Part shown: positions 1 to 64,000 of the stretch, one piece after another | How positions within the stretch are numbered: position 1 is the first letter of the stretch | Layout of the letters: every line of letters begins with the position of its first letter | Assembly: GCF_900110555.1 (NCBI RefSeq) | Contig: NZ_FOEE01000002.1 | Location: 124,001-188,000 of the forward strand | DNA from: Trujillonella endophytica | GTDB lineage: Bacteria > Actinomycetota > Actinomycetes > Mycobacteriales > Geodermatophilaceae | DNA length: 64,000 nucleotides | Reading direction: 5' to 3' | The notes under the pieces: model-generated | The model's database searches: none | What the model saw: the letters and a program-made list of their open reading frames with translations, nothing else | What the model was told of the DNA's origin: nothing | Made by a program: the position numbers and the translations under genes

Positions 1-955
1 CCTGCAGCGCGCTCTGCAGCTGCCGGGTCGCCTCGGTCTCCAGCTCGACCGGGGCGTAGGCGATCGAGAAGCTGACCCCCTGGGCCGCCTCGACCGCCGG
101 TGCCGATTGGAGCAGGTCGTTGCCGTAGCCGGTGGCGGCGAGGATGGCCGCCATCTCGATGTCGGCCTGCCTCAGCCCCGTCGCGATGGCCAGGGTGGTG
201 TCGAGGGTGATCGGCAGGTACAGCGCGTCGGCGCCGGAGTCCCGGATGCCGAGGACGATCGCGCCGACGTCACTGCTGCCGAAGGGCACGTCCTTGTTCA
301 CGTAGCCCTCGTCGATCCCGACCGCCGCCGCGGAGTCCACGGCCGCCTGGAGGGCGTTCTGCGAGCTCTCGCTGACCCCGAACGCGGCCCCGCCGATCCT
401 CGTCGCCCCGACGGTGTCCAGGTACTTGCCGATGGTCTCGTACACCGCGCCCGGGTTCTGGATGGGCGTGGCCGGGAACAGGTTGTTGTCGGTCTGCACC
501 CACACCGGGTTCTGGTCCGAGGCGTCACCGAGGACGGGGACGTCCTGGGCCTGGGTGGTCAGGTACTGGGCCGCGCCGAAGGTGAAGGCACTCGCGGACA
601 GCACCGCGTAGACCTCGTCCTGCTGGATCAGCTTCTGGTAGGCCGACAGCGCCCCCGCCGGGCTGGACGCGTCGTCGGCGACGACCACCTCGAAGTCCAC
701 GTCCGAGCACGCGCCGCCCTCGTCGGCGTACGCGGCCAGGCGGGCGTCGACGCCACGTTGCGCCGCGTCGCCGTACGTCGCGGCGGTCGGCCCGGTCAGC
801 GAGGTCACCACACCGATCGTGATGCTGTCCGGGGTGCCACCGGCCCCGCCCCCGCCGCTGTCCCCGCCGTCGGACTCGTCGTCGCCGCCGCAGGCGGCCA
901 TGGCGAGCAGCACGGCGCACGTCGCGCCGATCGCCTTCAGGTTCCTCGTTCGCAT
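1..955 (-). CDS. ABC transporter substrate-binding lipoprotein, branched-chain amino acid type (3' end outside window)
   Basis: Secreted lipoprotein that should capture a small substrate outside the membrane for an ABC importer. The ATG at 955 is followed by two basic residues, a hydrophobic stretch and a lipobox-like M-A-A-C with Cys22, then a Gly/Asp/Ser-rich linker typical of mature lipoprotein N-termini. The body begins with ITIGVVTSLTGPTAATYGDA, the usual opening of the type 1 periplasmic-binding fold (Peripla_BP_6, LivJ-like). GAGGAG lies about 9 nt upstream of the ATG. The reading frame is open to base 1, so roughly 318 codons are visible and the C-terminus is missing. It is the last visible gene of the leftward catabolic operon, which suggests uptake of that pathway's substrate, possibly an organic acid; this is inference. 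Confidence 0.85.
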   Translation of the reverse strand, partial: MRTRNLKAIGATCAVLLAMAACGGDDESDGGDSGGGGAGGTPDSITIGVVTSLTGPTAATYGDAAQRGVDARLAAYADEGGACSDVDFEVVVADDASSPAGALSAYQKLIQQDEVYAVLSASAFTFGAAQYLTTQAQDVPVLGDASDQNPVWVQTDNNLFPATPIQNPGAVYETIGKYLDTVGATRIGGAAFGVSESSQNALQAAVDSAAAVGIDEGYVNKDVPFGSSDVGAIVLGIRDSGADALYLPITLDTTLAIATGLRQADIEMAAILAATGYGNDLLQSAPAVEAAQGVSFSIAYAPVELETEATRQLQSALQ

Positions 956-993
956 GGTCCGTCGTCTCCTCGTCGTCGAGCGAGCGTGATGGG

Positions 994-1021
994 GTGTGCG
1001 GTGTGCGGTGTGCGGTGAGCG
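994..1021. repeat. Tandem heptamer repeat (GTGTGCG, four units)
   Basis: Three exact GTGTGCG units followed by one variant (GTGAGCG) fill most of the gap between the dehydrogenase stop (1058) and the lipoprotein start (955). It could be replication slippage or a structured spacer; no function can be assigned. Confidence 0.6.
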
Positions 1022-1057
1022 GTCGTGCGATGGGGCCCGGGGCCCCGCTCCGGGCGG

Positions 1058-1930
1058 CTACACCCGGGTCTCGGGCAGGTCGGCCATGAAGGCCCACCAG
1101 TACTGGCCCTTGCCGAAGGTGGCCGCCGCGCTGGGGGTGTCCACGCTCCTGGCCAGGGCCTCGGCCAGTGCGAGGTCCTTGACCCCGTTGGCCGCCTGGA
1201 CCTGTCGCTGGGAGAGCTCTGCGCGGTCGGCGGGGGCACGGCCGGCACGCATCCCGATGGCCGTCATGAGCGGCGTCCAGACGCCGTTGCGCTCCATCAC
1301 GGCCCGGACGACGTCGGCCGGCACGGAGGTGAGGGCCGCGAGCCGGAGCGCCTCCTCGGCGACGAGGATCTGCATGAGCGACGTGAGGTTGTTGATGATC
1401 TTCATCGACATCCCCGAGCCCAGCGGTCCGACGCGGATCGTGTCGGTGGCGTAGGCGTCGAGGAGCGGGCGCGCGCGCTCGACGACCACCTCCTCGCCCC
1501 CGACCATCGCGAGGACGAACGGGGCGTCGGCGCCGTCGTACCGGGTCACCGTCACCGCGGCGTCCACGAGGTCGACGCCCCGGACCCGGCACCGGTCCGC
1601 GGCCGCCCGGACGACCTCCGGGGCCACGGTGCTGTGCACCATGAGCAGGCTCCCCGGCGCCAGGACCGGCAGCAGCGCGTCCACGCACTCGTCGACCTGT
1701 TGGGCGGTGCGGACGCAGATGCCGACGACGTCGGCGCCCTTCCCGGCGTCCGCGACGCCCGAGCCCAGCGTCGCCCGGCCGCGGAAACGCTCCAGGACCT
1801 CGGCCGACGCGTCGTACACCGTCAGGTCGCCGACGCCGGCCAGCCGGGCCGCGAGCCGGCCTCCCATGGCGCCCAGTCCGACGAAACCGATCGTCAGCGC
1901 GGTCGTCGGCCCGTTCCCCCGGTCCGTCAC
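1058..1930 (-). CDS. NAD(P)-dependent 3-hydroxyisobutyrate dehydrogenase-like oxidoreductase
   Basis: Member of the beta-hydroxyacid dehydrogenase (6-phosphogluconate dehydrogenase) superfamily, 290 aa, a normal length. It should oxidise a beta-hydroxy acid with NAD(P). An N-terminal Rossmann motif GFVGLGAMGG lies at about residues 15-24. The catalytic-lysine motif GSGMSMKIINN places the conserved Lys at 177. The GTG at 1930 was chosen because it overlaps the upstream SnoaL-fold gene by 4 nt (GTGA), a translational-coupling arrangement; a longer frame to 2365 merely runs through that gene. A second, divergent member of the same family lies two genes upstream (2453-3331), so the operon encodes two. 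The substrate is unknown. Confidence 0.85.
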   Translation of the reverse strand: MTDRGNGPTTALTIGFVGLGAMGGRLAARLAGVGDLTVYDASAEVLERFRGRATLGSGVADAGKGADVVGICVRTAQQVDECVDALLPVLAPGSLLMVHSTVAPEVVRAAADRCRVRGVDLVDAAVTVTRYDGADAPFVLAMVGGEEVVVERARPLLDAYATDTIRVGPLGSGMSMKIINNLTSLMQILVAEEALRLAALTSVPADVVRAVMERNGVWTPLMTAIGMRAGRAPADRAELSQRQVQAANGVKDLALAEALARSVDTPSAAATFGKGQYWWAFMADLPETRV

Positions 1931-2418
1931 GCCGACCCGGCCGTCGCGGTCGGGAGCGTGTTCGGGACCTGATCGAGCCGGATCCGGGTGTTGCGCTTGG
2001 AGCTGATCCGCCACCGGCCGTCGGCGCCCTTGCGGTAGGTCTCCTCGTAGTGGCCGTAGCCCTTGATGCCCTCGGGCTTCCCGGGCATGAGCACGTAGTC
2101 GAACATCGACCAGATGCCCTCCGCCTCGGTGTCGCTGAGGATCGTGATCTCCGGCATGTGCCCGTGGTGGACGGTCATCGCGTCGGCCAGGAACTGCGGG
2201 ACCTGCTCGAGGTAGTCGGCGTTGCTCGTCGGCGGGCGGTTCGCCTCCTGCGGGAGGTGGTGCAGGCAGTCCTCGGTGAACAGGTCCCGCCAGGCCTCCC
2301 AGTCCTTGAGGTCGATGAGCCGGAAGTAGCGGGCCTTGAGCTGCTTGATCTGCTCGATGTCCCACAGCTCCTGCACGAGCTGGGCCGTCGAGCGATCGCC
2401 GTCCGCGGACTGCGACAT
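1927..2418 (-). CDS. SnoaL-like (NTF2-fold) protein
   Basis: A 163-aa protein of the SnoaL/NTF2-like alpha+beta barrel family. The helical opening IEQIKQLKARYFRLIDLKDW and the following LFTEDCLHHL are characteristic. Members include polyketide cyclases, ketosteroid isomerases and small subunits of ring-hydroxylating dioxygenases; many catabolic clusters carry members of unknown activity. It overlaps the downstream dehydrogenase by 4 nt and follows the upstream one closely, so it is part of the same operon. A paralogue sharing the EIKQLKA-Y and KDW-RW-LFT pattern is encoded at 62739-63269. The precise reaction is unknown. Confidence 0.8.
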   Translation of the reverse strand: MSQSADGDRSTAQLVQELWDIEQIKQLKARYFRLIDLKDWEAWRDLFTEDCLHHLPQEANRPPTSNADYLEQVPQFLADAMTVHHGHMPEITILSDTEAEGIWSMFDYVLMPGKPEGIKGYGHYEETYRKGADGRWRISSKRNTRIRLDQVPNTLPTATAGSA

Positions 2419-2452
2419 GGTGGGGTCCTCTCCTGCGCTGCGTGAGTGGTGC

Positions 2453-3331
2453 TCAGTGGTCCTTCATCGCCGTCTGCGCCGGACGGGCGGCAACGGCGCT
2501 CCGGCCGGGTGGGGCTCCCCCGCGCAGGACGCCCTGCTCGACCGCGGCCGAGGACAGCACCCCGCCGATCGCGCCCAGGTCGACGCCGGTGCGCTCGGCG
2601 ATCTCGCGCACTACGAGGACGTCCTTGAGCATCAGCTCGGCCAGGTGGTCGCCGACCGCGGTCACGCCCATCCCCGCGACGATGCCGAGCGCCCGGCTCG
2701 CGCCGCTGCCGTGCTGGACCGCGGCGAGGATGGCGGCCTCGTCGATGCCGAGCTGCCGCGCGACGCGCACGGCGTCGATCGCGAGGCCGACCTGCGACAC
2801 GAACAGGGCGTTGTTGACCAGCTTCACCCGCTGGCCGTTCCCGAGCCCGCCCACCGGCATGACCGGCGACGCGTAGGTCTCCAGCAGCGGCCGGACCTCG
2901 GCCAGGACCCGGTCGTCTCCGCCCACCCACAGGGTGAGCCGGCCCTCGGCGATGTCGTGCGGGCCACCGGACAGCGCCGCGTCCAGGACCCGGGCGCCCC
3001 GGGCGGCACCGGCCTCGGCCAGCACCTGCAGGGTGCCCGGGTCGCAGGTGGTGTGCTGGACGAGGACCGCGCCCTCCGGCATCGCCGCCAGCCCGTCGCC
3101 CTCCCCCAGGAACGCGGCCCGCACCTGCGCGTCGTCGAGCACGACGCAGAACACGACCTCCGCTGCGCGGACGGTCTCGGCCACGGTGCCGGCGCACGTC
3201 AGGCCGTCGGCCTCGGCGGCCGCGCGCGCCTCCGGACGCCGGGCCAGCACGGTGACGGCGTGGCCGGCGGCGACGAGGCGGTCGACGATCGGCCGGCCCA
3301 TCCGGCCGGCCCCGACGAACCCGATCCTCAT
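2453..3331 (-). CDS. NAD(P)-dependent beta-hydroxyacid dehydrogenase
   Basis: A 292-aa beta-hydroxyacid dehydrogenase of 3-hydroxyisobutyrate/tartronate semialdehyde reductase type. The Rossmann start MRIGFVGAGRMG is at residues 1-12, the substrate-binding motif SGGP at 121-124, and the catalytic motif GNGQRVKLVNN with Lys170. The ATG at 3331 overlaps the stop of the glyoxalase-fold gene by 4 nt (ATGA). The presence of all signature residues suggests an active enzyme. With the 1058-1930 gene the operon has two such enzymes, which may act on successive or alternative hydroxy acids. Confidence 0.85.
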   Translation of the reverse strand: MRIGFVGAGRMGRPIVDRLVAAGHAVTVLARRPEARAAAEADGLTCAGTVAETVRAAEVVFCVVLDDAQVRAAFLGEGDGLAAMPEGAVLVQHTTCDPGTLQVLAEAGAARGARVLDAALSGGPHDIAEGRLTLWVGGDDRVLAEVRPLLETYASPVMPVGGLGNGQRVKLVNNALFVSQVGLAIDAVRVARQLGIDEAAILAAVQHGSGASRALGIVAGMGVTAVGDHLAELMLKDVLVVREIAERTGVDLGAIGGVLSSAAVEQGVLRGGAPPGRSAVAARPAQTAMKDH

Positions 3332-3801
3332 GCCGGTGCCGACCAGCCCGCTTCACTGCCCGCCCGCATCGTGGAGGAGACGAGCTCCACGAAGATGCCC
3401 TGCGGCCCGCGGTGGAAGGCGACCGAGGCGACCGGGTCGTCGGGGAACGGGAAGAGCCGGGCCTCCTCCTCGTAGCCGGCCGCGGTGAGCCGCCGGGAGT
3501 CCGCCATCGGGTCGTCGGACCAGAACCCGAGGTGATGCATCCCGCCCCCGGCGCGCCAGAACGTGTCCGGCTTCTGCACCGTCAGCTCCACCCGCACCGG
3601 GCCGCTGGTGGCGAAGACCGAGTCGAACCTCAGCGTCCGCCGCGTCCCCCGCAGCTCCACCGGGAACTCGGCCTTCCGGCGCTGACCCCACTGGACGCCG
3701 AAGAGGGCGCCGTACTCCTCCATCGCGGCGCCGACGTCCTCGACCACGATCCCCACGTGGTACGGCTCCCCGTTGAGCACATTCCTGACCTCGTCGAGCA
3801 C
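3328..3801 (-). CDS. Glyoxalase/VOC-family metalloprotein
   Basis: A 157-aa vicinal-oxygen-chelate protein made of two beta-alpha-beta modules. Likely metal ligands are visible at the usual places: His15 (PYHVGIV), Glu72 (VRVELTV), His90 (GMHHLGFW) and Glu139 (GIFVELVS), a pattern also seen in methylmalonyl-CoA epimerase and glyoxalase I relatives. It is the first gene of the leftward operon, behind the promoter at 3875-3904. In an acyl-CoA/hydroxyacid operon an epimerase or lyase role is plausible, but the substrate cannot be read from the sequence. Confidence 0.8.
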   Translation of the reverse strand: MLDEVRNVLNGEPYHVGIVVEDVGAAMEEYGALFGVQWGQRRKAEFPVELRGTRRTLRFDSVFATSGPVRVELTVQKPDTFWRAGGGMHHLGFWSDDPMADSRRLTAAGYEEEARLFPFPDDPVASVAFHRGPQGIFVELVSSTMRAGSEAGWSAPA

Positions 3802-3874
3802 GGGAACTCCTCCGGTCGGGACACCGGTACGACGGGTCGGACCCGATCGACACGGCTGGATGGACTGGGTCCAG

Positions 3875-3904
3875 ACCGTAGATCGGGTCTAACGAGAGCG
3901 TCAA
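3875..3904 (-). promoter_or_regulatory. Sigma70-type promoter with embedded operator-like palindrome
   Basis: On the minus strand a TTGACG -35 box (3899-3904) is separated by 18 nt from a TACGGT -10 box (3875-3880), about 75 nt before the VOC gene start. The palindrome TAGACCCGATCTA (3879-3891) lies in the spacer and touches the -10. The arm GACCCGATC recurs inverted at 3840-3848. This geometry suits repression by a TetR-type protein, most simply the one encoded just upstream (3927-4520). The assignment is inference. Confidence 0.55.
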
Positions 3905-3926
3905 GGTTTCCCGACGGGTCCCACCG

Positions 3927-4520
3927 CTACCCCGTCGCCGGCGACAGCTGTACCGACAGGCGGTCGAACGTGTCGGCGAGCTCGACCGCGAAGGGGCGGG
4001 CCGGGCTCGGCGTCCACTGCACGTGCGCGGTGTCGGACACGATCAGTGCGACGTTCAGCAGCAGCGCCGCGTCGCGCTCGGCTCCCGGGGCGGTCCGCCG
4101 TCCGACGAATTCCCGCAGGTCGACGTAGAACGGGTGCGTGTGACCGGCCGAGTGGGCGTGCAGCTCGGGTGACCGGTCGTACAGCGCCCGCACCTTGAGC
4201 GCCTGGTCCGCGGAGAGCGCGGCGAAGTCGACCAGGATCGCGACGAGGGAGTCCCACAGCTCCTCGTCCGCCGGCCGGTCGAACAGCCCCGACCAGGCCT
4301 CCCGATCCCCCGGCGCGGGGTCCTGGATCACGGCCAGCTTGCTCGCGAAGTAGTTGAAGAACGTCGCGCGGGAGACGCCCGCCGCGGCGGCGATGTCCTC
4401 GACGCTCACCGCGTCGAAGCCGCGCTCGGCGATCAGCCGGTACGCCGCCTCGCGGATGGCCAGCCAGGTCTCCCGGCGCATCCGCTCGCGGACGGGGACG
4501 ACCGGCTCAGGCGCGCTCAC
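3927..4520 (-). CDS. TetR-family transcriptional regulator
   Basis: A 197-aa one-component repressor. The helix-turn-helix occupies roughly residues 38-61 (VSVEDIAAAAGVSRATFFNYF), with a typical preceding helix. The C-terminal ligand domain is diverged and gives no hint of the inducer. It points in the same direction as the VOC-led operon and ends 126 nt before it, so it may be a separate unit that controls the promoter at 3875-3904 through the palindrome there. It lies next to the integrative-element boundary but looks like part of the chromosomal catabolic locus. Confidence 0.85.
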   Translation of the reverse strand: MSAPEPVVPVRERMRRETWLAIREAAYRLIAERGFDAVSVEDIAAAAGVSRATFFNYFASKLAVIQDPAPGDREAWSGLFDRPADEELWDSLVAILVDFAALSADQALKVRALYDRSPELHAHSAGHTHPFYVDLREFVGRRTAPGAERDAALLLNVALIVSDTAHVQWTPSPARPFAVELADTFDRLSVQLSPATG

Positions 4521-4690
4521 CGGGGCATCATCCCGTGCCGCCGCGCCCTCGTCCGCAGCGAATGCGTCGACGGCAGCCCCGAGCGCTGGTCACCTGGCCT
4601 CGACGGTGCCGAGCCCGGCAGAATCTGCGTCGCTCGTTCGTCGTACGGGGCCTCGGCCGAGCGGCGCTCGAGCGTCTGACCTGCGGAGAT

Positions 4691-4725
4691 GCTCCCCCGA
4701 CTGGACTCGAACCAGTAACCCTGCG
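4691..4725 (-). mobile_element. Attachment site: 3' fragment of a tRNA-Asn gene
   Basis: Read on the minus strand, this stretch gives the anticodon-stem 3' arm, variable loop, T arm (TACTGGTTCGAGTCCAGT) and 3' acceptor strand of an actinobacterial tRNA-Asn. The bases that should form the 5' half are absent and replaced by unrelated sequence. A bare tRNA 3' end 155 nt from an integrase gene is the signature of an att core. By the standard model, the intact tRNA should lie at the far end of the element at higher coordinates; no second copy was seen in this window. Confidence 0.7.
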
Positions 4726-4879
4726 ATTGTCCGGTCGCACCTGTCCGGTACGCACCGCATCGTCCCATGACTAGCCTCTGACCACTGCATATGTCGAGCC
4801 ATCCAAGCCGTTGTGGACCTTTGCGCTCTCCTGTTGACCCTCATTTCATGCGGGTAAAGTGTGGGTAAGCTGCGGGCCC

Positions 4880-6022
4880 ATGGGGCGACCACCGCTTGAG
4901 CTGGGCACCTACGGCACCATCCGCTTCTACAACACCGACACCGGCTACCGAGCCTGCACAACGGCACGCGACTACGACGGCCGGACGCGGGCTGTGGAAC
5001 GGCACGGCAAGACCAAGGCGGCGGCCGAGCGAGCGCTCAAGGCGGCGCTACGGGACCGCGCCGGTGACCACGCGAACGGTGACATCACCGCCAGCTCCCG
5101 GGTGTCGACACTGGCCGAGGCCTGGTACGCCGCGTTGACCGACCTCTCCCCCGTCACCATGCAGGCCTACCGGGCCCGGCTGGACCGACAGATCCTGCCC
5201 AGGCTGGGACAGCTGAGGGTGCGGGAGCTGAGCGTCGGCAACCTCGACCGGCATCTGAGAGGCATCACCGACCAGCATGGAGTAGCGACAGCTCGGATGT
5301 GTCGATCGGTGCTGTCGGGCATGTGCACGCTGGCTGCCCGTCACGACGCTCTTGCTCAGAATCCGGTGCGAGCCCTCGGTCCGGTGAACAGCAGAGCCAA
5401 GAAGGCGCCGCGGGCGCTGACCGTGCCGCAGCTGCGCCAGCTGCGCGCCGCCCTGACCTACGACGACCGGGCCATCGCCCGGGATGTGCCTGACCTGGTC
5501 GCCTTCCTCATGGCCACCGGGCTGCGCATCGGCGAGGCCTGCGGTCTGGCCTGGGACGCCGTCGACCTCGAGGTCGGCACCATCCACGTGCGGGCCGCCG
5601 CCGTCCGCGTCCGCGGCCAGGGGCTGGTGGTCAAGTCGACCAAGACCGACGCCGGGCACCGCACCCTGGTGCTGCCGCGCTGGTGCACCGCGATGCTGCG
5701 TGACCGAGCCGAACGCCTGCACGCCACCGGCGCCGACAGCGGGAGCCGACCGGTCTTCCCGGCTCCGCTGGGCGGCTGGCGGGACCCCTCCAACACCCAG
5801 GCCGACCTGCGGGAAGCTTTTGCCACCGCCGGCTTCGACTGGGTCACCTCGCACGCCTTCCGCAAGACCGTGGCAACCCTCATGGACCAAGCCGGGCTTT
5901 CCTCCAGGGCGGCCGCCGACCAGCTGGGCCACGCCAACACGTCGATGACCACCGACGTCTACTTCGGCCGGAAGGTCGCCACCACCGGCGCCGCCGCAGT
6001 TCTAGAGGCGTTGAGCTCCTGA
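4880..6022 (+). CDS. Tyrosine recombinase / phage-type integrase
   Basis: Site-specific recombinase, 380 aa from the ATG at 4880 (a 7-residue longer start at 4859 is possible). An N-terminal arm-binding region precedes a SAM-like core-binding domain at about residues 70-165 (VSTLAEAWYAALTDLSPVT onward). The C-terminal catalytic domain carries the expected set: Arg216 in GLRIGEA, His325 and Arg328 in SHAFRKT, His351 in LGHAN, and nucleophile Tyr361 in DVYFGR. All are intact, so the enzyme could be active. It sits beside the tRNA-Asn fragment, which is presumably its target. Similar integrases serve actinobacterial integrative elements and prophages. Confidence 0.95.
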   Translation: MGRPPLELGTYGTIRFYNTDTGYRACTTARDYDGRTRAVERHGKTKAAAERALKAALRDRAGDHANGDITASSRVSTLAEAWYAALTDLSPVTMQAYRARLDRQILPRLGQLRVRELSVGNLDRHLRGITDQHGVATARMCRSVLSGMCTLAARHDALAQNPVRALGPVNSRAKKAPRALTVPQLRQLRAALTYDDRAIARDVPDLVAFLMATGLRIGEACGLAWDAVDLEVGTIHVRAAAVRVRGQGLVVKSTKTDAGHRTLVLPRWCTAMLRDRAERLHATGADSGSRPVFPAPLGGWRDPSNTQADLREAFATAGFDWVTSHAFRKTVATLMDQAGLSSRAAADQLGHANTSMTTDVYFGRKVATTGAAAVLEALSS

Positions 6023-6504
6023 CCTGAGAAGACGCCCATGGACGTCGGCTCTCACGCAGAAGCAACAGTCCTCACCGATCAAGCTGTTGAGGCGCAAGCA
6101 GCAGCACGGCGGTGCCCCCAGCAGCGCGCGTACGTCTCCACGCACTCCGGCGCAGCTGGTGACAAGAAAACAGAGCCTCGGCCCCCAAGGACCTCCCAAG
6201 TGCCCCTTCGTTTGCCTCAACTGGACGTCGCGGGGCACGTCGACGCGGCGGCGTTCCTCGAAGACGCGGATGTGAGCCGGCACTTGCGTCATCGTCCGCC
6301 GATCGAGGGGTCCACATCGAGCGAGGAGTCTCGGACAATCCAGCACTGCCGTGCAATTGAGCACAGCTGGCGGCAGTGGCGTTTGCCTCGATGCGTGAGC
6401 CGGACTCCGGCGCATTGCGACGTGCGTCACCGAGGACTTCTGACCCGGTTCGTCGGGCGCTGCGACGGGAACCATCGCCGGACAGCCAAAGCCTGGGGGA
6501 AGTC
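6023..6504. other. Intergenic stretch in the integrative segment, no recognisable gene
   Basis: Several short open frames occur on both strands, but none has a convincing start, ribosome-binding site or familiar motif. The base composition is a little less GC-skewed than the neighbouring chromosome. It probably represents decayed element DNA. Confidence 0.5.
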
Positions 6505-6663
6505 GTGAGCGAGCTGATTACGTGGGAGCGGTGTCCGCACTGCGGGGACACTGCGGCTGTCGGGTGGGACCGCGAGCAACCGGTCGAACTCGACTGCGTG
6601 CGCGAGTGTTCGGTACCCCAGGAGCGCATCGCTGAACTGCTGGAAACAGCGCTGCGCGCTTAG
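6505..6663 (+). CDS. Small zinc-ribbon protein
   Basis: A 52-aa protein starting at GTG 6505, chosen because GGGGGAAG precedes it at good spacing; the longer open frame upstream looks non-coding. It contains C-x2-C-G-D (Cys10, Cys13), then VGWD and Cys31, Cys35, suggesting one metal-binding knuckle followed by a short amphipathic helix. The CGD...VGW pattern resembles a repeat in the endonuclease VII-like protein at 6949-7923, hinting at a common origin within the element. Its stop overlaps the convergent Lsr2-like gene by 4 nt. Function unknown. Confidence 0.5.
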   Translation: MSELITWERCPHCGDTAAVGWDREQPVELDCVRECSVPQERIAELLETALRA

Positions 6664-6845
6664 CCTCGGACAGGGAGACTGTCGGCCGCGCGGAACGCCT
6701 CGAGCATCTCGGCTTTTGTTCGGCCCCGCGGGCTCACCGTCATCCCGTTCGATGCTGCCCAGGCGCGGATCGTCGCGAGATTCGTGTCGGTCACAGTGCG
6801 GTGCACCCGACCCTTGGTGGAGGAGCGGGCCTCGTTTCGAGACAC
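6660..6845 (-). CDS. Lsr2-like C-terminal DNA-binding domain protein (61 aa)
   Basis: The protein is essentially the Lsr2 DNA-binding domain: IRAWAASNGMTVSPRGR at about residues 26-42, followed by AEMLEAFRAA. In Lsr2 this domain binds AT-rich DNA through an R-G-R minor-groove hook, and SPRGR is preserved here. The N-terminal oligomerisation domain of Lsr2 is missing; only a short basic leader precedes the domain. Such mini-Lsr2 proteins occur on actinobacterial phages and integrative elements, where they could silence the element or interfere with host Lsr2. The start is uncertain because no strong ribosome-binding site is visible. Confidence 0.6.
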   Translation of the reverse strand: MSRNEARSSTKGRVHRTVTDTNLATIRAWAASNGMTVSPRGRTKAEMLEAFRAADSLPVRG

Positions 6846-6948
6846 CGACCTCGCGAGCCCGTCGACGTACTTCGCGAAGCATTTGCGTCGCTCCGCGGCG
6901 TGGGCCTCACACAGCCCTGGTGATCGATATAGCGACCGTCGCAGCGAC

Positions 6949-7923
6949 TCAGGAATCCTCCTGAGTCAACCGAGCAGCGTGAAAGGTCACGTACTCGATC
7001 GCTGCCAGCATGATTTTCGGGTCATCCCGAAGATGGCCGATGCCCGCGTTGCAGAGGTTGCAGAGCAAGGCGCGGACTCGTCCGGTCCCGTGGTCGTGGT
7101 CGATGACTAGCGCGCCATCACCGTCCGCCCGGGCACTGGTGCCGCCACAGATGGCACAGACGCCACCTTGGGCCTCCTTCATCTCCTCGTACTCCTCGGG
7201 AGTCAACCCGTACTGCAGCAGACGTCGGCGTCGCCGCTCGGCGTCCGCGTGCCGGCGCTTGCGTGCCGGGCTCTTGCAGACGAAGTACTGCCCCGACTGG
7301 TTCCACCCCACCGGCACGTCGCCGCACTGGCTGCACTCACCGCGCATGGCTGCGCCGTCAACGTTGCGGATGCGGTGCCACTTCTTGGAAGCGAACTTGT
7401 CAGCGATGTCTTCGCGAGCCGCGTAGTTCTCGTCGCTGATCTCGTCTGACCGGGCGCCGCAGCGCCAACCACGCCCGGCCTTTGTCCCGGTCGCGTAGAT
7501 GTGGACCGGCCCGCACTCCCTGCAGACCGCCTTTCGCGCTTCGGGGTCTACCTCGCTGAGCAGGTGGTACGGCGCTCGTCCACCCGACACCCGTCGCTCC
7601 CGAGTCGCCGCCGTTTTGATCGTTGACTTGCACTCCTTACATGGCTGACTTACCGCCTGCACGCCGTTGCCGGCGTGGAAGGCAGTTCCGGGCAGCACCC
7701 GGGAACAGCGCGTGCAGCCGAAGGTCTCGAGCTGGCGCCGCTCGGCCATGCACTGCAGGCACGTTCCTGTTCGCCCCTGACCGCCGCGGTCCCTCACTGC
7801 GAACGCATCGAGCGGCTTCGACTCACGGCAGCGAGCGCACCGCTTGACCGGCGCAGGTCGGGCTGGGCCATCCGGTGACCGGTCCCGAGGCAGCCGTGTG
7901 TGCCCGCTGTCGGAATCTGTCAT
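6949..7923 (-). CDS. Endonuclease VII-family (His-Me finger) nuclease with multiple zinc ribbons
   Basis: A 324-aa protein with two parts. Residues 1-220 contain successive CxxC knuckles: Cys29/32 with 55/58, Cys70/73 with 95/98, Cys134/137 with 155, and Cys197/200 with 216. After a basic linker (230-240), residues 240-310 match recombination endonuclease VII: YGLTPEEYEEM, then C256-A-I-C259, VIDHDHGTGRVRALLCNLCN with the His276/His278 active-site segment and Cys288/291. The nuclease core looks intact. Phage T4 endonuclease VII resolves branched DNA; relatives on phages and integrative elements are often homing or packaging-associated nucleases. The long zinc-ribbon N-terminus is unusual and could be a DNA-recognition module. 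Confidence 0.8.
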   Translation of the reverse strand: MTDSDSGHTRLPRDRSPDGPARPAPVKRCARCRESKPLDAFAVRDRGGQGRTGTCLQCMAERRQLETFGCTRCSRVLPGTAFHAGNGVQAVSQPCKECKSTIKTAATRERRVSGGRAPYHLLSEVDPEARKAVCRECGPVHIYATGTKAGRGWRCGARSDEISDENYAAREDIADKFASKKWHRIRNVDGAAMRGECSQCGDVPVGWNQSGQYFVCKSPARKRRHADAERRRRRLLQYGLTPEEYEEMKEAQGGVCAICGGTSARADGDGALVIDHDHGTGRVRALLCNLCNAGIGHLRDDPKIMLAAIEYVTFHAARLTQEDS

Positions 7924-8298
7924 GTGGAATAGCAGACCACAATGCTCGGACTCATTGGCGCTTAGTACCCGTGACGCCGAGCGTCACTGCGGGCCGGCCG
8001 CCCGAAACCAGAGACCCTGCGAGAACGCGCCGGGCCCCTTTGTCCGTGTTGGGCGGAATTGGCCGGCGATGGGAGCGCAGTTCGCTTCGCGTGTCGCGAG
8101 TTAACCAACGTCGACTGGGAAGTGGAAATTACGGTTGATTAATCGTCGTAAGTGCGTCGCGGCCCCTCGAAGTCGACATGAAGGACGCGCAGGTCTGCAC
8201 TGCAGTGGCGACGTCCTCACGCGGCTCCTCCAGTTCGCTGTGAAGCAGTCGGCACCCGCGCGAAAGCTCGCGCCGGTTGCGCTCGGACAACCTCCCGT
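7924..8298. other. Intergenic stretch, no recognisable gene
   Basis: No frame here has a familiar motif. The DNA is locally richer in A/T than the chromosome and is flanked by element genes, consistent with decayed mobile DNA. Confidence 0.45.
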
Positions 8299-8448
8299 TC
8301 ACGGGTTGCGCAGGCTGAGCAACCGACATGCAGTCCAGTCGGCGAGGCACTGGTCGGAACAGAAGGCATGCCCGTCATCACGCAGCACGCGAGAACACCA
8401 CCTGCATCGCCCTCGTTTAAGTCGTCGGTGCGCCCACCAACGTGACAT
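8299..8448 (-). CDS. Possible small zinc-ribbon protein (49 aa)
   Basis: Starting at ATG 8448, the frame encodes a basic leader followed by CRWCSRVLRDDGHAFCSDQC, a C-x2-C...C-x3-C treble-clef-like knuckle, and then LADWTAC. This layout is common in tiny HNH-related or zinc-ribbon proteins on actinobacterial phages. No clear ribosome-binding site is present, and a longer in-frame extension to 8859 looks non-coding and would cross the DUF4326 relic on the other strand. Treat it as tentative. Confidence 0.35.
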   Translation of the reverse strand: MSRWWAHRRLKRGRCRWCSRVLRDDGHAFCSDQCLADWTACRLLSLRNP

Positions 8449-8706
8449 TTGGCGCCTGATCAAGGATTCCCGCGCAGGCGGGCCGCCGCTGTCAAGCGTC
8501 TCGATCTCGGACTTGCGGACGTCCGTTCGAGGTCTCTCGAAGCTCACGGGCTCAGGGGTCCTTGGAGCAGCGCACATGCCCATCGACGCCGAGCAGCCGA
8601 CTGCCGCCCGAGCAACCGCCCCTCCCCACCCGCTGCGCCGAAAGCCAGCCGAGTTCGCCGGGGACCTCGAGGCCGCGGACCTGCACCGGCGAAGCGGGAA
8701 GCTCGC
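8449..8706. other. Stretch without a convincing gene
   Basis: Open frames exist on both strands, but none has recognisable protein sequence. It lies between the putative zinc-ribbon ORF and the DUF4326 relic. Confidence 0.35.
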
Positions 8707-8814
8707 ATTCGGCTCAGCCGAATCTGGGGCTGGTGCAAGCCCGCCGGCGCCGTGGTGGTGGCTCGTCCCGCCTTCTGGGGCAACCCGTTCCGCGTCGGCG
8801 AGAACGTGGCGTAG
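8707..8814 (+). pseudogene. Truncated DUF4326-family gene fragment
   Basis: The frame reads IRLSRIWGWCKPAGAVVVAR followed by PAFWGNPF and RVG, the hallmark N-terminal signature of DUF4326 (usually ...GWR.P.GAVYVGRP.KWGNPF.VG), a domain common on phages and mobile elements. A TAG codon ends it shortly after (8812-8814), whereas family members run about 80-100 residues further. No clear start codon is present close upstream. The fragment therefore looks like a relic and marks the right edge of recognisable element DNA, about 80 nt before the npdG stop. Confidence 0.55.
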
Positions 8815-8893
8815 CGCCCGGAAACCTCCTGAACCGTCAGATGGGATGACCGCCGCCAATTGTGGGGCGCGGGTGTGGTCGACGAGACGCCGC

Positions 8894-9613
8894 TCATGCG
8901 TGCGCCTGCGCAGCGGCCTTCGGGGCCGGGGCCGGGCGGGCCGGGTCGACGTGGGTCATCAGCACGCCGGCACGGGTCCGATAGCGCTTGTTCACCGCGA
9001 TGATCACGGCGGTGAAGGGCTCCAGCACCCGCGCCTGACGCAGCGCGCCGACCTCCACCCCCGGCCGGCCGGTCACGTCGGCGGCCAGCTGCACCACCCG
9101 GGCGCGGGCGGCTGCGTCGTCCCCGCAGACGAGCACGTCCTCGCCGGACAGGTCGTTGTCCAGGTCGGCGACGCTGGGCGCCGACAGATGGTGGAACGCG
9201 GCGGTGACGGTCGAGGCCGGCAGCAGCGCGGCCACCTGCTCGGCGGCGCTGCCCTCGGCGACAGCGATGCCGTGCGGGCCCTTTGCGTCGAACCCCAGCG
9301 GGTTGATGCACGACACGACCAGCCGGCCGGCCAGCTCGCCGGTCAGCGCAGTGATCGACGCGCCGCACTCGTCCCACGGGGTGGCCAGCAGCACGATCTC
9401 GCCGGCCGAGGCTGCTCCGGCGTTCGCCTCTCCGTCCACCCGGGCGTCCACGCCGGTCGCTGACAGCGTCTCGCGAAGCTCGGCGGCCGAGGCCCGGGCC
9501 CGCTCGGCGTCCCGGGAGCCGAGGACGACGAGGTGCCCGGCTCGGGCCAGCCGCAGGGCGAGGGCGCGGCCCAGCGCGCCGGTTCCGCCGAGGACGGCGA
9601 TGGTGTCGCTCAT
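8894..9613 (-). CDS. npdG: NADPH:coenzyme F420 reductase
   Basis: A 239-aa enzyme that transfers hydride between NADP(H) and the deazaflavin F420. The Rossmann motif IAVLGGTGALGRALALRLA is near residue 5, and the basic GSRDAERA just after it fits NADP preference. The central INPLGFDAKGPHG and later FHHLSAP segments fit the F420-binding region of NpdG/Fno. The ATG at 9613 overlaps the korB stop (ATGA), so it is co-translated with korB. Placing this enzyme in the same operon as a ferredoxin-dependent 2-oxoacid oxidoreductase suggests a link between central carbon oxidation and F420 reduction, supplying the LLM enzymes encoded elsewhere in the window. Confidence 0.88.
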   Translation of the reverse strand: MSDTIAVLGGTGALGRALALRLARAGHLVVLGSRDAERARASAAELRETLSATGVDARVDGEANAGAASAGEIVLLATPWDECGASITALTGELAGRLVVSCINPLGFDAKGPHGIAVAEGSAAEQVAALLPASTVTAAFHHLSAPSVADLDNDLSGEDVLVCGDDAAARARVVQLAADVTGRPGVEVGALRQARVLEPFTAVIIAVNKRYRTRAGVLMTHVDPARPAPAPKAAAQAHA

Positions 9614-10710
9614 CGAGCGCTGTCTCCAGTCGTCGTGTGCGGCAGGACCGCGCCGTCGCGGACCGTCCAGGTGTCGCGGCCATGCAGCAGCCCGATCAGG
9701 TCGTCCCCGCCACCGTCGACGGCCTGTTGTACCTGCGCCCGGGTTGCGTCGTCGTAGGTGGGCCGGTCCACCTGACGCAGCACACCGAACACGGCGTGGT
9801 CGAGCTCCTGGTCGGACAGCCGGGACAGCGCGAAGGACAGTTCGAGATCGGCCGGGTCGTGCACGACCACGTCCTCGGGCGCGACCTCGGCGGTGGGCGC
9901 CACCCTCAGGCCGAAGCCGCGCCGCACCACCGCCCACCGGCCTTCGTTCCCGAAGGTGATCGGTTGCCCGGCGACCACGGGAATGACTCGGGACTCCGAG
10001 TCGTCGGGTCGGCGCAGTACGTCGAAGGACCCGTCGTTGAAGATGGGGCAGTCCTGGTAGATCTCCACCAGCGAGGCGCCCCGGTGCCGTGCGGCCGCCT
10101 CGAGCACGGCGGTGAGCCCCTTGCGGTCGGAGTCCATGGCCCGGCCGACGAACGTCGCCTCCGCGCCGAGCGCGAGGGACACGGGGTTGAACGGGTGGTC
10201 CAGCGAGCCCATCGGGGTGGACTTGGTGACCTTTCCGACCTCCGAGGTCGGCGAGTACTGCCCCTTGGTGAGCCCGTAGATCCGGTTGTTGAACAGCAGG
10301 ATCGTGACGTTGACGTTGCGGCGCAGCGCGTGGATCAGGTGGTTGCCGCCGATGGACAGCGCGTCGCCGTCTCCCGTGACGACGAAGACCGACAGGTCCG
10401 GTCGGGAGATCGCCAGGCCGGTCGCGATCGCCGGAGCGCGGCCGTGGATGGAGTGCATGCCATAGGTGTCCAGGTAGTAAGGGAACCGGGACGAGCAGCC
10501 GATGCCGGAGACGAAGACGGTGTTCTCCCGCCGGATCGACAGTGTCGGCAGGAACGAGCGGACGGCGGCCAGCACGGCGTAGTCCCCGCAGCCGGGGCAC
10601 CAGCGCACCTCCTGGTCGCTGGTGTAGTCCTTGGCCTTCTGCACGTCGTCGGCGGTGGGAACCAGGTCCAGGCCGCCGAGCTGCGGCATCCCCAGGTCGA
10701 TGGCGGTCAC
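9610..10710 (-). CDS. korB: 2-oxoacid:ferredoxin oxidoreductase beta subunit
   Basis: Thiamine-diphosphate-binding subunit (366 aa) of 2-oxoglutarate:ferredoxin oxidoreductase. WCPGCGDYAVL near residue 37 supplies cluster-ligand cysteines, and GIGCSS gives another. VVTGDGDALSIGGNHLIHAL, followed by LLFNNRIYGLTKGQYSPTS, is the TPP/Mg signature that defines the family. It overlaps korA (4 nt, 10707-10710) and npdG (4 nt). KorAB lets actinobacteria run an oxygen-tolerant, CoA-dependent decarboxylation of 2-oxoglutarate with ferredoxin as acceptor; the 7Fe ferredoxin at 21415-21741 is a candidate partner. Confidence 0.93.
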   Translation of the reverse strand: MTAIDLGMPQLGGLDLVPTADDVQKAKDYTSDQEVRWCPGCGDYAVLAAVRSFLPTLSIRRENTVFVSGIGCSSRFPYYLDTYGMHSIHGRAPAIATGLAISRPDLSVFVVTGDGDALSIGGNHLIHALRRNVNVTILLFNNRIYGLTKGQYSPTSEVGKVTKSTPMGSLDHPFNPVSLALGAEATFVGRAMDSDRKGLTAVLEAAARHRGASLVEIYQDCPIFNDGSFDVLRRPDDSESRVIPVVAGQPITFGNEGRWAVVRRGFGLRVAPTAEVAPEDVVVHDPADLELSFALSRLSDQELDHAVFGVLRQVDRPTYDDATRAQVQQAVDGGGDDLIGLLHGRDTWTVRDGAVLPHTTTGDSAR

Positions 10711-12593
10711 GCCGGCACCTCGATCCTCTCGTCGTCGGTCAGATGGGGCTGCAGCCGGTCCTCGAGCTCCGCGGCGCCGAACGGCAGGCCCGCGACCTTC
10801 GTGACCGAGACGACGGGCAGCGCGAACCGCCCCTGCAGCAGGAAGGCCAACTGGCCCAGGTTCATCTCCGGGACCACCACGCGCCGGTAGCTGCGCAGCA
10901 CGGCCTCCGTGTTGGCCGGTAGCGGGTTGAGGTGGCGCACGTGCGCGCGCGCCACTGCGTGCCCCGCCGCGCGCAGCCGGCGCACCGCCGCGCCTATCGG
11001 GCCGAAGGTGGAGCCCCAGCCGAGCACGAGCACCTGCGCGTCCCCGGTCGGGTCGTCGACCTCGAGGTCAGGAACGCTGATCCCGTCGACCTTGGCCTGG
11101 CGCAGCCGCACCATCCGCTCGTGGTTGTCCCCGTCGTAGGAGATGTTGCCGGTGCCGTCGGCCTTCTCAAGCCCTCCCACCCGGTGCTCCATCCCGGGCG
11201 TGCCGGGCACCGTCCACGGCCGCGCCAGGGTCTCGGTGTCCCGCGCATAGGGCAGGAACTGCCCGTCGGGACCGTTGGGTTCGGACTGGAAGGCCACCGG
11301 CGTCGCCACCAGCTCGCCGGCGTCGGGCAGCCGCCACGGCTCGGACCCGTTGGCGATGGCGCCGTCGGACAGGAGCAGCACCGGCGTCCGGTACGTGACC
11401 GCGATGCGGACCGCGTCCACTGCGGCGTCGAACGCGTCGGCCGGCGATGACGGCGCGACCACGGGCACCGGGGACTCGCCGTTGCGGCCGAACACCGCTT
11501 GCAGCAGGTCCGACTGCTCGGTCTTCGTCGGCAGCCCCGTGGAGGGGCCACCGCGCTGGACGTCGACCACCAGCAGCGGCAGCTCGATCATCACGGCCAG
11601 CCCCAGGGCCTCGCTCTTCAGTGACAGACCGGGCCCGGACGTCGTGGTCACTCCCAGCGCCCCGCCATAGGCGGCGCCGATGGCCGCGCCGATCCCGGCG
11701 ATCTCGTCCTCGGCCTGGAAGGTCGTCACCTCGAACCGCTTGAGCCGGGACAGCTCGTGCAGGATGTCCGATGCCGGAGTGATCGGGTACGAGCCGAGGA
11801 ACACCGGCAGGCCGAACCGCTGTCCGGCGGCCACGATCCCGTAGGCCAGCGCGGTGTTTCCGGTGACCTGCCGGTAGGTCCCGTCGGGCAGCACCGCCGG
11901 AGACACCTCGGTGCGCACCGCGAACGCCTCGGTGGTCTCGCCGTAGGCGTGCCCGGTGCGGAAGGCGACGACGTTGGCCTCGGCGATCTCCGGCCGGCGG
12001 GCGAACTTCTCGCGCAGCCAGCGCTCGGTCCCCTCGGTCGGCCGTGAGTACATCCAGGAGAGCAGGCCGAGGGCGAACATGTTCTTGCTGCGCTCCGCCT
12101 CCTTCTTGCCGATGCCCAACGGCGCCAGCGCCGACGTGGTGAGGGTGGTCATCGCGACCCGGTGCACGGTGTACGGCGCGAGCGAGCCGTCCTCCAGCGG
12201 GTCGGTCGCGTAGCCGACCTTCGCCAGGTTCCGTGGGGTGAACTCATCGGTGTCCACGATGAGGACGCCACCGGCCGGGAGGTCCGCCGCGTTCGCCTTC
12301 AGCGCCGCGGGGTTCATGGCGACCAGCACGTCGGGCCGGTCGCCGGGCGTGAGGATGTCGTAGTCGGCGAAGTGCAGCTGGAAACTCGACACCCCGGCCA
12401 ACGTGCCGTGAGGGGCGCGGATCTCCGCCGGGTAGTTCGGCAACGTCGAGAGGTCGTTGCCGAACGCGGCCGCCTCTGCGGTGAACCGGTCACCTGTCAA
12501 CTGCATGCCGTCGCCCGAGTCCCCGGCGAAACGGATGACGACGCGGTGCCGCTTGCGCACCTCGTCCGTCACGACATCAACAGCACTGTTCAT
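10707..12593 (-). CDS. korA: 2-oxoacid:ferredoxin oxidoreductase alpha subunit (gamma-alpha fusion)
   Basis: A 628-aa fusion of the gamma domain (RFAGDSGDGMQLTGDRFTAE near residue 20, about 1-190) and the pyrimidine-binding alpha domain (FLGSYPITPASDILHEL onward), the normal actinobacterial KorA arrangement. It forms the complex that oxidatively decarboxylates 2-oxoglutarate to succinyl-CoA, passing electrons to ferredoxin. The ATG at 12593 was chosen over an upstream in-frame codon at 12710 because AGGAGG sits about 6 nt before it and the family begins near here. A perfect TATCG-CT-CGATA palindrome lies about 200 nt upstream and may be an operator. Confidence 0.93.
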   Translation of the reverse strand: MNSAVDVVTDEVRKRHRVVIRFAGDSGDGMQLTGDRFTAEAAAFGNDLSTLPNYPAEIRAPHGTLAGVSSFQLHFADYDILTPGDRPDVLVAMNPAALKANAADLPAGGVLIVDTDEFTPRNLAKVGYATDPLEDGSLAPYTVHRVAMTTLTTSALAPLGIGKKEAERSKNMFALGLLSWMYSRPTEGTERWLREKFARRPEIAEANVVAFRTGHAYGETTEAFAVRTEVSPAVLPDGTYRQVTGNTALAYGIVAAGQRFGLPVFLGSYPITPASDILHELSRLKRFEVTTFQAEDEIAGIGAAIGAAYGGALGVTTTSGPGLSLKSEALGLAVMIELPLLVVDVQRGGPSTGLPTKTEQSDLLQAVFGRNGESPVPVVAPSSPADAFDAAVDAVRIAVTYRTPVLLLSDGAIANGSEPWRLPDAGELVATPVAFQSEPNGPDGQFLPYARDTETLARPWTVPGTPGMEHRVGGLEKADGTGNISYDGDNHERMVRLRQAKVDGISVPDLEVDDPTGDAQVLVLGWGSTFGPIGAAVRRLRAAGHAVARAHVRHLNPLPANTEAVLRSYRRVVVPEMNLGQLAFLLQGRFALPVVSVTKVAGLPFGAAELEDRLQPHLTDDERIEVPA

Positions 12594-12970
12594 CGGACCT
12601 CCTGCACTGGATACGGCCTGCCGCACGCCTCGCCACTCGCGGCAGCCCAGCCCGGTGCCGGCGGTGCCGGCCGACGGGAGTGATGCGGCGGTGAGGAGGC
12701 GGTCCCCCACCGGTCAGTGACGGGGCTTCCGACTCCCCGGTCGACCCAGCAGTGACGTGACTCTCCTCCTGTCCTCCGAAGGGTATGAGCTATCGCTCGA
12801 TAGGGGAACCCCTCCGACCGAGATCGGCCACGCTCGCGGATGCCGCGCGTCGGCTTCGTGTCGGACGATCGCAGGAACTCGCTCGACCACGCACTCCGCC
12901 GAGGCGCGCACGTGTCTGCGCCGGCGGGCCACCCGACGATCCAGGTGGTCCAGGCGTGCGCCGCCGTCGG
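12594..12970. other. korA upstream leader region
   Basis: This 377-nt gap holds the perfect palindrome at 12791-12802 and presumably the korA promoter. No supported gene was found. Confidence 0.5.
12791..12802. promoter_or_regulatory. Perfect palindrome TATCG-CT-CGATA (TetR-type operator candidate)
   Basis: A perfect 5+2+5 palindrome, extendable by C/G to 14 nt (12790-12803), about 190 nt upstream of the korA start codon. It belongs to the recurrent TAnCG-N2-CGnTA set found across the window. Confidence 0.5.
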
Positions 12971-13993
12971 TCAGCCGCGGAGGATCTCGAGGAGGTCGGC
13001 GCCCGCTTCGTGCGGTGGTAGGTGCCCGACGCCTTCCAGCTCGACGTAGTCAGCCCCGGGGATGAGCTGCGCCAGGCGCATCCCGTTGCCGAGGGGCATC
13101 AGCGGGTCTCGATCACCGTGGACGACCGTGGTCGGGACGTCGATGCGGCGGAGCCGGTCGGAACCGTGCCAGGAACGGGCGGCCCGGAGTTGGTCGAGCA
13201 CCCGCGGCCGAGGTGTCACACGGCGGAGGATCTGCGACGCGATGTCGTCGAAGACCTCGGGATGGTCCTGGGCGAAGGACGGGGCCGCGTAGCTGCTCCA
13301 CAGGCCCTGCATGTGCTGGTGCAGGTCCACCCCGGGCAGGGGACGACCGAGGGAGGCCAGGAAGGGAGCGGGATCGGGGACGATCTGGGCGGGGACCGGT
13401 GGGGCCGTGCAGACGAGGACCAGCCGGTTCACCCGGTCCGGATGACGGAGGGTCAGCTCCTGGGCGACCATCCCGCCCATGGAGACGCCGAGCACCGTGG
13501 CGTCCTCGATGTCGCACGCACGCAGCACCTCGGCCGCGTCGTCGGCGAGATCGGCCATGGTGTACGGGGCCGGCGCGGACCGGGACCACCCCGTTCCTCG
13601 GTTGTCGACCCTGATCACCCGGAAGCGCTCTTCGAGGTCCCGAACCCATTCCTCGGGCCACACCAGCCCGCTCGCCGTCCATCCGTTCAGCAGGAGCAGA
13701 GCGGGACCGGCGCCACCCTCGTGCCAGTTCACGACCAGGCGCCGCCCGCGCCGGGAGGCGAGCCCGGCCGGGGACTCCCGTCGTTCTTGACGGCGGCGGC
13801 GCTGGTTGGCGGTACGCAGGCCGACGAGTCGCAGTTCCGACTCGATCAGGGTTCGCCAGGCCGCTTCGGTGCGGATGCCCATCGCCACGGTGCGTGCGAA
13901 GTGCGGGCTCGAGGCGAGCGGCTGGAGTGCCCGCGCCACCCGGAGCTGGAGGGAGTCGTTCCGGAGGTCGGCGCTCGCTGGATCCGCGTTCAT
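12971..13993 (-). CDS. Alpha/beta hydrolase
   Basis: A 340-aa serine hydrolase. The nucleophile elbow GVSMGG is near residue 170, the acid region HGDRDPL near 295 and the catalytic His in GVGHLPPHE near 322, giving a complete triad. VNWHEGGAGPALLLLNGW marks the oxyanion region. About 80 N-terminal residues precede the fold. The ATG at 13993 overlaps the CoA ligase stop by 4 nt, so it ends the PHA/acyl-CoA operon. A thioesterase, depolymerase or lactonase role is possible; the substrate is not evident. Confidence 0.8.
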   Translation of the reverse strand: MNADPASADLRNDSLQLRVARALQPLASSPHFARTVAMGIRTEAAWRTLIESELRLVGLRTANQRRRRQERRESPAGLASRRGRRLVVNWHEGGAGPALLLLNGWTASGLVWPEEWVRDLEERFRVIRVDNRGTGWSRSAPAPYTMADLADDAAEVLRACDIEDATVLGVSMGGMVAQELTLRHPDRVNRLVLVCTAPPVPAQIVPDPAPFLASLGRPLPGVDLHQHMQGLWSSYAAPSFAQDHPEVFDDIASQILRRVTPRPRVLDQLRAARSWHGSDRLRRIDVPTTVVHGDRDPLMPLGNGMRLAQLIPGADYVELEGVGHLPPHEAGADLLEILRG

Positions 13994-15549
13994 GCCAGTT
14001 GTCTCCTCAAGACCTTGCCGGTCGCTGTCCGTGGCAGTTCGTCGAGGAAGGCGAACTGGCGCGGAACCTTGTACCGGGCCAGACGCTCGGCGACGTAGGC
14101 CTTGAGGTCCTCGGGATCCAGCGAACGCCCGTCCTTGGCGACCACGACGGCCTTCAGTGCGCGCCCGAAGGTGGGGTCCTCCACCCCGATGACCACTGCT
14201 TCCTCGATGTCCGGGTGGTCGTTGAGCAGGTGTTCCACCTCGGTCGGATAGACGTTCTCTCCCCCCGAGACGATCATGTCGTCCTCGCGACCGTCGACGA
14301 ACAGCAGCCCGCGCCCGTCGAAGTGGCCGAGGTCGCCGGTGGAGAGCAGGCCGTCGACCGACTCCTTCCCACCGCCACCGGTATAACCGTCGAAGCGGGC
14401 CGCGTTGCCGACGAAGACGCGTCCGGTCTCACCCGCACCGGCCGGTGAGCCGGCCGGGTCGAGGACGGCCACCCGTACCCCGGTCGCGCGGCGTCCTGCG
14501 GTGGTCGGCGCAGCCCGGAGGTCGCGCGGCCCTGCGATCGTCGCGGCGGCGACCTCGGTCGAGCCGTAGACGTTGTAGAGGATCGGACCGAACCGGTCGA
14601 GGACCTCGGTCACCAACGGCCCGGGTATGGCGGACCCGCTCGCGGCGATGACCCTGAGCGACCAGGTCCGGAACCGGGCCAGCTCACGCGGCGGCAGGGA
14701 ACAGATGCGCTGCAGCATCGTCGGGACGAGGATCAACGCATCGGCGCGATGGGTGTCGACGAGCCCGAGGACGCCCGCGGGATCGAAGTGCGGTGCGGTG
14801 ACGATCGTCTCGGACAGACCCAACCCGATCAGCAGGCTGGCCAGGCCCCAGGCATGGAAGAAGGGCGCGGGCACGACGATTGTGTCGCGTGCCCGCAGGG
14901 GGATCGATCCGAGCAGGGCGCCGACTCCGTCCGCCGCCGCGCCGTCGGACGGGCGGCTCGCCCCCTTGGGCCGGCCGGTCGTACCGGACGTGAGAACGAC
15001 CAGGCGGCTGTGGCGCTGGGGACGGGGCAGCGTGGCGCGCCCCGATCCCTGCGTGGCGATCTTGCGGATCCGGGAGACGGAGATGGCCGGCGTCCCGCCC
15101 AGGGCCTGCGCGAACTCGTCGTCGTGCAGCACTAGGTCGATGCCCTCGGCGTCGATCGTGTCCTGCAGTTGAGCCGGGCCGAAGCTGGTGTTGAGCAGCA
15201 CGATGTCGGCGCCGAGGAGGGCGCCACCGAGGAGGGCGTGGACGAACCACGGCGAGTTCCGGCAGAGCACCCCGATCCGGCTCTCGGAGGTCAGCTCTCG
15301 CTTCGCGAGTTCGCTCGCCAGCGCGGTCGAACCCCGCCAGAGTTCGCGGTAGGTGACCTGCTCGCCGGCCGCGACGACGGCCGGTGCGTGGGGGTACCGC
15401 GCGACCGAGGCCGCCACCCCGGCCAATAGCCCGTTGCCGTACGGCAATGCCGCGACCGTCGCCCGCACCAACCGGTCCGGCCGCTCGATGATCGTCGCGT
15501 TGGCGCGGAGGAACGGCAACGAGTTCCGCGCCTTGTCGACCACCTTCAC
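13990..15549 (-). CDS. AMP-forming acyl-CoA synthetase (FadD-like)
   Basis: A 519-aa ANL-superfamily ligase that would activate a fatty or aromatic acid to its CoA thioester through an acyl-adenylate. The P-loop-like A3 motif LVVLTSGTTGRPKGA is present, as are YGSTE (A5), STGDLGHFDGRG with REDDMIVSGGENVYP (A7-A8), and PRTATGKVLRR with the terminal catalytic Lys (A10). All are intact. The GTG at 15549 overlaps the GNAT stop (GTGA). Position in a PHA-type operon suggests it feeds hydroxyacyl or fatty acyl chains. A longer ATG frame to 15597 has no support. Confidence 0.85.
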   Translation of the reverse strand: MKVVDKARNSLPFLRANATIIERPDRLVRATVAALPYGNGLLAGVAASVARYPHAPAVVAAGEQVTYRELWRGSTALASELAKRELTSESRIGVLCRNSPWFVHALLGGALLGADIVLLNTSFGPAQLQDTIDAEGIDLVLHDDEFAQALGGTPAISVSRIRKIATQGSGRATLPRPQRHSRLVVLTSGTTGRPKGASRPSDGAAADGVGALLGSIPLRARDTIVVPAPFFHAWGLASLLIGLGLSETIVTAPHFDPAGVLGLVDTHRADALILVPTMLQRICSLPPRELARFRTWSLRVIAASGSAIPGPLVTEVLDRFGPILYNVYGSTEVAAATIAGPRDLRAAPTTAGRRATGVRVAVLDPAGSPAGAGETGRVFVGNAARFDGYTGGGGKESVDGLLSTGDLGHFDGRGLLFVDGREDDMIVSGGENVYPTEVEHLLNDHPDIEEAVVIGVEDPTFGRALKAVVVAKDGRSLDPEDLKAYVAERLARYKVPRQFAFLDELPRTATGKVLRRQLA

Positions 15550-16103
15550 GCCTCGGCTCCGCTCTCCACCATGCCGATGGTGGCGAGCGCGGACCACGCC
15601 TGCTGCACCGAATGGGCGAGGATCAGGAGGTCGTGGAGGTGACCGTCGTCGTCCCGGACCTGATCGGTCAGGAGAGCCTCGGGGATGAAAGCGAGCTGCC
15701 GGAAGACCGCCGCGACCCCTTCCTGCTCAGCCAGCACCTCGACGGTGATCTTCTCCAAGCCCGCCGTCACCGCCGCCATCAACCCGCGCCGTGCCAGCGC
15801 TGCTCCGACGCCCCGGCCACGCTTGGCCGGGTCGACCACCATGCGGAACTCGCCGACGTGCCGTGACCAGCCAAGGCCCGGGATGACGGCGAGGAGGCCC
15901 GCGAGCTCGCCGTCGAGGTAGGCGAGGAAGGTCTGCGCGCCGTGCCGGGACCTCCAGATCGCCATCACGGCTGGGTCGCCGAGATCGCCCTTGAGGAAGG
16001 AGTACTCCCCTCGAGGAACCTTCTCGAGGAAGGACTGGACCGCCGGATCACCGTCCGGGCCGAGTTCTTCGATCCGGACGTCGGCCGGGGTGGGGTCTGC
16101 CAT
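15546..16103 (-). CDS. GNAT-family N-acetyltransferase
   Basis: A 185-aa acetyltransferase-fold protein. The acetyl-CoA pyrophosphate loop is visible as VVDPAKRGRGVGAALARRGL at about residues 88-107, preceded by the beta strand FLAYLDGELAGLLAVI. It starts at ATG 16103, 14 nt after the PhaC-like gene, and overlaps the CoA ligase. Being embedded in this operon suggests a regulatory or detoxifying role, such as lysine acetylation of the adjacent CoA ligase (a known control of ANL enzymes), but that is inference. Confidence 0.75.
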   Translation of the reverse strand: MADPTPADVRIEELGPDGDPAVQSFLEKVPRGEYSFLKGDLGDPAVMAIWRSRHGAQTFLAYLDGELAGLLAVIPGLGWSRHVGEFRMVVDPAKRGRGVGAALARRGLMAAVTAGLEKITVEVLAEQEGVAAVFRQLAFIPEALLTDQVRDDDGHLHDLLILAHSVQQAWSALATIGMVESGAEA

Positions 16104-16117
16104 GCGAGAGGTTCTCC

Positions 16118-17125
16118 TCACGTGAGTCCGGCCAGCCACTCGATGATCGAGGGCACGCACTTGGTGCGCGCCTGGCGGCCGATGAAGAGTCCTGCGTGAC
16201 CGGCCGGCAGGACGAGAGTGGTGAGATCGGCGTTGGAGAGCAGCTCTGCGAGGGGTGCGCTCGCCTCTGGCGGAACCAGGTGGTCCTTGGCACCCACGAC
16301 GCTCAGGACCGGGCACCGGACGTCGCCGAGACTGACGATCCGGTCGCCGACGGGAGCCGTGCCGCCGAGTGGGGCGCCTCCGGCGATGTAGTCGGTCGCG
16401 AGCTGACGGAACGCGGTGCCGGGGAAGGGGATGTGGTCGTTCGACCAACCCACCAGGGCGTTGTGGGCGGACAACGCCTCGTCGTCGGCCAGGCTCTGCC
16501 AGAGGTTCGAGTAGGTGGCGAGCGGAGCTGTCGGCTTGACGATGCGCAGGCTCTCCATGACCAACGACGCAGGGACGTTCCCGGTCTCGTCGACCAGGTC
16601 GTCCGGTCGGAGTCGCCCCTCCGCCAGCATCGTCGTCATGGGGCTGAGGTCCCGGAGCTTCACCGGGGTGGCCAGCGCGACGATGTTGCGCACCGGCATC
16701 TGCGGGTTGCCTGCCGTCGACAACAGGGCCAGCAGGGCCCCCATGCAGTACCCGAAGAGGGTGACGTCAGCCGACTGGGCGACACATGCTGCCGCCTCCA
16801 CGGCGCGAGGGAGGTAGTGGTCGGTGTAGCGGTCGATCCCGTTGTGCGCGTCGACCGGCTCCGGGATCCCCCAGTCGAGCAGGAAGACGTCGTGCCCGGC
16901 GTCCAGCAGGTCCTGCACCAGGCTGCTGCCGGGGCGGAGGTCGAAGACGTACGGCTTCGTCACGAGGCTCATGACGAGCACGATCGGGACCATCCCCGCC
17001 CGCTCCTCGCCGTGATATCGGTAGAGCACCACGTTGTCACGGCGCCACACCTCGGAACTGGGTGTCACCGCCAGCGGTCCCGTGGCCAGGCCGCCGACGT
17101 GTCGCAGTCCGTTGCGCGTCCGCAC
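16118..17125 (-). CDS. phaC: PhaC-like polyhydroxyalkanoate synthase subunit / hydrolase
   Basis: A 335-aa protein of the class III PHA synthase PhaC type. The lipase-like box has Cys as nucleophile (LFGYCMGALLAL), the acid is in VVGAKDHLVPPE, and the His in PAGHAGLFIG. The substrate-pocket strands (PIVLVMSLVTKPYVFDL, DVFLLDWG) match the family. The start is uncertain: GTG 17125 is the first canonical start, yet the in-frame codons upstream (17126-17194, ending ...DLLSRVTRELQRIQ) look like a genuine PhaC N-terminus but contain no ATG, GTG or TTG. Either a rare start codon or a small indel is involved. The small gene just upstream would supply the second subunit. Confidence 0.75.
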   Translation of the reverse strand: MRTRNGLRHVGGLATGPLAVTPSSEVWRRDNVVLYRYHGEERAGMVPIVLVMSLVTKPYVFDLRPGSSLVQDLLDAGHDVFLLDWGIPEPVDAHNGIDRYTDHYLPRAVEAAACVAQSADVTLFGYCMGALLALLSTAGNPQMPVRNIVALATPVKLRDLSPMTTMLAEGRLRPDDLVDETGNVPASLVMESLRIVKPTAPLATYSNLWQSLADDEALSAHNALVGWSNDHIPFPGTAFRQLATDYIAGGAPLGGTAPVGDRIVSLGDVRCPVLSVVGAKDHLVPPEASAPLAELLSNADLTTLVLPAGHAGLFIGRQARTKCVPSIIEWLAGLT

Positions 17126-17192
17126 CTGGATGCGCTGCAGTTCCCGGGTGACCCGCGACAGCAGGTCAGGAGAACTCGCCGGCGTCAGCGGG

Positions 17193-17522
17193 TCACCCCT
17201 CGCTCCGGGGCGCCGGCGGCTCGAGATCGGTCTCGACCGGGAGTCGCTCCTTCACCTGGTCATCGAGGCTGCGAACGCGGTTCTCCACCGCGGCGATCAC
17301 ACTGAGCAGTCGATTGACGTCGCTGGCCGTCGGCAGGTTCAACGCGTGCAGGAACCGCCGCGACGTCCGCTCCGTCCTCCGGCGGATCGCCTTCCGGGTC
17401 TGCTGGAACAGGCCCAGCGCGATGGCGAGGGCCTCGTGCTGCGAGACCCCTTCCAGGACCGGCGCGGCTACCCGGTCGGCTGCTTCCACCCCACGGCGCC
17501 ACAGGGGCTTGCTGGTCGTCAT
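17193..17522 (-). CDS. Small PHA-associated protein (PhaE/phasin-like)
   Basis: A 109-aa, largely helical protein. The C-terminal half LNLPTASDVNRLLSVIAAVE, continuing with NRVRSLDDQV, is a coiled-coil segment typical of PhaE/PhaR-type synthase partners and phasins (LNLPSRSDVNRLLERL...). It sits directly before the PhaC-like gene and is the first gene of the leftward operon ending at 12971. A perfect palindrome at 17590-17601 lies 68 nt upstream. It is shorter than classic PhaE, so it may be a reduced subunit or granule-binding phasin. Confidence 0.65.
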   Translation of the reverse strand: MTTSKPLWRRGVEAADRVAAPVLEGVSQHEALAIALGLFQQTRKAIRRRTERTSRRFLHALNLPTASDVNRLLSVIAAVENRVRSLDDQVKERLPVETDLEPPAPRSEG

Positions 17523-17589
17523 TCGTCCAGAGCCTCCTTGCCACCGCTCTGGAAGTGGTCCGCGGACGACCTCTCCGGCTGCCGATGTA

Positions 17590-17601
17590 TAGCGAGCGCT
17601 A
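17590..17601. promoter_or_regulatory. Perfect palindrome TAGCG-AG-CGCTA (TetR-type operator candidate)
   Basis: A perfect 5+2+5 palindrome 68 nt upstream of the first gene of the PHA operon. It is one of the recurrent motif set. Confidence 0.5.
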
Positions 17602-17808
17602 ATGTAGGCGGCCGCACAACGTCATGCAACCCCGAGGCGCATGCGGCCCGAACGAGCGCCGCTGGACCGCCCGGGACGGCGACCTCGGACGAGGGCGCCG
17701 CCGCCCCCTGGCCGGGCACCCGCCGCCGGGAGAGTCTGGAGGTCGACTGCCCGGCCCGGACGATCCGGCCGATCTCGACGGACCGCCGGTCCCGGTACCT
17801 TCGACACC

Positions 17809-18219
17809 GTGATCGCCCGGGTCGTCGACGAGCCGCTGTCAGTCGCCCAGCACGAGGATGCAGTCGCCGACGAAGCCGCCGGCGCCGTCGTCTGCTTCGC
17901 CGGTGTGGTCCGTGACCACGACGGCGGTCGGTCGGTGACCGAGCTCGAGTACGTCGGCCACCCCACCGCCGCCGACGTCATCCGGGGACTCGCTGAGGAG
18001 TTCGCTGCCCGGCCCGGGGTGCAGGCGGTCGCGGTCTCGCACCGGATCGGCCTGCTCGGCATCGGCGACGTCGCCCTGGCCTGCGCGGTCAGCGCCGCTC
18101 ACCGGGACGCGGCCTTCACCGCCTGCGCTGAGCTCGTCGACGAGGTGAAGAAGCGGCTGCCCATCTGGAAGCGGCAGGTATTCGCCGACGGCGAAGAGCA
18201 ATGGGTGGCCTGCCCCTGA
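17809..18219 (+). CDS. moaE: Molybdopterin synthase catalytic subunit
   Basis: A 136-aa MoaE. GAVVCFAGVVRDHDGGRSVT near residue 25, LEYVGHP, and AVAVSHRIGLLGIGDVALAC are all family signatures. The C-terminal ELVDEVKKRLPIWKRQVFAD contains the active-site lysines. It converts cyclic pyranopterin monophosphate to molybdopterin with MoaD as sulfur carrier. The GTG at 17809 was chosen because the fold begins there; the longer open frame upstream is rich in Arg/Pro and looks non-coding. It converges on moaD/moaA. Confidence 0.9.
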   Translation: MIARVVDEPLSVAQHEDAVADEAAGAVVCFAGVVRDHDGGRSVTELEYVGHPTAADVIRGLAEEFAARPGVQAVAVSHRIGLLGIGDVALACAVSAAHRDAAFTACAELVDEVKKRLPIWKRQVFADGEEQWVACP

Positions 18220-18467
18220 CGCGTCAGCGGAGGGCCCGGCGACGGGTCCATCCCCGGTGCGAGCGGACTGCTGTGCATCCGGGGCCGCCCTCTCTCCACC
18301 GCACCGGTAGGACCGGACGGTGCCCTCGACGTCGTACGCCGCCTGCTCAGCGCCGCGACCGTGTCCGCTGCGTCCCCCCGCATTGCCCGAAGACCTGCGC
18401 GGCGCGGCGGCTTGGGGGCCTTCCACCTCCCCCGAACCCGTTCATCCGCCCGCAGGTCGGTCGTCGG

Positions 18468-18716
18468 TCATCCGCCGGCAAAGGGTGGCAGCACGTCGAC
18501 GACGGTGCCCGGGGCCAGTGCCAGGCCGGGGTCGCGTGCCTGCTGGCCGTCGACCAGGAACGAGCAGGCGGTGAGCACCTTCTCCAGCCGGGGGCCGTGC
18601 GCGTCGGCGATCTGGCGGACCAGGTCGGCGAGCGTGGCTGCCGTCCGGTCCTCGGTCTCCACGCCGGCCGCGGCGCGGGCGCCGGCGAAGTAGCGGACGG
18701 TGACAGCCGAGCTCAC
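18468..18716 (-). CDS. moaD: Molybdopterin synthase sulfur-carrier subunit
   Basis: An 82-aa ubiquitin-like MoaD/ThiS-family protein. It opens with the first beta strand VTVRYFAGARAAAG and ends in PPFAGG, whose terminal Gly-Gly is adenylated and thiocarboxylated to donate sulfur. The GTG at 18716 lies 5 nt after the moaA stop. The closeness to moaA and the facing moaE favour MoaD over ThiS. Confidence 0.88.
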   Translation of the reverse strand: MSSAVTVRYFAGARAAAGVETEDRTAATLADLVRQIADAHGPRLEKVLTACSFLVDGQQARDPGLALAPGTVVDVLPPFAGG

Positions 18717-18721
18717 GGGAC

Positions 18722-19774
18722 TCAGCCGCCGATCGCCGACATGGGCCGGGTGGGCTGCAGGAAGCTCGGGTCGTCGATCCCGTGACCGGGCAGCTTGCTC
18801 AGGGTGGCGATCCGCCAGCGGTCGGCGATCTCGTCGTCGGTGGCACCCGACCGCAGCGCCGCCCGCAGGTCGGACTCCTCGCGGGCGAAGAGGCAGTTGC
18901 GGATCTGGCCGTCGGCGGTCAGCCGGGTGCGGTCGCAGGTGCCGCAGAACGACCGGGTGACCGAGGCGATGATCCCGACCGTGGACGGTCCGCCGTCGAC
19001 CAGCCAGCGCTCCGCGGGGGCCGAGCCGCGTGCCTCGGTGTCCGGCGTGAGCGTGTGGGCGACGGAGAGGCGCTCGAGGATGTCCTCGGCGGTGACCATC
19101 CGGCCGCGGGTCCAGGCGTGGTGGGCGTCCAGCGGCATCTGCTCGATGAACCGCAGCTGGTAGCCGTGCTCCAGGCAGTAGTCCAGCAGCGGGACGGCGT
19201 CGACGTCGTTGATCCCGTGCAGCAGGACGGCGTTGACCTTGACCGGCGTCAGCCCGGCGTCCTGAGCGGCGGCCATCCCGGCGAGGACGTCGCCGAGCCG
19301 GTCGCGCATGGTCAGCTGCTTGAACCGGACCGGGTCCAGGGTGTCGAGGCTGACGTTGATCCGGTCCAGCCCGGCCTCGGCCAGTGCGGGGGCGACCCGG
19401 GCCAGGCCGATCGCGTTCGTGGTGAGGCTGACCTCGGGGCGGGGCCGCAGGGCGGTGGCGGCCGCGACGATGCCGGGCAGGCCCGGGCGCAGCAGCGGCT
19501 CGCCGCCGGTGAAGCGGACCTCGCGGACACCGAGGCGCTCCACGCCGATGCGCACCAGCCGGACGATCTCCTCGTCGGTCAGCACCTCGACCTTGGGCAG
19601 CCAGTCCAGCCCCTCGGGCGGCATGCAGTACGTGCAGCGCAGGTTGCACCGGTCGGTCAGCGAGACCCGCAGATCGGTGGCGGTCCGGCCGTAGCGGTCG
19701 ACCAGCCCGCCGGTGCCCGGCGCCGGGTCGGCGCGGCGGAGCACCGGGTCCGGGAGCGGGCTCGACGAGGTCAC
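18722..19774 (-). CDS. moaA: GTP 3',8-cyclase (molybdenum cofactor biosynthesis)
   Basis: A 350-aa radical SAM enzyme that converts GTP to 3',8-cyclo-GTP with MoaC. The SAM cluster motif CNLRCTYC is followed by MPPEGLDWLP; the C-terminal second cluster is visible as SFCGTCDRTRLTADGQIRNC, and the chain ends in Gly-Gly, required for activity in the family. GTG 19774 gives the usual distance to the conserved GLVDRYGR; an ATG 10 codons upstream (19804) is possible. Neither has a strong ribosome-binding site, so translation may be leaderless. Confidence 0.92.
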   Translation of the reverse strand: MTSSSPLPDPVLRRADPAPGTGGLVDRYGRTATDLRVSLTDRCNLRCTYCMPPEGLDWLPKVEVLTDEEIVRLVRIGVERLGVREVRFTGGEPLLRPGLPGIVAAATALRPRPEVSLTTNAIGLARVAPALAEAGLDRINVSLDTLDPVRFKQLTMRDRLGDVLAGMAAAQDAGLTPVKVNAVLLHGINDVDAVPLLDYCLEHGYQLRFIEQMPLDAHHAWTRGRMVTAEDILERLSVAHTLTPDTEARGSAPAERWLVDGGPSTVGIIASVTRSFCGTCDRTRLTADGQIRNCLFAREESDLRAALRSGATDDEIADRWRIATLSKLPGHGIDDPSFLQPTRPMSAIGG

Positions 19775-19987
19775 GAGCCCGAATGTAGTGCCGCGCGGGG
19801 ACATCGTGCCGGGTCGAGACCCCCCCGGAGGGCGGGCCTGTTCCGGGGGCAGGACGAACCCGTCAGCGTCCACCGCTCAATGTCGGGGCAGCACCGGTGC
19901 CGACAACGCAACAGTGCTGGATGTGCTGCGGCCGTCTGACCTCGCTAGGTTCGGCAGAGCCTGTCCGCCGTCGCAGTAGGAGGGCCC

Positions 19988-20332
19988 GTGTCCGAGTACC
20001 TGCCACGCATCTACGTCGACTTCACCGAGCAATTTCCCGATGTTGCGGAGGCCCAGGGCGCGCTGGCTCGCACGGTCCGCGACCGCTGCCCCTTCGACCA
20101 CAAGACCGATCGACTGATCACATTGGCTCTCGCCGTGGGAGCCCAAGCCGAGGGAGCTGTGCGCTCCAATGTCCGCAAGGCACTGGAACACGGCGCCACC
20201 GTCGACGAGATCCAGGCCGTCGCCCTGGCGGCCATCACGACGTGCGGTTTTCCCACCGCAGTCGCCGCCCTGCGCTGGATCGACGAGGTGGTCTCTGCGG
20301 GTGATGCACCCCGCGGTGACGCCGCCCCGTAG
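19988..20332 (+). CDS. Carboxymuconolactone decarboxylase / AhpD-like protein
   Basis: A 114-aa protein of the CMD/AhpD helical family. KTDRLITLALAVGAQAEGAV, followed by VRKALEHGATVDEIQAVALA, is the typical core. The redox CxxC of true AhpD is missing; single cysteines occur in DRCPF and TTCGF. It may therefore be a decarboxylase-fold protein or a non-peroxidatic relative. GTG 19988 is supported by AGGAGG a few bases upstream. It stands alone between moaA and the GreA-like gene. Confidence 0.8.
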   Translation: MSEYLPRIYVDFTEQFPDVAEAQGALARTVRDRCPFDHKTDRLITLALAVGAQAEGAVRSNVRKALEHGATVDEIQAVALAAITTCGFPTAVAALRWIDEVVSAGDAPRGDAAP

Positions 20333-20624
20333 CGGCTGAGAACCGGACCTCCTCGGGGGGCGAGGGCTCAGGGGTGCAGCGGCTCGACGTGTCGTCTCGC
20401 GTCGAGCAGCTCACTCCTCGGGACTCGGCGCAGACCCAGTCCCTGTTCCCGGTGAGCGTCGGGGGCGCTCCGCGCCCCGCCAGCAAGGGCGCTCCGACTC
20501 AGCCTTCGGCAGTCAGCCCTCGTGAACCGGGTCGAGGGTATGGAGCCCGGGACCAAGGTGCGGGAAGCTCGTGTTCTCCGCCCGCCGCAAGCGCGCCATG
20601 GCGCAGGTTCGGTGTGCGCCCCCG

Positions 20625-21155
20625 TCAGGGGGCGAACCGCTCGACAGCGACGACGTCGACTGTGATGTCCCGGCCGTTGGGGACCTGGTACGTCACCGTC
20701 GCGCCTGGTGCCGAGCCGAGGACGGCCGCACCCAACGCAGACGTCGGCGAGTGCACGGTGAGGTCGGTGATGCCGGCGAACTCTCGGGAGCCGAGGAGGA
20801 ACTTCTCGGTGTTGTCATCGCCCTGGAGGCGGATCGTGATGACCGTCCCGGTCGCCGCGTGGGTGGCCTCGGTGGGGGCGTCGCCGACGTTCGCCCAGTG
20901 CAGGATGTGGGAGAGCTGCCGGATGCGGCCCTCCTGCGTGCCCTGCTCGTCCTTGGCGGCGTGGTAGCCGCTGTTCTTCTCGAGATCGCCCTCCTCACGG
21001 CGGGCGTTGATCTCGGCGGCCATGGCCGGGCGGTTCGCCACCAGCTGGTCGAGCTCGGCCTTCAGCCGGTCGTGGGCCTCCTGGGTCAGCCAGATGCCCT
21101 GCTCGAATCCCAGCTCGTACTCAGAGGGAACGGTCACGAGGGGGTTCTCCTGCAC
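20625..21155 (-). CDS. GreA/GreB-type transcription elongation factor
   Basis: A 176-aa Gre factor: an N-terminal coiled coil with REEGDLEKNSGYHAAKDEQG at the tip (the acidic residues that reach into the RNA polymerase secondary channel), then a C-terminal FKBP-like domain with DLTVHSPTSALGAAVLG and VTYQVPNG. Gre proteins stimulate cleavage of backtracked transcripts. The canonical LKENAEYHAA has become LEKNSGYHAA, so this may be a paralogue rather than the housekeeping GreA. Confidence 0.8.
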   Translation of the reverse strand: MQENPLVTVPSEYELGFEQGIWLTQEAHDRLKAELDQLVANRPAMAAEINARREEGDLEKNSGYHAAKDEQGTQEGRIRQLSHILHWANVGDAPTEATHAATGTVITIRLQGDDNTEKFLLGSREFAGITDLTVHSPTSALGAAVLGSAPGATVTYQVPNGRDITVDVVAVERFAP

Positions 21156-21264
21156 CTCGGGGTAGCCGTCCGGTCGGACGGCCAGTGAGCATCTCCATCA
21201 TCACTCGCTATGGCACCGCTGCGACGACGATCGAGCGCGCACACGTGGCGCACCGCCGACTCAC

Positions 21265-21330
21265 AGCAGTCGGTTGAGCTCGCCCAGGGCTCCTGAGCCA
21301 GTCCCTCCACGTCGGCGGCGGTCAACTCGG
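21265..21330 (-). pseudogene. Short relic of a pyruvate-carboxylase-like coding segment
   Basis: About 66 bp match the interior of pyc at 22681-22746 on the same strand, including a 22-bp identical block and a 1-nt gap. The shared reading is ELTAAD-EGLAQEP; the gap shifts the frame just after it. No other pyc sequence is recognisable around it. It may be a residual duplication or remains of a second carboxylase gene. Confidence 0.5.
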
Positions 21331-21414
21331 CCGGATCAGACGAGAAATCCCCGACACCAGGTCCCGTCCCGACCAACCGCGGCGCCGGATCGCCGAGGAC
21401 CGCTTGGTGAGCGA

Positions 21415-21741
21415 TCAGTGCCCTTCGCCCTGGGGCGGCAGGGCCGCGACCAGCGGGTGGTCCTTGGCGATCTTGCCGGTCTTGGCGGCGCCGCCGGGGC
21501 TGCCCAGGTCGGAGAAGAACTCCACGTTGGCGTTGTAGAAGTCCTTCCACTTGTCCGGGACGTCGTCCTCGTAGTAGATGGCCTCCACCGGGCAGACCGG
21601 CTCGCACGCACCACAGTCGACGCACTCGTCGGGGTGGATGTAGAGCATCCGGTCGCCCTCGTAGATGCAGTCCACCGGACACTCGTCGATGCACGCCTTG
21701 TCGAGGACATCGACACAGGCTTGGGTGATGACGTAGGTCAT
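21415..21741 (-). CDS. fdxA: 7Fe ferredoxin ([3Fe-4S][4Fe-4S])
   Basis: A 108-aa FdxA. ACVDVLDKACIDECPVDCIY carries the first cluster ligands, and CVDCGACEPVCPVEAIYYED the second set; the C-terminal extension about 45 residues long is normal for this class. ATG 21741 is preceded by AAGGAAGG at ideal spacing. It is a soluble low-potential electron carrier and a plausible partner of KorAB or of P450/reductase systems. Confidence 0.95.
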   Translation of the reverse strand: MTYVITQACVDVLDKACIDECPVDCIYEGDRMLYIHPDECVDCGACEPVCPVEAIYYEDDVPDKWKDFYNANVEFFSDLGSPGGAAKTGKIAKDHPLVAALPPQGEGH

Positions 21742-21858
21742 CGACCTTCCTTTCGCTTGAAGAACCCACCTCACGGGTGGGCGGCCCTCCGAGGCATGCC
21801 CGAGGACCCATGGATGGGGGGAGGGCAGCCGGGCAGTCGAACCCGGCGAAGGCAGCGC

Positions 21859-22068
21859 TCAGTCCTCCACGCGGAATCCCACCTTCATGGCGACCTGGAC
21901 ATGCGCGACCTCACCGTCGGCGACCTGTCCTCGGATTTCCTGGACCTCGAACCACTCGATGTTGCGGACGGTCTCCGCCGCCTTCCGCACGCCGGTGCGG
22001 ATGGCGTCGTCGACGCTGGTCGGACTGCTGCCGACGATCTCGGTCAAGCGGTACACGTGGTTGGTCAC
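21859..22068 (-). CDS. Dodecin flavin-storage protein
   Basis: A 69-aa dodecin. It starts MTNHVYRLTEIVGSSPTSVD and continues with IEWFEVQEIRGQV, the beta strand that packs flavins in the dodecameric shell, and ends HVQVAMKVGFRVED. It binds FMN, FAD or CoA and buffers free flavin. It lies alone between fdxA and pyc. Confidence 0.9.
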   Translation of the reverse strand: MTNHVYRLTEIVGSSPTSVDDAIRTGVRKAAETVRNIEWFEVQEIRGQVADGEVAHVQVAMKVGFRVED

Positions 22069-22172
22069 GGGCCCTTCTCCTCCCTGGCGACGCAGGTACT
22101 GCGCCCCGGTTCATCGTGGCCGCCGAGTGATCCCGGCGGAGTTCGTGCGTCCGCGTGTACGTACGGCGACGG

Positions 22173-25100
22173 TCAGGTTCTGAGCTCGACCACGACGAGG
22201 AGGTCTCCGCCCTCGACCTGCTGCACCGGGTTGATCGCCAGGCGACTGACGGTCCCGGCGACCGGGGCGCTGATGGTGGCCTCCATCTTCATCGCCTCGA
22301 TGGTGGCCACTGGCTGGCCCACCTCGACAGACTCGCCCTCCGCGACCTTGAGCGTGACTGCGCCGGCGAACGGAGCGCCGATCTGCCCAGGTCGACTTCG
22401 GTCGGCCTTCTCGACCGCCTTCACCCGCGCGTCGACGGAGTGGTCGCGGACCGCCACGGGCCGCAGCTGACCGTTGAGGGTGCACATGACGGTGCGCACG
22501 CCCCGCTCGTCCGGATCCGCGATGGCCTCGATGTTCATGAGGAGGGTGACGCCGGGCTCGATGTCGACGGCGTGCTCGACACCCGGACGCAGGCCGTAGA
22601 GGAACTCCTTCGTCGGGAGCACCGAGGTGTCGCCGAAGGTGCCACGGTGAGCCTCGTACTCACGGGTGGGCCCCGGGAACAGCAGCCGGTTGAGTGTCGC
22701 CCTGGGCTCCTGAGCCAGTCCCTCCTCGTCGGCCGCGGTCAGTTCCGCTGTCGGCCTGGACGGGCGCCGACCCTCGAGCGCCCGCGTCCGGAAGGGCTCG
22801 GGCCAGCCGCCAGGGGGGTCACCGAGCTCACCGCGGAGGAAGGCGATCACCGAGTCGGGCAGGTCGTGCCTGGCCGGGTCGGAGCCGAAGTCCTCGAGGT
22901 CGACACCCGCCCCGACCAGTTGCAGCGCCAGATCACCGACGACCTTCGAACTCGGCGTGACCTTGACCAGCCTGCCGAGGAGCGCATCGGCCCCCGCGTA
23001 GGCCTCCTCGACCTCCTCGAAGCGCTGGCCGAGACCGAGGGCGATCGCCTGCTGGCGCAGGTTGGACAGCTGCCCCCCCGGGATCTCGTGCGTGTAGACG
23101 CGCCCGGTCGGTGCCGGGAGCCCGGACTCGAACGGGGCGTAGAGCCGGCGGACCGCCTCCCAGTAGGGCTCCAGGTCGTTGACCGCCGCCAGGGAGAGAC
23201 CGGTGGCCCGCGCGGTGGCGTCGGTGGCCGCCACGATCGCCGACAGCGGTGGCTGACTCGTCGTGCCGGCCATCGAAGCCACTGCCCCGTCGACGGCGTC
23301 CACGCCCGCTTGCCAGGCGGCCAGCAGGGTGGCCAGCTGGCCACCCGCGGTGTCGTGCGTGTGCAGGTGCACCGGCAGCTCGAACCGCTGCCGCAGGGCG
23401 GTCACCAGGGTCGCGGCGGCCGGTGGGCGCAGCAGTCCGGCCATGTCCTTGATCGCCAGCACGTGCGCGCCGGCATCGACGATCTGCTCGGCCAGCCGCA
23501 GGTAGTAGTCCAGCGTGTACAGCCGCTCGCCCGGATCGGAGAGGTTGCCGGTGTAGCACAGCGCCACCTCCGCGACCGTCGTGCCGGAGGACCGGACCGC
23601 CTCGATCGCCGGCCGCATCTGGGCGACGTCGTTGAGCGCGTCGAAGATCCGGAACACATCGACGCCGGTCCTGGCGGCCTCGGCGACGAAGGCGTCGGTC
23701 ACCGCCTCCGGGTAGGGCGTGTAGCCGACGGTGTTGCGGCCGCGCAGCAGCATCTGCAGGCAGATGTTGGGCACGGCCGATCGCAGCGCCGCCAGCCGTT
23801 CCCACGGGTCCTCGTGGAGGAATCGCAGCGCCACGTCGTAGGTCGCTCCGCCCCAGCACTCCAGGGACAGCAGCTGCGGCGTCGTGCGGGCCACGTGGCC
23901 GGCGACGCCGAGGAGGTCCTTGGTCCGCACGCGCGTGGCGAGCAGGGACTGGTGGGCGTCCCGGAAGGTGGTATCGGTGACCGCGAGCTCCGTCTGCGCC
24001 CGGAGCCCCGCGGCGAATCCCTCCGGCCCCAGCGCGAGCAGACGCTGCCGCGAGCCGTCGGGCGCCGGACTCCGCAGGTCCGCCGGCGGGAGCTTCTCCA
24101 CCGGGTCGACGACGTGCGGGCGGTCGCCGTGAGGCCGGTTCACCGTCACGTCGGCCAGATACGTCAGCAGCTTGGTCCCCCGGTCCGCCGAGCTGCGTGC
24201 GGTGAGCAGGTGTGGCCTGCTCTCGATGAAGGACGTGGTCACCCGGCCGGCGCGGAAGTCCGGGTCGTCCAGCACCGCGGCGAGGAACGGGATGTTGGTC
24301 GCCACCCCGCGGATGCGGAACTCCGCCACCGCCCGCCGCGCCCTCGCGACCGCGGTCTCGAGATCCCGGCCCCGGCAGGTGAGCTTCACCAGCAGGGAGT
24401 CGAAGTGCGCCTCCACCTGACCACCCAGGGACGCGCCGCCGTCCAACCGGATGCCGGCGCCGCCGGGCGACCGGTACGTGGTGATCCGGCCGGTGTCCGG
24501 CCGGAAACCGTTCGTCGGGTCCTCGGTGGTGATCCGGCACTGCAGCGCCGCCCCGCGCACCCGGATGGTCTGCTGGGACAGTCCGAGGTCCTCGAGCGTC
24601 TCCCCGGCCGCGATCCGGAGCTGCGCGGACACGAGGTCGACGTCGGTGACCTCTTCGGTGACCGTGTGCTCGACCTGGATCCGTGGGTTCATCTCGATGA
24701 ACACGTGCCGTCCGGCCGCGTCGACCAGGAACTCCACCGTTCCGGCGTTGACGTAGCCGATCTGTTCGGCGAACCGGACGGCGTCGGCGCAGATCCGCTC
24801 ACGCAGGGCCGGGTCCAGGTCGGGTGCCGGCGCCAGCTCGACCACCTTCTGGTGACGTCGCTGCACGGAACAGTCGCGCTCGAACAGGTGGACGACGTTG
24901 CCCGCGGCGTCGGCGAGGATCTGCACCTCGATGTGCCGAGGATCGATGACGGCCTGCTCGAGGAAGACGGTCGGATCGCCGAAGGCCGACTCCGCTTCCC
25001 GCATCGCCGCTCGGATCGCCCCGACGAGGTCCTCCGGCTCCGCCACGCGGCGCATCCCGCGACCGCCACCGCCGGCGACGGCCTTGACGAAGACCGGGAA

Positions 25101-25562
25101 CTGCATCTCGCGGGCGGCGGCGCTCAGCTCCTCCACGTCGGAACTGGGGGCGCTCGAAGCCAGCACCGGCAAGCCGGCTCTCCTGGCCGCGGCGATGGCG
25201 GCCGCCTTGTTGCCGGTCAGCTCCAGTACCGCCGCCGGCGGCCCGACGAAGGTGATGCCTGCCGCTGCGCAGGCCTCCGCCAGCTCGGGGTTCTCCGAGA
25301 GGAACCCGTACCCGGGATAGACGGCGTCAGCGTCGGCTCGCCTCGCTGCGTCCACGATCGCGTCCACCGACAGGTACGCCCGGACGGGATGTCCGACCTC
25401 GCCGATCTGGTGGCTCTCGTCCGCCTTGAGCCGGTGGACCGAGTTGCGGTCCTCCCACGGGAAGACGGCGATGGTGGCGGTCCCGAGCTCGTAGGCGGCG
25501 CGGAACGCCCGGATGGCGATCTCTCCACGGTTGGCGACCAGGACTCTGCGGAACACCGGCAC
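22173..25562 (-). CDS. pyc: Pyruvate carboxylase
   Basis: Biotin enzyme of 1,129 aa that carboxylates pyruvate to oxaloacetate. Order: biotin carboxylase domain from RRVLVANRGEIAIRAFRA (residues 4-21), with GGGGRGMR and EMNPRIQVEHTVTEE, to about 455; carboxyltransferase domain from about 530 (DTTFRDAHQSLLATRVRTKD, later IKDMAGLL and HTHDTAG); C-terminal biotin carrier with biotinyl Lys1092 in IEAMKMEA. Length and motifs are complete. It diverges from fbiC across a 101-nt region containing a TTACG-AG-CGTTA palindrome. Confidence 0.97.
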   Translation of the reverse strand: MPVFRRVLVANRGEIAIRAFRAAYELGTATIAVFPWEDRNSVHRLKADESHQIGEVGHPVRAYLSVDAIVDAARRADADAVYPGYGFLSENPELAEACAAAGITFVGPPAAVLELTGNKAAAIAAARRAGLPVLASSAPSSDVEELSAAAREMQFPVFVKAVAGGGGRGMRRVAEPEDLVGAIRAAMREAESAFGDPTVFLEQAVIDPRHIEVQILADAAGNVVHLFERDCSVQRRHQKVVELAPAPDLDPALRERICADAVRFAEQIGYVNAGTVEFLVDAAGRHVFIEMNPRIQVEHTVTEEVTDVDLVSAQLRIAAGETLEDLGLSQQTIRVRGAALQCRITTEDPTNGFRPDTGRITTYRSPGGAGIRLDGGASLGGQVEAHFDSLLVKLTCRGRDLETAVARARRAVAEFRIRGVATNIPFLAAVLDDPDFRAGRVTTSFIESRPHLLTARSSADRGTKLLTYLADVTVNRPHGDRPHVVDPVEKLPPADLRSPAPDGSRQRLLALGPEGFAAGLRAQTELAVTDTTFRDAHQSLLATRVRTKDLLGVAGHVARTTPQLLSLECWGGATYDVALRFLHEDPWERLAALRSAVPNICLQMLLRGRNTVGYTPYPEAVTDAFVAEAARTGVDVFRIFDALNDVAQMRPAIEAVRSSGTTVAEVALCYTGNLSDPGERLYTLDYYLRLAEQIVDAGAHVLAIKDMAGLLRPPAAATLVTALRQRFELPVHLHTHDTAGGQLATLLAAWQAGVDAVDGAVASMAGTTSQPPLSAIVAATDATARATGLSLAAVNDLEPYWEAVRRLYAPFESGLPAPTGRVYTHEIPGGQLSNLRQQAIALGLGQRFEEVEEAYAGADALLGRLVKVTPSSKVVGDLALQLVGAGVDLEDFGSDPARHDLPDSVIAFLRGELGDPPGGWPEPFRTRALEGRRPSRPTAELTAADEEGLAQEPRATLNRLLFPGPTREYEAHRGTFGDTSVLPTKEFLYGLRPGVEHAVDIEPGVTLLMNIEAIADPDERGVRTVMCTLNGQLRPVAVRDHSVDARVKAVEKADRSRPGQIGAPFAGAVTLKVAEGESVEVGQPVATIEAMKMEATISAPVAGTVSRLAINPVQQVEGGDLLVVVELRT

Positions 25563-25605
25563 TCCTCGGGCGTCATGCGCTCAGCAAGCCATTGCCGATG
25601 GCACC

Positions 25606-25617
25606 TTACGAGCGTTA
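25606..25617. promoter_or_regulatory. Palindrome TTACG-AG-CGTTA between pyc and fbiC
   Basis: A near-perfect member of the recurrent motif, followed directly by another half-site (CGATAG at 25621-25626). It lies 44 nt from the pyc start and 47 nt from the fbiC start, so one regulator could act on both divergent promoters. Confidence 0.45.
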
Positions 25618-25663
25618 GCTCGATAGAGTAAGACCTACGTCACCGCATTTCCGAAGGAGACCG

Positions 25664-28264
25664 ATGGCTGAGCCGTCCCACTCCGGCCATGCTCTCCGCC
25701 GTGCCCTCGCCCGGGCCGAGCGCGGGGTCGCGCTCGATGCCGCGGAGGCCGAGGCGCTGCTCTCCGCCCGCGGTCTGGGCGTAGGTGAACCGCTGGACCG
25801 GCTGCTGACTGCGGCGACCCGCGTCCGGGATGCCGGGCTGGCGTCGGCCGGCCGGCCGGGGATCGTGACCTACAGCCGCAAGGTGTTCATCCCGCTGACG
25901 CACCTGTGCCGGGACCGCTGCCACTACTGCACGTTCGTGACCACGCCGGGCCAGCTGCGGGCCCAGGGCAAGGCGCCGTTCCTGTCCCCCGACGAGGTGC
26001 TCGACGTCGCCCGCGCGGGGGCGGCGCTGGGGTGCAAGGAGGCGCTGTTCACCCTCGGCGACCGCCCCGAGGCGCGCTGGCCGGTGGCCGCGGAGTGGCT
26101 GGAGGCGCACGGCTTCGACTCGACGCTGGGCTACCTGCGGGCGATGGCGATCCGGGTGCTGGAGGAGACCGGGCTGCTCCCCCACCTCAACCCGGGCGTC
26201 CTGTCGTGGGAGGAGATCCAGCGGCTCAAGCCCGTCGCGGCGTCGATGGGGATGATGCTGGAGACGACCGCCACGAGGTTGTGGTCCGAGCCCGGCGGCC
26301 CGCACTACGGCAGCCCGGACAAGGAGCCCGCGGTCCGGCTGCGGGTGCTGGAGGACGCCGGCCGCTCCGCCGTCCCGTTCACCACCGGCGTGCTGCTGGG
26401 GATCGGCGAGACGCCGGCCGAGCGGATCGACGCGATCCTGCAGATCCGCGCCACGCACCAGCGGCACGGGCACGTGCAGGAGACGATCGTGCAGAACTTC
26501 CGGGCCAAGCCGCGGACCGCGATGGCCGCCACCGACGACCTGGAACTGCAGGAGTACGTCGCCGCGGTCGCCGTCACCCGGCTGCTGCTCGGCCCCAAGG
26601 CGCGGGTGCAGGCACCACCGAACCTGTCGGACTCCGCCGAGCTCGGCCTGCTGCTGCGCGCCGGCGTGGACGACTGGGGCGGGGTCTCCCCGCTGACGCC
26701 GGACCACGTGAACCCCGAGCGGCCCTGGCCCAACCTGGTGGAACTGGCCAAGCTGTCCGAACAGGCCGGGTTCACCCTGCGCGAGCGCCTCGCCGCGCAG
26801 CCGCCGTACGTGCTGGCGCCCGAGCCGTGGCTGGACCCGCGGGTGCGCCCGCACGTCGCCGCGCTGGCCGGGCCGGACGGGCTCGCCGTCACCGGCCGCA
26901 TCCCGGCCGGGCTGCCGTGGCAGGAACCGGACGAGGCGTGGACGTCGTCCGGCCGGGTCGACCTGCACGTCGAGGTCGACACCGTCGGGCGCACCGACGA
27001 CCGGCGCAGCGACTTCGACGCCGTCTACGGCGACTGGTCCGAGCTCCGCGACCGCACGGTGAGCGCCCGCGACGGGCACACCACGGCCCTCGCCGCCGGC
27101 GACCCGGAGGTGCGGGCCGCTTTGGCGCACGCCGAGCGCGACCCGGCCGGGCTGTCGGACGCCGAGTACCTGGCGCTGCTCGGGGCCGACGGGCCGGACC
27201 TGGAAGCACTCGCGGCGCTGGCCGATTCGGTCCGCCGCGACGTCAACGGTGACGACGTCACCTACGTCGTGAACCGGAACATCAACTTCACCAACGTCTG
27301 CTACACCGGCTGCCGGTTCTGCGCGTTCGCCCAGCGGCGCACCGACGCCGACGCCTACACCCTGTCCCTGGCCGAGGTCGGCGAGCGGGTCGACCGGGCG
27401 TGGGCCGCGGGCGCGACCGAGATCTGCATGCAGGGCGGGATCCACCCCGACCTGCCCGGCACCGCCTACCTCGACCTGGCCCGCGAGGTGAAGCGCCGGC
27501 AGCCCGGCATCCACCTGCACGCCTTCTCCCCCATGGAGATCGTGAACGGGTCGGCGCGGACCGGGCTGTCGTTCACCGAGTTCCTCACCGCGGCGAAGGA
27601 GGCCGGGCTGGACTCGGTGCCGGGGACGGCGGCGGAGATCCTCGACGACGACGTCCGCTGGGTGCTCACCAAGGGCAAGCTGCCCGCCGCGACATGGGTC
27701 GAGATCATCTCGACCGCGCACCGCGTCGGGATCCCCACGACGTCGACGATGATGTACGGCCACGTCGACACCCCGGCCCACTGGGTCGCGCACCTGCGCA
27801 CGCTCGCCGGGATCCAGGACACCACCGGTGGGTTCACCGAGTTCGTGCTGCTGCCGTTCGTGCACCACAACGCGCCGATCTACCTCGCCGGCGTCGCCCG
27901 CCCCGGGCCCACGGTGCGGGAGAACCGGGCGATCCACGCCGTCGCCCGGCTGCTGCTGCACGGCCGGATCCCCAACATCCAGACCTCGTGGGTGAAGCTC
28001 GCCGAGACCGGCACCAAAGCCGTGCTCCAGGGCGGCGTCAACGACCTCGGCGGCACCCTCATGGAGGAGACGATCAGCCGGATGGCCGGCAGCGAGAACG
28101 GCTCGCTGAAGACCATCGCCGAACTCGAAGCCATCGCCGCCTCCATCGGCCGCCCCGCCCGCCAGCGCACCACCGAGTACGGCACCCCGTCCGCCGAACG
28201 CCTCGCCACCGCCCGCTCCGACGAGGGCCGCCGCAACCTCACCCTCTCCCTCGCGCCCCCGTGA
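25664..28264 (+). CDS. fbiC: FO synthase, CofG-CofH fusion
   Basis: An 866-aa bifunctional radical SAM enzyme making the deazaflavin FO from the riboflavin precursor and tyrosine. The N-terminal CofG half carries Cys82, Cys86 and Cys89 (LCRDRCHYC) after [10 protein letters not shown]. The C-terminal CofH half carries Cys546, Cys550 and Cys553 (VCYTGCRFC) after NRNINFTN, then [13 protein letters not shown]. The fused order is that of actinobacteria. Its stop overlaps the GTG of fbiD. The DNA around 28.1-28.3 kb has unusually C-rich third positions but the protein is intact. Confidence 0.96.
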
Positions 28265-28929
28265 GCCGTGCGCCCGGTTGGTCCGTCGTCATTCCCCTCA
28301 AACCGCTGGACCAAGCCAAGTCCCGGTTGCGACTCCCGGTTCCGCTGCGCCGCGAACTCACCATCGCCATGGCACGCGACGTCCTGGACGCGGTCCTCAC
28401 ATGCGATGAAGTACGGCACGTCCTCGTCCTCACCCGGGACCGACGATGGCTCGCGCATCTGGACCCGCCGGGCTGCGACTTCCTTGCAGACGATCCCGCG
28501 GACTCACTCAACGACGCACTCCGACGGGGCGCGAGCGCGTGCCTCGCCAAGCGTCCCGGGGCCTGTGTCGCCGCACTGACCGGTGACGTACCGGCACTCC
28601 GCCCAGGAGAACTGCAGCGGGCCCTGGATTGCGCACGGACCTGGGAGACGTCCTTCGTCCCGGATGCCTCCGGTAAGGGGACGACCCTCTTCGCCGCGCG
28701 GGCCGGTGTGCCGTTCGCTCCGCACTACGGCTGCAACTCTCGAGCCCGGCACGTCCTCGAGGGGGCCCACGAGATCCTCCTGCCAAGGCTCGGCGGGCTC
28801 CGCCAGGACGTCGACACCCCCGCCGACATCGAGCGGGCACGGGCGCTCGGCCTCGGCGCTCACACGACGGCGCTCCTCGAAGAAGTCACGGGAGACCTCC
28901 AACTGCCCATCACTCAAACACTCCCGTGA
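28261..28929 (+). CDS. fbiD: Phosphoenolpyruvate/2-phospholactate guanylyltransferase (F420 biosynthesis)
   Basis: A 222-aa CofC/FbiD nucleotidyltransferase producing the guanylylated C3 acid that FbiA joins to [22 protein letters not shown] is the family start with the nucleotide-binding loop; [14 protein letters not shown] contains the metal-binding Asp, and [16 protein letters not shown] closes the domain. GTG 28261 overlaps the fbiC stop (GTGA), showing translational coupling. An open frame reaching back to 27400 is only the shadow of fbiC. Confidence 0.9.
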
Positions 28930-29002
28930 CGTCCACGCGGACCCCCGGTCGGGGTTGCTCGAGTTGCTCCGGCTACTCCCCCCACAGCTTCTGGAGGAAC
29001 CC

Positions 29003-29977
29003 GTGCGCGCAGCAGTCATCTCGTCGCTGACAGGTCCCGACTCGGTCGAGGTCCGTGACATCGCCGACCCGGTGCCGCATCCGGGGCAGGTGCTGATCGA
29101 CGTGGCATACGCCGGCGTCGTCTTCCCGGACGTGCTCCAGACCCGCGGGGAGTACCAGTTGCGCCCCGTGCTGCCTTTCACCCCGGGATGGGAAGTCGCC
29201 GGGGTGGTGCGCGAGGACGCCGCTGGCTTCAGCGCCGGCGACCGCGTGGCCGCCATGCCGATCATCGGCGGATTCGCGGAGACCGTCGCCGTCGACGCCG
29301 CCATGGTCTTCCCGCTGCCCGCAGACGTGCCGTTGGACAAGGGCGCCGCGCTGCCGCTGAACTACCTGACCGTGCACTTCGCGCTCGCCCTCCGAGCGCG
29401 GCTTGCGGCGGGTGAGACCGTGCTGGTGCACGGCGCGGCCGGAGGAGTCGGAAGCGCTGCCTGTCAGCTCGCAGCCGCCTACGGGGCGCGGGTGATCGCC
29501 GTCGCGTCCACCCCGGACAAGGCCGCGGTCGCCCGCGCCGCCGGAGCGCACGAGGTCGTGGCGGTCGACGGCTTCCGCGAAGCGGTCCGCCGGATCACCG
29601 ACGGGCGGGGTGTGGATGTCGTCATCGATCCCGTGGGCGGGGACCGCTTCCTCGACTCCCTGCGCTCCCTGACCCGCCACGGCCGGCTCGTCGTCCTCGG
29701 CTTCACCGGTCGCGAGATCCCCACCCTCAAGGTCAACCGGCTGCTGTTGACGAACACCACCGTGATGGGCGCGGGGGCCGCCGAGGTCTGGCAGTCCGAG
29801 CCGGGTCACGCGGCTGACCAGTGGCGCGACCTCGTGCCGCTGATGCAGTCCAAGGCGATCGATCCACCGATCGGTTCGGTGTTCGGACTGGACGAGGTGC
29901 CCTCCGCGCTCCGGGAGCTGGACCAGCGCCGCGCGGCGGGCAGGGTCCTCATCCGGGTCGGGGAACCGGTGCGGTGA
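29003..29977 (+). CDS. NADPH:quinone-type zinc-independent alcohol dehydrogenase (MDR family)
   Basis: A 324-aa medium-chain reductase of the quinone oxidoreductase branch. The NADPH motif is VLVHGAAGGVGSAACQLA near residue 145; FTPGWEVAGVV is the family entry. The structural-zinc cysteines are absent, so it is a zinc-free member. GTG 29003 is supported by GGAGGAA; the upstream open frame overlaps fbiD and is not coding. It could reduce an enone or quinone in the adjacent catabolic pathways. Confidence 0.85.
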   Translation: MRAAVISSLTGPDSVEVRDIADPVPHPGQVLIDVAYAGVVFPDVLQTRGEYQLRPVLPFTPGWEVAGVVREDAAGFSAGDRVAAMPIIGGFAETVAVDAAMVFPLPADVPLDKGAALPLNYLTVHFALALRARLAAGETVLVHGAAGGVGSAACQLAAAYGARVIAVASTPDKAAVARAAGAHEVVAVDGFREAVRRITDGRGVDVVIDPVGGDRFLDSLRSLTRHGRLVVLGFTGREIPTLKVNRLLLTNTTVMGAGAAEVWQSEPGHAADQWRDLVPLMQSKAIDPPIGSVFGLDEVPSALRELDQRRAAGRVLIRVGEPVR

Positions 29978-30065
29978 CGCACCGGTCCGAGGGCTCCCCG
30001 CCCGGGCAATGGAGTGTGCGGACCACCGTCACGGCCCCGCCCGACGCCTCGGACCCCTCGCGCGG

Positions 30066-31151
30066 TCAGGTGAGGTGTGCGCGCTCCGAGGCTGCGTGCA
30101 GCAGAGCGGGGACGCCCGCCTCCAGCATCGGAGCGAACGTCGTGTCGTCCGGGCGCTGACCGTCCAACCAGCGGGTGTAGATGGCCTCGGAGAAGATCGC
30201 GGCCTTCCACAGCGCGAGCGCCTGGTACCAGGGCAGCGCCCGCAGGTCCGCACCGGTGCGGGCCGCGTAGTCGCCGGCGAGGTCGGCACTGCTCAGGTAT
30301 CCCGGACGAGCCGTCACGGGACTGAGGTGGAGCGGGTTCGGGATCGCGCCGGGGTCGCTGTAGGTGGCCGTGAGGTAGCCGAGGTCGGCGAGCGGGTCGC
30401 CGAGGGTGGCCATCTCCCAGTCCAGGATCGCCAGCGGGGTGGCGGGGGCCGAGCGGCGGAACATCACGTTCCCCAGCCGGTAGTCGCCGTGGACCACCGC
30501 GGCTGCCTCGCTGGAGGGGAGGTTGTCACGGAGCCAGCCGGCCAGGCGGTCCACCTCCGGGAGGACGCGCGTCGTGTTCGTGTCCCACAGGCCGGCGAAG
30601 CGGGAGACCTGCCGCTCGAGGTAGCCCTCCGGCCGACCGAAGGCCGCGAGCGGTCCGGTGCTCACGTCGACGGAGTGCAGCTCGGCCAGGGCGCCCACGA
30701 GCGCTGCGCTGGTGGCCCGCCGCTGCTCCTCGCTGTCCAGCGCCTCCGGCACGGTGTCGGTGATGACGGCTCCGTCGAGCCACTCCATGGCGTAGAACGG
30801 CACCCCGAGCAGCGTCTCGTCCTCGCAGACCGCCAGGATCCTGGGGACCGGCACACCGGAACCGTGCAGGAGCTGCTGGATGCGCGCCTCACGCACCATG
30901 TCGTGCGTGGACCTGGGCAGCGGCGGACGCGGCCCGCGCCGCAGCACGAAGGCGTCGGCACCGCGCCGGATCAGGTAGGTGATGTTGGACTGGCCGTCGC
31001 CGGTGCGCTCCCAGGCGACCGCTCCCCCGCCCAGCCCGTGCGCGTCGAAGAAGGCCGTGACCGCATCGAGCACGAGCAGGGGCTGAGGCCGGTCCGGCCG
31101 GACCTCCCCCGCGGTGGCGACGACCTCGACCCCGTCGGCCTGCGTCTGCAT
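30066..31151 (-). CDS. APH-family phosphotransferase, ACAD10/11-type kinase partner
   Basis: A 361-aa aminoglycoside-phosphotransferase-fold kinase. Brenner-like motif VVHGDYRLGNVMF supplies the catalytic Asp, and LAILDWEMATLGDPLADLGY the metal-binding Asp; DGQSNITYLIRR is the nucleotide loop. These match the kinase domain of ACAD10/ACAD11 and bacterial LvaA, which phosphorylate the 4-hydroxyl of 4-hydroxyacyl-CoA. The ATG at 31151 shares one base with the stop of the acyl-CoA dehydrogenase gene, so the pair is the split form of that fusion. A longer frame to 32006 is shadow. Confidence 0.85.
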   Translation of the reverse strand: MQTQADGVEVVATAGEVRPDRPQPLLVLDAVTAFFDAHGLGGGAVAWERTGDGQSNITYLIRRGADAFVLRRGPRPPLPRSTHDMVREARIQQLLHGSGVPVPRILAVCEDETLLGVPFYAMEWLDGAVITDTVPEALDSEEQRRATSAALVGALAELHSVDVSTGPLAAFGRPEGYLERQVSRFAGLWDTNTTRVLPEVDRLAGWLRDNLPSSEAAAVVHGDYRLGNVMFRRSAPATPLAILDWEMATLGDPLADLGYLTATYSDPGAIPNPLHLSPVTARPGYLSSADLAGDYAARTGADLRALPWYQALALWKAAIFSEAIYTRWLDGQRPDDTTFAPMLEAGVPALLHAASERAHLT

Positions 31152-32383
31152 CAGTCGATCCGCTCGACGGCCACGCCCTGGAAGGGCTCGCCCGAGGCTA
31201 CGGCCTTCCGCCGCGCCGACGACGCTCGGCGGGCGATCGCCCACTTGTGCGTCTCGTTGGAGCCGTCGTAGATCCGGAAGGGACGGACCTCGTTCAGGTA
31301 CTGGGCCAGCGGCAGGCCGTCGGAGACGCCGTCTCCGCCGCAGAGCTGGATGGCCCGGTCGATGATCCGGAAGACGGCGTCCGAGCAGTGCACCTTCGCC
31401 ACCGAGGACAGAGCCGACCCGGCCCTGGGGTCGGACGCGAGGAGCAACGCCGTCTTGGTGATGACGGCGTCCGCGGTCTCGATGTCGATGACGGACTCGG
31501 CGATGAGGTTCTGCGCCAGTCCGAGCTCGTGCAGCGGGGAGCCGAAGATCTCCCGTGTCTGCGCGCGGTCCAGGGCGATGTCCGTCGCCCGGCGGGCCAG
31601 ACCCAGCCACCGCATGCAGTGGGTGAGCCGGGCGGGCCCGAGGCGGACCTGCGCGTAGCGGAAGCCGAGGCCGGCCCCGCCCAGGACGGCGGCGTCGTCG
31701 ACCCGGCACCCGTCGAAGTGGACGTGCGGGTGGCCGCCGTCGATGTACCGGTCGACGGTGTGGATGTGCCGACCGATCCGCACGCCCGGGTTGTCCATGT
31801 CGACGAGGAACATCGTCGCCCCCGCGGGGGACTCGCCGTCGTCTTCCGTCCGAGCCATGACGATGCAGAAGGCGGCACCGACGGCGCCGCTGATGAACCG
31901 CTTCTCGCCGTCGATCACCCAGCCGCCCGGGACGCGCCGCGCGGTCGTGAGCAGCGCCTCGGGGTCCGACCCCGCTCCCGGGTGCGGTTCGGTCATGCCA
32001 AAGCACGACCGTTCCCGCCCCTGGACAAGAGGCTCCAAATAGCGGCTCTTCTGCTCATCGGTCGCGATGAGCTCGAGCATGTGCATGTTGCCCTCGTCGG
32101 GCGCCATGCAGTTCAGGACGCTGGGACCGATCGGCGAGTAGCCGGCCTCCTGGAAGACCGGCGACCAGTGCTCGATGGCGAGTCCCTGGCCGCCGTACTC
32201 ACGAGGCGCGTGCGGCGCGAACACCCCGGCGGCCTTGGCCGCGGCCTGCAACTCGGCGCGGGTCTCGGCCGCGAGGCGGTCGCCCGGCACCGGCTCGGCG
32301 TCGATCACGACGTCGCGGACGAAGGCCCGCACGCGCTGACGGAGGTCCTCCACCTCGGCGGGCAGACCGTACGGCTGGTTCAC
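31151..32383 (-). CDS. Acyl-CoA dehydrogenase, ACAD10/11-like
   Basis: A 410-aa flavoprotein. FGMTEPHPGAGSDPE is the FAD/substrate signature and IQLCGGDGVSDGLPL the C-terminal one. The catalytic-base region reads FRIYDGSNETHKWAIAR; the Y-D-G pattern, rather than Y-E-G-T, is that of ACAD10/11-like enzymes. With the kinase it may eliminate phosphate from 4-phosphoacyl-CoA en route to 3-hydroxyacyl-CoA. Known precedent: LvaA/LvaC in levulinate catabolism. It is transcribed divergently from 32532. Confidence 0.88.
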   Translation of the reverse strand: MNQPYGLPAEVEDLRQRVRAFVRDVVIDAEPVPGDRLAAETRAELQAAAKAAGVFAPHAPREYGGQGLAIEHWSPVFQEAGYSPIGPSVLNCMAPDEGNMHMLELIATDEQKSRYLEPLVQGRERSCFGMTEPHPGAGSDPEALLTTARRVPGGWVIDGEKRFISGAVGAAFCIVMARTEDDGESPAGATMFLVDMDNPGVRIGRHIHTVDRYIDGGHPHVHFDGCRVDDAAVLGGAGLGFRYAQVRLGPARLTHCMRWLGLARRATDIALDRAQTREIFGSPLHELGLAQNLIAESVIDIETADAVITKTALLLASDPRAGSALSSVAKVHCSDAVFRIIDRAIQLCGGDGVSDGLPLAQYLNEVRPFRIYDGSNETHKWAIARRASSARRKAVASGEPFQGVAVERID

Positions 32384-32495
32384 GACAGCTCCTCGATAGG
32401 GCAGGGCCGAGCCCCCGCGTCAGGGAGGCCGGAGATCGAGGCGTGGCGGCGGGAGCGCTCGCCCGGCGGCCACGCGCCTCGGCCCAGACACTAGC

Positions 32496-32507
32496 TAGCG
32501 TACGATC
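32496..32507. promoter_or_regulatory. Palindrome-like TAGCG-TA-CGATC in divergent promoter region
   Basis: A degenerate member of the recurrent motif, next to a perfect CTAGCTAG (32491-32498), between the divergent genes at 32383 and 32532. Confidence 0.35.
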
Positions 32508-32531
32508 GGCACCGCTTGTACGGTACGTCAC

Positions 32532-33089
32532 ATGACTCTGTCTGACGCCGAGATCGCCGACCTCCGCCGACTGCTCGAGGTCCAGGCCATCCACGAGGTC
32601 ATGCTCCGTTACGCGCGGGCCGTCGACCGAGCCGACTCCGACCTGATGGACTCCATCTTCTGGCCGGAGGGCACGGACAACCACGGCATGTACGAGGGCG
32701 ATGCGGCCGGGTTCTTCGACCGAGCCCGCGCCGCGCGCGGGGACACGGAGCGAGCCCGCCACCACCTCATCGGCGTCCCGCGCATCCTCTCGCGGGAGGG
32801 CGACCAGACCCGGGTCGAGACGTACTTCATCTTCACCGGGGTCTACGGAGCCGGCGCCAATGACAACCTGGGAGACGTCAAGGAGGCCACGGTCGGCTTC
32901 AACTGGGGCCGGTACCGCGACCTTTTCGAGAAGCGGGACGGCGAGTGGAAGGTCCTCCACCGCGTGACCGTGTACGACGTCGTCCTGGCACAGCCCTACG
33001 ACCCGGCGTTCGACTTCTTCAACATCCCGCTCGGGATCAACCGCGGGGCCGTCGAGCCTCGCGACGCCACCTATGAGTCCGAGTGGTGA
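32532..33089 (+). CDS. SnoaL-like (NTF2-fold) protein
   Basis: A 185-aa SnoaL/NTF2-fold protein: IADLRRLLEVQAIHEVMLRY is the first helix, RAVDRADSDLMDSIFWPEG the conserved loop, and WKVLHRVTVYDV the late strand. Relatives include small subunits of ring-hydroxylating dioxygenases and dehydratases such as scytalone dehydratase; a His-Asp pair is plausible in the pocket. ATG 32532 lies close to the divergent promoter shared with the ACAD10/11-like operon. A strong hairpin at 33148-33202 ends the unit. Activity unknown. Confidence 0.8.
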   Translation: MTLSDAEIADLRRLLEVQAIHEVMLRYARAVDRADSDLMDSIFWPEGTDNHGMYEGDAAGFFDRARAARGDTERARHHLIGVPRILSREGDQTRVETYFIFTGVYGAGANDNLGDVKEATVGFNWGRYRDLFEKRDGEWKVLHRVTVYDVVLAQPYDPAFDFFNIPLGINRGAVEPRDATYESEW

Positions 33090-33147
33090 CGCGATCGGCA
33101 GGCGACGCGGGCTGACGCTCCAGGCTCCCCCGGGCGCACCCCCCACA

Positions 33148-33202
33148 CGACCGACTCCCCTGCACCCTCCGTCGTCGGCGGAGGGGGCAGGGGCGTCGGT
33201 CG
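33148..33202. terminator. Bidirectional hairpin terminator
   Basis: A 24-bp stem (33148-33171 with 33179-33202, two mismatches) closes a 7-nt loop between the convergent SnoaL-fold gene and thiolase gene. There is no U-tract, as is common in high-GC actinobacteria. Confidence 0.8.
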
Positions 33203-33208
33203 GGAGGG

Positions 33209-34387
33209 TCAGACGCGCTCGATGATGGTGGCGTTCGCCATCCCGCCGCCCTCGCACATGGTCTGCAGACCGAAGCGCCCGCCGGTCGACTCCAGCTCGT
33301 TCACCATGGTGGTGAGCAGCCGGGTGCCGGACGCACCGAGCGGGTGGCCGAGGGCGATCGCCCCACCGCGCTTGTTGACCTTCGCCAGGTCGACGTCGAG
33401 CTCGCGGGCCCACGCCAGGGGCACCGACGCGAAGGCCTCGTTGACCTCGAAGGCGTCGATGTCGTCGATGCCGAGCCCGGCGCGCTCGAGCGCACGGCGG
33501 GTCGCCGGGATGACCCCGCTGAGCATGACCGTCGGGTCCGACCCGGTGACGGCGAAGCCGTGGAACCGCGCCCGCGGCGTCAGCCCGAGCTCCGACGCCC
33601 GCTCCTCGCTCATGATGAGGACGGCGGACGCGCCGTCGGTGAACGGGGACGAATTCCCCGCGGTGATCCGCCAGTCGATCTCGGGGAACCGCGCCGCGAA
33701 GGCCTCGTCGGTGAAGACCGACCGGAGACCGGCGAGCCCGTCGACCGTCGTGCCCGCGCGGACGGTCTCGTCCACCCAGTGCTCCCCACCGTCCGGCAGG
33801 ACGACCGGGACGATCTCGTCCTTGAACGCTCCCCCCGCCGCGGCGCCGGCGGCGCGACGGTGGGACTCGGCGGCGAACGCGTCGAGATCCGCACGATCGA
33901 GGCCCCAGCGCGCGGCCATCAGCTCGGCGCCGATCCCCTGGTGCGGCATGCCCTCCGGATAGCGCTCGGCGAGGGGGGCGAACGCGTCGCCGGTCAAGAT
34001 GTTGGACCCCATCGGCACCCGGCTCATCGACTCCACGCCGCAGGCGATCACGATGTCGTAGACGCCCGCGATCACCCCCTGGGCCGCGAAGTGCGCTGCC
34101 TGCTGACTCGACCCGCACTGGCGGTCGATCGTCACCGCCGGCACCTCCTCGGGCAGCCCGGCCGCGAGGGCCGCCGTGCGCCCGATGTTGAGGGCCTGGT
34201 CCCCCACCTGGACGACGCAGCCGGCGAGGACGTCATCGACGAGCGCGGGATCGAGGTCGGACCGGGAGAGCAACTGCTGGATGGTCTGCGCCAGCAGCGC
34301 CGCCGGGTGGACGCCGCTCAGGGCGCCACCGGGCTTGCCACGGCCAGATGCGGTGCGGACGGCGTCGACGATGACTGCTCGGGTCAC
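33209..34387 (-). CDS. Acetyl-CoA acyltransferase (thiolase)
   Basis: A 392-aa degradative-type thiolase that cleaves 3-ketoacyl-CoA with CoA. The nucleophile Cys is in TIDRQCGSSQQA, EVNEAFASVP gives the loop, the His is in GGAIALGHPLGASG, and the second Cys in MCEGGGMANATI. GTG 34387 is supported by GGAG at good spacing; the longer ATG frame to 34423 is not. It diverges from the SDR at 34525 across a region with a palindrome. Confidence 0.93.
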   Translation of the reverse strand: MTRAVIVDAVRTASGRGKPGGALSGVHPAALLAQTIQQLLSRSDLDPALVDDVLAGCVVQVGDQALNIGRTAALAAGLPEEVPAVTIDRQCGSSQQAAHFAAQGVIAGVYDIVIACGVESMSRVPMGSNILTGDAFAPLAERYPEGMPHQGIGAELMAARWGLDRADLDAFAAESHRRAAGAAAGGAFKDEIVPVVLPDGGEHWVDETVRAGTTVDGLAGLRSVFTDEAFAARFPEIDWRITAGNSSPFTDGASAVLIMSEERASELGLTPRARFHGFAVTGSDPTVMLSGVIPATRRALERAGLGIDDIDAFEVNEAFASVPLAWARELDVDLAKVNKRGGAIALGHPLGASGTRLLTTMVNELESTGGRFGLQTMCEGGGMANATIIERV

Positions 34388-34435
34388 GAGTTCTCCTACG
34401 GGCCGGACGTGGATCCACCACATGGGCGTGGTATC

Positions 34436-34447
34436 GATCGCTCGCTA
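34436..34447. promoter_or_regulatory. Palindrome-like GATCG-CT-CGCTA between thiolase and SDR genes
   Basis: A degenerate member of the recurrent motif. Its reverse complement TAGCGAGCGATC matches 10 of 12 bases of the perfect site at 17590-17601. It lies 49 nt upstream of the thiolase start and 78 nt from the SDR start. Confidence 0.4.
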
Positions 34448-34524
34448 GAGTGATAGGTTAACACCTCTGCGGACGGACGAACGGGCCGTGCCGCCCGTCT
34501 TCGTGCCATCGGAGGTAGGACCGG

Positions 34525-35289
34525 ATGAGCGAGTACCTGGAGCGCTTCCGCGCGGACGGCAAGGTCGCCGTCGTCACCGGAGCCAGCTCCGGCCTCGGAC
34601 TGGGCTTCGCCCGGGCCATCGGCTTGGTTGGTGCGTCGGTCGTCGTCGCAGCGAGGCGCGGGGACCGCCTCGACGAGCTGTGCGCGGCCCTGCGCTCGGA
34701 CGGGATCACCGCTCACCCCGTGGTCATGGACGTGACGGATCCCGAGCAGTGCACGGCCCTGGCCGCGGCCGCCGTCGACCGGTTCGGCTCGCTCGACATC
34801 CTCGTGAACAACGCCGGGCTCGGCGGGACCGTGCCCAGCCACAAGGAACCGCCGGAGCACTTCCGCGCCGTCGTCGACGTGAACCTGATGGGCACGTACT
34901 GGATGGCCCAGGCCGCAGCCCCGGTGATGCGCCCCGGGTCGGTCATCGTCAACATCGCCAGCCTCCACGGCGTGACGGCCTCGCGGTTCCCGCAGGCGGC
35001 CTACTCGGCGAGCAAGGCCGGCGTGCTCGGCCTCACCCGCGACCTCGCGAGCCAGTGGTCGACACGACGCGGCATCCGGGTCAACGCCCTGTGCCCGGGT
35101 TATGTCGAGACGGAGATGACCAGCGGGGGGATCGACGCCCTCTCCGCGATGGTCGAGCAGAACAGCATCCTCGGTCGCCTGGGCCGACAGGACGAGATGG
35201 ACTCCGCGCTGATCTTCCTGGCGACCGACGCCTCCTCGTACATGACCGGCGGCTCCCTGGTCGTCGACGGCGGCTACAGCGTCGTGTGA
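34525..35289 (+). CDS. Short-chain dehydrogenase/reductase
   Basis: A 254-aa classical SDR. The cofactor motif VVTGASSGLGLGFARA is near residue 16, NNAG near 94, and the active-site Y-x3-K in AAYSASKAGVLGL; the C-terminus MTGGSLVVDGGYSVV is typical of FabG-like enzymes. GGAGGTAGGA precedes ATG 34525. It starts a three-gene rightward run with two aldo/keto reductases and probably interconverts a hydroxyacyl and ketoacyl intermediate or an alcohol. Confidence 0.9.
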   Translation: MSEYLERFRADGKVAVVTGASSGLGLGFARAIGLVGASVVVAARRGDRLDELCAALRSDGITAHPVVMDVTDPEQCTALAAAAVDRFGSLDILVNNAGLGGTVPSHKEPPEHFRAVVDVNLMGTYWMAQAAAPVMRPGSVIVNIASLHGVTASRFPQAAYSASKAGVLGLTRDLASQWSTRRGIRVNALCPGYVETEMTSGGIDALSAMVEQNSILGRLGRQDEMDSALIFLATDASSYMTGGSLVVDGGYSVV

Positions 35290-35363
35290 TCGGCCGGGCA
35301 GGCGCGAGCCGCGGAGGGGCTGCGGTCGCGACCTCGAGCAACATCCACACTAGGGAGGCGAGC

Positions 35364-36362
35364 ATGAGGACAACCCGGCTGGGTTCGACCGGTCCGACCG
35401 TGTCCATAGAGGGACTGGGCTGCATGGGCATGAGCCCCATCTACGGCGCGGCGGACGACGACGAGAGCGTCACGACGCTCCACCGGGCCGTCGAGCTCGG
35501 CGTCACCTTCTTCGACACCGCGGAGATCTACGGCGCCGATCGCCACAACGAGAAGCTGGTGGGCCGCGCCCTCGCTCCGTTCCGGGACGACGTCGTCATC
35601 GCGACGAAGGTCGGGTTCGCGACCGCTCCTGACCGGCAGGGTGACAACGTCGGCAAGCGTGTCGTCGACGGCCGCCCCGAGAGCGTTGTGGCTGCAGCCG
35701 AGGGGTCGCTGCGGAGCCTGGACGTCGATCACATCGACGTCCTCTACCTGCACCGCATCGACACCAGCGTTCCGATCGAGGACACCGTCGGTGCCCTCGC
35801 AGAACTCGTCACGGCCGGCAAGATCGGGCACATCGGACTCTCCGAGGCCTCCCCGGCGACCATCCGCCGCGCCCACGCCGTCCACCCCATCGCGGCCGTC
35901 CAGACCGAGTACTCCCTGTTCGAGCGGGGCATCGAGACCAACGGCGTCGTGGAGACCCTGACCGACCTCGGCATCGCCCTGGTGCCGTACTCGCCTCTCG
36001 GGCGCGGCTTCCTGACCGGGCAGGTCAAGATCGACCAGCTGGACGAGTCCGACTTCCGGCACACCGACCCCCGCTTCCAGGGCGACAACCTGACGGCGAA
36101 CCTGCGCATCGTCGACGCTGTCGGGCAGCTCGCTGCGCGCAAGAACGTCCTCCCGTCCCAGCTCGCCCTGGCCTGGACCATCGCTCAGGGTGGTGTCCCG
36201 ATCCCCGGCACCAAGCGCGTGAAGTACCTGGAGCAGAACGCCGCCGCGGCCGACATCACCTTCACCGACGACGAGCTCGCCGCCCTCGACGCGGCCGCGC
36301 CGGTCGGCGCCGCGGTCGGCGACCGCTACGCCGGTGGCGGCATGGACCTGCTCACCCAGTAG
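35364..36362 (+). CDS. Aldo/keto reductase
   Basis: A 332-aa AKR. The catalytic set is present: Asp and Tyr in FFDTAEIYG, Lys in ATKVG, and His in YLHRID. VPYSPLGRGFLTG is the motif of the AKR13/YajO-like branch. ATG 35364 is preceded by GGGAGG. NADPH-dependent carbonyl reduction is expected; the substrate is unknown. A second AKR follows 66 nt downstream but is only distantly similar. Confidence 0.9.
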   Translation: MRTTRLGSTGPTVSIEGLGCMGMSPIYGAADDDESVTTLHRAVELGVTFFDTAEIYGADRHNEKLVGRALAPFRDDVVIATKVGFATAPDRQGDNVGKRVVDGRPESVVAAAEGSLRSLDVDHIDVLYLHRIDTSVPIEDTVGALAELVTAGKIGHIGLSEASPATIRRAHAVHPIAAVQTEYSLFERGIETNGVVETLTDLGIALVPYSPLGRGFLTGQVKIDQLDESDFRHTDPRFQGDNLTANLRIVDAVGQLAARKNVLPSQLALAWTIAQGGVPIPGTKRVKYLEQNAAAADITFTDDELAALDAAAPVGAAVGDRYAGGGMDLLTQ

Positions 36363-36428
36363 CTCCGCTCGCACGCCACCGAGACCGAGCCGGCCACCCA
36401 TCACCGCCCCGAGAAGAGCATCGATCAC

Positions 36429-37286
36429 GTGACCACGGACACCTTCACCATCGGCGGCGACCTCACCGTCCACCGCGTGGGCTTCGGCGCGATGCGCCTC
36501 ACCGGCCCCGACACCTACGGGATGCCCGCCGACCCCGAAGCGGCCAAGAAGGTCGTCCAGCGAGCCGTCGAGCTCGGCGTCGACTTCATCGACACCGCCG
36601 ACCAGTACGGCCCCTTCACCTCCGAGCAGATCGTCGCCGACGCACTCCACCCGCGAAGCGACGACGTCATCGTCGCCACCAAGGGCGGCCTCGTCCGCTA
36701 CGGGCCCAACCCCGCCCTGAAGAACGACGCCACCCCGCAGCACCTGCGCGAGGCCCTCGAGGGGAGTCTGCGCCGGCTCAAGACCGAACGGATCGACCTC
36801 TACCAGCTGCACCGCATCGACCCCGACATACCCGTCGAAGCGACGTTCACGTTCCTGCGCCAGGCCCAGGACGAGGGCAAGGTCCGCCACCTCGGCCTCT
36901 CCGAGGTCACCGTCGAGGAGATCGAGAAGGCGCAGGAGTTCTTCGACGTCACCTCCGTCCAGAACCGCTACAGCATCGGTGACCGGGCAGCCGAGCCCGT
37001 CCTGGAGTACTGCCGCGCTCAGGGGATCGCGTTCATCCCGTGGTTCCCCATCGGGGGTGGCGACATGGGCGGGCACGACGCCCTGTCCGACGTCTCGGCC
37101 GCTCATGGCGCCGGCATCCGCCAGGTCGCCCTCGCATGGCTGCTGCACCACGCCGACAACATCCTCTTGATCCCCGGCACCTCCAGCGTCTCCCACCTGG
37201 AGGAGAACATGACTGCACGAGACCTCGACCTCACGGCAGAGCAGATGCAGGCCCTGGACGCCCTCAGCCCCGCCCCTCTGGGCTAG
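36429..37286 (+). CDS. Aldo/keto reductase
   Basis: A 285-aa AKR. The catalytic residues are in FIDTADQYG (Asp, Tyr), VATKGG (Lys) and YQLHRID (His); LIPGTSSVSHLEENM is the NADPH-adenine loop. It probably forms one transcription unit with the SDR and the first AKR. The gene stops immediately before sequence resembling a decayed insertion element. Confidence 0.9.
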   Translation: MTTDTFTIGGDLTVHRVGFGAMRLTGPDTYGMPADPEAAKKVVQRAVELGVDFIDTADQYGPFTSEQIVADALHPRSDDVIVATKGGLVRYGPNPALKNDATPQHLREALEGSLRRLKTERIDLYQLHRIDPDIPVEATFTFLRQAQDEGKVRHLGLSEVTVEEIEKAQEFFDVTSVQNRYSIGDRAAEPVLEYCRAQGIAFIPWFPIGGGDMGGHDALSDVSAAHGAGIRQVALAWLLHHADNILLIPGTSSVSHLEENMTARDLDLTAEQMQALDALSPAPLG

Positions 37287-37389
37287 ATGTACCGGGCCAG
37301 GACGTTGGTGACAGTCGTCGGGGCTCGAACGAAGGAGAACCTCTGCATGGGGTGTGGCTTGTCGAAGGCCCAGCACCTGCTCGGAGGTT

Positions 37390-37766
37390 CTCCTGTCTCA
37401 CGGTGATGCCCGCACGACTGTTCATGACCGGCTGTTGATCGTTTCCCGCCGGCGAGCCGGGTGGCGGCAGGCGCATGTCGCCGCGGCGATGGGGATCTCC
37501 TGCACGCGCGTGCGGACGCTTCGAGGCCGAGGCCGAGGCCGAGGGCGAGGCTGGGCTTGTCGACCGGTCCAGCCGACCACACAGCAGCCCGCGGCGGACT
37601 CCGGTCGAGGTGGAGAACCGCATCGTCGAGCTGCGTCGCCGGGAGAGCCGGGGCGCTTTGGCTCGGCGCCGAGCTGGGCGTGCCGGCCCGGACGGTCTCC
37701 CGGGTCCGGGTCTGCCACGGGATCAGCCGCATCACCGTCGGCAACGCTGCTGGGCACTACAGCTAG
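37390..37766 (+). pseudogene. IS481-family transposase relic
   Basis: Three reading frames together spell an IS481-type N-terminal half: RLLIVSRRRAGWRQAHVAAA and MGIS (helix-turn-helix), then GLVDRSSRPHSSPRRTPVE, IVELRRRESRG, and LGAELGVPARTVSRV with HGISRITVG. At least two frameshifts separate these blocks, and the DDE catalytic half is missing. One shift coincides with a CGAGGC hexamer run at 37522-37551. Sequence from 37770 to 37965 shows nothing recognisable. Confidence 0.75.
37522..37551 (+). repeat. Hexamer tandem repeat (CGAGGC, five units, one variant)
   Basis: Five CGAGGC-type units, one with a single substitution (CGAGGG), lie inside the transposase relic and probably arose by slippage after the gene lost function. 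Confidence 0.6.
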
Positions 37767-37965
37767 ACCGCCTGAGGACGACGGAGACGTCCACGACGAG
37801 TCCGAGCGGGTGCGGCGCCTCCGGCTCGTGGGCTGCGCCGCAGCCTGTCAGGTCATGGTGACCGGAGAGACCCGCGACCACCGTGCCATCCGAGCACACC
37901 ACGGAGCTCGACCCGACACAGCCTGGGCACGGGTTCTCGACAGCGCCTCGGAGCGAGCACCGCGG

Positions 37966-39162
37966 TCAGTGCTGGTCGGTGCCCGGGAGCGGGAAGCCGG
38001 CCGGCATCTCACCGCCGAGGGACTCCGTACAGCGCCAGCTCGCCTGGAGCAGGCGGCGGACGCATCGGCGGAGGGTGTCGCTGGACATGTCGGCCTGCAG
38101 CCCGTACAGGCCCATCTGGACCACCCGTCCCGCGGGCAGGAAGATCGGGACGGTCAGCGACCGGACGTCGTACTTGTCGTCGGAGCTCCCGATCGACGGC
38201 TGGTCGAGCATGGTCTTCCGGACCTCGACCAGTGCCGAGAGCAGCGCGGGGTCGGCTCCCCGGCCCGTCCGCTCGTCGATGGCGTTCTCCATCGCGGCGT
38301 AGGGCGTGTCGCCCCGACCGATCACGTAGCCACGCCGGCGGATCACGTCCAGCGTGTCCTGCCACCTCTCGAGTCCGTCCACACTCGCGTCGCTCACGGG
38401 CGAGACCCAGCGGTCGAGGTCTGCCGGGTCACCCCAGGCGGCCAACGGGGCCCCGATCGGCGCGAGGTAGGGAAGGCGGCGGCCGACGCGGGTCGGCCGC
38501 TTGCCACGCGGCGACGCCTGTGCGCCGGCGCCGGCGAGGACGACGAACTCGTCGCGGATCTGCGCGGCCAGGTTGCACTCCGAACCGCAGTCGCGGGCGA
38601 CGCTCTCCAGTTCGGCGCGCACCGCCTCGACGACCGGCAGGAACTCCGCAAGGCTGGACTCGGACGCCGCGAGCGACGACGGCAGGAACCGGCCGTACCC
38701 ACCGCGGAAGAACAGCAGCGGTAGGTCCTGGGACTCGGTCTCGAGAGCGGTGACGTGGCCGACGACCAGGTAGTGGTCCCCCAGGGTCAGGACGTCCTCC
38801 ATCTCGCAGTCGATCCAGGCGACCGCACCATTGATGATCGGCGCGCCGCTCGGCGCCGGGTGCCAGGCGACGCCGGCGAACTTGTCCGCGCCCTTCGTGG
38901 CGAACGCCCGGCACAGCGCCTCCTGGTCCGCTCCCAGGACGTTGATGCAGAAGCGGCCCTGCGCCTGGATCTTCGGCCAGGTGCTGGAGTCCTTGCCCGG
39001 GTAGAACGCGACGAGCGGGGGGTCCAGCGAGACCGAGGAGAACGATCCGATCGTGAGGGCCGCAGGCGGTGCTCCCGGGATCGTGGCCGTCACGACGACG
39101 ACGCCGGTCGGGTACTGGCCGAGCACCTGGCGGAACTGCTGCGCGGTGAACTCGTGGGTCAT
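37966..39162 (-). CDS. Flavin reductase fused to an IclR-type effector domain
   Basis: A 398-aa two-domain protein. Residues 1-165 are an FMN-binding NAD(P)H:flavin reductase (QFRQVLGQYPTGVVVVTA, SLDPPLVAFYPGKDSSTW, GRFCINVL). Residues about 180-395 resemble the C-terminal ligand-binding domain of IclR regulators: VGRRLPYLAPIGAPLAAW, IRRRGYVIGRGD, LTVPIFLPAGRVVQMGLYG; no helix-turn-helix is present. ATG 39162 has GGAAG upstream. It most likely supplies reduced flavin to the monooxygenase at 39304-40524, with the IclR-like domain sensing substrate or product. Confidence 0.82.
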   Translation of the reverse strand: MTHEFTAQQFRQVLGQYPTGVVVVTATIPGAPPAALTIGSFSSVSLDPPLVAFYPGKDSSTWPKIQAQGRFCINVLGADQEALCRAFATKGADKFAGVAWHPAPSGAPIINGAVAWIDCEMEDVLTLGDHYLVVGHVTALETESQDLPLLFFRGGYGRFLPSSLAASESSLAEFLPVVEAVRAELESVARDCGSECNLAAQIRDEFVVLAGAGAQASPRGKRPTRVGRRLPYLAPIGAPLAAWGDPADLDRWVSPVSDASVDGLERWQDTLDVIRRRGYVIGRGDTPYAAMENAIDERTGRGADPALLSALVEVRKTMLDQPSIGSSDDKYDVRSLTVPIFLPAGRVVQMGLYGLQADMSSDTLRRCVRRLLQASWRCTESLGGEMPAGFPLPGTDQH

Positions 39163-39197
39163 GGCACTTCCGCCGTTCTGTCGTCGGGACCCGGTCC

Positions 39198-39210
39198 CGT
39201 TCGCCGAACG
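39198..39210. promoter_or_regulatory. Perfect palindrome CGTTCGCCGAACG
   Basis: A 6+1+6 palindrome 36 nt upstream of the flavin reductase start. It could be an operator or simply the neighbour of the terminator hairpin at 39215-39249. Confidence 0.35.
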
Positions 39211-39214
39211 CGTT

Positions 39215-39249
39215 GGCCGGGTGCTGACTCCCCAGGTCAGCACCCGGCC
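39215..39249 (-). terminator. Perfect 14-bp hairpin, terminator or attenuator
   Basis: Perfect inverted repeat (39215-39228 with 39236-39249, loop TCCCCAG) between the monooxygenase stop (39304) and the flavin reductase start (39162). It should stop or attenuate leftward transcription from the monooxygenase gene. Confidence 0.75.
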
Positions 39250-39303
39250 TACGCGGTGACGTCCGCCGCCGCCACGGGCCCGGCGGAGGCGGATGTCAGG
39301 AGG

Positions 39304-40524
39304 TCAGGACCCGATCGCCGATTCGGCCCGGGCTGCTTCGAGCAACACCGGCGCGAGCTTGCCGGCCTGGTGGGGGCTGAGCAGGAGGTGGTTCAGCGCG
39401 ACGGAGGTGTCGGCGTTGATCCGTGCGATGACGCCGTCCGCCGGGATGGCCTCGGAACCGGCCCACACCGACACGGTGGACACGATGTCCCGGAGCACGC
39501 GGTTCAGGTGCAGGTCCGCCTGCTCGACCCGCGCCCCGAGCAGCTCGGTCACGCGCCCCTCGGCAGAGGCATCCCAGAGATCCTGGTATGCGCCGAGGAC
39601 GAAAGCACGTGCAGCCCGGTACTCGCCGTCGATGCGCACGAAGTCGTACTGGAAGAGCGGGTGCTCGTCGACGGCCGCGATGTCCCCGCGACGCTTCCCC
39701 TTCACGATCTTGGCGATCTCCTCGATGGCGTGCTTCGCCACCCCGAGCCCGACGCCGGTGTGGTGCAGGTGCGCGGTGGCGAGAAAGCCGATGCCGAAGA
39801 TCGTCCCCGAGGACCGCTCACCGGGGGCGTTCGAGAGCCACTTGGCCTCGAGGACGTGCTCCTTGACCCGGTAGTGACCGGAGCCGGACGCCTTCAGGCC
39901 GGTGGCGTGCCAGTTGTTCAACCACTCGATGTTCTCGGGGTCCATGTAGGCGTTTACCACGACCGGGTTCCCGTCCTCACCGAGCACCTTGTCGCCGTTC
40001 TCGTCCAGCAGGTACAGCGCGCTCGCCACCCGGTCGACACGCTGCGTGCCGGAGCCGAACGGCATCGGCTCGGACTCCACGAGGTACCCACCGTCGACGG
40101 GCTTGGCGGTTCCCGGGACCTTGCCGAACGCGAAACCGCAGGCGGTGTTACTGCCGTTCGGCCCGACCAGCTCGCGGTAGCTGTCGGCGGGGAGGACGAT
40201 CCCCGGGAAGATCGTGCCGATCGAGTGGAGGGCGAACACCCATCCTGCAGAGGCGTCCTGGCGAGAGACCTCCTCCACCACCTTGAGGTAGCTCACGACG
40301 TCCAGACCTTCACCGCCGTGGTGGCTCGGCTGGAGCAGCCGGTACAGGCCGGCGTCCCGCCACGCCTCGACGAGCTTCGCCGTGACGACGGTGTCCTCGT
40401 CGCCCTGCGGGCGCTCGGCCTCGACGAGGGGGGCGAGGGACCGGGCCACCTCGACCCACTTCTGCGCGACGTCGGACGTCGCCTGCTTCGTGCTCTTCTC
40501 CGGGGCGTCGATCAGAGACGTCAT
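39304..40524 (-). CDS. Acyl-CoA-dehydrogenase-fold flavin monooxygenase (HsaA-like)
   Basis: A 406-aa protein of the two-component class D monooxygenase group (HsaA, DszC, HpaB relatives). KLVEAWRDAGLYRLLQPSHH and SRQDASAGWVFALHS mark the N-terminal ACAD-like domain; the C-terminal Acyl-CoA_dh_2 helical domain follows from about 240. These enzymes hydroxylate aromatics using FMNH2 or FADH2 from a separate reductase, here probably the fused protein immediately downstream. The acyl-CoA dehydrogenase glutamate motif is absent, supporting an oxygenase call. The substrate could be an aromatic or steroid-like ring. Confidence 0.82.
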   Translation of the reverse strand: MTSLIDAPEKSTKQATSDVAQKWVEVARSLAPLVEAERPQGDEDTVVTAKLVEAWRDAGLYRLLQPSHHGGEGLDVVSYLKVVEEVSRQDASAGWVFALHSIGTIFPGIVLPADSYRELVGPNGSNTACGFAFGKVPGTAKPVDGGYLVESEPMPFGSGTQRVDRVASALYLLDENGDKVLGEDGNPVVVNAYMDPENIEWLNNWHATGLKASGSGHYRVKEHVLEAKWLSNAPGERSSGTIFGIGFLATAHLHHTGVGLGVAKHAIEEIAKIVKGKRRGDIAAVDEHPLFQYDFVRIDGEYRAARAFVLGAYQDLWDASAEGRVTELLGARVEQADLHLNRVLRDIVSTVSVWAGSEAIPADGVIARINADTSVALNHLLLSPHQAGKLAPVLLEAARAESAIGS

Positions 40525-40587
40525 GATGGGTGTGACCTCCGTTGGTTGGGATGGTGGTCGAACGGATCGGTGCGAGCGTCCTGGGGC

Positions 40588-41391
40588 TCACTGGCCCCTG
40601 AAGACGCCAGGGCGTTTCTCCAGGAATGCCGTCGTCGCCTCGACGACGTCATCGGTGGCCATGGTCATGGCCTCGAGCTGGAGACTCAGTTCCAGGACCT
40701 CCCCGGCACGCTGCCCGAGGAGCCGATTGAGGGCCTGCTTGGTCCCCTGGACGGCCAGGGGCGGCAGGGACGCGATCTTGTCGGCGAGCGCACGCGCGCA
40801 GGGCAGGACGTCCTCGGGAGCGTCAACCAGATCGGTGACCAGGCCGAAGGCGTAGCCCTCCTCCGCCGTGATCGGATCGCCGGTCAGCAGGTGCCGCTTG
40901 GCGCGCAGGATGCCGGCCGACAGGGGCCACACGACCGCGCCCCCGTCCCCCGCGACGACGCCGATCCGCACGTGCGGATCAGCCAGCCGGGCTCCCCGCC
41001 ACGCGACGACGACGTCCGTGGCGAACGCGACGTTGGCACCCAGACCCATCGCGGCGCCCTGGATGGCGGTGACGATCGGGATCGGGAACGACAGCAGTTC
41101 GGTCATGAGTTCGAGCCCCGCGGCCACCGCCCGCTTTCGGGCGCCGAAGTCAGAGGCCATCGCCAAGACCGTGTTCACGTCTCCGCCGGCGGAGAACGCC
41201 TTGCCCTCCGCGGCAAGGATCACGGCACGCACATCGTCGTCGGTGTGCCGGAGGAACTTGAGCGCCTCGATGAACTCCGTCTCCTGCGGGACGTCGAACC
41301 GGTTCATCAGGTCGGGGCGGGTGAAGGTGATCGTCACGACCGTCGCCTCGCGGGTGATCCGCATCGTCTCCAGGGCATCTCCGTAGTCCAT
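40588..41391 (-). CDS. Enoyl-CoA hydratase/isomerase-family protein lacking both canonical glutamates
   Basis: A 267-aa crotonase-fold protein. The oxyanion-hole segment GKAFSAGGDVN and GAAMGLGANVAFATD are recognisable. Where crotonase has Glu in CELA and PE-x-x-x-G, this protein reads GANVA and DPHVRIG, so both catalytic glutamates are replaced. It therefore probably catalyses isomerisation, hydrolysis or C-C chemistry rather than simple hydration. It lies upstream of the monooxygenase in the same direction, with a 63-nt gap. Confidence 0.82.
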   Translation of the reverse strand: MDYGDALETMRITREATVVTITFTRPDLMNRFDVPQETEFIEALKFLRHTDDDVRAVILAAEGKAFSAGGDVNTVLAMASDFGARKRAVAAGLELMTELLSFPIPIVTAIQGAAMGLGANVAFATDVVVAWRGARLADPHVRIGVVAGDGGAVVWPLSAGILRAKRHLLTGDPITAEEGYAFGLVTDLVDAPEDVLPCARALADKIASLPPLAVQGTKQALNRLLGQRAGEVLELSLQLEAMTMATDDVVEATTAFLEKRPGVFRGQ

Positions 41392-41453
41392 CTACAGAGC
41401 CTTCCTTCCTGTGCCGGACACGAGCGGGTTCACCGCAGCGGGCAACATCTGTA

Positions 41454-41469
41454 TAGCGATCGATCGATA
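41454..41469. promoter_or_regulatory. Overlapping palindromes TAGCG-AT-CGATC and GATCG-AT-CGATA
   Basis: Two overlapping members of the recurrent motif, 63 nt upstream of the enoyl-CoA hydratase-like gene. Confidence 0.45.
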
Positions 41470-41551
41470 ATTCATGGTGCCCGTCACAGTTGCTCCCGTC
41501 AAGGTCGCGCCGAGGCTGACGATCGGCGGGAATGCACGGTCGCTCGGCCGC

Positions 41552-43996
41552 CTACCGCGAACCATCCGCCGTCTGCAGCACGCCGTCGCCCGTGAGTCGA
41601 TCGATCTCGGCCGCGCTCATGCCGAGGAGCTCGGAACAGATCGCGACGGTGTCCTGCCCCATCTCCGGGGACGGCCGCACCGGTGAGCTCTGGATCCGAC
41701 GGGCGAGGAACGGGCGCCGCACCGTGTTCAGCGGCTCGGCGAAGCCGGGCTGGTCCTGGAGCGCCAGGTAGTCCCGTGCGAGGAGTTGCGGGTCGTCGAG
41801 CAGCTCGGGCGGCCGCTTCATGGCGCCGGCCGGCACCCCGTGGGACTGGAGGAGTGTCATGACCGAGTCGGCCGTGTGGCTCGCGGCCCAGTCTCGGACG
41901 TGACCGTCCAGCGCCTCGTGGTGGTCGCGGCGTGCATGCGCGTCGGCGAACTCCTCGGCCCCGGCCCACGAGGGGTTCCCCAGCGCCGAGCGGAAGTTCG
42001 CCCAGTCGGCGTCGTCCCGGACACAGATCGCGCACCACTCGTCGTCACCTGCGCACTCGTAGACACCCCAGGGGGCGCCCTTCGCCTCGGGCGACGACAG
42101 CCCCAGGGCGTCCCGGGCGAACTCCTCGGACAGGTGGTTGAGCACGACCTCTGCCTGCGACACCCGGATGTTCGCCCCCTTCCCGGTGGCCCGGCTGCGG
42201 ATCACCGCGGAGAGGACGGCCAGGCCGGCCATCCGGGCGGCCTGGTGGTCGGGGTACACGGTCGTGGTGTCGCCGAAGCCACCCGGGTCGTCCGGATAGC
42301 GCCACAGGTGGGTCAGCCCGGAGGCACTCCGGACAGCCGGCCCGTAGGCCAGCCAGGACGCCCAGGCCCCGGTGTCACCGAAGCCGCTGGACGACATCCA
42401 GACGATCTTCGGGTTGACGGCGGACAGCTCGTCGTACCCCAGGCCCAGACGCTCGAGCGTGCCGGGCTTGAAGTTGGAGACGACGACGTCGGCCGTGGCC
42501 ACGAGACCCTTCACCAGGTCGCGGCCCGCCTCGGTCCGGGTGTCGACGCCGAAGCTACGGCGGCCGCGGTTGCCCAGCGCGAAGTTCTTCGCGATCAGGG
42601 AGCCCGGTTCGCTGCCACCGCGATACTTGTCGGGGAAGGCAGCGTTCTCGATCTTGATGACGTCCGCACCCAGGTCGGCGAAGAGGCGACCGGCCTCGGC
42701 ACCGAAGACGATGCTCCCGAAGTCGATGACACGGAGGCCGGACAGCGGCAACGACGGCGCCGCGCTGGACGAGCCGTCCGCCGGGTCGGACGCTGCCGGC
42801 CGCGCCGCCGACGAGGCCGGGAGGTCGGAGAGCAGGGCGTTGTGCTCCCCCGGCTCGGGGGCCCGCCGCCGGTAGCCGATTCGCTCCCCGTCGATCTCGA
42901 GGAACCCCGACGGGATCACCGCACGGAGCCCGGGAGAGATCTCGGCGTCCACGAAGGCGCCGCGCTGCTCGAAGTGCTCCTGCACGGCGACTTCCGTCGG
43001 GCTCAGGACCGGGGCGATCGGCACGCCCCGCTTCTGGCCCTCCACGGCCAGTTCGGCCTTCGTCTTGTCCCGGAAGAGCTCCACGTAGGCCCGCTCCAGA
43101 GCCGCCTGCTCCCGGTCCCGGCCCAGGATGGTCTGGTACTTGGGGTCGGCGAACTCGTCTGGCTCACCGAGCCAGCCGTACATGGCCCGCCACTGGCCGG
43201 GAGCCAGGACGAGGCACCGCACGTAGCCGTCGGCGCACGGATAGATCGGATAGGGCTTGGACCGGGGCCTGGTCCACTCGGAGCTGTAGGGATCCGTCGG
43301 CGCCTGGGTCTGCTTGGTGCCGGCCGTCGCCGTGCCCGCCGTACCGAAGGGCGGATCCACCACCTCGATGGTCGCCTCGAAGACGGAGAAGTCGATGAGG
43401 TCGCCGCGCCCTGACTGCAGTCGCTCGAAGTAGGCGACCAGGGCGGCCCACGCGGCCTGGGCGGCACTCGAGTGGTAGGCCAGGTCGAACGGGACCAGGG
43501 CGGGCTCGCGCGGCCAGAAGCCCGACCGGCTCAGCTGCGAGCCCAGGGCCAGGTGTACGGCGTCCGTGCCCACGAAGTCCTTGTACGGGCCGGTTCGCCC
43601 GAAGTCGCTCACCGCGAGGACGACGAGGTGCGGGAGGCGGGAGTGGACCTCTTCCGGGTCCAGCGCCTCCACCCGGGCGCTCTGGTTCGCGAGGATGACG
43701 ATGTCAGCCGACTCGAGCAGGCGCCACAGCTGCCCGGCGCCGGTCGCATCGGACGGATCCAGGGCGACGCCTGACTTGTTGAAGTTCTCGATGAGGTGAC
43801 GGACGTCCGTGTCGTCGACGTCCGGTGTGCGCTCGGGGTTGCCGGCGGCCTCGCGCTCGCGGCTGCCGGCGGTCTCCACCTTAATGACGTCGGCCCCGAA
43901 GTCGGCCAGGAGCCGACCCGCCATGTCCAGGAACCCGTCGGTCATCTCGACGACGCGGACACCCGCCAGGGGGAGGCGATCGGACGTGCTGGCCAT
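41552..43996 (-). CDS. Tandem CaiB/BaiF CoA-transferase (two fused domains)
   Basis: An 814-aa protein containing two type III CoA-transferase domains in tandem: residues 1-400 (from PLAGVRVVEMTDGFLDMAGR) and about 430-814 (from LPLSGLRVIDFGSIVFGAEA), joined by an Ala/Ser-rich linker. In the C-terminal copy the catalytic Asp is seen in VYPDHQAARMAG; in the N-terminal copy the aligned segment reads AYHSSAAQAAW, so the Asp is replaced by Ser. One half may be structural, mimicking the interlocked homodimer of single-domain enzymes. It diverges from the acyl-CoA dehydrogenase pair at 44229. Confidence 0.88.
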   Translation of the reverse strand: MASTSDRLPLAGVRVVEMTDGFLDMAGRLLADFGADVIKVETAGSREREAAGNPERTPDVDDTDVRHLIENFNKSGVALDPSDATGAGQLWRLLESADIVILANQSARVEALDPEEVHSRLPHLVVLAVSDFGRTGPYKDFVGTDAVHLALGSQLSRSGFWPREPALVPFDLAYHSSAAQAAWAALVAYFERLQSGRGDLIDFSVFEATIEVVDPPFGTAGTATAGTKQTQAPTDPYSSEWTRPRSKPYPIYPCADGYVRCLVLAPGQWRAMYGWLGEPDEFADPKYQTILGRDREQAALERAYVELFRDKTKAELAVEGQKRGVPIAPVLSPTEVAVQEHFEQRGAFVDAEISPGLRAVIPSGFLEIDGERIGYRRRAPEPGEHNALLSDLPASSAARPAASDPADGSSSAAPSLPLSGLRVIDFGSIVFGAEAGRLFADLGADVIKIENAAFPDKYRGGSEPGSLIAKNFALGNRGRRSFGVDTRTEAGRDLVKGLVATADVVVSNFKPGTLERLGLGYDELSAVNPKIVWMSSSGFGDTGAWASWLAYGPAVRSASGLTHLWRYPDDPGGFGDTTTVYPDHQAARMAGLAVLSAVIRSRATGKGANIRVSQAEVVLNHLSEEFARDALGLSSPEAKGAPWGVYECAGDDEWCAICVRDDADWANFRSALGNPSWAGAEEFADAHARRDHHEALDGHVRDWAASHTADSVMTLLQSHGVPAGAMKRPPELLDDPQLLARDYLALQDQPGFAEPLNTVRRPFLARRIQSSPVRPSPEMGQDTVAICSELLGMSAAEIDRLTGDGVLQTADGSR

Positions 43997-44100
43997 GCGG
44001 GGACTCCATCCACGAGACGGGACTGCGCGGCGCCGCCGGCGATCCCACGCGATTGGCGGGACGATCCGAACGTGCTGCGGGTCACCCTAGCCGAGCAGCG

Positions 44101-44112
44101 TAACGAGCGATA
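44101..44112. promoter_or_regulatory. Palindrome TAACG-AG-CGATA in divergent region
   Basis: A member of the recurrent motif, 22 nt (about two helical turns) from a second copy at 44123-44134. It lies 104 nt from the CoA-transferase start and 117 nt from the acyl-CoA dehydrogenase start. Confidence 0.5.
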
Positions 44113-44122
44113 GATCCGTCCC

Positions 44123-44134
44123 TAGCGATCGCTC
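44123..44134. promoter_or_regulatory. Palindrome TAGCG-AT-CGCTC in divergent region
   Basis: Second copy, differing at one base from the perfect TAGCG-AT-CGCTA found at 49215-49226. The helical phasing with the first copy suggests cooperative binding. Confidence 0.5.
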
Positions 44135-44228
44135 GCTTGACCGCTTTCAGGGGCGCACATACCCTCCGAAGACGTTCCATCCTTGGGCTCGACGGTCGCG
44201 CTCCCGGAGGAGCGCCTCAGGAGGAATC

Positions 44229-45347
44229 ATGGTGTCGGTCTTCACCGAGGAGCACGAGAGCCTTCGGTCTTCCCTGCGGGCCTTCTTCGCGAACCGGTCA
44301 CCGGAGTCCGAGGTACGCCGCCTCATGGCCACCGACGAGGGGTACGACCGCGACGTCTGGCGGCAGATCGCGTCGGAGCTGGGTCTCCAGGGCTTGATCG
44401 TCCCGGAGGAGCACGGCGGCTCCGGGTACACCTGGGTCGAACTCGGCGTCGTCCTGGAGGAGATGGGCCGGGCGCTGTTCTGCGCGCCCTACTTCTCCAC
44501 CGTGGTCCTGGCCACCTCCTGCCTCTTGGAGAGCGGAGACACGGCCGCGCAGAAGGAGTACCTCGAGGGCATCGCCTCGGGCGACGTCGTGGGCGCGCTC
44601 GCGTTCGTCGAGGCCTCGGGTCGCTGGGACGAAGCCGGGATCGAGATGGCGGCGACGGCGGACGGCGACTCGTACCGCCTCACCGGCGAGAAGCTCTTCG
44701 TGCTCGACGGCCACGTCGCCGACCTCGTCGTCGTGGCGGCCCGCACCGGTAGCTCCGTCTCGCTGTTCACCGTCGACAAGGGCGCTCCTGGGCTGACCAC
44801 GCGGCTGACGGAGACGCTCGACCAGACGCGCAAGGTCGCTGTCGTCACCTTCGAGAACACGCCTGCGCGGCTGCTCGGAGTGGAAGGCGCGGGCTGGACG
44901 ACCTTGAGCAAGGTCCTGGACCTCGCCGTCGTCGCCCTGGCTGCCGAGCAGGTGGGTGGCGCGCAGGCGGCGCTCGACATGGCGGTGGAGTACTCCAAGA
45001 TCCGGATCCAGTTCGGCCAGCCGATCGGCGCATTCCAGGCGCTGAAGCACATGCTCGCTGACGTCATGCTCGAGGTGGAGTCCGCGCGGTCGGCCATGCA
45101 CGTGGGGCTCGCGGCGGCCAGCGGGCACGAGGGCGCGGAGCTCTCCGCCGTCGCGCCCCTGGTGAAGGCCTACTGCTCCGACGCCTTCGAGCTCGCATCG
45201 CACCAGAACATCCAGGTCCACGGCGGGATGGGCTTCACCTGGGAGGTGCCGGCCCATCTCTACTTCAAGCGGGCCAAGTCCATGGCCGTGTTCCTCGGGG
45301 ACTCGACCCAGCACCGTGAGCGGCTGGCCGGCCACCTCGGCCTCTGA
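44229..45347 (+). CDS. Acyl-CoA dehydrogenase, subunit of a paired (heteromeric-type) enzyme
   Basis: A 372-aa acyl-CoA dehydrogenase. GLIVPEEHGGSGYTWVELGV is the N-terminal signature; the C-terminal QVHGGMGFTWEVPAHLYFKR is that of the non-catalytic-type partner in actinobacterial alpha2beta2 FadE enzymes. The usual Y-E-G-T catalytic segment is missing. The next gene, 31 nt downstream, encodes a larger dehydrogenase, so the two probably assemble together, as in steroid side-chain FadE pairs. Confidence 0.85.
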   Translation: MVSVFTEEHESLRSSLRAFFANRSPESEVRRLMATDEGYDRDVWRQIASELGLQGLIVPEEHGGSGYTWVELGVVLEEMGRALFCAPYFSTVVLATSCLLESGDTAAQKEYLEGIASGDVVGALAFVEASGRWDEAGIEMAATADGDSYRLTGEKLFVLDGHVADLVVVAARTGSSVSLFTVDKGAPGLTTRLTETLDQTRKVAVVTFENTPARLLGVEGAGWTTLSKVLDLAVVALAAEQVGGAQAALDMAVEYSKIRIQFGQPIGAFQALKHMLADVMLEVESARSAMHVGLAAASGHEGAELSAVAPLVKAYCSDAFELASHQNIQVHGGMGFTWEVPAHLYFKRAKSMAVFLGDSTQHRERLAGHLGL

Positions 45348-45378
45348 GCCGGCCCGACCACGAAGAGGAGTCTTCAGC

Positions 45379-46635
45379 ATGGACAACGACATCGCCCCCG
45401 ACCGGCTCGCTGAACAGGTGCGCGACTGGCTCGCCGAGAACTGGCGGGGAGTCGACGACCGCGAGTGGCGAGAGAAGGTGGTCCTCGCCGGCTGGGCGGC
45501 GCCGACGTTCCCGGAGAACGCCTACGGCCTCGGCCTCAGCAAGAGCCTGGCGCAGGTCGTCGGCGCGGAGTTCACCGCGGTCGGCGCGCCCCGGGCCTGT
45601 CAGGACCTCGGCCCCGGCGTGGTCGACGGGTGGGTCAGGATGATCGGCCTGGTGGTCGCTCTCCACGGCCTCCCGGCGCTGCGGGAGCAGTTCGTCCGGG
45701 ATCTTCTCGTCGGAGACGCCGACGGCGGACTGGCGCTGTACAGCGAGCCGAATGCGGGCTCGGACCTGGCCGGCCTCCAGACCCGGGCCGTGCTCGACGG
45801 GGACCACTGGATCGTCAACGGCCAGAAGGTCTGGTCCTCGGGCCCACTCGACTCCACCTGGGGGGCGTTGCTCGCGCGGACCGACGAGGACGTGCCGAAG
45901 CACCAGGGCATCAGCTTCTTCATCGTGGATCTGCAGCAGCCGGGCGTCGAGGTCCGGCCGATCAAGCAGATCACGGGGGACTCCGAGTTCAACGAGGTCT
46001 TCCTGACGGACGTGCGCGTGCCCGTCGAGAACGTGGTCGGCGAGATCAACGACGGCTGGGCGATCCTGCAGGTCGCGCTCGGCGCCGAGCGCGAGTGGCT
46101 GGGCGAGTACTTGGAGTCCATCGGCCGGACCGAGGAGACCGCCGGGGACCACCGGAGCGCCCTCGCGCCCATCGCCGACGGCGCGGCAGACCTCGTCCGG
46201 GCGGCACGTCGCGCCGGCCGGGCCGACGACTCCGCCATCCGCCAGACCATCGTCCAGCTGCACACGTGGCGGTTGGTGCACGAGTGGACGACCGAGCGAC
46301 TGTCTTCGGCGAGCGACAGTGCCCAGAGCCAGGTCGCGGCGGCGGCCCTCGGCAAGCTCGCCAGTTCCCGGATCCTGCACTCCGTGGGCCGGTTCAAGGC
46401 CCAGATGCTGGGTCCGGAGGCGATGCTGTACGGCCCGGAGAACCGCACCGGCGACGACGTCAACCGCGAGATGATGAACGCCTTCACGAACTCGGTGGGC
46501 GGCGGCACGGACCAGATCCAGCGCAACATCATCAGTGAGCGCCTGCTCGGCATGCCGAGGGCACACACCCCCGACCGTGGCGTGCCCTTCCGCGACATCA
46601 GGAAGGGCACGACCCAGCGGAACATCTCAGGCTGA
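45379..46635 (+). CDS. Acyl-CoA dehydrogenase, larger partner subunit
   Basis: A 418-aa acyl-CoA dehydrogenase. YSEPNAGSDLAGLQTRA is the FAD/substrate motif and NSVGGGTDQIQRNIISERLL the C-terminal motif typical of the larger member of heteromeric FadE pairs. ATG 45379 is preceded by AGAGGAG. The longer open frame from 45316 overlaps the previous gene and was not used. An LLM oxidoreductase follows 35 nt downstream, so the run 44229-47543 is probably one operon. Confidence 0.88.
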   Translation: MDNDIAPDRLAEQVRDWLAENWRGVDDREWREKVVLAGWAAPTFPENAYGLGLSKSLAQVVGAEFTAVGAPRACQDLGPGVVDGWVRMIGLVVALHGLPALREQFVRDLLVGDADGGLALYSEPNAGSDLAGLQTRAVLDGDHWIVNGQKVWSSGPLDSTWGALLARTDEDVPKHQGISFFIVDLQQPGVEVRPIKQITGDSEFNEVFLTDVRVPVENVVGEINDGWAILQVALGAEREWLGEYLESIGRTEETAGDHRSALAPIADGAADLVRAARRAGRADDSAIRQTIVQLHTWRLVHEWTTERLSSASDSAQSQVAAAALGKLASSRILHSVGRFKAQMLGPEAMLYGPENRTGDDVNREMMNAFTNSVGGGTDQIQRNIISERLLGMPRAHTPDRGVPFRDIRKGTTQRNISG

Positions 46636-46670
46636 GCCCGACGTCCGGCGCCGCCGACGACGACAGGGAG

Positions 46671-47543
46671 ATGAGCACCGTGCGGAGCTGGGGCATCTGG
46701 CGCGTCGAGCGGGACTGGACGCCGGAGTCGGCCGCCGAACTGGAGGCCCTCGGCTTCGACACGTTGTGGATCGGCGGTTCGCGGGACAACGCCCTCCGGA
46801 CCGCGGAACTCCTGCTGGCGGCAACGCGGTACCTGACCGTCGCCACCGGCATCCTCAACGTCTGGAGCACCGACGCGGACGCGGTCGCCCGGTCGTTCCA
46901 CCGCCTCGACGAGCGCTTCCCGGGGCGGTTCCTGCTGGGTGTCGGCAGCGGCCACCGCGAGGCCTTCCAGGACACGTACACCAGGCCGTACACGGCCGTC
47001 TCGCGGTACCTGGACCGGCTCGACGCACACGACGTGCCACCCGAGCGCAGGATCCTCGCCGCCCTGGGCGACCGTATGGTCGGGCTCGCTGCCGCCCGGA
47101 GCCGTGGGGCACACCCCTACCTCGTGACGCCCGCACACACGGCACACGCCCGGGAGCTCCTGGGGCCGGCCGTCTACCTGGCACCCGAGCAGAAGGTCGT
47201 CCTGGACCGGGACCCCGTCACCGCGCGCTCCATCGGTCGTCCGGTGGTCGCCGAGCCCTATCTGCGGCTCGCCAACTACCGGAACAGCCTGCGGACGCTC
47301 GGCTACACCGACGCGCAGATGGACCATGGCGGCAGCGACTCGCTGATCGACGACCTCGTCGTGCACGGGGAACCGGACACCGTGCGGGCTCGCCTGGAGG
47401 CCCACGTCGAGCACGGCGCCGACCACGTCGCCGTGCAACTGCTCATGCACCCCGGACGGGACCCCCTCGAGGAGTTCCGTGAACTGGCCGCAGTCCTGGA
47501 TCTGCGGCCCGACTCCGGCCCACCCGACCGGGTGCAGGGGTAG
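46671..47543 (+). CDS. LLM-class F420-dependent oxidoreductase
   Basis: A 290-aa TIM-barrel luciferase-like protein of the F420 group. ELEALGFDTLWIGGS and FLLGVGSGHREAF fit the F420-binding strands; YLTVATGILNVWSTDA is typical of actinobacterial members. F420 for it could come from the fbiC/fbiD pathway in this window. It is the last gene of the acyl-CoA dehydrogenase operon and ends 18 nt from the convergent enoyl-CoA hydratase stop. It may reduce or dehydrogenate a pathway intermediate. Confidence 0.82.
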   Translation: MSTVRSWGIWRVERDWTPESAAELEALGFDTLWIGGSRDNALRTAELLLAATRYLTVATGILNVWSTDADAVARSFHRLDERFPGRFLLGVGSGHREAFQDTYTRPYTAVSRYLDRLDAHDVPPERRILAALGDRMVGLAAARSRGAHPYLVTPAHTAHARELLGPAVYLAPEQKVVLDRDPVTARSIGRPVVAEPYLRLANYRNSLRTLGYTDAQMDHGGSDSLIDDLVVHGEPDTVRARLEAHVEHGADHVAVQLLMHPGRDPLEEFRELAAVLDLRPDSGPPDRVQG

Positions 47544-47561
47544 CGCACTCCCCCGCTGAGG

Positions 47562-48386
47562 TCAGCGTCCTTGCCACACAGGCGGCCTCTTCTCGGCGAA
47601 CGCGGTGGCGCCCTCCTGGGCGTCACAGGTGGCGAAGACGACGTCCTTCGCCTGCTCGTTCAGCGCCCACACCTCCCCGTGTGACCACTCGGGGTCCCAG
47701 TCCGATCCCGCCGCGGCGGTCCGGTGCATGATCCGCTTGGTGTGCTGCACCGACAGGGGCGCGTTCTCGGCGATCCGCGCCGCGAGGTCCAGGGCGTCGG
47801 CAAGCGCCTTCCCCGGCTCGGCCAGGATGTTGACCAGTCCCCAGTGCTCTGCCTGCCGCGCGGTGATGCCGTCGCCGGTCAGGGCCAGCTCGAGCGCCCG
47901 CTTGAACGGCAGTTGACGCTGCAGCCGCACCACGCCACCGGCAGCGGCCAGCAGACCGCGCTTGACCTCCGGGAGGCCGAAGGTGGCGTCCTCGGCGGCG
48001 ACGACGAGGTCGCAGGCGAGCGCGATCTCGGTGCCGCCGCCCATGGCGAAGCCGTTGACGGCCGCGACCACCGGCTTGTCGATCCAGTGCCGGACCAGGC
48101 CGGCGAAGCCCCACTCCGGATGATCCGGTGCGTGCACGTCCCGACCCGCCGCCAGCTCCTTGAGATCCGCACCGGCGCAGAAGGCCCGGCCCGCACCGGT
48201 CACGACGACCACCCGGACGTCCGGGTCGTCGGCTGCACGCTCCAGACCGTGACCGACGGCGGTCGACAGCGCGGCGTTCACGGCGTTCAACGCCCTGGGC
48301 CGGTTGAGGGTGATGACGGCGACGTGGCCGGATCGCTCGTAGAGCGCGGCCTCCTCGCTGGGCTCGGCGGTTGCGGGAGAGGTCAT
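47562..48386 (-). CDS. Enoyl-CoA hydratase
   Basis: A 274-aa crotonase-family enzyme with both canonical glutamates: Glu in GGGTEIALACD and Glu in FGLPEVKRG. The oxyanion segment GAGRAFCAGADLKEL is intact, so hydration of enoyl-CoA is likely. ATG 48386 is preferred over a GTG 4 codons upstream because GGAG lies at good spacing. It is followed upstream by a dehydrogenase of the HSD10 type, giving consecutive beta-oxidation steps. Confidence 0.88.
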   Translation of the reverse strand: MTSPATAEPSEEAALYERSGHVAVITLNRPRALNAVNAALSTAVGHGLERAADDPDVRVVVVTGAGRAFCAGADLKELAAGRDVHAPDHPEWGFAGLVRHWIDKPVVAAVNGFAMGGGTEIALACDLVVAAEDATFGLPEVKRGLLAAAGGVVRLQRQLPFKRALELALTGDGITARQAEHWGLVNILAEPGKALADALDLAARIAENAPLSVQHTKRIMHRTAAAGSDWDPEWSHGEVWALNEQAKDVVFATCDAQEGATAFAEKRPPVWQGR

Positions 48387-48430
48387 CGGGGACTCCACGG
48401 GGATAGCGGGGCGGACGTCGGGCCGGCGAC

Positions 48431-49189
48431 TCAGCGCGGCGCCATCCGGATCGCGCCGTCGAGCCGGATGGTCTCGCCGTTGAGCATGGGGTTCGCGACG
48501 ATGGAACTGACCAGGTGGGCGTACTCGGCCGGGTCGCCCAGCCGGCTCGGGTGGGGGACCTGGGCTCCCAGGGCCTCGCGCACCTCCTCCGGCAGGGCGC
48601 CGAGCAGCGGGGTCTCGAAGAGGCCCGGCGCGATGGTCACGACCCTGATCTTGAGCGGCGCGAGGTCACGTGCCACCGGGAGGGTCAGCCCGACGATGCC
48701 GCCCTTCGAGGCGGAGTAGGCGGCCTGCCCGACCTGCCCCTCGAACGCCGCCACGGACGCGGTGTTGACGATGACGCCGCGCTCGGCGTCGATGGGCTCG
48801 TTGTCCGCCATGGCCTCGGCCGCCAGCCGGATGACGTTGAACGTGCCGATCAGGTTCACCCGCACCACACGCTCGAAGTCCGCGAGTGGGAAGGCGCCCT
48901 TCTTGCCCACGGTCTTGATGGCGACGCCGATGCCCGCGCAGTTGACGGCGACGGCCAGGCGACCGTCCTCGTTGGCCAGTCGGACCGCCGTGGCCACGCC
49001 CTCCTCGTCGGTGACATCGGCCGGCGCGAACCGGACCCGATCCCCCAGCGCATCCAGCGCGGTCCGGTCGGCCTGAGGCAGGTCCACCGCGACGACGTCG
49101 GCGCCGGCGTCGGCCAGCCGCCGTACGGTCGCGAGCCCGAGGCCCGAGGCGCCTCCGGTCACCAGTGCGCTCTTGCCCTCGATCTCCAC
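48431..49189 (-). CDS. 3-hydroxyacyl-CoA dehydrogenase, type II (HSD10-like SDR)
   Basis: A 252-aa SDR close in layout to human 17beta-HSD10 and bacterial type II 3-hydroxyacyl-CoA dehydrogenases. [20 protein letters not shown] is the NAD motif; the active-site Y-x3-K is in [33 protein letters not shown] and FPSRLG-like [13 protein letters not shown] are the family's C-terminal signature. It oxidises 3-hydroxyacyl-CoA produced by the downstream hydratase. A perfect palindrome lies 26 nt upstream. Confidence 0.92.
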
Positions 49190-49214
49190 GCTGCCTCCAC
49201 CGTTCGACGTTGCT

Positions 49215-49226
49215 TAGCGATCGCTA
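49215..49226. promoter_or_regulatory. Perfect palindrome TAGCG-AT-CGCTA
   Basis: A perfect 5+2+5 palindrome 26 nt upstream of the HSD10-like start codon, well placed to overlap the promoter or transcription start. It is the best-preserved example of the recurrent motif. Confidence 0.55.
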
Positions 49227-49277
49227 GAGTAGCGGGACGGCTCGGTCGAGCGATCACGCCCCCGACCGGATGCCCGC

Positions 49278-50045
49278 TTACAGGTAGATCGCCCGGTTGA
49301 GCTGCACCAGCCAGTCCCCGAAGCCGTCGCCCTTGCCTCCGTCGCCGGAGACGCGCTCGCCGACGACGGCCATGCTGAGGTCCCGCCGTCGCGGGATCCG
49401 GTCCTTCTCCGCCGATGCGAGAGCCGCTCGCAGTTCGTCACGGGTAAGATCGGTGCAGTAGGTGGGAGCGCCTGGATGCTGCCGCCACGAGTCGGCGATC
49501 TCGCCCGCGTCGACGGCGTCGAATCCGGTCTCCTCGACGAGCCGCATCGCGACGGAGCGATCTCCGTCGCGGTCCGCCGCGATCGGGATGGCGATCCGCC
49601 CCGGCGATCCCGGGCTGCTCGCCTTGCCGGCGAACGACTCCGCGGGGATCGCGTTCCACGCCTTGGCGATCGGGCGCCCCAGCTGCTCGGACACCCAGAC
49701 GCTCTCGACCTGGCCGTCGTCGATCGCGGGGATGTGGCCGTCCCGGTGCGGGTAGTAGTTCGAGGTGTCGATGATCGTGGTGTCGGGCGAGGTGCGCGCC
49801 ACCAAGGGCGCGATCCCCGGCATCCGGTTGAACGGGATCGAGGTGATGAGCACGTCGACGTCGACGACCACGTCGTCGGCGGTCACGGCCACGGCACCTG
49901 CGACCAGCATGCCCGGGTCGATGGTCTCCGGCCCCCGGGAGTTCGCCACCTTGACCTGGTGGCCGGCCTCGCTCAGGCGGCGGGTGAGAGTGGCGCCGAT
50001 GAATCCGGCGCCGAGGATCCCGATCTTGATGTGACTCGCCTCCAT
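49278..50045 (-). CDS. NADP/F420-reductase-like oxidoreductase (NpdG-fold)
   Basis: A 255-aa Rossmann protein. IKIGILGAGFIGATLTRRLS with VANSRGPETI is the dinucleotide part, and WNAIPAESF resembles the F420:NADP oxidoreductase family. It is divergent from NpdG at 8894-9613 and could instead be an NADP-dependent reductase of unknown partner. A strong hairpin at 50070-50103 separates it from the LLM gene upstream, so it is probably transcribed alone. Confidence 0.75.
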   Translation of the reverse strand: MEASHIKIGILGAGFIGATLTRRLSEAGHQVKVANSRGPETIDPGMLVAGAVAVTADDVVVDVDVLITSIPFNRMPGIAPLVARTSPDTTIIDTSNYYPHRDGHIPAIDDGQVESVWVSEQLGRPIAKAWNAIPAESFAGKASSPGSPGRIAIPIAADRDGDRSVAMRLVEETGFDAVDAGEIADSWRQHPGAPTYCTDLTRDELRAALASAEKDRIPRRRDLSMAVVGERVSGDGGKGDGFGDWLVQLNRAIYL

Positions 50046-50069
50046 GGTCGATCGGCTCGTAAGGAGCCG

Positions 50070-50103
50070 AGCCCCGGCCCGACGTCCTCGCCGGGCCGGG
50101 GCT
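50070..50103 (-). terminator. Hairpin terminator after the LLM oxidoreductase gene
   Basis: A perfect 12-bp GC stem (50070-50081 with 50092-50103) and 10-nt loop, 21 nt after the stop of the leftward LLM gene. Confidence 0.8.
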
Positions 50104-50123
50104 GTGGGTGTTCCGCCCGGGAC

Positions 50124-51059
50124 TCAGGCCCCCGCAGGTGCCGGCGAGGTCTCGTCCGCCTCCTGCGCGATCTTGCTCAGGTCCTTGATGAACTGCCGGA
50201 TCTCGCTCTCGGTGGCCGTGGTCGGGGTGGGCAGCGAGTAGAGGACCCGGTCGACGCCGAGGGCGTGGTACTGGTCGACGAAGTCGAGACGGCCGAAGTT
50301 GAGGGTGACGTCGACCGTCCTGCCCTCCGCTGCAGCGCGCTCGCGCAACTCGGTGATCCGGTCACCGAGGCCGTCGAAGGTGTCGTCGGTGTGCCCGGGG
50401 AGCCAGCCGTCCGCGTGGCTCAGGGCGCGGTCGACGACGGTCGGCCCCATGCCCCCCATGAGGACCGGCGGATGCGGCTGCGTGATGGGCTTGGGCCAGC
50501 TGAACAGGGGCTTGAAGTCGACGTGATCCCCGTGGTATTCGGCCTTCTCGGTGGTCCAGATCGCCTTCATCGCCTCGACGCGCTCGAGCATGAGGGCCCA
50601 CCGCGTCTTGAGCACGACCCCGTGGTTCTCGAGCTCCTCCGCGTTCCAGCCGGCCCCGGCGCCGACCCCGAAGATCAACCGACCGCCGCTGAAATGGTCG
50701 AGCGTCGCGATCTGCTTGGCCAGGAAGAACGGGTCCCGCTGGACGACCAGGCAGATGCCGGTGCCCACCTTGAGGGTCGTCGTCACGGCGGCCATCGCGG
50801 TCAGCGTCGTGAGCTGGTCGTAGTTGTGGTAGTACTCGCGCTGGAGGCCGCCATGGGAGGCCTTGAAGCGCGCATCGCGCTTCTCCTCCTCGCCGCCGTA
50901 CACGACCTTCATCTCCTCGGGCACGTCTGCCCCGACGGGCACGTGCGAGTGGTCCGGGACGAAGATCGACTCGATGCCGCTGTCCTCGAGCAGCCGAGCG
51001 AGCTCCAGCGGGGGGATCGGATCCTCGTCCGTGTTCATCGAGAGCACGCCTGTCTTCAC
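50124..51059 (-). CDS. LLM-class F420-dependent oxidoreductase
   Basis: A 311-aa luciferase-like monooxygenase-family protein. LLEDSGIESIFVPDHSHVP, then LVVQRDPFFLAKQIATLDHF and GRLIFGVGAGAGWNAEELE, are the classic TIGR03619-like F420-dependent features; PPVLMGGMGPTVVDRALSHADGWLPG closes the barrel core (read here as two abutting motifs). Expected cofactor F420. It is flanked by terminators on both sides and preceded by a palindrome at 51296-51307, so it is probably monocistronic. Confidence 0.88.
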   Translation of the reverse strand: MKTGVLSMNTDEDPIPPLELARLLEDSGIESIFVPDHSHVPVGADVPEEMKVVYGGEEEKRDARFKASHGGLQREYYHNYDQLTTLTAMAAVTTTLKVGTGICLVVQRDPFFLAKQIATLDHFSGGRLIFGVGAGAGWNAEELENHGVVLKTRWALMLERVEAMKAIWTTEKAEYHGDHVDFKPLFSWPKPITQPHPPVLMGGMGPTVVDRALSHADGWLPGHTDDTFDGLGDRITELRERAAAEGRTVDVTLNFGRLDFVDQYHALGVDRVLYSLPTPTTATESEIRQFIKDLSKIAQEADETSPAPAGA

Positions 51060-51134
51060 GACACCTTCTCCTTCGTGTTGTCATCCTTGATCACGACATG
51101 CCGTTCGGCAGGCGCCCGAGGCCCCGACGCATCA

Positions 51135-51179
51135 CGCCGGAGCCCCGTGCCGGCTCGCGGCACGACGACGGCTCCGGCG
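51135..51179 (-). terminator. Nested hairpin terminator after the LysR gene
   Basis: An outer 10-bp stem (51135-51144 with 51170-51179) encloses an inner 7-bp stem (51146-51152 with 51158-51164), giving one long hairpin downstream of the leftward LysR gene. Confidence 0.75.
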
Positions 51180-51295
51180 GGGCGTAGGGGCAGTCGCACC
51201 GTCGGCTGCCCCCGACATGACGGTGGCCGCCCCCTGCGAGCAGTGTGTGACCCCAGCCATAGCGGGACGCTACGGCGACCACTCCGCAGCGTCAA

Positions 51296-51307
51296 TAGCA
51301 TGCGCTA
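51296..51307. promoter_or_regulatory. Near-perfect palindrome TAGCA-TG-CGCTA
   Basis: One mismatch from the recurrent motif, followed by CTAGCTAG (51305-51312). It lies 236 nt upstream of the LLM gene and touches the end of the LysR gene at 51309. Confidence 0.4.
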
Positions 51308-51308
51308 G

Positions 51309-52295
51309 CTAGGCAGTGCCCGCTGCTCCGTCACGGACAGCCGGCAGCTCGGAGGGCACGGCGTTCGTGATGAGCTCGGCGGACGCCCAGCGACCCGAGC
51401 GCACCGCGGCGCGCACGAGCGTCAGCAGCTCCGTCGCCACGACCTCGACCGCTGGTGGCGTCTTCCCCGCGCGCGGGAGCCCGAGGCCGACCGTACGGAC
51501 GATCTCCGGCGCTCTCAGCGGCGCGGCGCTGAGACGTCCCTCGAGCGCATGGTGCGACACCCCGGCACCCGGCAGGACGGTCCACCCGTGACCGGCTTCG
51601 ACCAAGAGTGTCTGCAGCGCGATGGAGTTCGCCTGCGCGACCACTCGCGGCTGCACGTCGCAGTGCAGGCGGGCCTCGTCCAGGAGCAGCCTGATCCCGT
51701 GCTGACCGGCGATCGGCATGATGAACGGGTGGGACAGCACGGTGGCGAGATCGACGGGCTGGTCCGCCCTCAGCCCGGCCTCCCGGGGCGCCACGGCCCA
51801 GAGCTTGTCCCGCAGCAGCGGCAGGACCCGGACCGACTGCGTGGTGGTCAGGTTGTACAGCAGCGCGAGGTCGAGGTCTCCGTCGTCGAGCCACTGCTGC
51901 AGGTGGCCTGAGTAGGCCGTGGCCAGGTGCAGCTCGATCCCGGGGTGCTTGCGACCGATCACCTCGACGAGTGGCCCCGCCAGGAGATGTTCAACAGAAC
52001 CGAGGATCCCGATGGTCGCGATCCCGGTGACCGCCTCGCGGGTGGGCGCCACCTCGGCCCTCGCACGCTCGAGCTCGCTCAGGACGCGCCGCGCACGGGT
52101 GACGAAGGCGAGCCCGGCGGCGGTCGGTCGCATCCCGGAACTGGTGCGATCGAAGAGCTGGACCCCCAGCTCCTCCTCCAGGCTGGAGATCTGACGTGAG
52201 ACGGCGGGCTGCGCCAGGTAGAGGAGCTGCGCGGCCTTCGTCACGCTGCCGGTCTCGGCCGCCGTCACCACCGCGCGGAGCTGCCTGAGATCCAC
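51309..52295 (-). CDS. LysR-type transcriptional regulator
   Basis: A 328-aa LysR regulator. The winged helix-turn-helix is residues 1-60 (VDLRQLRAVVTAAETGSVTK, then AAQLLYLAQPAVSRQISSLE); the effector domain follows. GTG 52295 is preceded by GGAGGA; a long open frame further upstream is not coding. It is divergent from the itaconate-like operon (52408-56542), the same arrangement as RipR in Pseudomonas aeruginosa, and probably activates it through the inverted repeat at 52335-52366. Confidence 0.9.
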   Translation of the reverse strand: MDLRQLRAVVTAAETGSVTKAAQLLYLAQPAVSRQISSLEEELGVQLFDRTSSGMRPTAAGLAFVTRARRVLSELERARAEVAPTREAVTGIATIGILGSVEHLLAGPLVEVIGRKHPGIELHLATAYSGHLQQWLDDGDLDLALLYNLTTTQSVRVLPLLRDKLWAVAPREAGLRADQPVDLATVLSHPFIMPIAGQHGIRLLLDEARLHCDVQPRVVAQANSIALQTLLVEAGHGWTVLPGAGVSHHALEGRLSAAPLRAPEIVRTVGLGLPRAGKTPPAVEVVATELLTLVRAAVRSGRWASAELITNAVPSELPAVRDGAAGTA

Positions 52296-52334
52296 CGATC
52301 CTCCTCCGCTCCCATGCGCCGGCCGGATGAAGTC

Positions 52335-52366
52335 ATGCACAGACGGTATTCGACGGGGCCGTGCAT
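52335..52366. promoter_or_regulatory. Inverted repeat in LysR/operon divergent promoter region
   Basis: ATGCAC (52335-52340) and GTGCAT (52361-52366) form a perfect inverted repeat with a 20-nt centre, between the divergent LysR gene and the hydratase operon. Its position suits a LysR recognition site. Confidence 0.5.
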
Positions 52367-52407
52367 TCCTCATCATGCTAGAGCGAAGCCAACCGAAGGG
52401 GGCGCTC

Positions 52408-53268
52408 GTGTCCGACCACGACGACGACGCGGCTGCGGCCGACTGGACGACGTGGACGGGCCGGTCGTCCACGTCGACGGCCCACCTCCACCCGGACCAG
52501 GCCAACCGCATGGCCGTGACCCTCGACCGCCCTCCGACGTTCGTCGCGGGACAGGCTCTGCCGCCCGCGTGGCACTGGCTGTACTTCCACGACTTCGTCG
52601 AGAGCTCCAGGCTCGGGCCTGACGGCCATCCCGCCCGCGGCATCGTGATGCCGCCGGTGCCGCTCGAGCGCCGCATGTGGGCCGCCGGGGACCTGCGGTT
52701 CCACGAGCCGCTGCGCCTCGGTGAGACCGCCACGCGGGTGAGCACCATCAGCGACATCACGGCGAAGAGCGGCCGCAGCGGCCCCCTCTACTTCGTCACC
52801 GTCGAGCACGAGCTCCGCGTCGGGGACCGCCTGGCCGTCGCGGAGACGCAGAAGATCGTCTACCGCGAGCTGACCGCAGAGACCGGCGGCGCCGCCGCGC
52901 CTGCGCCGGTGGACCCGGAGTTCTCGCGGACCTGGCAGTTCGCCAGCACCGCGTTGTTCCGCTACTCCGCGCTGACCTTCAACAGCCACCGGATCCACTA
53001 CGACGTCGAGTACGCCCGTGACGTCGAGGGCTACCCCGGACTCGTCGTGCACGGACCGCTCCTGGCGACGCTCCTCGCCGATCTCGCCGAGAGCCAGGGC
53101 GACCGGCTCGCCGCGCTCGACTACCGGGCGCGGTCGCCCCTGTTCAGCCCCGACGCCTTCACGGTCAACGGCCGCCGTGCCGGCACTGCGGCGACCCTGT
53201 GGGCCACCTCGGGCAGCGGTTCCCTCGCCATGGAAGCAACAGCCACGTACCGCCAGGAGGCGCAGTGA
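52408..53268 (+). CDS. FAS1-like/MaoC-type acyl-CoA hydratase, mesaconyl-C4-CoA or itaconyl-CoA hydratase-like
   Basis: A 286-aa double-hotdog dehydratase. The N-terminal FAS1-type domain begins WTTWTGRSSTSTAHLHPDQA; the C-terminal hotdog has FNSHRIHYDVEYARDVEGYP and LVVHGPLLATLL, containing the catalytic His/Asp region. This build is that of mesaconyl-C4-CoA hydratase and of the itaconyl-CoA hydratase (Ich) of itaconate degradation. GTG 52408 is chosen because AAGGGGG precedes it and the family starts MSD...W..W.G; an in-frame ATG at 52375 is the alternative. First gene of the LysR-controlled operon. Confidence 0.82.
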   Translation: MSDHDDDAAAADWTTWTGRSSTSTAHLHPDQANRMAVTLDRPPTFVAGQALPPAWHWLYFHDFVESSRLGPDGHPARGIVMPPVPLERRMWAAGDLRFHEPLRLGETATRVSTISDITAKSGRSGPLYFVTVEHELRVGDRLAVAETQKIVYRELTAETGGAAAPAPVDPEFSRTWQFASTALFRYSALTFNSHRIHYDVEYARDVEGYPGLVVHGPLLATLLADLAESQGDRLAALDYRARSPLFSPDAFTVNGRRAGTAATLWATSGSGSLAMEATATYRQEAQ

Positions 53269-54419
53269 TGAACGACTTCACCGACGACGAGCTGTCCGTC
53301 ATCGAGCTGGTGCGTACCTGGGTCGACCGTGAGGTCAAGCCGGTCGTCCAGGAACTCGAGCACGCCAACACCTATCCCGAAGACCTCATCGAGCAGATGA
53401 AGGCGATGGGCATCTTCGGCCTCGCCATCCCGGAGCCCTGGGGCGAGGTCGCCGTCAGCGCGCCCTGCTACGCGGCGGTGACGGCGGAGCTCGCCCGCGG
53501 GTGGATGAGCCTCGCCGGCGCCATGGGCGGGCACACCGTCGTCGCCAAGCTCCTGCTGGCCTACGGCACGGACGAGCAGAAGGCCACGTACCTGCCCCGC
53601 ATGGCGACCGGCGACGTCCGGGCGACCATGGCCCTCACCGAGCCCGGCGGCGGGTCCGACCTCCAGGCGATGCGCACGGTCGCGCGCACGGACGGCGACG
53701 ACTACGTCATCAACGGCTCCAAGACGTGGATCTCCAACGCACGGAGGTCCCAGCTCATCGCGCTGCTGTGCCGTACGGACGCCGACGCGCGTCCTGCCCA
53801 CAAGGGGATCAGCATCCTCCTCGTCGAGAAGGGGCCCGGCTTCGAGGTCTCGCGCGACCTTCCCAAGCTCGGCTACAAGGGCGTCGAGTCGTGCGAGCTC
53901 GCGTTCTCCGACTTCCGGGTCCCCCGCTCGTCCCTCCTGGGGACCGAGGAGGGGCGCGGGTTCGCCCAGATGATGCGCGGGCTCGAGATGGGGCGGATCC
54001 AGGTCGCGTCGCGGGCACTGGGGGTCGCGCAGGCCGCACTCGACGACTCGGTCCGGTACGCGCAGGAGCGCCAGTCCTTCGGCAAGCCGATCTGGCAGCA
54101 CCAGTCGATCGGCAACTACCTCGCCGACATGGCCACCGAGCTCGAGGCGGCACGGCAGCTGACCCAGTACGCGGCGAGGCGGTACGAGTCCAGCGCCCGC
54201 GCGGACAAGGAAGCCAGCATGGCGAAGCTCTTCGCGTCGGAGACCGCGATGAAGATCGCGCTCAGCGCCGTCCGGATCCACGGTGGGTACGGCTACTCGA
54301 CGGAGTTCGACGTCGAGCGGTACTTCCGCGACGCACCGCTGATGATCGTCGGTGAGGGGACGAACGAGATCCTCCGGGGCGTCATCGCCCGTCAGGTGGT
54401 CGAGAGCGCGCCCATCTGA
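53268..54419 (+). CDS. Acyl-CoA dehydrogenase
   Basis: A 383-aa acyl-CoA dehydrogenase. MALTEPGGGSDLQAMRTVA is the FAD/substrate motif; IQVASRALGVAQAAL and RYAQERQSFGKPIWQHQSI the central ones; MIVGEGTNEILRGVIARQ supplies the catalytic Glu in G-E-G-T. Its ATG shares a base with the hydratase stop (TGATG), so it is translationally coupled. An acyl-CoA dehydrogenase is also encoded in the itaconate cluster of P. aeruginosa, where its role is not essential to the core route. Confidence 0.92.
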   Translation: MNDFTDDELSVIELVRTWVDREVKPVVQELEHANTYPEDLIEQMKAMGIFGLAIPEPWGEVAVSAPCYAAVTAELARGWMSLAGAMGGHTVVAKLLLAYGTDEQKATYLPRMATGDVRATMALTEPGGGSDLQAMRTVARTDGDDYVINGSKTWISNARRSQLIALLCRTDADARPAHKGISILLVEKGPGFEVSRDLPKLGYKGVESCELAFSDFRVPRSSLLGTEEGRGFAQMMRGLEMGRIQVASRALGVAQAALDDSVRYAQERQSFGKPIWQHQSIGNYLADMATELEAARQLTQYAARRYESSARADKEASMAKLFASETAMKIALSAVRIHGGYGYSTEFDVERYFRDAPLMIVGEGTNEILRGVIARQVVESAPI

Positions 54420-54482
54420 TGCCGGCCCCGGCTCCGGCGGCCGCCACGACCCCCTCCCCCGCCTCCCCTTGAGGACTCCACT

Positions 54483-55628
54483 GTGCTGCCCCTCCACGGA
54501 ATCACCGTCGTCTCGCTCGAGCAGGCCGTCGCCGCCCCGTTCGCGACGCGCCAGCTCGCCGACCTCGGCGCGCGGGTCATCAAGGTCGAGCGGCCGGGTG
54601 CGGGCGACTTCGCCCGCGACTACGACCGATCGGTCAACGGTGAGGCGAGCTACTTCGTCTGGCTGAACCGGGGCAAGGAGAGCATCGAGCTCGACCTCAA
54701 GGCACCCGAGGACCGCGCGGTCCTCGACGCCATGCTGGACGAGGCCGACGTCCTCCTGCAGAACCTGATCCCGGGGGCCGTGGCCCGCCTGGGGCTCGAC
54801 GCGGAGACGCTCAGGTCCCGGCGCCCCGAGCTGATCCACTGCTCCATCTCCGGCTACGGGTCGTCGGGCCCCTATCGCAGCAAGAAGGCCTACGACCTGC
54901 TCGTCCAGTGCGAGGCCGGGATCGTCTCCGCCACCGGGAGCCCCGACGAGCCGGCCAAGGTCGGGATCTCGATCGCGGACATCGCCACGGGCATGTACGC
55001 CTACACCGGCGTCCTCACGGCCCTCTACGAGCGGACCCGCACCGGTCTGGGCAGCACCATCGAGGTCGCCATGCTGGACGCCCTGGGGGAATGGATGATG
55101 CAGCCGGCGTACTACTCCGTGTACGGGGGCCGACCCACGCAGCGGACCGGGGCACGACACAGCTCGATCGCCCCGTACGGCCCCTACCGGACCGGTGACG
55201 GCTCGGCGGTGTTCCTGGGCGTCCAGAACGACCGCGAGTGGGCCCTCGTGTGCCGCGAGGTGCTCGGCCGTCCCGATCTCGTCGACGACCCCCGCTTCGC
55301 CCACAACACCGAGCGGGTGGAGAACAACGACCAGATCACCCCGCTGATCGAGGCCGCATGGAGCGGACGGACAGCCGACGAGGCCGTCGAGAAGCTCGAC
55401 GATGTCGGGATCGCCTGTGCCCGGCTGCGCACGCCCGCGGAGTTCTTCGAGCACCCACAGCTCCAGGCCCGCGACCGCTGGCGGAACGTCGACACCGCGG
55501 GCGGTCCCATCCAGGCCCTCCTCCCACCCGTCACCGTGGCCGGCCGCGAGCCGGCGATGGGTCCGGTGCCCGCGCTGGGGGCAGACAACGCCGCCCTCCG
55601 CGCCGAGTTCGCGCCGAAGCCGTCATGA
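54483..55628 (+). CDS. CaiB/BaiF family CoA-transferase (itaconate CoA-transferase-like)
   Basis: A 381-aa type III CoA-transferase. LHGITVVSLEQAVAAPFATR is the N-terminal motif and VGISIADIATGMYAYTGVL contains the catalytic Asp. It lies between the acyl-CoA dehydrogenase and the lyase genes; in the itaconate pathway the equivalent enzyme (Ict) moves CoA from succinyl-CoA to itaconate. Substrate specificity cannot be read from sequence. Its stop overlaps the next start by 4 nt. GTG 54483 is used. Confidence 0.88.
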   Translation: MLPLHGITVVSLEQAVAAPFATRQLADLGARVIKVERPGAGDFARDYDRSVNGEASYFVWLNRGKESIELDLKAPEDRAVLDAMLDEADVLLQNLIPGAVARLGLDAETLRSRRPELIHCSISGYGSSGPYRSKKAYDLLVQCEAGIVSATGSPDEPAKVGISIADIATGMYAYTGVLTALYERTRTGLGSTIEVAMLDALGEWMMQPAYYSVYGGRPTQRTGARHSSIAPYGPYRTGDGSAVFLGVQNDREWALVCREVLGRPDLVDDPRFAHNTERVENNDQITPLIEAAWSGRTADEAVEKLDDVGIACARLRTPAEFFEHPQLQARDRWRNVDTAGGPIQALLPPVTVAGREPAMGPVPALGADNAALRAEFAPKPS

Positions 55629-56542
55629 ACCACGCCATGCCGACGACGACGTCCGAGCTCGGCGAGACGCACCGCATCCCTCGCTCGTGCCTCGTGGTCC
55701 CGGCCTCCGACTCCCGCAAGGTGGAGAAGGCGCTGGGAACCGCGGCGGACGAGGTCGTCCTCGACCTCGAGGACGCCGTCGCTCCTTCGGCCAAGGACGC
55801 GGCCCGAGCGAGCGCGGCAGAGGTCCTACGGGCCGGCCCGGGCAGAGCGGTGGCGGTGCGGATCAACCAGATCGGGACGCGCTGGTGCCACCACGACGTA
55901 CTCGAGATGGTCGCCGCCGCTCCGGGACGGCTCACCCTGGTGGTCCCCAAGGTCGAGTCCGCAGCGGACGTCGGGTTCATCGACCGGTTGGTCCGTGGAG
56001 CCCTGGCCGATCGGTCCACGAGTCTGCCTGAGGTGTCCCTGGACGTCCTCGTGGAGACCGCGGCAGCGCTCCGGGATCTCGACGCCGTCGTCACCGCGAG
56101 CCCGCTCGTGCGGGCCGTGGTGGTCGGATACGCCGACCTCGGTGCCGACCTCGGACGAGACGCCGGGGGGGACCCGACGCTGTGGGACGCCGTGCGGCAC
56201 CAGGTCGTGACGGCCGTACGCGCCGCCGGACGTGTGGGACTGGACGGTCCCTGGCTCTCGACCGCGGCAGACGCCCCGTTCCTCCGGGACCGGGAGCGCG
56301 CCCGGGCCTTCGGGCTCGACGGCACCTGGGTGATCCACCCGGCTCAGGTCGCCGAGGCGACCCGGATCTTCAGCCCCTCCGCCGACGAGGTCGCGTGGGC
56401 CCGACGAGTGCTCGGGGCCCTCGACGCGTCGGTCGCGGACGGCGCTGGGGCCGTCGCCCTGGACGGTCAGATGCTCGACGAGGCGGTGGCCGTCCGGGCC
56501 CGATCGGTCCTCGCCAAGGCCGGCGGGCGGCTCACTTCCTGA
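55625..56542 (+). CDS. HpcH/HpaI-CitE-family lyase (citramalyl-CoA lyase-like)
   Basis: A 305-aa TIM-barrel lyase of the CitE/malyl-CoA lyase group. RSCLVVPASDSRKVEKAL opens it; EVVLDLEDAVAPSAKDAAR, VRINQIGTRW and LTLVVPKVESAADV carry the conserved acidic metal-ligand and Arg residues; GYADLGADLGRD is the family loop. (S)-Citramalyl-CoA lyase (Ccl) completes itaconate breakdown to acetyl-CoA and pyruvate. ATG 55625 overlaps the CoA-transferase stop (ATGA). It overlaps the convergent enoyl-CoA hydratase-like gene by 11 nt. Confidence 0.85.
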   Translation: MNHAMPTTTSELGETHRIPRSCLVVPASDSRKVEKALGTAADEVVLDLEDAVAPSAKDAARASAAEVLRAGPGRAVAVRINQIGTRWCHHDVLEMVAAAPGRLTLVVPKVESAADVGFIDRLVRGALADRSTSLPEVSLDVLVETAAALRDLDAVVTASPLVRAVVVGYADLGADLGRDAGGDPTLWDAVRHQVVTAVRAAGRVGLDGPWLSTAADAPFLRDRERARAFGLDGTWVIHPAQVAEATRIFSPSADEVAWARRVLGALDASVADGAGAVALDGQMLDEAVAVRARSVLAKAGGRLTS

Positions 56543-57290
56543 AGCGTGCCAGGTGCGGCGAGGGGTCGTAGGTGGGATCGCCCTCGTTCACCTTGATCGA
56601 CTGCTGGAGGATGTTCGCGCGCGCCGACTCCTGCAGGCCCTGGAAGAGCAGTTCCTTCGTCGTCCGCAGCGCCCAGGGCGAGTTCGCCGCCATCGTCACA
56701 GCCATCCGCGTGGTGAACTCGTGCAGTTCGTCGTCGGGCACGACGTGGTTGACCAGGCCCATGGCGAGCGCGTCCGCGGCCCCGTACAGCGAGCCCGAGT
56801 AGAGCACCTCCGCCGCCACACCCCAGCCGACGAGGCGAGGGAGCAGCCACGTCGCGGCACCCGTGTCCGTGATGGTCCCGAACTTGACCGCCGGGTGCCC
56901 GAGCCGGGCACTCGCGGCCGCGATCCGCACGTCGGCCTGCACCGCCAGCTCGAGCCCGTAGCCCACCGCCGCGCCGTTCAGCATGGCGATCACGGGCTGG
57001 CGCATCGCGGTGAGCGTCCACAGCCCGGAGCCCTCGGCCACCGACCCGCTCGCCGGCGGACTGTCCTGCGTGAGGAAGGTGTCGTTCCCCGACAGGTCCG
57101 CGCCCGCGCAGAAGGCGCGGCCGGCCCCGGTGACGACCACGACATGGACGTCGTCGCGAAGCGACATGGCCTCGGCGGCCGCGGTGATCTCCGCGATCCT
57201 GGCGAACGTCACCGGGTTCAGTCGATCCGGGTCGTTCAGCGTGAGCCAGCCGACGTGTCCCTCGACTCTGCTCAGTACGAAGTCGCTCAT
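56532..57290 (-). CDS. Enoyl-CoA hydratase/isomerase-family protein
   Basis: A 252-aa crotonase-fold protein. GAGRAFCAGADLSGN is the oxyanion segment and VGYGLELAVQAD carries the first canonical Glu; the second region reads GHPAVKFG with Ala in place of Glu, so it may be an isomerase rather than a hydratase. The gene faces the lyase gene and overlaps its 3' end by 11 nt. The palindrome at 57381-57393 lies about 90 nt upstream. Confidence 0.85.
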   Translation of the reverse strand: MSDFVLSRVEGHVGWLTLNDPDRLNPVTFARIAEITAAAEAMSLRDDVHVVVVTGAGRAFCAGADLSGNDTFLTQDSPPASGSVAEGSGLWTLTAMRQPVIAMLNGAAVGYGLELAVQADVRIAAASARLGHPAVKFGTITDTGAATWLLPRLVGWGVAAEVLYSGSLYGAADALAMGLVNHVVPDDELHEFTTRMAVTMAANSPWALRTTKELLFQGLQESARANILQQSIKVNEGDPTYDPSPHLARFRK

Positions 57291-57380
57291 CCACGTCCCT
57301 CTGCTCTTGGTCGCGGGGACCGAACCTTGGCTCGACGGGTCCCGAGGAGTCCCGACTTCGCCCGACGGCCGTGCCGGTAC

Positions 57381-57393
57381 CTAGCGCTAGTTA
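57381..57393. promoter_or_regulatory. CTAGCGCTAG palindrome with adjacent GTTA half
   Basis: A perfect CTAGCGCTAG (57381-57390) followed by GTTA; TAGCG-CT-AGTTA fits the recurrent motif poorly but resembles the site at 63359-63370. Upstream of the enoyl-CoA hydratase-like gene. Confidence 0.35.
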
Positions 57394-57611
57394 ACGTGTC
57401 ATGACAGACGCAGCCCGTCAAGCAGGCCCGAGCGCCGCCGGCAGCTTCGCGCTGGGTCCAGGCCGGTGCGCGGCCGACCTCTCCGGTTCTGACGACAGGG
57501 GGCCGGACTCCAGCGGTTCGGTCTCTGCGCCGACCCCACCCGTCGGAGGGATGTGACACTCCCTGTCGCCGAACACTCTTCTGAGCCGTTACAGTGGGCC
57601 ATTCATGTAGT

Positions 57612-57623
57612 GACCGCTCGTTA
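57612..57623. promoter_or_regulatory. Half-conserved palindrome GACCG-CT-CGTTA upstream of the TetR gene
   Basis: One conserved half (CGTTA) of the recurrent motif, 41 nt before the TetR start, nested in a hairpin CCGCT-N5-AGCGG (57614-57628). A possible autoregulatory site. Confidence 0.4.
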
Positions 57624-57663
57624 AGCGGCCACTGCGTCGAGGGACAGACGCGATGGAGCCGAC

Positions 57664-58290
57664 ATGACCGCCGTAGACGCAGTGCCGACCGACTTCGACT
57701 GGCGGACGTACCCCGACCCGCCCATCGCTCCGATCCTCGCCGCGGCGCTGACCCACTTCCAGCAGGACGGCTACCACGGGACCACGGTCCGCAAGATCGC
57801 GGCCGAAGTGGGGCTCACGATGCCGACCCTCTACTACCACTACGGCAACAAGGAGGGCCTCCTCTTCGCCCTCCTCGACATCGCCATGGACGACTTCTGG
57901 GCCCATGGCCACGCATGCCTCGAGGAAGCCGGCACCGACGTCCAGAAGAGGTTCGAGAACTTCATCAGCTCGGTCGCCCTGCACTACACCCATCGCCGCG
58001 ACCTGGCGATGCTGCACGACGAGTCGCGGTTCCTCGGCCCCGACTTCCGCGTGAAGTACCTGGAGCGGCGGAACATGGTGAACGAGGTGCTGGAGGGCCT
58101 GATCAAGGACGGGGTCGCCGAAGGCGTCTTCGACGTCGACGACAGCCACCTCACGTCGCTGGCCCTCCTCGGCATGCTCGGGGGCATCCTGGACTGGTAC
58201 CGCGACAAGGGCCCGCTGTCGGCTGCCGACATCGCCAACAGGTACACCCGTTACGCCGTGCGGATCGTCTCGAAGCCCGCCGCAGCCTGA
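57664..58290 (+). CDS. TetR-family transcriptional regulator
   Basis: A 208-aa TetR regulator. The helix-turn-helix is residues about 38-62 (GTTVRKIAAEVGLTMPTLYY, then HYGNKEGLL). The C-terminal domain resembles fatty-acid/acyl-CoA-responsive TetR proteins such as KstR-like members in layout only. It is the only TetR gene inside the catabolic island and is the best local candidate to bind the TAnCG-N2-CGnTA palindromes. It converges with the CoA ligase gene. Confidence 0.88.
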   Translation: MTAVDAVPTDFDWRTYPDPPIAPILAAALTHFQQDGYHGTTVRKIAAEVGLTMPTLYYHYGNKEGLLFALLDIAMDDFWAHGHACLEEAGTDVQKRFENFISSVALHYTHRRDLAMLHDESRFLGPDFRVKYLERRNMVNEVLEGLIKDGVAEGVFDVDDSHLTSLALLGMLGGILDWYRDKGPLSAADIANRYTRYAVRIVSKPAAA

Positions 58291-58363
58291 GGTCACGGCG
58301 CCCGCGGGCTGAGGTCACGGCGTTCGGAGCCTCACGGGGCTGGTCGGTCGGGCGACGACCGGG

Positions 58364-60031
58364 TCACCCTTGGTCGTCGTCGACCAGTGAACGCAGGATC
58401 TTCTTGTCGTACTTGCCCGTCGTGGTCCGAGCGATCTGCTCGACGATCCGGAAGTGCTCGGGCACCCACCATCGCGCCACCCGGCTGGAGAGGAACTCCT
58501 TCAGTTCCGTCTCGGTGACCGGCGCAGCGAGCACGACGAAGGCGAGCGGCCGCTCACCCCACCGCGGGTCGGCGACGCCGATGACGGCAGCCTCGCGTAC
58601 CGCCGGGTGGGCGATGAGTTCGCCCTCGAGGTCCTGCGAGGAGATCCACTCACCACCGGACTTGATGACGTCCTTCGCGCGGTCGGTGATGCGCAGGTGG
58701 CCGGAGCCGTCGATCGTCCCGACGTCACCCGTGCGGAGCCAGCCGTCGTGGACGGCGGCAGCGGTGGCCGCGGGCGCGCGGTAGTAGCCGCTCGCCACGG
58801 ACGGACCGCGGACCTCGACGTTCCCCACGGCGACACCGTCGTGAGGGAGAACGGTGCCCTCGTCGCCGACGAGGCGGAGCTCGTACAGCGGCGAGATCCG
58901 GCCGGCACTCCTGCGGCGCGCGCCGGTCTCGACCGCGGAGTCGTCCGGATCGGCCCGCTCGACGGTGGCGCCGGGGAAGATCTCGGTCATCCCCCACCCC
59001 TCGATCATCTCGGCGCCGAACCGGCTGTCGTATTCCCGGACGAGGGTCTCGGGGACGGCGGTCCCGCCGCAGAGGATCGTCTGCAGGGACGACAGGTCGG
59101 GAGTCTCGCCCTGCGGGAGGCTGTCGAGGTGGTGGAGGAGGTCGAGCCACAGCGTCGGGACCCCGGCCGACCAGGTCGTCCGCTGCGCCTCGATCAGCCG
59201 GGCCAGCGGAGCCGGCTTGAGGTGCCTACCCGGCATCACGATGTCGCTCCCGACGAGACCGCACACGAAGGGCAGGCCCCAGCCCATCGCGTGGAAGAGC
59301 GGCACCAGCGCCAGCACCCGGTCCCGGCTGGTGATGCCATACACGTCGGCACCCGCCATCGCGAGCGCGTGCAGGACGATCGACCGGTGAGAGTACATGA
59401 CCCCCTTGGGGTCACCCGTCGTGCCCGAGGTGTAGCAGAGCGCTGCAGCCGAGCGCTCGTCGATCTCCGGCCACGGGAAGTGCGAGCTCTCCTGCGCCAG
59501 GAGGGCCTCGAGGTCGAGCGCGTCGGGCAGTTCCGGGCACTCCTCGCCGGGCTCGGCGATGACGACGACGTGCCGGACGCCGGGCAGCTGCGGCAGGACC
59601 TCGGCCAACTGTCCGCCCAGCGAGCTCTCGACGATCACCACGCCGTCCCCGGCGTGCTCGACGGTGTAGGCCAGCTGGTCCCCGTGCAGGCGGAGGTTCA
59701 TGGTGTGCAGCACCGCCCCCATGCACATCACGGCCAGGTACACCTCGAGATGCTGGGCGTTGTTCCACGCGAGGCTCGCGACCCGGTCCCCCGGGCGGAC
59801 CCCGAGACGTTCCAGCGCGTGCGCCAGCCGGCCGGCGCGCGCGACCACGTCGCGGAATTCGCGCTCGGTGACCGCACCCGTCTCCGGATCCACCAGGGTG
59901 ACGACCTTGCTGGCGCCGTGGATCGTCTGCATCCGCCGGAGGACGTGGTGGACGGTCAGCGGGAAGTCCATCATCAGGCCCGCCTGCGGAACCGGTCGCG
60001 CCTGGGCGGGCTCGAACGTCTCTACTGCCAT
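58364..60031 (-). CDS. Long/medium-chain acyl-CoA synthetase (FadD-like)
   Basis: A 555-aa ANL ligase. ALCYTSGTTGDPKGVMYSHR is the A3 loop, GWGMTEIFPG the A5 motif, WLRTGDVGTIDGSGHLRITD with RAKDVIKSGGEWISS the A7-A8 hinge, and RTTTGKYDKKILR the A10 catalytic Lys. It is close to the medium/long-chain FadD3/FadD-like group. ATG 60031 is chosen since GGAG lies about 9 nt upstream; ATG 60040 abuts that sequence. Ending the leftward run, it would activate the carboxylate substrate of the island. Confidence 0.9.
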   Translation of the reverse strand: MAVETFEPAQARPVPQAGLMMDFPLTVHHVLRRMQTIHGASKVVTLVDPETGAVTEREFRDVVARAGRLAHALERLGVRPGDRVASLAWNNAQHLEVYLAVMCMGAVLHTMNLRLHGDQLAYTVEHAGDGVVIVESSLGGQLAEVLPQLPGVRHVVVIAEPGEECPELPDALDLEALLAQESSHFPWPEIDERSAAALCYTSGTTGDPKGVMYSHRSIVLHALAMAGADVYGITSRDRVLALVPLFHAMGWGLPFVCGLVGSDIVMPGRHLKPAPLARLIEAQRTTWSAGVPTLWLDLLHHLDSLPQGETPDLSSLQTILCGGTAVPETLVREYDSRFGAEMIEGWGMTEIFPGATVERADPDDSAVETGARRRSAGRISPLYELRLVGDEGTVLPHDGVAVGNVEVRGPSVASGYYRAPAATAAAVHDGWLRTGDVGTIDGSGHLRITDRAKDVIKSGGEWISSQDLEGELIAHPAVREAAVIGVADPRWGERPLAFVVLAAPVTETELKEFLSSRVARWWVPEHFRIVEQIARTTTGKYDKKILRSLVDDDQG

Positions 60032-60126
60032 GGTCACCATCTCCAGAAGGGGTGCTGCCGACGCGCGAGGTCCGGTCGACTCCGGGGCCCGACGACCGCG
60101 CCGGCCGCCCACCGGTCGTCGGGAGG

Positions 60127-60930
60127 TCAGGCCTTGCCGCTCTCCAGCGGGCCGAGGAGGTCGTGCGCGCTCCAGTCGTCCAGGCGGCCGTAGTGGAAGG
60201 GGAGGAATTCCTCGGCCGGGATGACGGCCTGGACGTGCTTTCCGCGCAGAGGACGCGTCTCCCCCATGTCCGACACCGCATACGACGCGCCGAGGACCTC
60301 GAGCACCGGGAATTCGTCCAGCGGATCGTGGGGCGTCCCGCCGAGCTTCACCGAACCCGGACCGCGACGGTTCTCCGAACTCTTCACGTGAACTTCCTGA
60401 CCCATGAGCAGCGCGTCATCCACCAGTCCGCCCCCGAGAGCGAGCGTCGCCTTGATGGAGTAGAGAGCCCCACTCCCCTCGCTGGGACCTTCGTCCTCAC
60501 CGGTCGCGACGTTCAAGCTCATCAAGCGGGTGCCCATGCGGTCGACCGTGCCGACGAAGCCGTTCCCACTCCGGAAGAGGTCGATCGACGCCATCTTCTT
60601 GGGCTCGCCGAAGCCCTCGCGTCCGATCAACAGGGCGGCGTCGTAGGTGTCGATGAACATCGAGAGGATGTACTCGCCATCCAGACCGTCGTGAGCAGCG
60701 TCGACGTACAGCCCGGCCATCGTGAAGGCGCCGCAGTAGTTCGTCACCCAGCGCGTGACGCGGACGGTCACCCGGTCATTGCCACTCGGCACGAGCGGCG
60801 CCGGGAGCACCGACGCGATGACGTCCGGGTCGCTCCGGAAGGCGACCTCGATACGCTCACCGCTCAGGCGCTTGTTGGCCAGCGTGGCGTTGATCCTGGC
60901 GATGCTCTCGGCGGACTGGCGGAAACTCAT
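60127..60930 (-). CDS. Acetoacetate decarboxylase-family protein
   Basis: A 267-aa ADC-fold protein. The Schiff-base lysine pair is in GFGEPKKMASI (Lys111/Lys112), preserved as in acetoacetate decarboxylase, where the neighbouring Lys lowers the pKa. Many family members instead catalyse aldol condensation or hydratase chemistry, so decarboxylation is not certain. ATG 60930; a longer open frame to 61473 is antisense shadow. A half-conserved palindrome is 68 nt upstream. Confidence 0.82.
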   Translation of the reverse strand: MSFRQSAESIARINATLANKRLSGERIEVAFRSDPDVIASVLPAPLVPSGNDRVTVRVTRWVTNYCGAFTMAGLYVDAAHDGLDGEYILSMFIDTYDAALLIGREGFGEPKKMASIDLFRSGNGFVGTVDRMGTRLMSLNVATGEDEGPSEGSGALYSIKATLALGGGLVDDALLMGQEVHVKSSENRRGPGSVKLGGTPHDPLDEFPVLEVLGASYAVSDMGETRPLRGKHVQAVIPAEEFLPFHYGRLDDWSAHDLLGPLESGKA

Positions 60931-60997
60931 CGATGAGTCCTCTCTCTGCTGCGACCTCACGGACCGGCGCGTGCCCCTTCGCGAAGGCAGGCATGTC

Positions 60998-61009
60998 GAA
61001 CGCTCGTTA
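60998..61009. promoter_or_regulatory. Palindrome-like GAACG-CT-CGTTA
   Basis: A member of the recurrent motif with one mismatch, 68 nt upstream of the ADC-family gene and downstream of the aldehyde dehydrogenase stop. Confidence 0.45.
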
Positions 61010-61073
61010 GAGCGGCGATGTGAGCCGATGCTCTCGCAACCGCAGGATGCCGTCAAGCGACCGCCCGCGGCCG

Positions 61074-62552
61074 TCACCGCATGACAAAGGGACTCCCGGC
61101 CGGCGCTCCGGTGTTCATCCAGACCGTCTTGGTCTCGAGGTACTCGTCCACGGCGGAGATGCCGTTCTCGCGGCCGATGCCCGAGTCCTTCACGCCACCG
61201 AACGGTGCCATGAAGCTTACCGCCCGATAGGTGTTGACCCAGACGGTGCCGGCCTGGATCCGCTCGCTCATCCGGAATGCCCGCCCGATGTCCGAGGTCC
61301 ACACGCCGGCGCCCAGGCCGTAGAGCGAGTCGTTGGCGATGCGGACGGCGTCGTCCTCGTCGTCGAACGGGATGACGGCGAGCACCGGCCCGAAGACCTC
61401 CTCCTGCGCGATCCGCATGCCGTTGTCGACGCCGGTGAAGATCGTGGGCTCGACGAACCACCCGTTCCCGCACTCGGGTCTGTCCGCGGGACGGCCACCC
61501 AGAGCCAGCGTGGCGCCCTCGGCCTGCGCGACGCCGATGTAGTCGAGGACCTTCTGGTACTGCGGACGGGTGGTGACCGGCCCGACCTGGGTCTCGGCGT
61601 CCATCGGGTTGCCCATGCGGGCCGTCCGGCTCATGGCGACGACCCGCTCGACCACCTCGTCGTGCACCGAGGACTGGACGAGGAGGCGGGATCCGGCGAT
61701 GCAGCTCTGGCCGGTGGCGGCGAAGATCCCCGACACCACACCGTTCACCGCGGCGTCCAGGTCGGCGTCACCGAAGACGATGTTCGGGGACTTCCCACCC
61801 AGCTCGAGGGTGAAGCGCTTGAGGTTGCGGGCCGCCTGTGCACCGATGTGGCGACCCGTGGTGTCCGAGCCGGTGAACCCGACCTTCCGCACCAGGGGGT
61901 GCTCGATGAGCGGCGCACCCACCTCGGCACCGAAGCCGGTCACGACGTTGACGACCCCTGCCGGGAGCCCCGCCGCCTCCATGACGCGGACGAGCTCGAT
62001 CGTCGAGGCACTCGTGAACTCCGACGGCTTGATGACGACGGTGCACCCGGCGGCCAGCGCCGGTGCGAGCTTCCAGGCCAGGAGCATCAGGGGGGAGTTC
62101 CACGGCGTGATGATGGCGACGACGCCGAGCGGCTCGCGCCGCGTGAACGTGAAGTAGCCGGGCTTGTCCATCGGGATGACGGTGCCCTCGATCTTGTCCG
62201 ACAGCCCGCCGTAGTAGCGGAACCACTCGGGCAGGTACGCGACCTGTCCCCGCATCTCGGCCAGCAGCTTGCCGTTGTCGCGCACCTCGAGCTCGGCGAG
62301 GCGATCGATGTTCGCAGCGATGCCGTCCGCGACCCTGTTCAGGACGAGCCCCCGGGCCGTATGGGTGAGCGTCGACCAGGGACCCCGAGTCAGGGCCTGG
62401 TGCGCCGCCGTCACGGCGGCGTCGACATCCGACCCTCCGCCGCGCGCGACCTCGGCCCAGGCACTGCCCTGGTAGGGGTCCTCCGTCTCGAACCACTCCC
62501 CCGAGGCGGGCAGCCGGTCTCCACCGTCGACGTGCATGGGAAATCTCTGCAT
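61074..62552 (-). CDS. NAD(P)-dependent aldehyde dehydrogenase
   Basis: A 492-aa aldehyde dehydrogenase. The general base Glu is in TLELGGKSPNIVF, the nucleophilic Cys in ATGQSCIAGSRLL, and the oxyanion Asn in ITPWNSPLM; FGPVLAVIPF and the C-terminal GRENGISAVDEYLETKTVW are intact. ATG 62552 has GGAGGA just upstream; a longer ATG at 62582 is less supported. It oxidises an aldehyde, perhaps from the LLM, SDR or AKR enzymes, to the acid activated by the nearby CoA ligase. Confidence 0.93.
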   Translation of the reverse strand: MQRFPMHVDGGDRLPASGEWFETEDPYQGSAWAEVARGGGSDVDAAVTAAHQALTRGPWSTLTHTARGLVLNRVADGIAANIDRLAELEVRDNGKLLAEMRGQVAYLPEWFRYYGGLSDKIEGTVIPMDKPGYFTFTRREPLGVVAIITPWNSPLMLLAWKLAPALAAGCTVVIKPSEFTSASTIELVRVMEAAGLPAGVVNVVTGFGAEVGAPLIEHPLVRKVGFTGSDTTGRHIGAQAARNLKRFTLELGGKSPNIVFGDADLDAAVNGVVSGIFAATGQSCIAGSRLLVQSSVHDEVVERVVAMSRTARMGNPMDAETQVGPVTTRPQYQKVLDYIGVAQAEGATLALGGRPADRPECGNGWFVEPTIFTGVDNGMRIAQEEVFGPVLAVIPFDDEDDAVRIANDSLYGLGAGVWTSDIGRAFRMSERIQAGTVWVNTYRAVSFMAPFGGVKDSGIGRENGISAVDEYLETKTVWMNTGAPAGSPFVMR

Positions 62553-62738
62553 CACTCCTCCTTCACGCCGAGGCCGAGCCACTGTTCGGTCGTCCTCGCC
62601 ACTGGTCTCGCGACCGGACCGACCGGCCGGCGCGGATCGCCGCTGCCGCCCGGCTGGGAGCAGCTGCTGGGACGGTCACCGACCTCCGCCGTCACGGCCG
62701 CCCGCAGTCCGCCGAGCGGGGCGTTCCTCGACGCGTCG

Positions 62739-63269
62739 TCAGCGCCATTCGATCCACGAGCGGGCGAAGTCGATGGTCTTGATGTACCACCGCTGGTCGT
62801 CCAGCCGCTCGTAGGTCTCGTGGTAGTACCCCATGCCGTGCATGAACCGAACGGGAGAGCCCTCCGGCCACCAGGCGTAGTCCTCCATCGGCCAGATCGC
62901 CTTCGCGGAGGTGCTCGACGTCCGCTCGATCTCCGGCACGAACAGGTGGTGCACGGTGCGGTTGTTCACCGCGATCGTCTCGCCGAACGACTGGATGGCC
63001 TCTCGTCCGACCAGCGGCCAGTCGAAGGCGAACAGCTGATCGAGGTACTCGAGCGAGAAGCCCGGTACGGGAACGCGCTCGCCGGTGAAGGGGTCCCGTG
63101 CGACACCGGACTCGCTCTCGTCGACTCGCGCGTCCGTCGTGAACAGAGACGCCCACCGCTTCCAGTCCTTGTTGTCGACGCAGTAGGCGTAGGCCGCCTT
63201 CAGCTGCTTGATCTCCTCGATCGCCGCGAGATCGTCGGCGGAGAACTTGCCGTGGGTGGGGCCGGTCAT
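62739..63269 (-). CDS. SnoaL-like (NTF2-fold) protein
   Basis: A 176-aa SnoaL-fold protein paralogous to 1927-2418: AIEEIKQLKAAYAYCVDNKD, then WASLFTTDARVDE, and the late YYHETYERLDDQRWYIKTID. The conserved Tyr/His/Asp residues in these blocks would line the pocket. It probably acts in the same kind of pathway as the other two SnoaL-fold proteins here. A palindrome at 63359-63370 is 90 nt upstream. Function unknown. Confidence 0.82.
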   Translation of the reverse strand: MTGPTHGKFSADDLAAIEEIKQLKAAYAYCVDNKDWKRWASLFTTDARVDESESGVARDPFTGERVPVPGFSLEYLDQLFAFDWPLVGREAIQSFGETIAVNNRTVHHLFVPEIERTSSTSAKAIWPMEDYAWWPEGSPVRFMHGMGYYHETYERLDDQRWYIKTIDFARSWIEWR

Positions 63270-63358
63270 CCTCGCTCGCTTTCCGCCTCGGCGTGCAGCT
63301 CGAGACCCGGTGGACGGACCCCGAGCAGCAAGACCACACCGGGCCGACGATGCCTAGT

Positions 63359-63370
63359 TAGCGCTGGCTA
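63359..63370. promoter_or_regulatory. Near-perfect palindrome TAGCG-CT-GGCTA
   Basis: One mismatch from the recurrent motif and embedded in a longer imperfect dyad CTAGTTAGCGCTGGCTAG (63354-63371). It lies upstream of the SnoaL-fold gene. Confidence 0.45.
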
Positions 63371-63454
63371 GCATAGCCATCATCGGTGACCTGCGCTACA
63401 CCGTGGCCGCGCGAAGGCGTTCACCCCACGTCGTCGTAGAGGGCCTACTGCGGC

Positions 63455-64000
63455 CTACTTGATGGCCGCCCCCAGGTCGACCGGCAGAGCGACCCCGGTG
63501 ATGTACCGACCCTCGTCCGAGGCCAGGAAGAGCACGGCGTTGCTGATGTCGACCGCCTCCACATAGGGAAGTGGCCAGAGGTGCATCCCTGCCATGGCCA
63601 CCTCGGCGTCCGCCTGCGTGGGGTTCTCCAGGTCCGGGCGGAAGACGCGGTACAACTCGTCGTGCAGCAGCATCGGGGTCGGCACGTTGGTCGGATGGAC
63701 GCTGTTCACCCGGATCCGATGCCGGGCGAGCTGCGTGGCGTAGCCACGCATCATCCCGACGACGCCGTGCTTGGCCTCGACGTAACCCGCCGGACCGCCG
63801 AGGGTCCGCAGGGCGGCGAGCGAACTGGTGATGATGATGGACCCACCCTCACCGGTGTCGATGACGGCCCGCTTGGTCGCCTCGATCGTCCGGAAGACGC
63901 CGGACAGGTTGACCGCGACGACCTCGTCGAACCGCCGCACACGGAGCTCGGGGTCCCGGGAACCGTCCAGTCGGCCGCTGATCCCCGCGTTGGCGCAGAC
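63455..64000 (-). CDS. Mycofactocin-type short-chain dehydrogenase (5' end outside window)
   Basis: The C-terminal ~181 residues of an SDR running off the right edge. NAGI is near the edge; the active-site Y-x3-K occurs as GYVEAKHGVVGMMRGYATQL, then RIRVNSVHPTNVPTPMLLHD. The K-H-G-V-V-G-x-M-R and VNSVHPT-V-TPM signatures are those of the mycofactocin-coupled SDR family (non-exchangeable NAD). The C-terminus is GVALPVDLGAAIK. A frame starting at 63940 is only an internal Met; coding clearly continues to base 64000. Confidence 0.8.
   Translation of the reverse strand, partial: VCANAGISGRLDGSRDPELRVRRFDEVVAVNLSGVFRTIEATKRAVIDTGEGGSIIITSSLAALRTLGGPAGYVEAKHGVVGMMRGYATQLARHRIRVNSVHPTNVPTPMLLHDELYRVFRPDLENPTQADAEVAMAGMHLWPLPYVEAVDISNAVLFLASDEGRYITGVALPVDLGAAIK

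Follow-up and report, generated by a model that had tools for sequence, protein, structure and literature searches.

PfmR of Thermus thermophilus (TTHB023, PDB 3vpr) is the nearest solved structure to the regulator discussed here (sequence E value 4e-21; first-ranked by fold, at 29% identity); PMC7022988 describes it as a likely repressor and gives its consensus as (a/c)Y(g/t)A(A/C)YGryCR(g/t)T(c/a)R(g/t). For PaaR (TTHA0973) of the same species, which belongs to the phenylacetate pathway, PMC6651687 reports a homology-derived operator, CNAACGNNCGTTNG, and a selected consensus, AACnAACGTTnGTT, and cites a work whose title names phenylacetyl-CoA as effector. Mycobacterial TetR regulators include KstR2, the cholesterol regulator, with a palindrome with a 2-bp centre, AnCAAGnnCTTGnT, three promoters and a local catabolic regulon of 15 genes (PMC3068626), and BkaR, with an autoregulated operator, GTTA(N)T(N4)A(N)TAAC, and acyl-CoA related genes (PMC3920632). 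AibR (5k7h), a near fold, has isovaleryl-CoA as effector according to its entry title and serves as a model for acyl-CoA release.

The window, that is, the whole 64,000-nucleotide stretch of Trujillonella endophytica DNA analysed here, covers most of a 91-kb catabolic island in which a 12-bp palindrome, TAnCGnnCGnTA, recurs. The motif has the AnCG-n2-CGnT core of PfmR/PaaR-type operators: an AnYG-n2-CRnT core is common to it and to the A(A/C)YGryCR(g/t)T core given in PMC7022988, and the PaaR operator of PMC6651687 also includes AnCGnnCGnT. However, its outer T...A pair is unlike the PfmR consensus, and the PfmR regulon consists of scattered fatty-acid genes rather than one island; at 29% identity the likeness does not imply orthology. 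KstR2 resembles the island regulator in fold, 2-bp centre and local regulon but differs in operator, and identity with it was rejected on that account; BkaR, alike in autoregulation and gene content, likewise differs in operator. In the open-access literature searched, the motif was matched in three papers, only through the two Thermus consensus strings, its three-CG form had no match, and no such regulator was named in the result listings of searches by context. The features are as follows, in window coordinates.

4690..4728: attL, a 39-bp direct repeat matching the 3' part of tRNA-Asn, at the island's left end
4880..6022, + strand: tyrosine integrase of the island (PF00589, PF22022)
8894..12593, - strand: g64 F420/NADP oxidoreductase-like, g65 KorB and g66 KorA, an extra 2-oxoacid:ferredoxin oxidoreductase copy
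12791..12802: predicted operator, exact, ~200 bp upstream of korA
13990..17522, - strand: g68-g71, CoA ligase, GNAT, PHA-synthase-like protein (222 bits against TIGR01836, under its cut-off of 365) and a small gene called phasin-like by eye, with no Pfam match
17590..17601: predicted operator, exact, between g71 and moaE
17809..19774: extra molybdopterin genes, moaE (+ strand), moaD-like and moaA (- strand)
22173..25556, - strand: pyruvate carboxylase (pyc)
25606..25617: predicted operator with one mismatch, in the divergent pyc/fbiC intergenic region
25664..28264, + strand: fbiC (F420 synthesis), second copy
32496..32507: predicted operator with one mismatch, flanked by an acyl-CoA dehydrogenase gene and SnoaL-like g84 (the Williamsia g84 relative also has a site upstream)
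34432..34447: predicted 16-bp operator TAnCGnnCGnnCGnTA, flanked by thiolase g85 and SDR g86
41454..41469: predicted 16-bp operator, upstream of enoyl-CoA hydratase g91
44101..44134: pair of predicted operators with a 22-bp spacing, flanked by CaiB-type CoA transferase g92 and ACAD g93
49215..49226: predicted operator, exact perfect palindrome, upstream of HSD10-like SDR g97
51296..51307: predicted operator, 1 mismatch, ~240 bp upstream of LLM g99, right after the LysR gene stop
51309..52295, - strand: LysR-type regulator
57378..57393: predicted weak operators, overlapping, in the ECH/TetR intergenic region
57612..57623: predicted operator, 1 mismatch, 40 bp upstream of the TetR gene
57664..58290, + strand: TetR-type regulator, proposed binder (TetR_N plus PF17932)
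60998..61009: predicted operator, 1 mismatch, upstream of ADC-like g108
61218..61229: exact match within aldehyde dehydrogenase gene g109
63359..63370: predicted operator, 1 mismatch, upstream of SnoaL-like g110

The 12-letter signal is confirmed as real and lies far beyond chance. Exact TANCGNNCGNTA occurs five times in the window (12791, 17590, 44101, 49215 and 61218), against 0.05 expected and a maximum of 1 in 100 shuffles, and 22 sites have at most one mismatch, against 6.7 expected and a count that none of 100 shuffles reached. Sites occupy 12 intergenic regions of the window, as the original prediction held when it described a recurrent palindrome in at least twelve, and all 14 of its coordinates are among the 22. 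Its grading was only partly right: among the seven sites it called perfect or nearly so, 12791, 17590 and 49215 are exact and 25606, 44123, 51296 and 63359 have one mismatch, and 44101, which it called weaker, is exact. It had correctly put 44101 and 44123 at 22 nt apart (the matching Williamsia promoter has one listed site only), and it had overlooked the match inside g109, which is probably due to chance because an 87% identical Williamsia gene lacks an internal exact site.

Its impression by eye that sites are almost never inside genes also held. Placement was assessed on 204 kb of the genome; in an 85-kb box of contig C20 (132-217 kb), the 15% of the DNA that is intergenic holds 10 of the 11 exact sites and 17 of the 22 with one mismatch, with the sites at C20 217967 and 219790 scored as outside the box although they are within the island. 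Genes were called with a home-made codon-usage caller, so gene starts and intergenic fractions are approximate. The genome-wide search proposed as a check found 13 exact copies of TAnCGnnCGnTA in 4.87 Mb, 11 on the island and 2 outside it, and 8 copies of the reversed control pattern; in all 11 counts from other genomes the motif was rarer genome-wide than that control. When the 256 palindromes of the same shape were compared in intergenic DNA, the motif ranked first in the island (10 against 6 for the runner-up) and in the Williamsia (12 against 2) and Arthrobacter (8 against 3) clusters. A 2-bp centre prevails among half-site spacings; a spacing of 10, with 17 matches in TetR loci, was set aside as mainly Streptomyces sequence of a different form. 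Overlapping 12-mers at 34432/34436 and 41454/41458 merge into 16-mers, in an analysis that took 33 sites as the island set.

The 91-kb stretch is a tRNA-Asn-targeted integrative genomic island, with a tyrosine integrase adjoining the left 39-bp tRNA 3'-end repeat and a second copy of the repeat at C20:219971, 91,281 bp from the first and 32 kb past the window. In one of two same-genus genomes (G237) the joined island flanks align in one piece (query 532-1198, 82%), and integrase-like DNA adjoins that same tRNA there. No conjugation genes were found among the 70 of 77 called island proteins given a Pfam scan. The predicted regulon extends past what the window shows, by up to 32 kb to the right, where an ABC importer, two P450s, a molybdenum enzyme and ribF/ribBA lie. 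We infer that the substrate is probably cyclic and terpenoid- or steroid-like; an estrogen-type pathway was rejected, as only korAB had prompted it and korAB is absent from the Williamsia cluster. Across 397 genomes from the order and 394 from the class, the HsaA-like g90 had a match at E 1e-90 in its own genome only, so that this search gave no further cluster for footprinting, and plasmids searched with the TetR, the HsaA-like enzyme and one P450 held only relatives below 60% identity. In one plasmid match region (H1) a TetR relative lies beside MCE and enoyl-CoA hydratase genes, in a cluster unlike the island.

The original prediction regarded a link between 2-oxoacid oxidation, anaplerosis and F420 synthesis as unusual; it would arise because the island carries such genes itself. 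Behind or beside motif sites lie its fbiC, korAB, moa and rib genes, all of them second copies. The other fbiC copy (C20:412666-415254) is 93% identical to that of the island, the other korA copies are 87, 73 and 70% identical, and a second moaA, on contig C27, is 90% identical; for fbiC and korAB, alignable DNA ends near the coding region. A rather unlikely alternative is that the TetR governs the acyl-CoA pathway genes only, the korA, moaE/PHA, pyc/fbiC and ribF sites contributing little. Williamsia soli has a rearranged homologous cluster holding 12 of its 33 genome sites, and a site is present in both species for 15 of 29 gene pairs, which are not 15 independent events since divergent genes share sites. 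That cluster holds no relatives of the korA, moaE/PHA, pyc/fbiC and ribF genes, which places their sites outside the conservation comparison, and the korA, moaE and ribF sites are ~140-250 bp from the called start. Against this reading, three of these four loci have exact sites (12791; 17590; C20:213812 and 213913), compared with the only two genome-wide outside the island, and the pyc/fbiC site is ~50 bp from each called start.

The product of 57664-58290, which the original prediction named as regulator of a single regulon, is a TetR family regulator with a TetR_N helix-turn-helix and an all-helical ligand domain (PF00440, 59.2 bits against a cut-off of 24; PF17932, 86.9 against 26.4; a nearly all-helical model, pLDDT 94); against named NCBIfam TetR equivalogs (FadR, FasR, MftR and others, 16 families listed) its best score was 49.3 bits, the cut-off being 200. 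Comparative evidence, including the sites shared with the Williamsia cluster and the likeness to PfmR in sequence, fold and operator core, supports it as the best candidate for the motif's binder. Fifteen of 29 TetR-relative loci, in 9 of 16 genera, have the motif within 1.5 kb. Around 78 named loci, a set that partly overlaps the 29, 72 of 76 exact sites fall in the 13% of the DNA that is intergenic; there the runner-up among 96 palindromes of equal G+C has 8. Over whole loci, which are mostly coding, the motif is only 39th among the 256 palindromes, and third among the 96 matched in G+C, with 32 copies near the TetR gene against 31 for GAnGA; in the 29-locus test one of ten control patterns had 20 matches against 15, the initial control patterns for the 29 and the 78 loci having been the analyst's choice. 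We regard this whole-locus null result and the intergenic separation as offsetting each other in weight. Thirty of the 78 loci lack an exact site, including 21 of 22 from Streptomyces, and in the 20.6 kb from Nocardia aurantia (59% TetR) the single site is 5 kb away. Scattered sites number 3 and 5 in two same-genus genomes where the TetR had no match.

That a different regulator binds the motif, either the LysR-type protein or a factor encoded outside the island, appears very improbable: the site at 51296 abuts the LysR gene's 3' end and the TetR's own-promoter sites are imperfect, in Williamsia as in the island, but the intergenic motif tracks the TetR family over many genera, and the LysR was dropped as binder because none of the genes called in the Williamsia and Arthrobacter clusters, where the motif is present, matched it. 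Some copies include GCGATCGC, a common palindrome, but the idea that the palindromes lack a regulatory role and form a mobile or compositional repeat, such as a restriction site or nucleoid signal, was dropped as extremely improbable given the variable third and central bases, the intergenic excess at promoters rather than equal coding and intergenic frequency, sites upstream of the same genes in another genus's rearranged cluster, and the shuffle expectation.

We consider it highly likely, on sequence evidence, that TAnCGnnCGnTA is the operator of the island TetR and that the island is one regulon. A TetR dimer would bind each 12-bp palindrome (TAGCGATCGCTA DNA) and repress the promoter behind it, and an acyl-CoA intermediate of the pathway would probably free it from the DNA, so that the 91-kb tRNA-Asn-integrated island would be induced as a unit. 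The predicted regulon would comprise uptake, two P450s with ferredoxin and reductase, CoA activation, a two-subunit acyl-CoA dehydrogenase, hydratases, a retro-aldolase/thiolase, F420-linked LLM enzymes and a molybdenum enzyme, together with the island's own korAB, pyc, fbiC, moaE and rib genes. Most likely, one local repressor switches on a rare degradation pathway and extra genes for its cofactors. More tentatively, operator capture on a mobile element may have put copies of housekeeping coding sequences typical of the lineage (fbiC, korAB and moaDA, with rib and pyc less certain) behind or beside the catabolic TetR operator, the acquired pathway thereby bringing a substrate-inducible supply of F420, molybdopterin, flavin and oxaloacetate, with the operator growing from 12 to 16 bp in CGNN steps.

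These results provide a likely operator, and hence a predicted regulon, for a TetR subfamily of actinobacteria whose relatives occur in many genera, together with a simple DNA signature for locating its catabolic clusters. They also suggest that a mobile pathway with a heavy demand for F420, molybdopterin and flavin may supply itself through cofactor and anaplerotic gene copies placed under its catabolic switch.

The 12-bp palindrome TAnCGnnCGnTA, of the shape TAnCG-N2-CGnTA, occurs five times in exact form in the window versus 0.05 expected from dinucleotide shuffles, and 22 times with at most one mismatch versus 6.7 expected. Across an 85-kb motif-rich box of contig C20 (132-217 kb), 15% of which is intergenic by an approximate codon-usage gene call, 10 of 11 exact sites (binomial p ~6e-8) fall between genes, as do 17 of 22 with one mismatch. 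As a guard against a pattern chosen by eye, every one of the 256 palindromes with this shape was counted in intergenic DNA: TAnCGnnCGnTA ranked first in the island that makes up most of the window (10, next 6) and in related clusters of Williamsia (12, next 2) and Arthrobacter (8, next 3), and lay outside the top five in the island flanks. On these counts the 12-mer is real, chance is ruled out, and its recurrence in intergenic regions, as originally predicted, is confirmed.

Thirteen exact sites occur in the host genome of 4.87 Mb (34 contigs), 11 of them between C20:136791 and 213924; a backwards control (the reversed pattern) has eight in the whole genome. One-mismatch sites number 370 versus 535 for the control, so weak matches are common background; their density is about fivefold higher in the island than outside (33 sites assigned to the island). 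Across 11 counts in other genomes the motif was never commoner than the backwards control, and the signal is one of local clusters rather than a genome-wide excess. The stretch holding the host cluster is a genomic island, with these features:

C20:128690-128728 (window 4690-4728), left copy of a 39-bp direct repeat
window 4880-6022, tyrosine integrase, next after the left repeat
window 52408-56542, MaoC-like, ACAD, CaiB and HpcH/CitE genes in a row
window 57664-58290, TetR gene g106
C20:219972-220045, tRNA-Asn gene, its 3' part within the other repeat copy

The repeats lie 91.3 kb apart, and G+C, taken in 6-kb steps, runs at 0.69-0.72 within the island versus 0.72-0.78 outside it. In the same-genus genome G237 the joined island flanks align in one piece across the junction (82%), where a tRNA-Asn gene lies; in a second, G241, the match does not cross the junction. 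Integrase-like DNA (G237:C10:4010-4536, locus L172; 67% to the island integrase) adjoins the G237 tRNA-Asn gene, so G237 is not a clean empty site, and tRNA-Asn seems to be an integration hot spot. Left of the island, C20:128104-128536 (~window 4104-4536, overlapping gene g62) is 97% identical over 433 bp to C13:62830-63262, a probable recent duplication that lies beyond the island.

Pfam was run on 70 of the 77 called island proteins, and g106 is the sole TetR among them (TetR_N + PF17932). Its relatives' loci were collected in two partly overlapping sets: 29 loci from other genomes of the order (34-51% identity) and 78 named loci (1.47 Mb in total) from a scan with a TetR alignment. An exact site lies within 1.5 kb in 15 of the 29, where nine of ten chosen control patterns give 0-2 and GANCGNNCGNTC gives 20; the 78 loci hold 76 exact sites, where five controls gave 2, 7, 8, 10 and 14, the choice of controls being non-exhaustive in both sets. 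Of the 78 loci, 48 have a site somewhere and 27 have one in the stretch close to the TetR gene. Whole loci consist mostly of coding DNA. Set against all 256 palindromes in them, the motif comes 14th (29 loci) and 39th (78 loci); among the 96 of equal G+C it ranks first (15, next 11) and third, respectively, and near the TetR gene it is first but level (32, next 31). Intergenic DNA, 13% of the 78 loci, holds 72 of the 76 sites, distributed over 47 loci; there the motif is outnumbered only by the all-G+C CGnCG form (74) among the 256 palindromes and leads the 96 of equal G+C by a clear margin (72, next 8). A 2-bp centre is favoured among half-site spacings of 0 to 14. No exact site was found in 30 of the 78 loci, including 21 of 22 from Streptomyces, and two same-genus genomes that lack a TetR match at E 1e-30 have 3 and 5 scattered exact sites. 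The Nocardia aurantia locus (20.6 kb; TetR 59%) has one exact site, ~5 kb from the TetR gene.

In Williamsia soli, whose TetR is 60-61% identical to g106, 12 of 33 exact genome sites fall within 43 kb of one contig, a cluster with relatives of 28 island genes (49-90% identity) in a different order. Scoring sites with at most one mismatch in the 300 bp upstream, 29 island/Williamsia gene pairs divide into 15 with a site in both, three in the island only, one in Williamsia only and ten in neither. Such sites precede 30 of 77 island genes versus 3 of 106 in the flanks, and 19 of 42 Williamsia cluster genes versus 0 of 57, counts that are partly non-independent because divergent genes share sites. 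Together with the intergenic sites of the 78 loci, the shared pairs support, at the level of sequence, the proposal that the TetR at 57664 regulates one regulon. Arthrobacter sp. B6 has 9 of 19 genome sites within 75 kb (G398:C1:489-564 kb, L150-L154), a stretch that also encodes two relatives of the TetR (59 and 55%) along with proteins related to the island thiolase, SDR, CoA ligase and ECH; its upper pathway differs, comprising, among ten proteins scanned, an OYE-type reductase, hydantoinase-type proteins, a flavin monooxygenase, a transhydrogenase, a TRAP transporter and a PYC_OADA carboxylase part. TetR and operator thus seem to accompany a common lower acyl-CoA pathway below differing upper pathways.

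The island and Williamsia share an ABC importer, two P450s (nearest solved structure, a CYP125 ancestor), ferredoxin and reductase, an esterase, CoA ligase, ALDH, an ADC-like protein, a double-length CaiB-type transferase, an ACAD pair, hydratases, LLM and F420 enzymes, a molybdenum oxidoreductase (90% identical) and an HsaAB-like pair, both members under family cut-offs. The ACAD g94 is nearest Tcur3483 and 4x28, a steroid ACAD; a shared SCP2-type thiolase with a ChsH2-like OB protein has as second nearest 6ok1 (Ltp2). The gene row at 52408-56542 resembles a methylsuccinyl/mesaconyl/citramalyl-CoA route. For the HsaA-like enzyme, samples of 397 genomes from the order and 394 from the class gave a close match in its own genome only. 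The enzyme set resembles a side-chain scheme for some bulky cyclic acid, so that the substrate would probably be terpenoid- or steroid-like.

Several island genes, korAB, pyc, fbiC, moaA/D/E, ribF/ribBA, greA, ferredoxin and PHA genes, lack relatives among the genes called in the Williamsia cluster. Copies elsewhere in the genome exist for fbiC (93%), korA (three; 87, 73 and 70%), moaA (90%) and ribBA (54%). For fbiC, DNA similarity to the other copy sets in at roughly the coding region (C20:149683; operator at 149606); for korAB it reaches C20:136549, again roughly the coding region (operator at 136791). Exact sites are absent from six stretches around the other copies; the two one-mismatch matches there both fall within the part alignable to island coding DNA. 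No operator lies directly upstream of the moaA-moaD pair; there is one at moaE. This fits housekeeping coding sequences having been captured behind a catabolic operator. Two more fbiC-like pieces (C20:416419-416890), the first with an in-frame stop, follow the fbiC copy outside the island at a distance of about 1 kb.

The AlphaFold model of g106 (pLDDT 94) has PfmR (3vpr) as its closest fold, followed by a Rhodococcus TetR, KstR2 and AibR with isovaleryl-CoA; the selected PfmR consensus (PMC7022988) and the motif agree in half-site core and centre. A TetR dimer would bind each 12-mer and repress, and a pathway acyl-CoA would release it. A 16-bp form, TAnCGnnCGnnCGnTA, combines two 12-mers overlapping at a 4-bp offset, with three CG steps, and may hold two dimers:

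window 34432-34447
window 41454-41469
C20:193165-193180, beyond the window
C20:201219-201234, beyond the window

Williamsia has the plain 12-mer upstream of its relatives of g117/g118 and g91. According to Table 1 of PMC3920632, BkaR fails to bind one palindrome, located between Rv0575c and Rv0576, and the paper leaves room for an unidentified regulator; this palindrome contains TAGCGCTCACTA, one mismatch from the motif.

KstR2 and BkaR already exemplify local TetR regulons of catabolic clusters, the kind proposed for the island. The variant here, which extends the original proposal, would be a putative island-wide regulon on a mobile element, which takes in duplicated cofactor and anaplerotic genes and whose operator is common to several genera.
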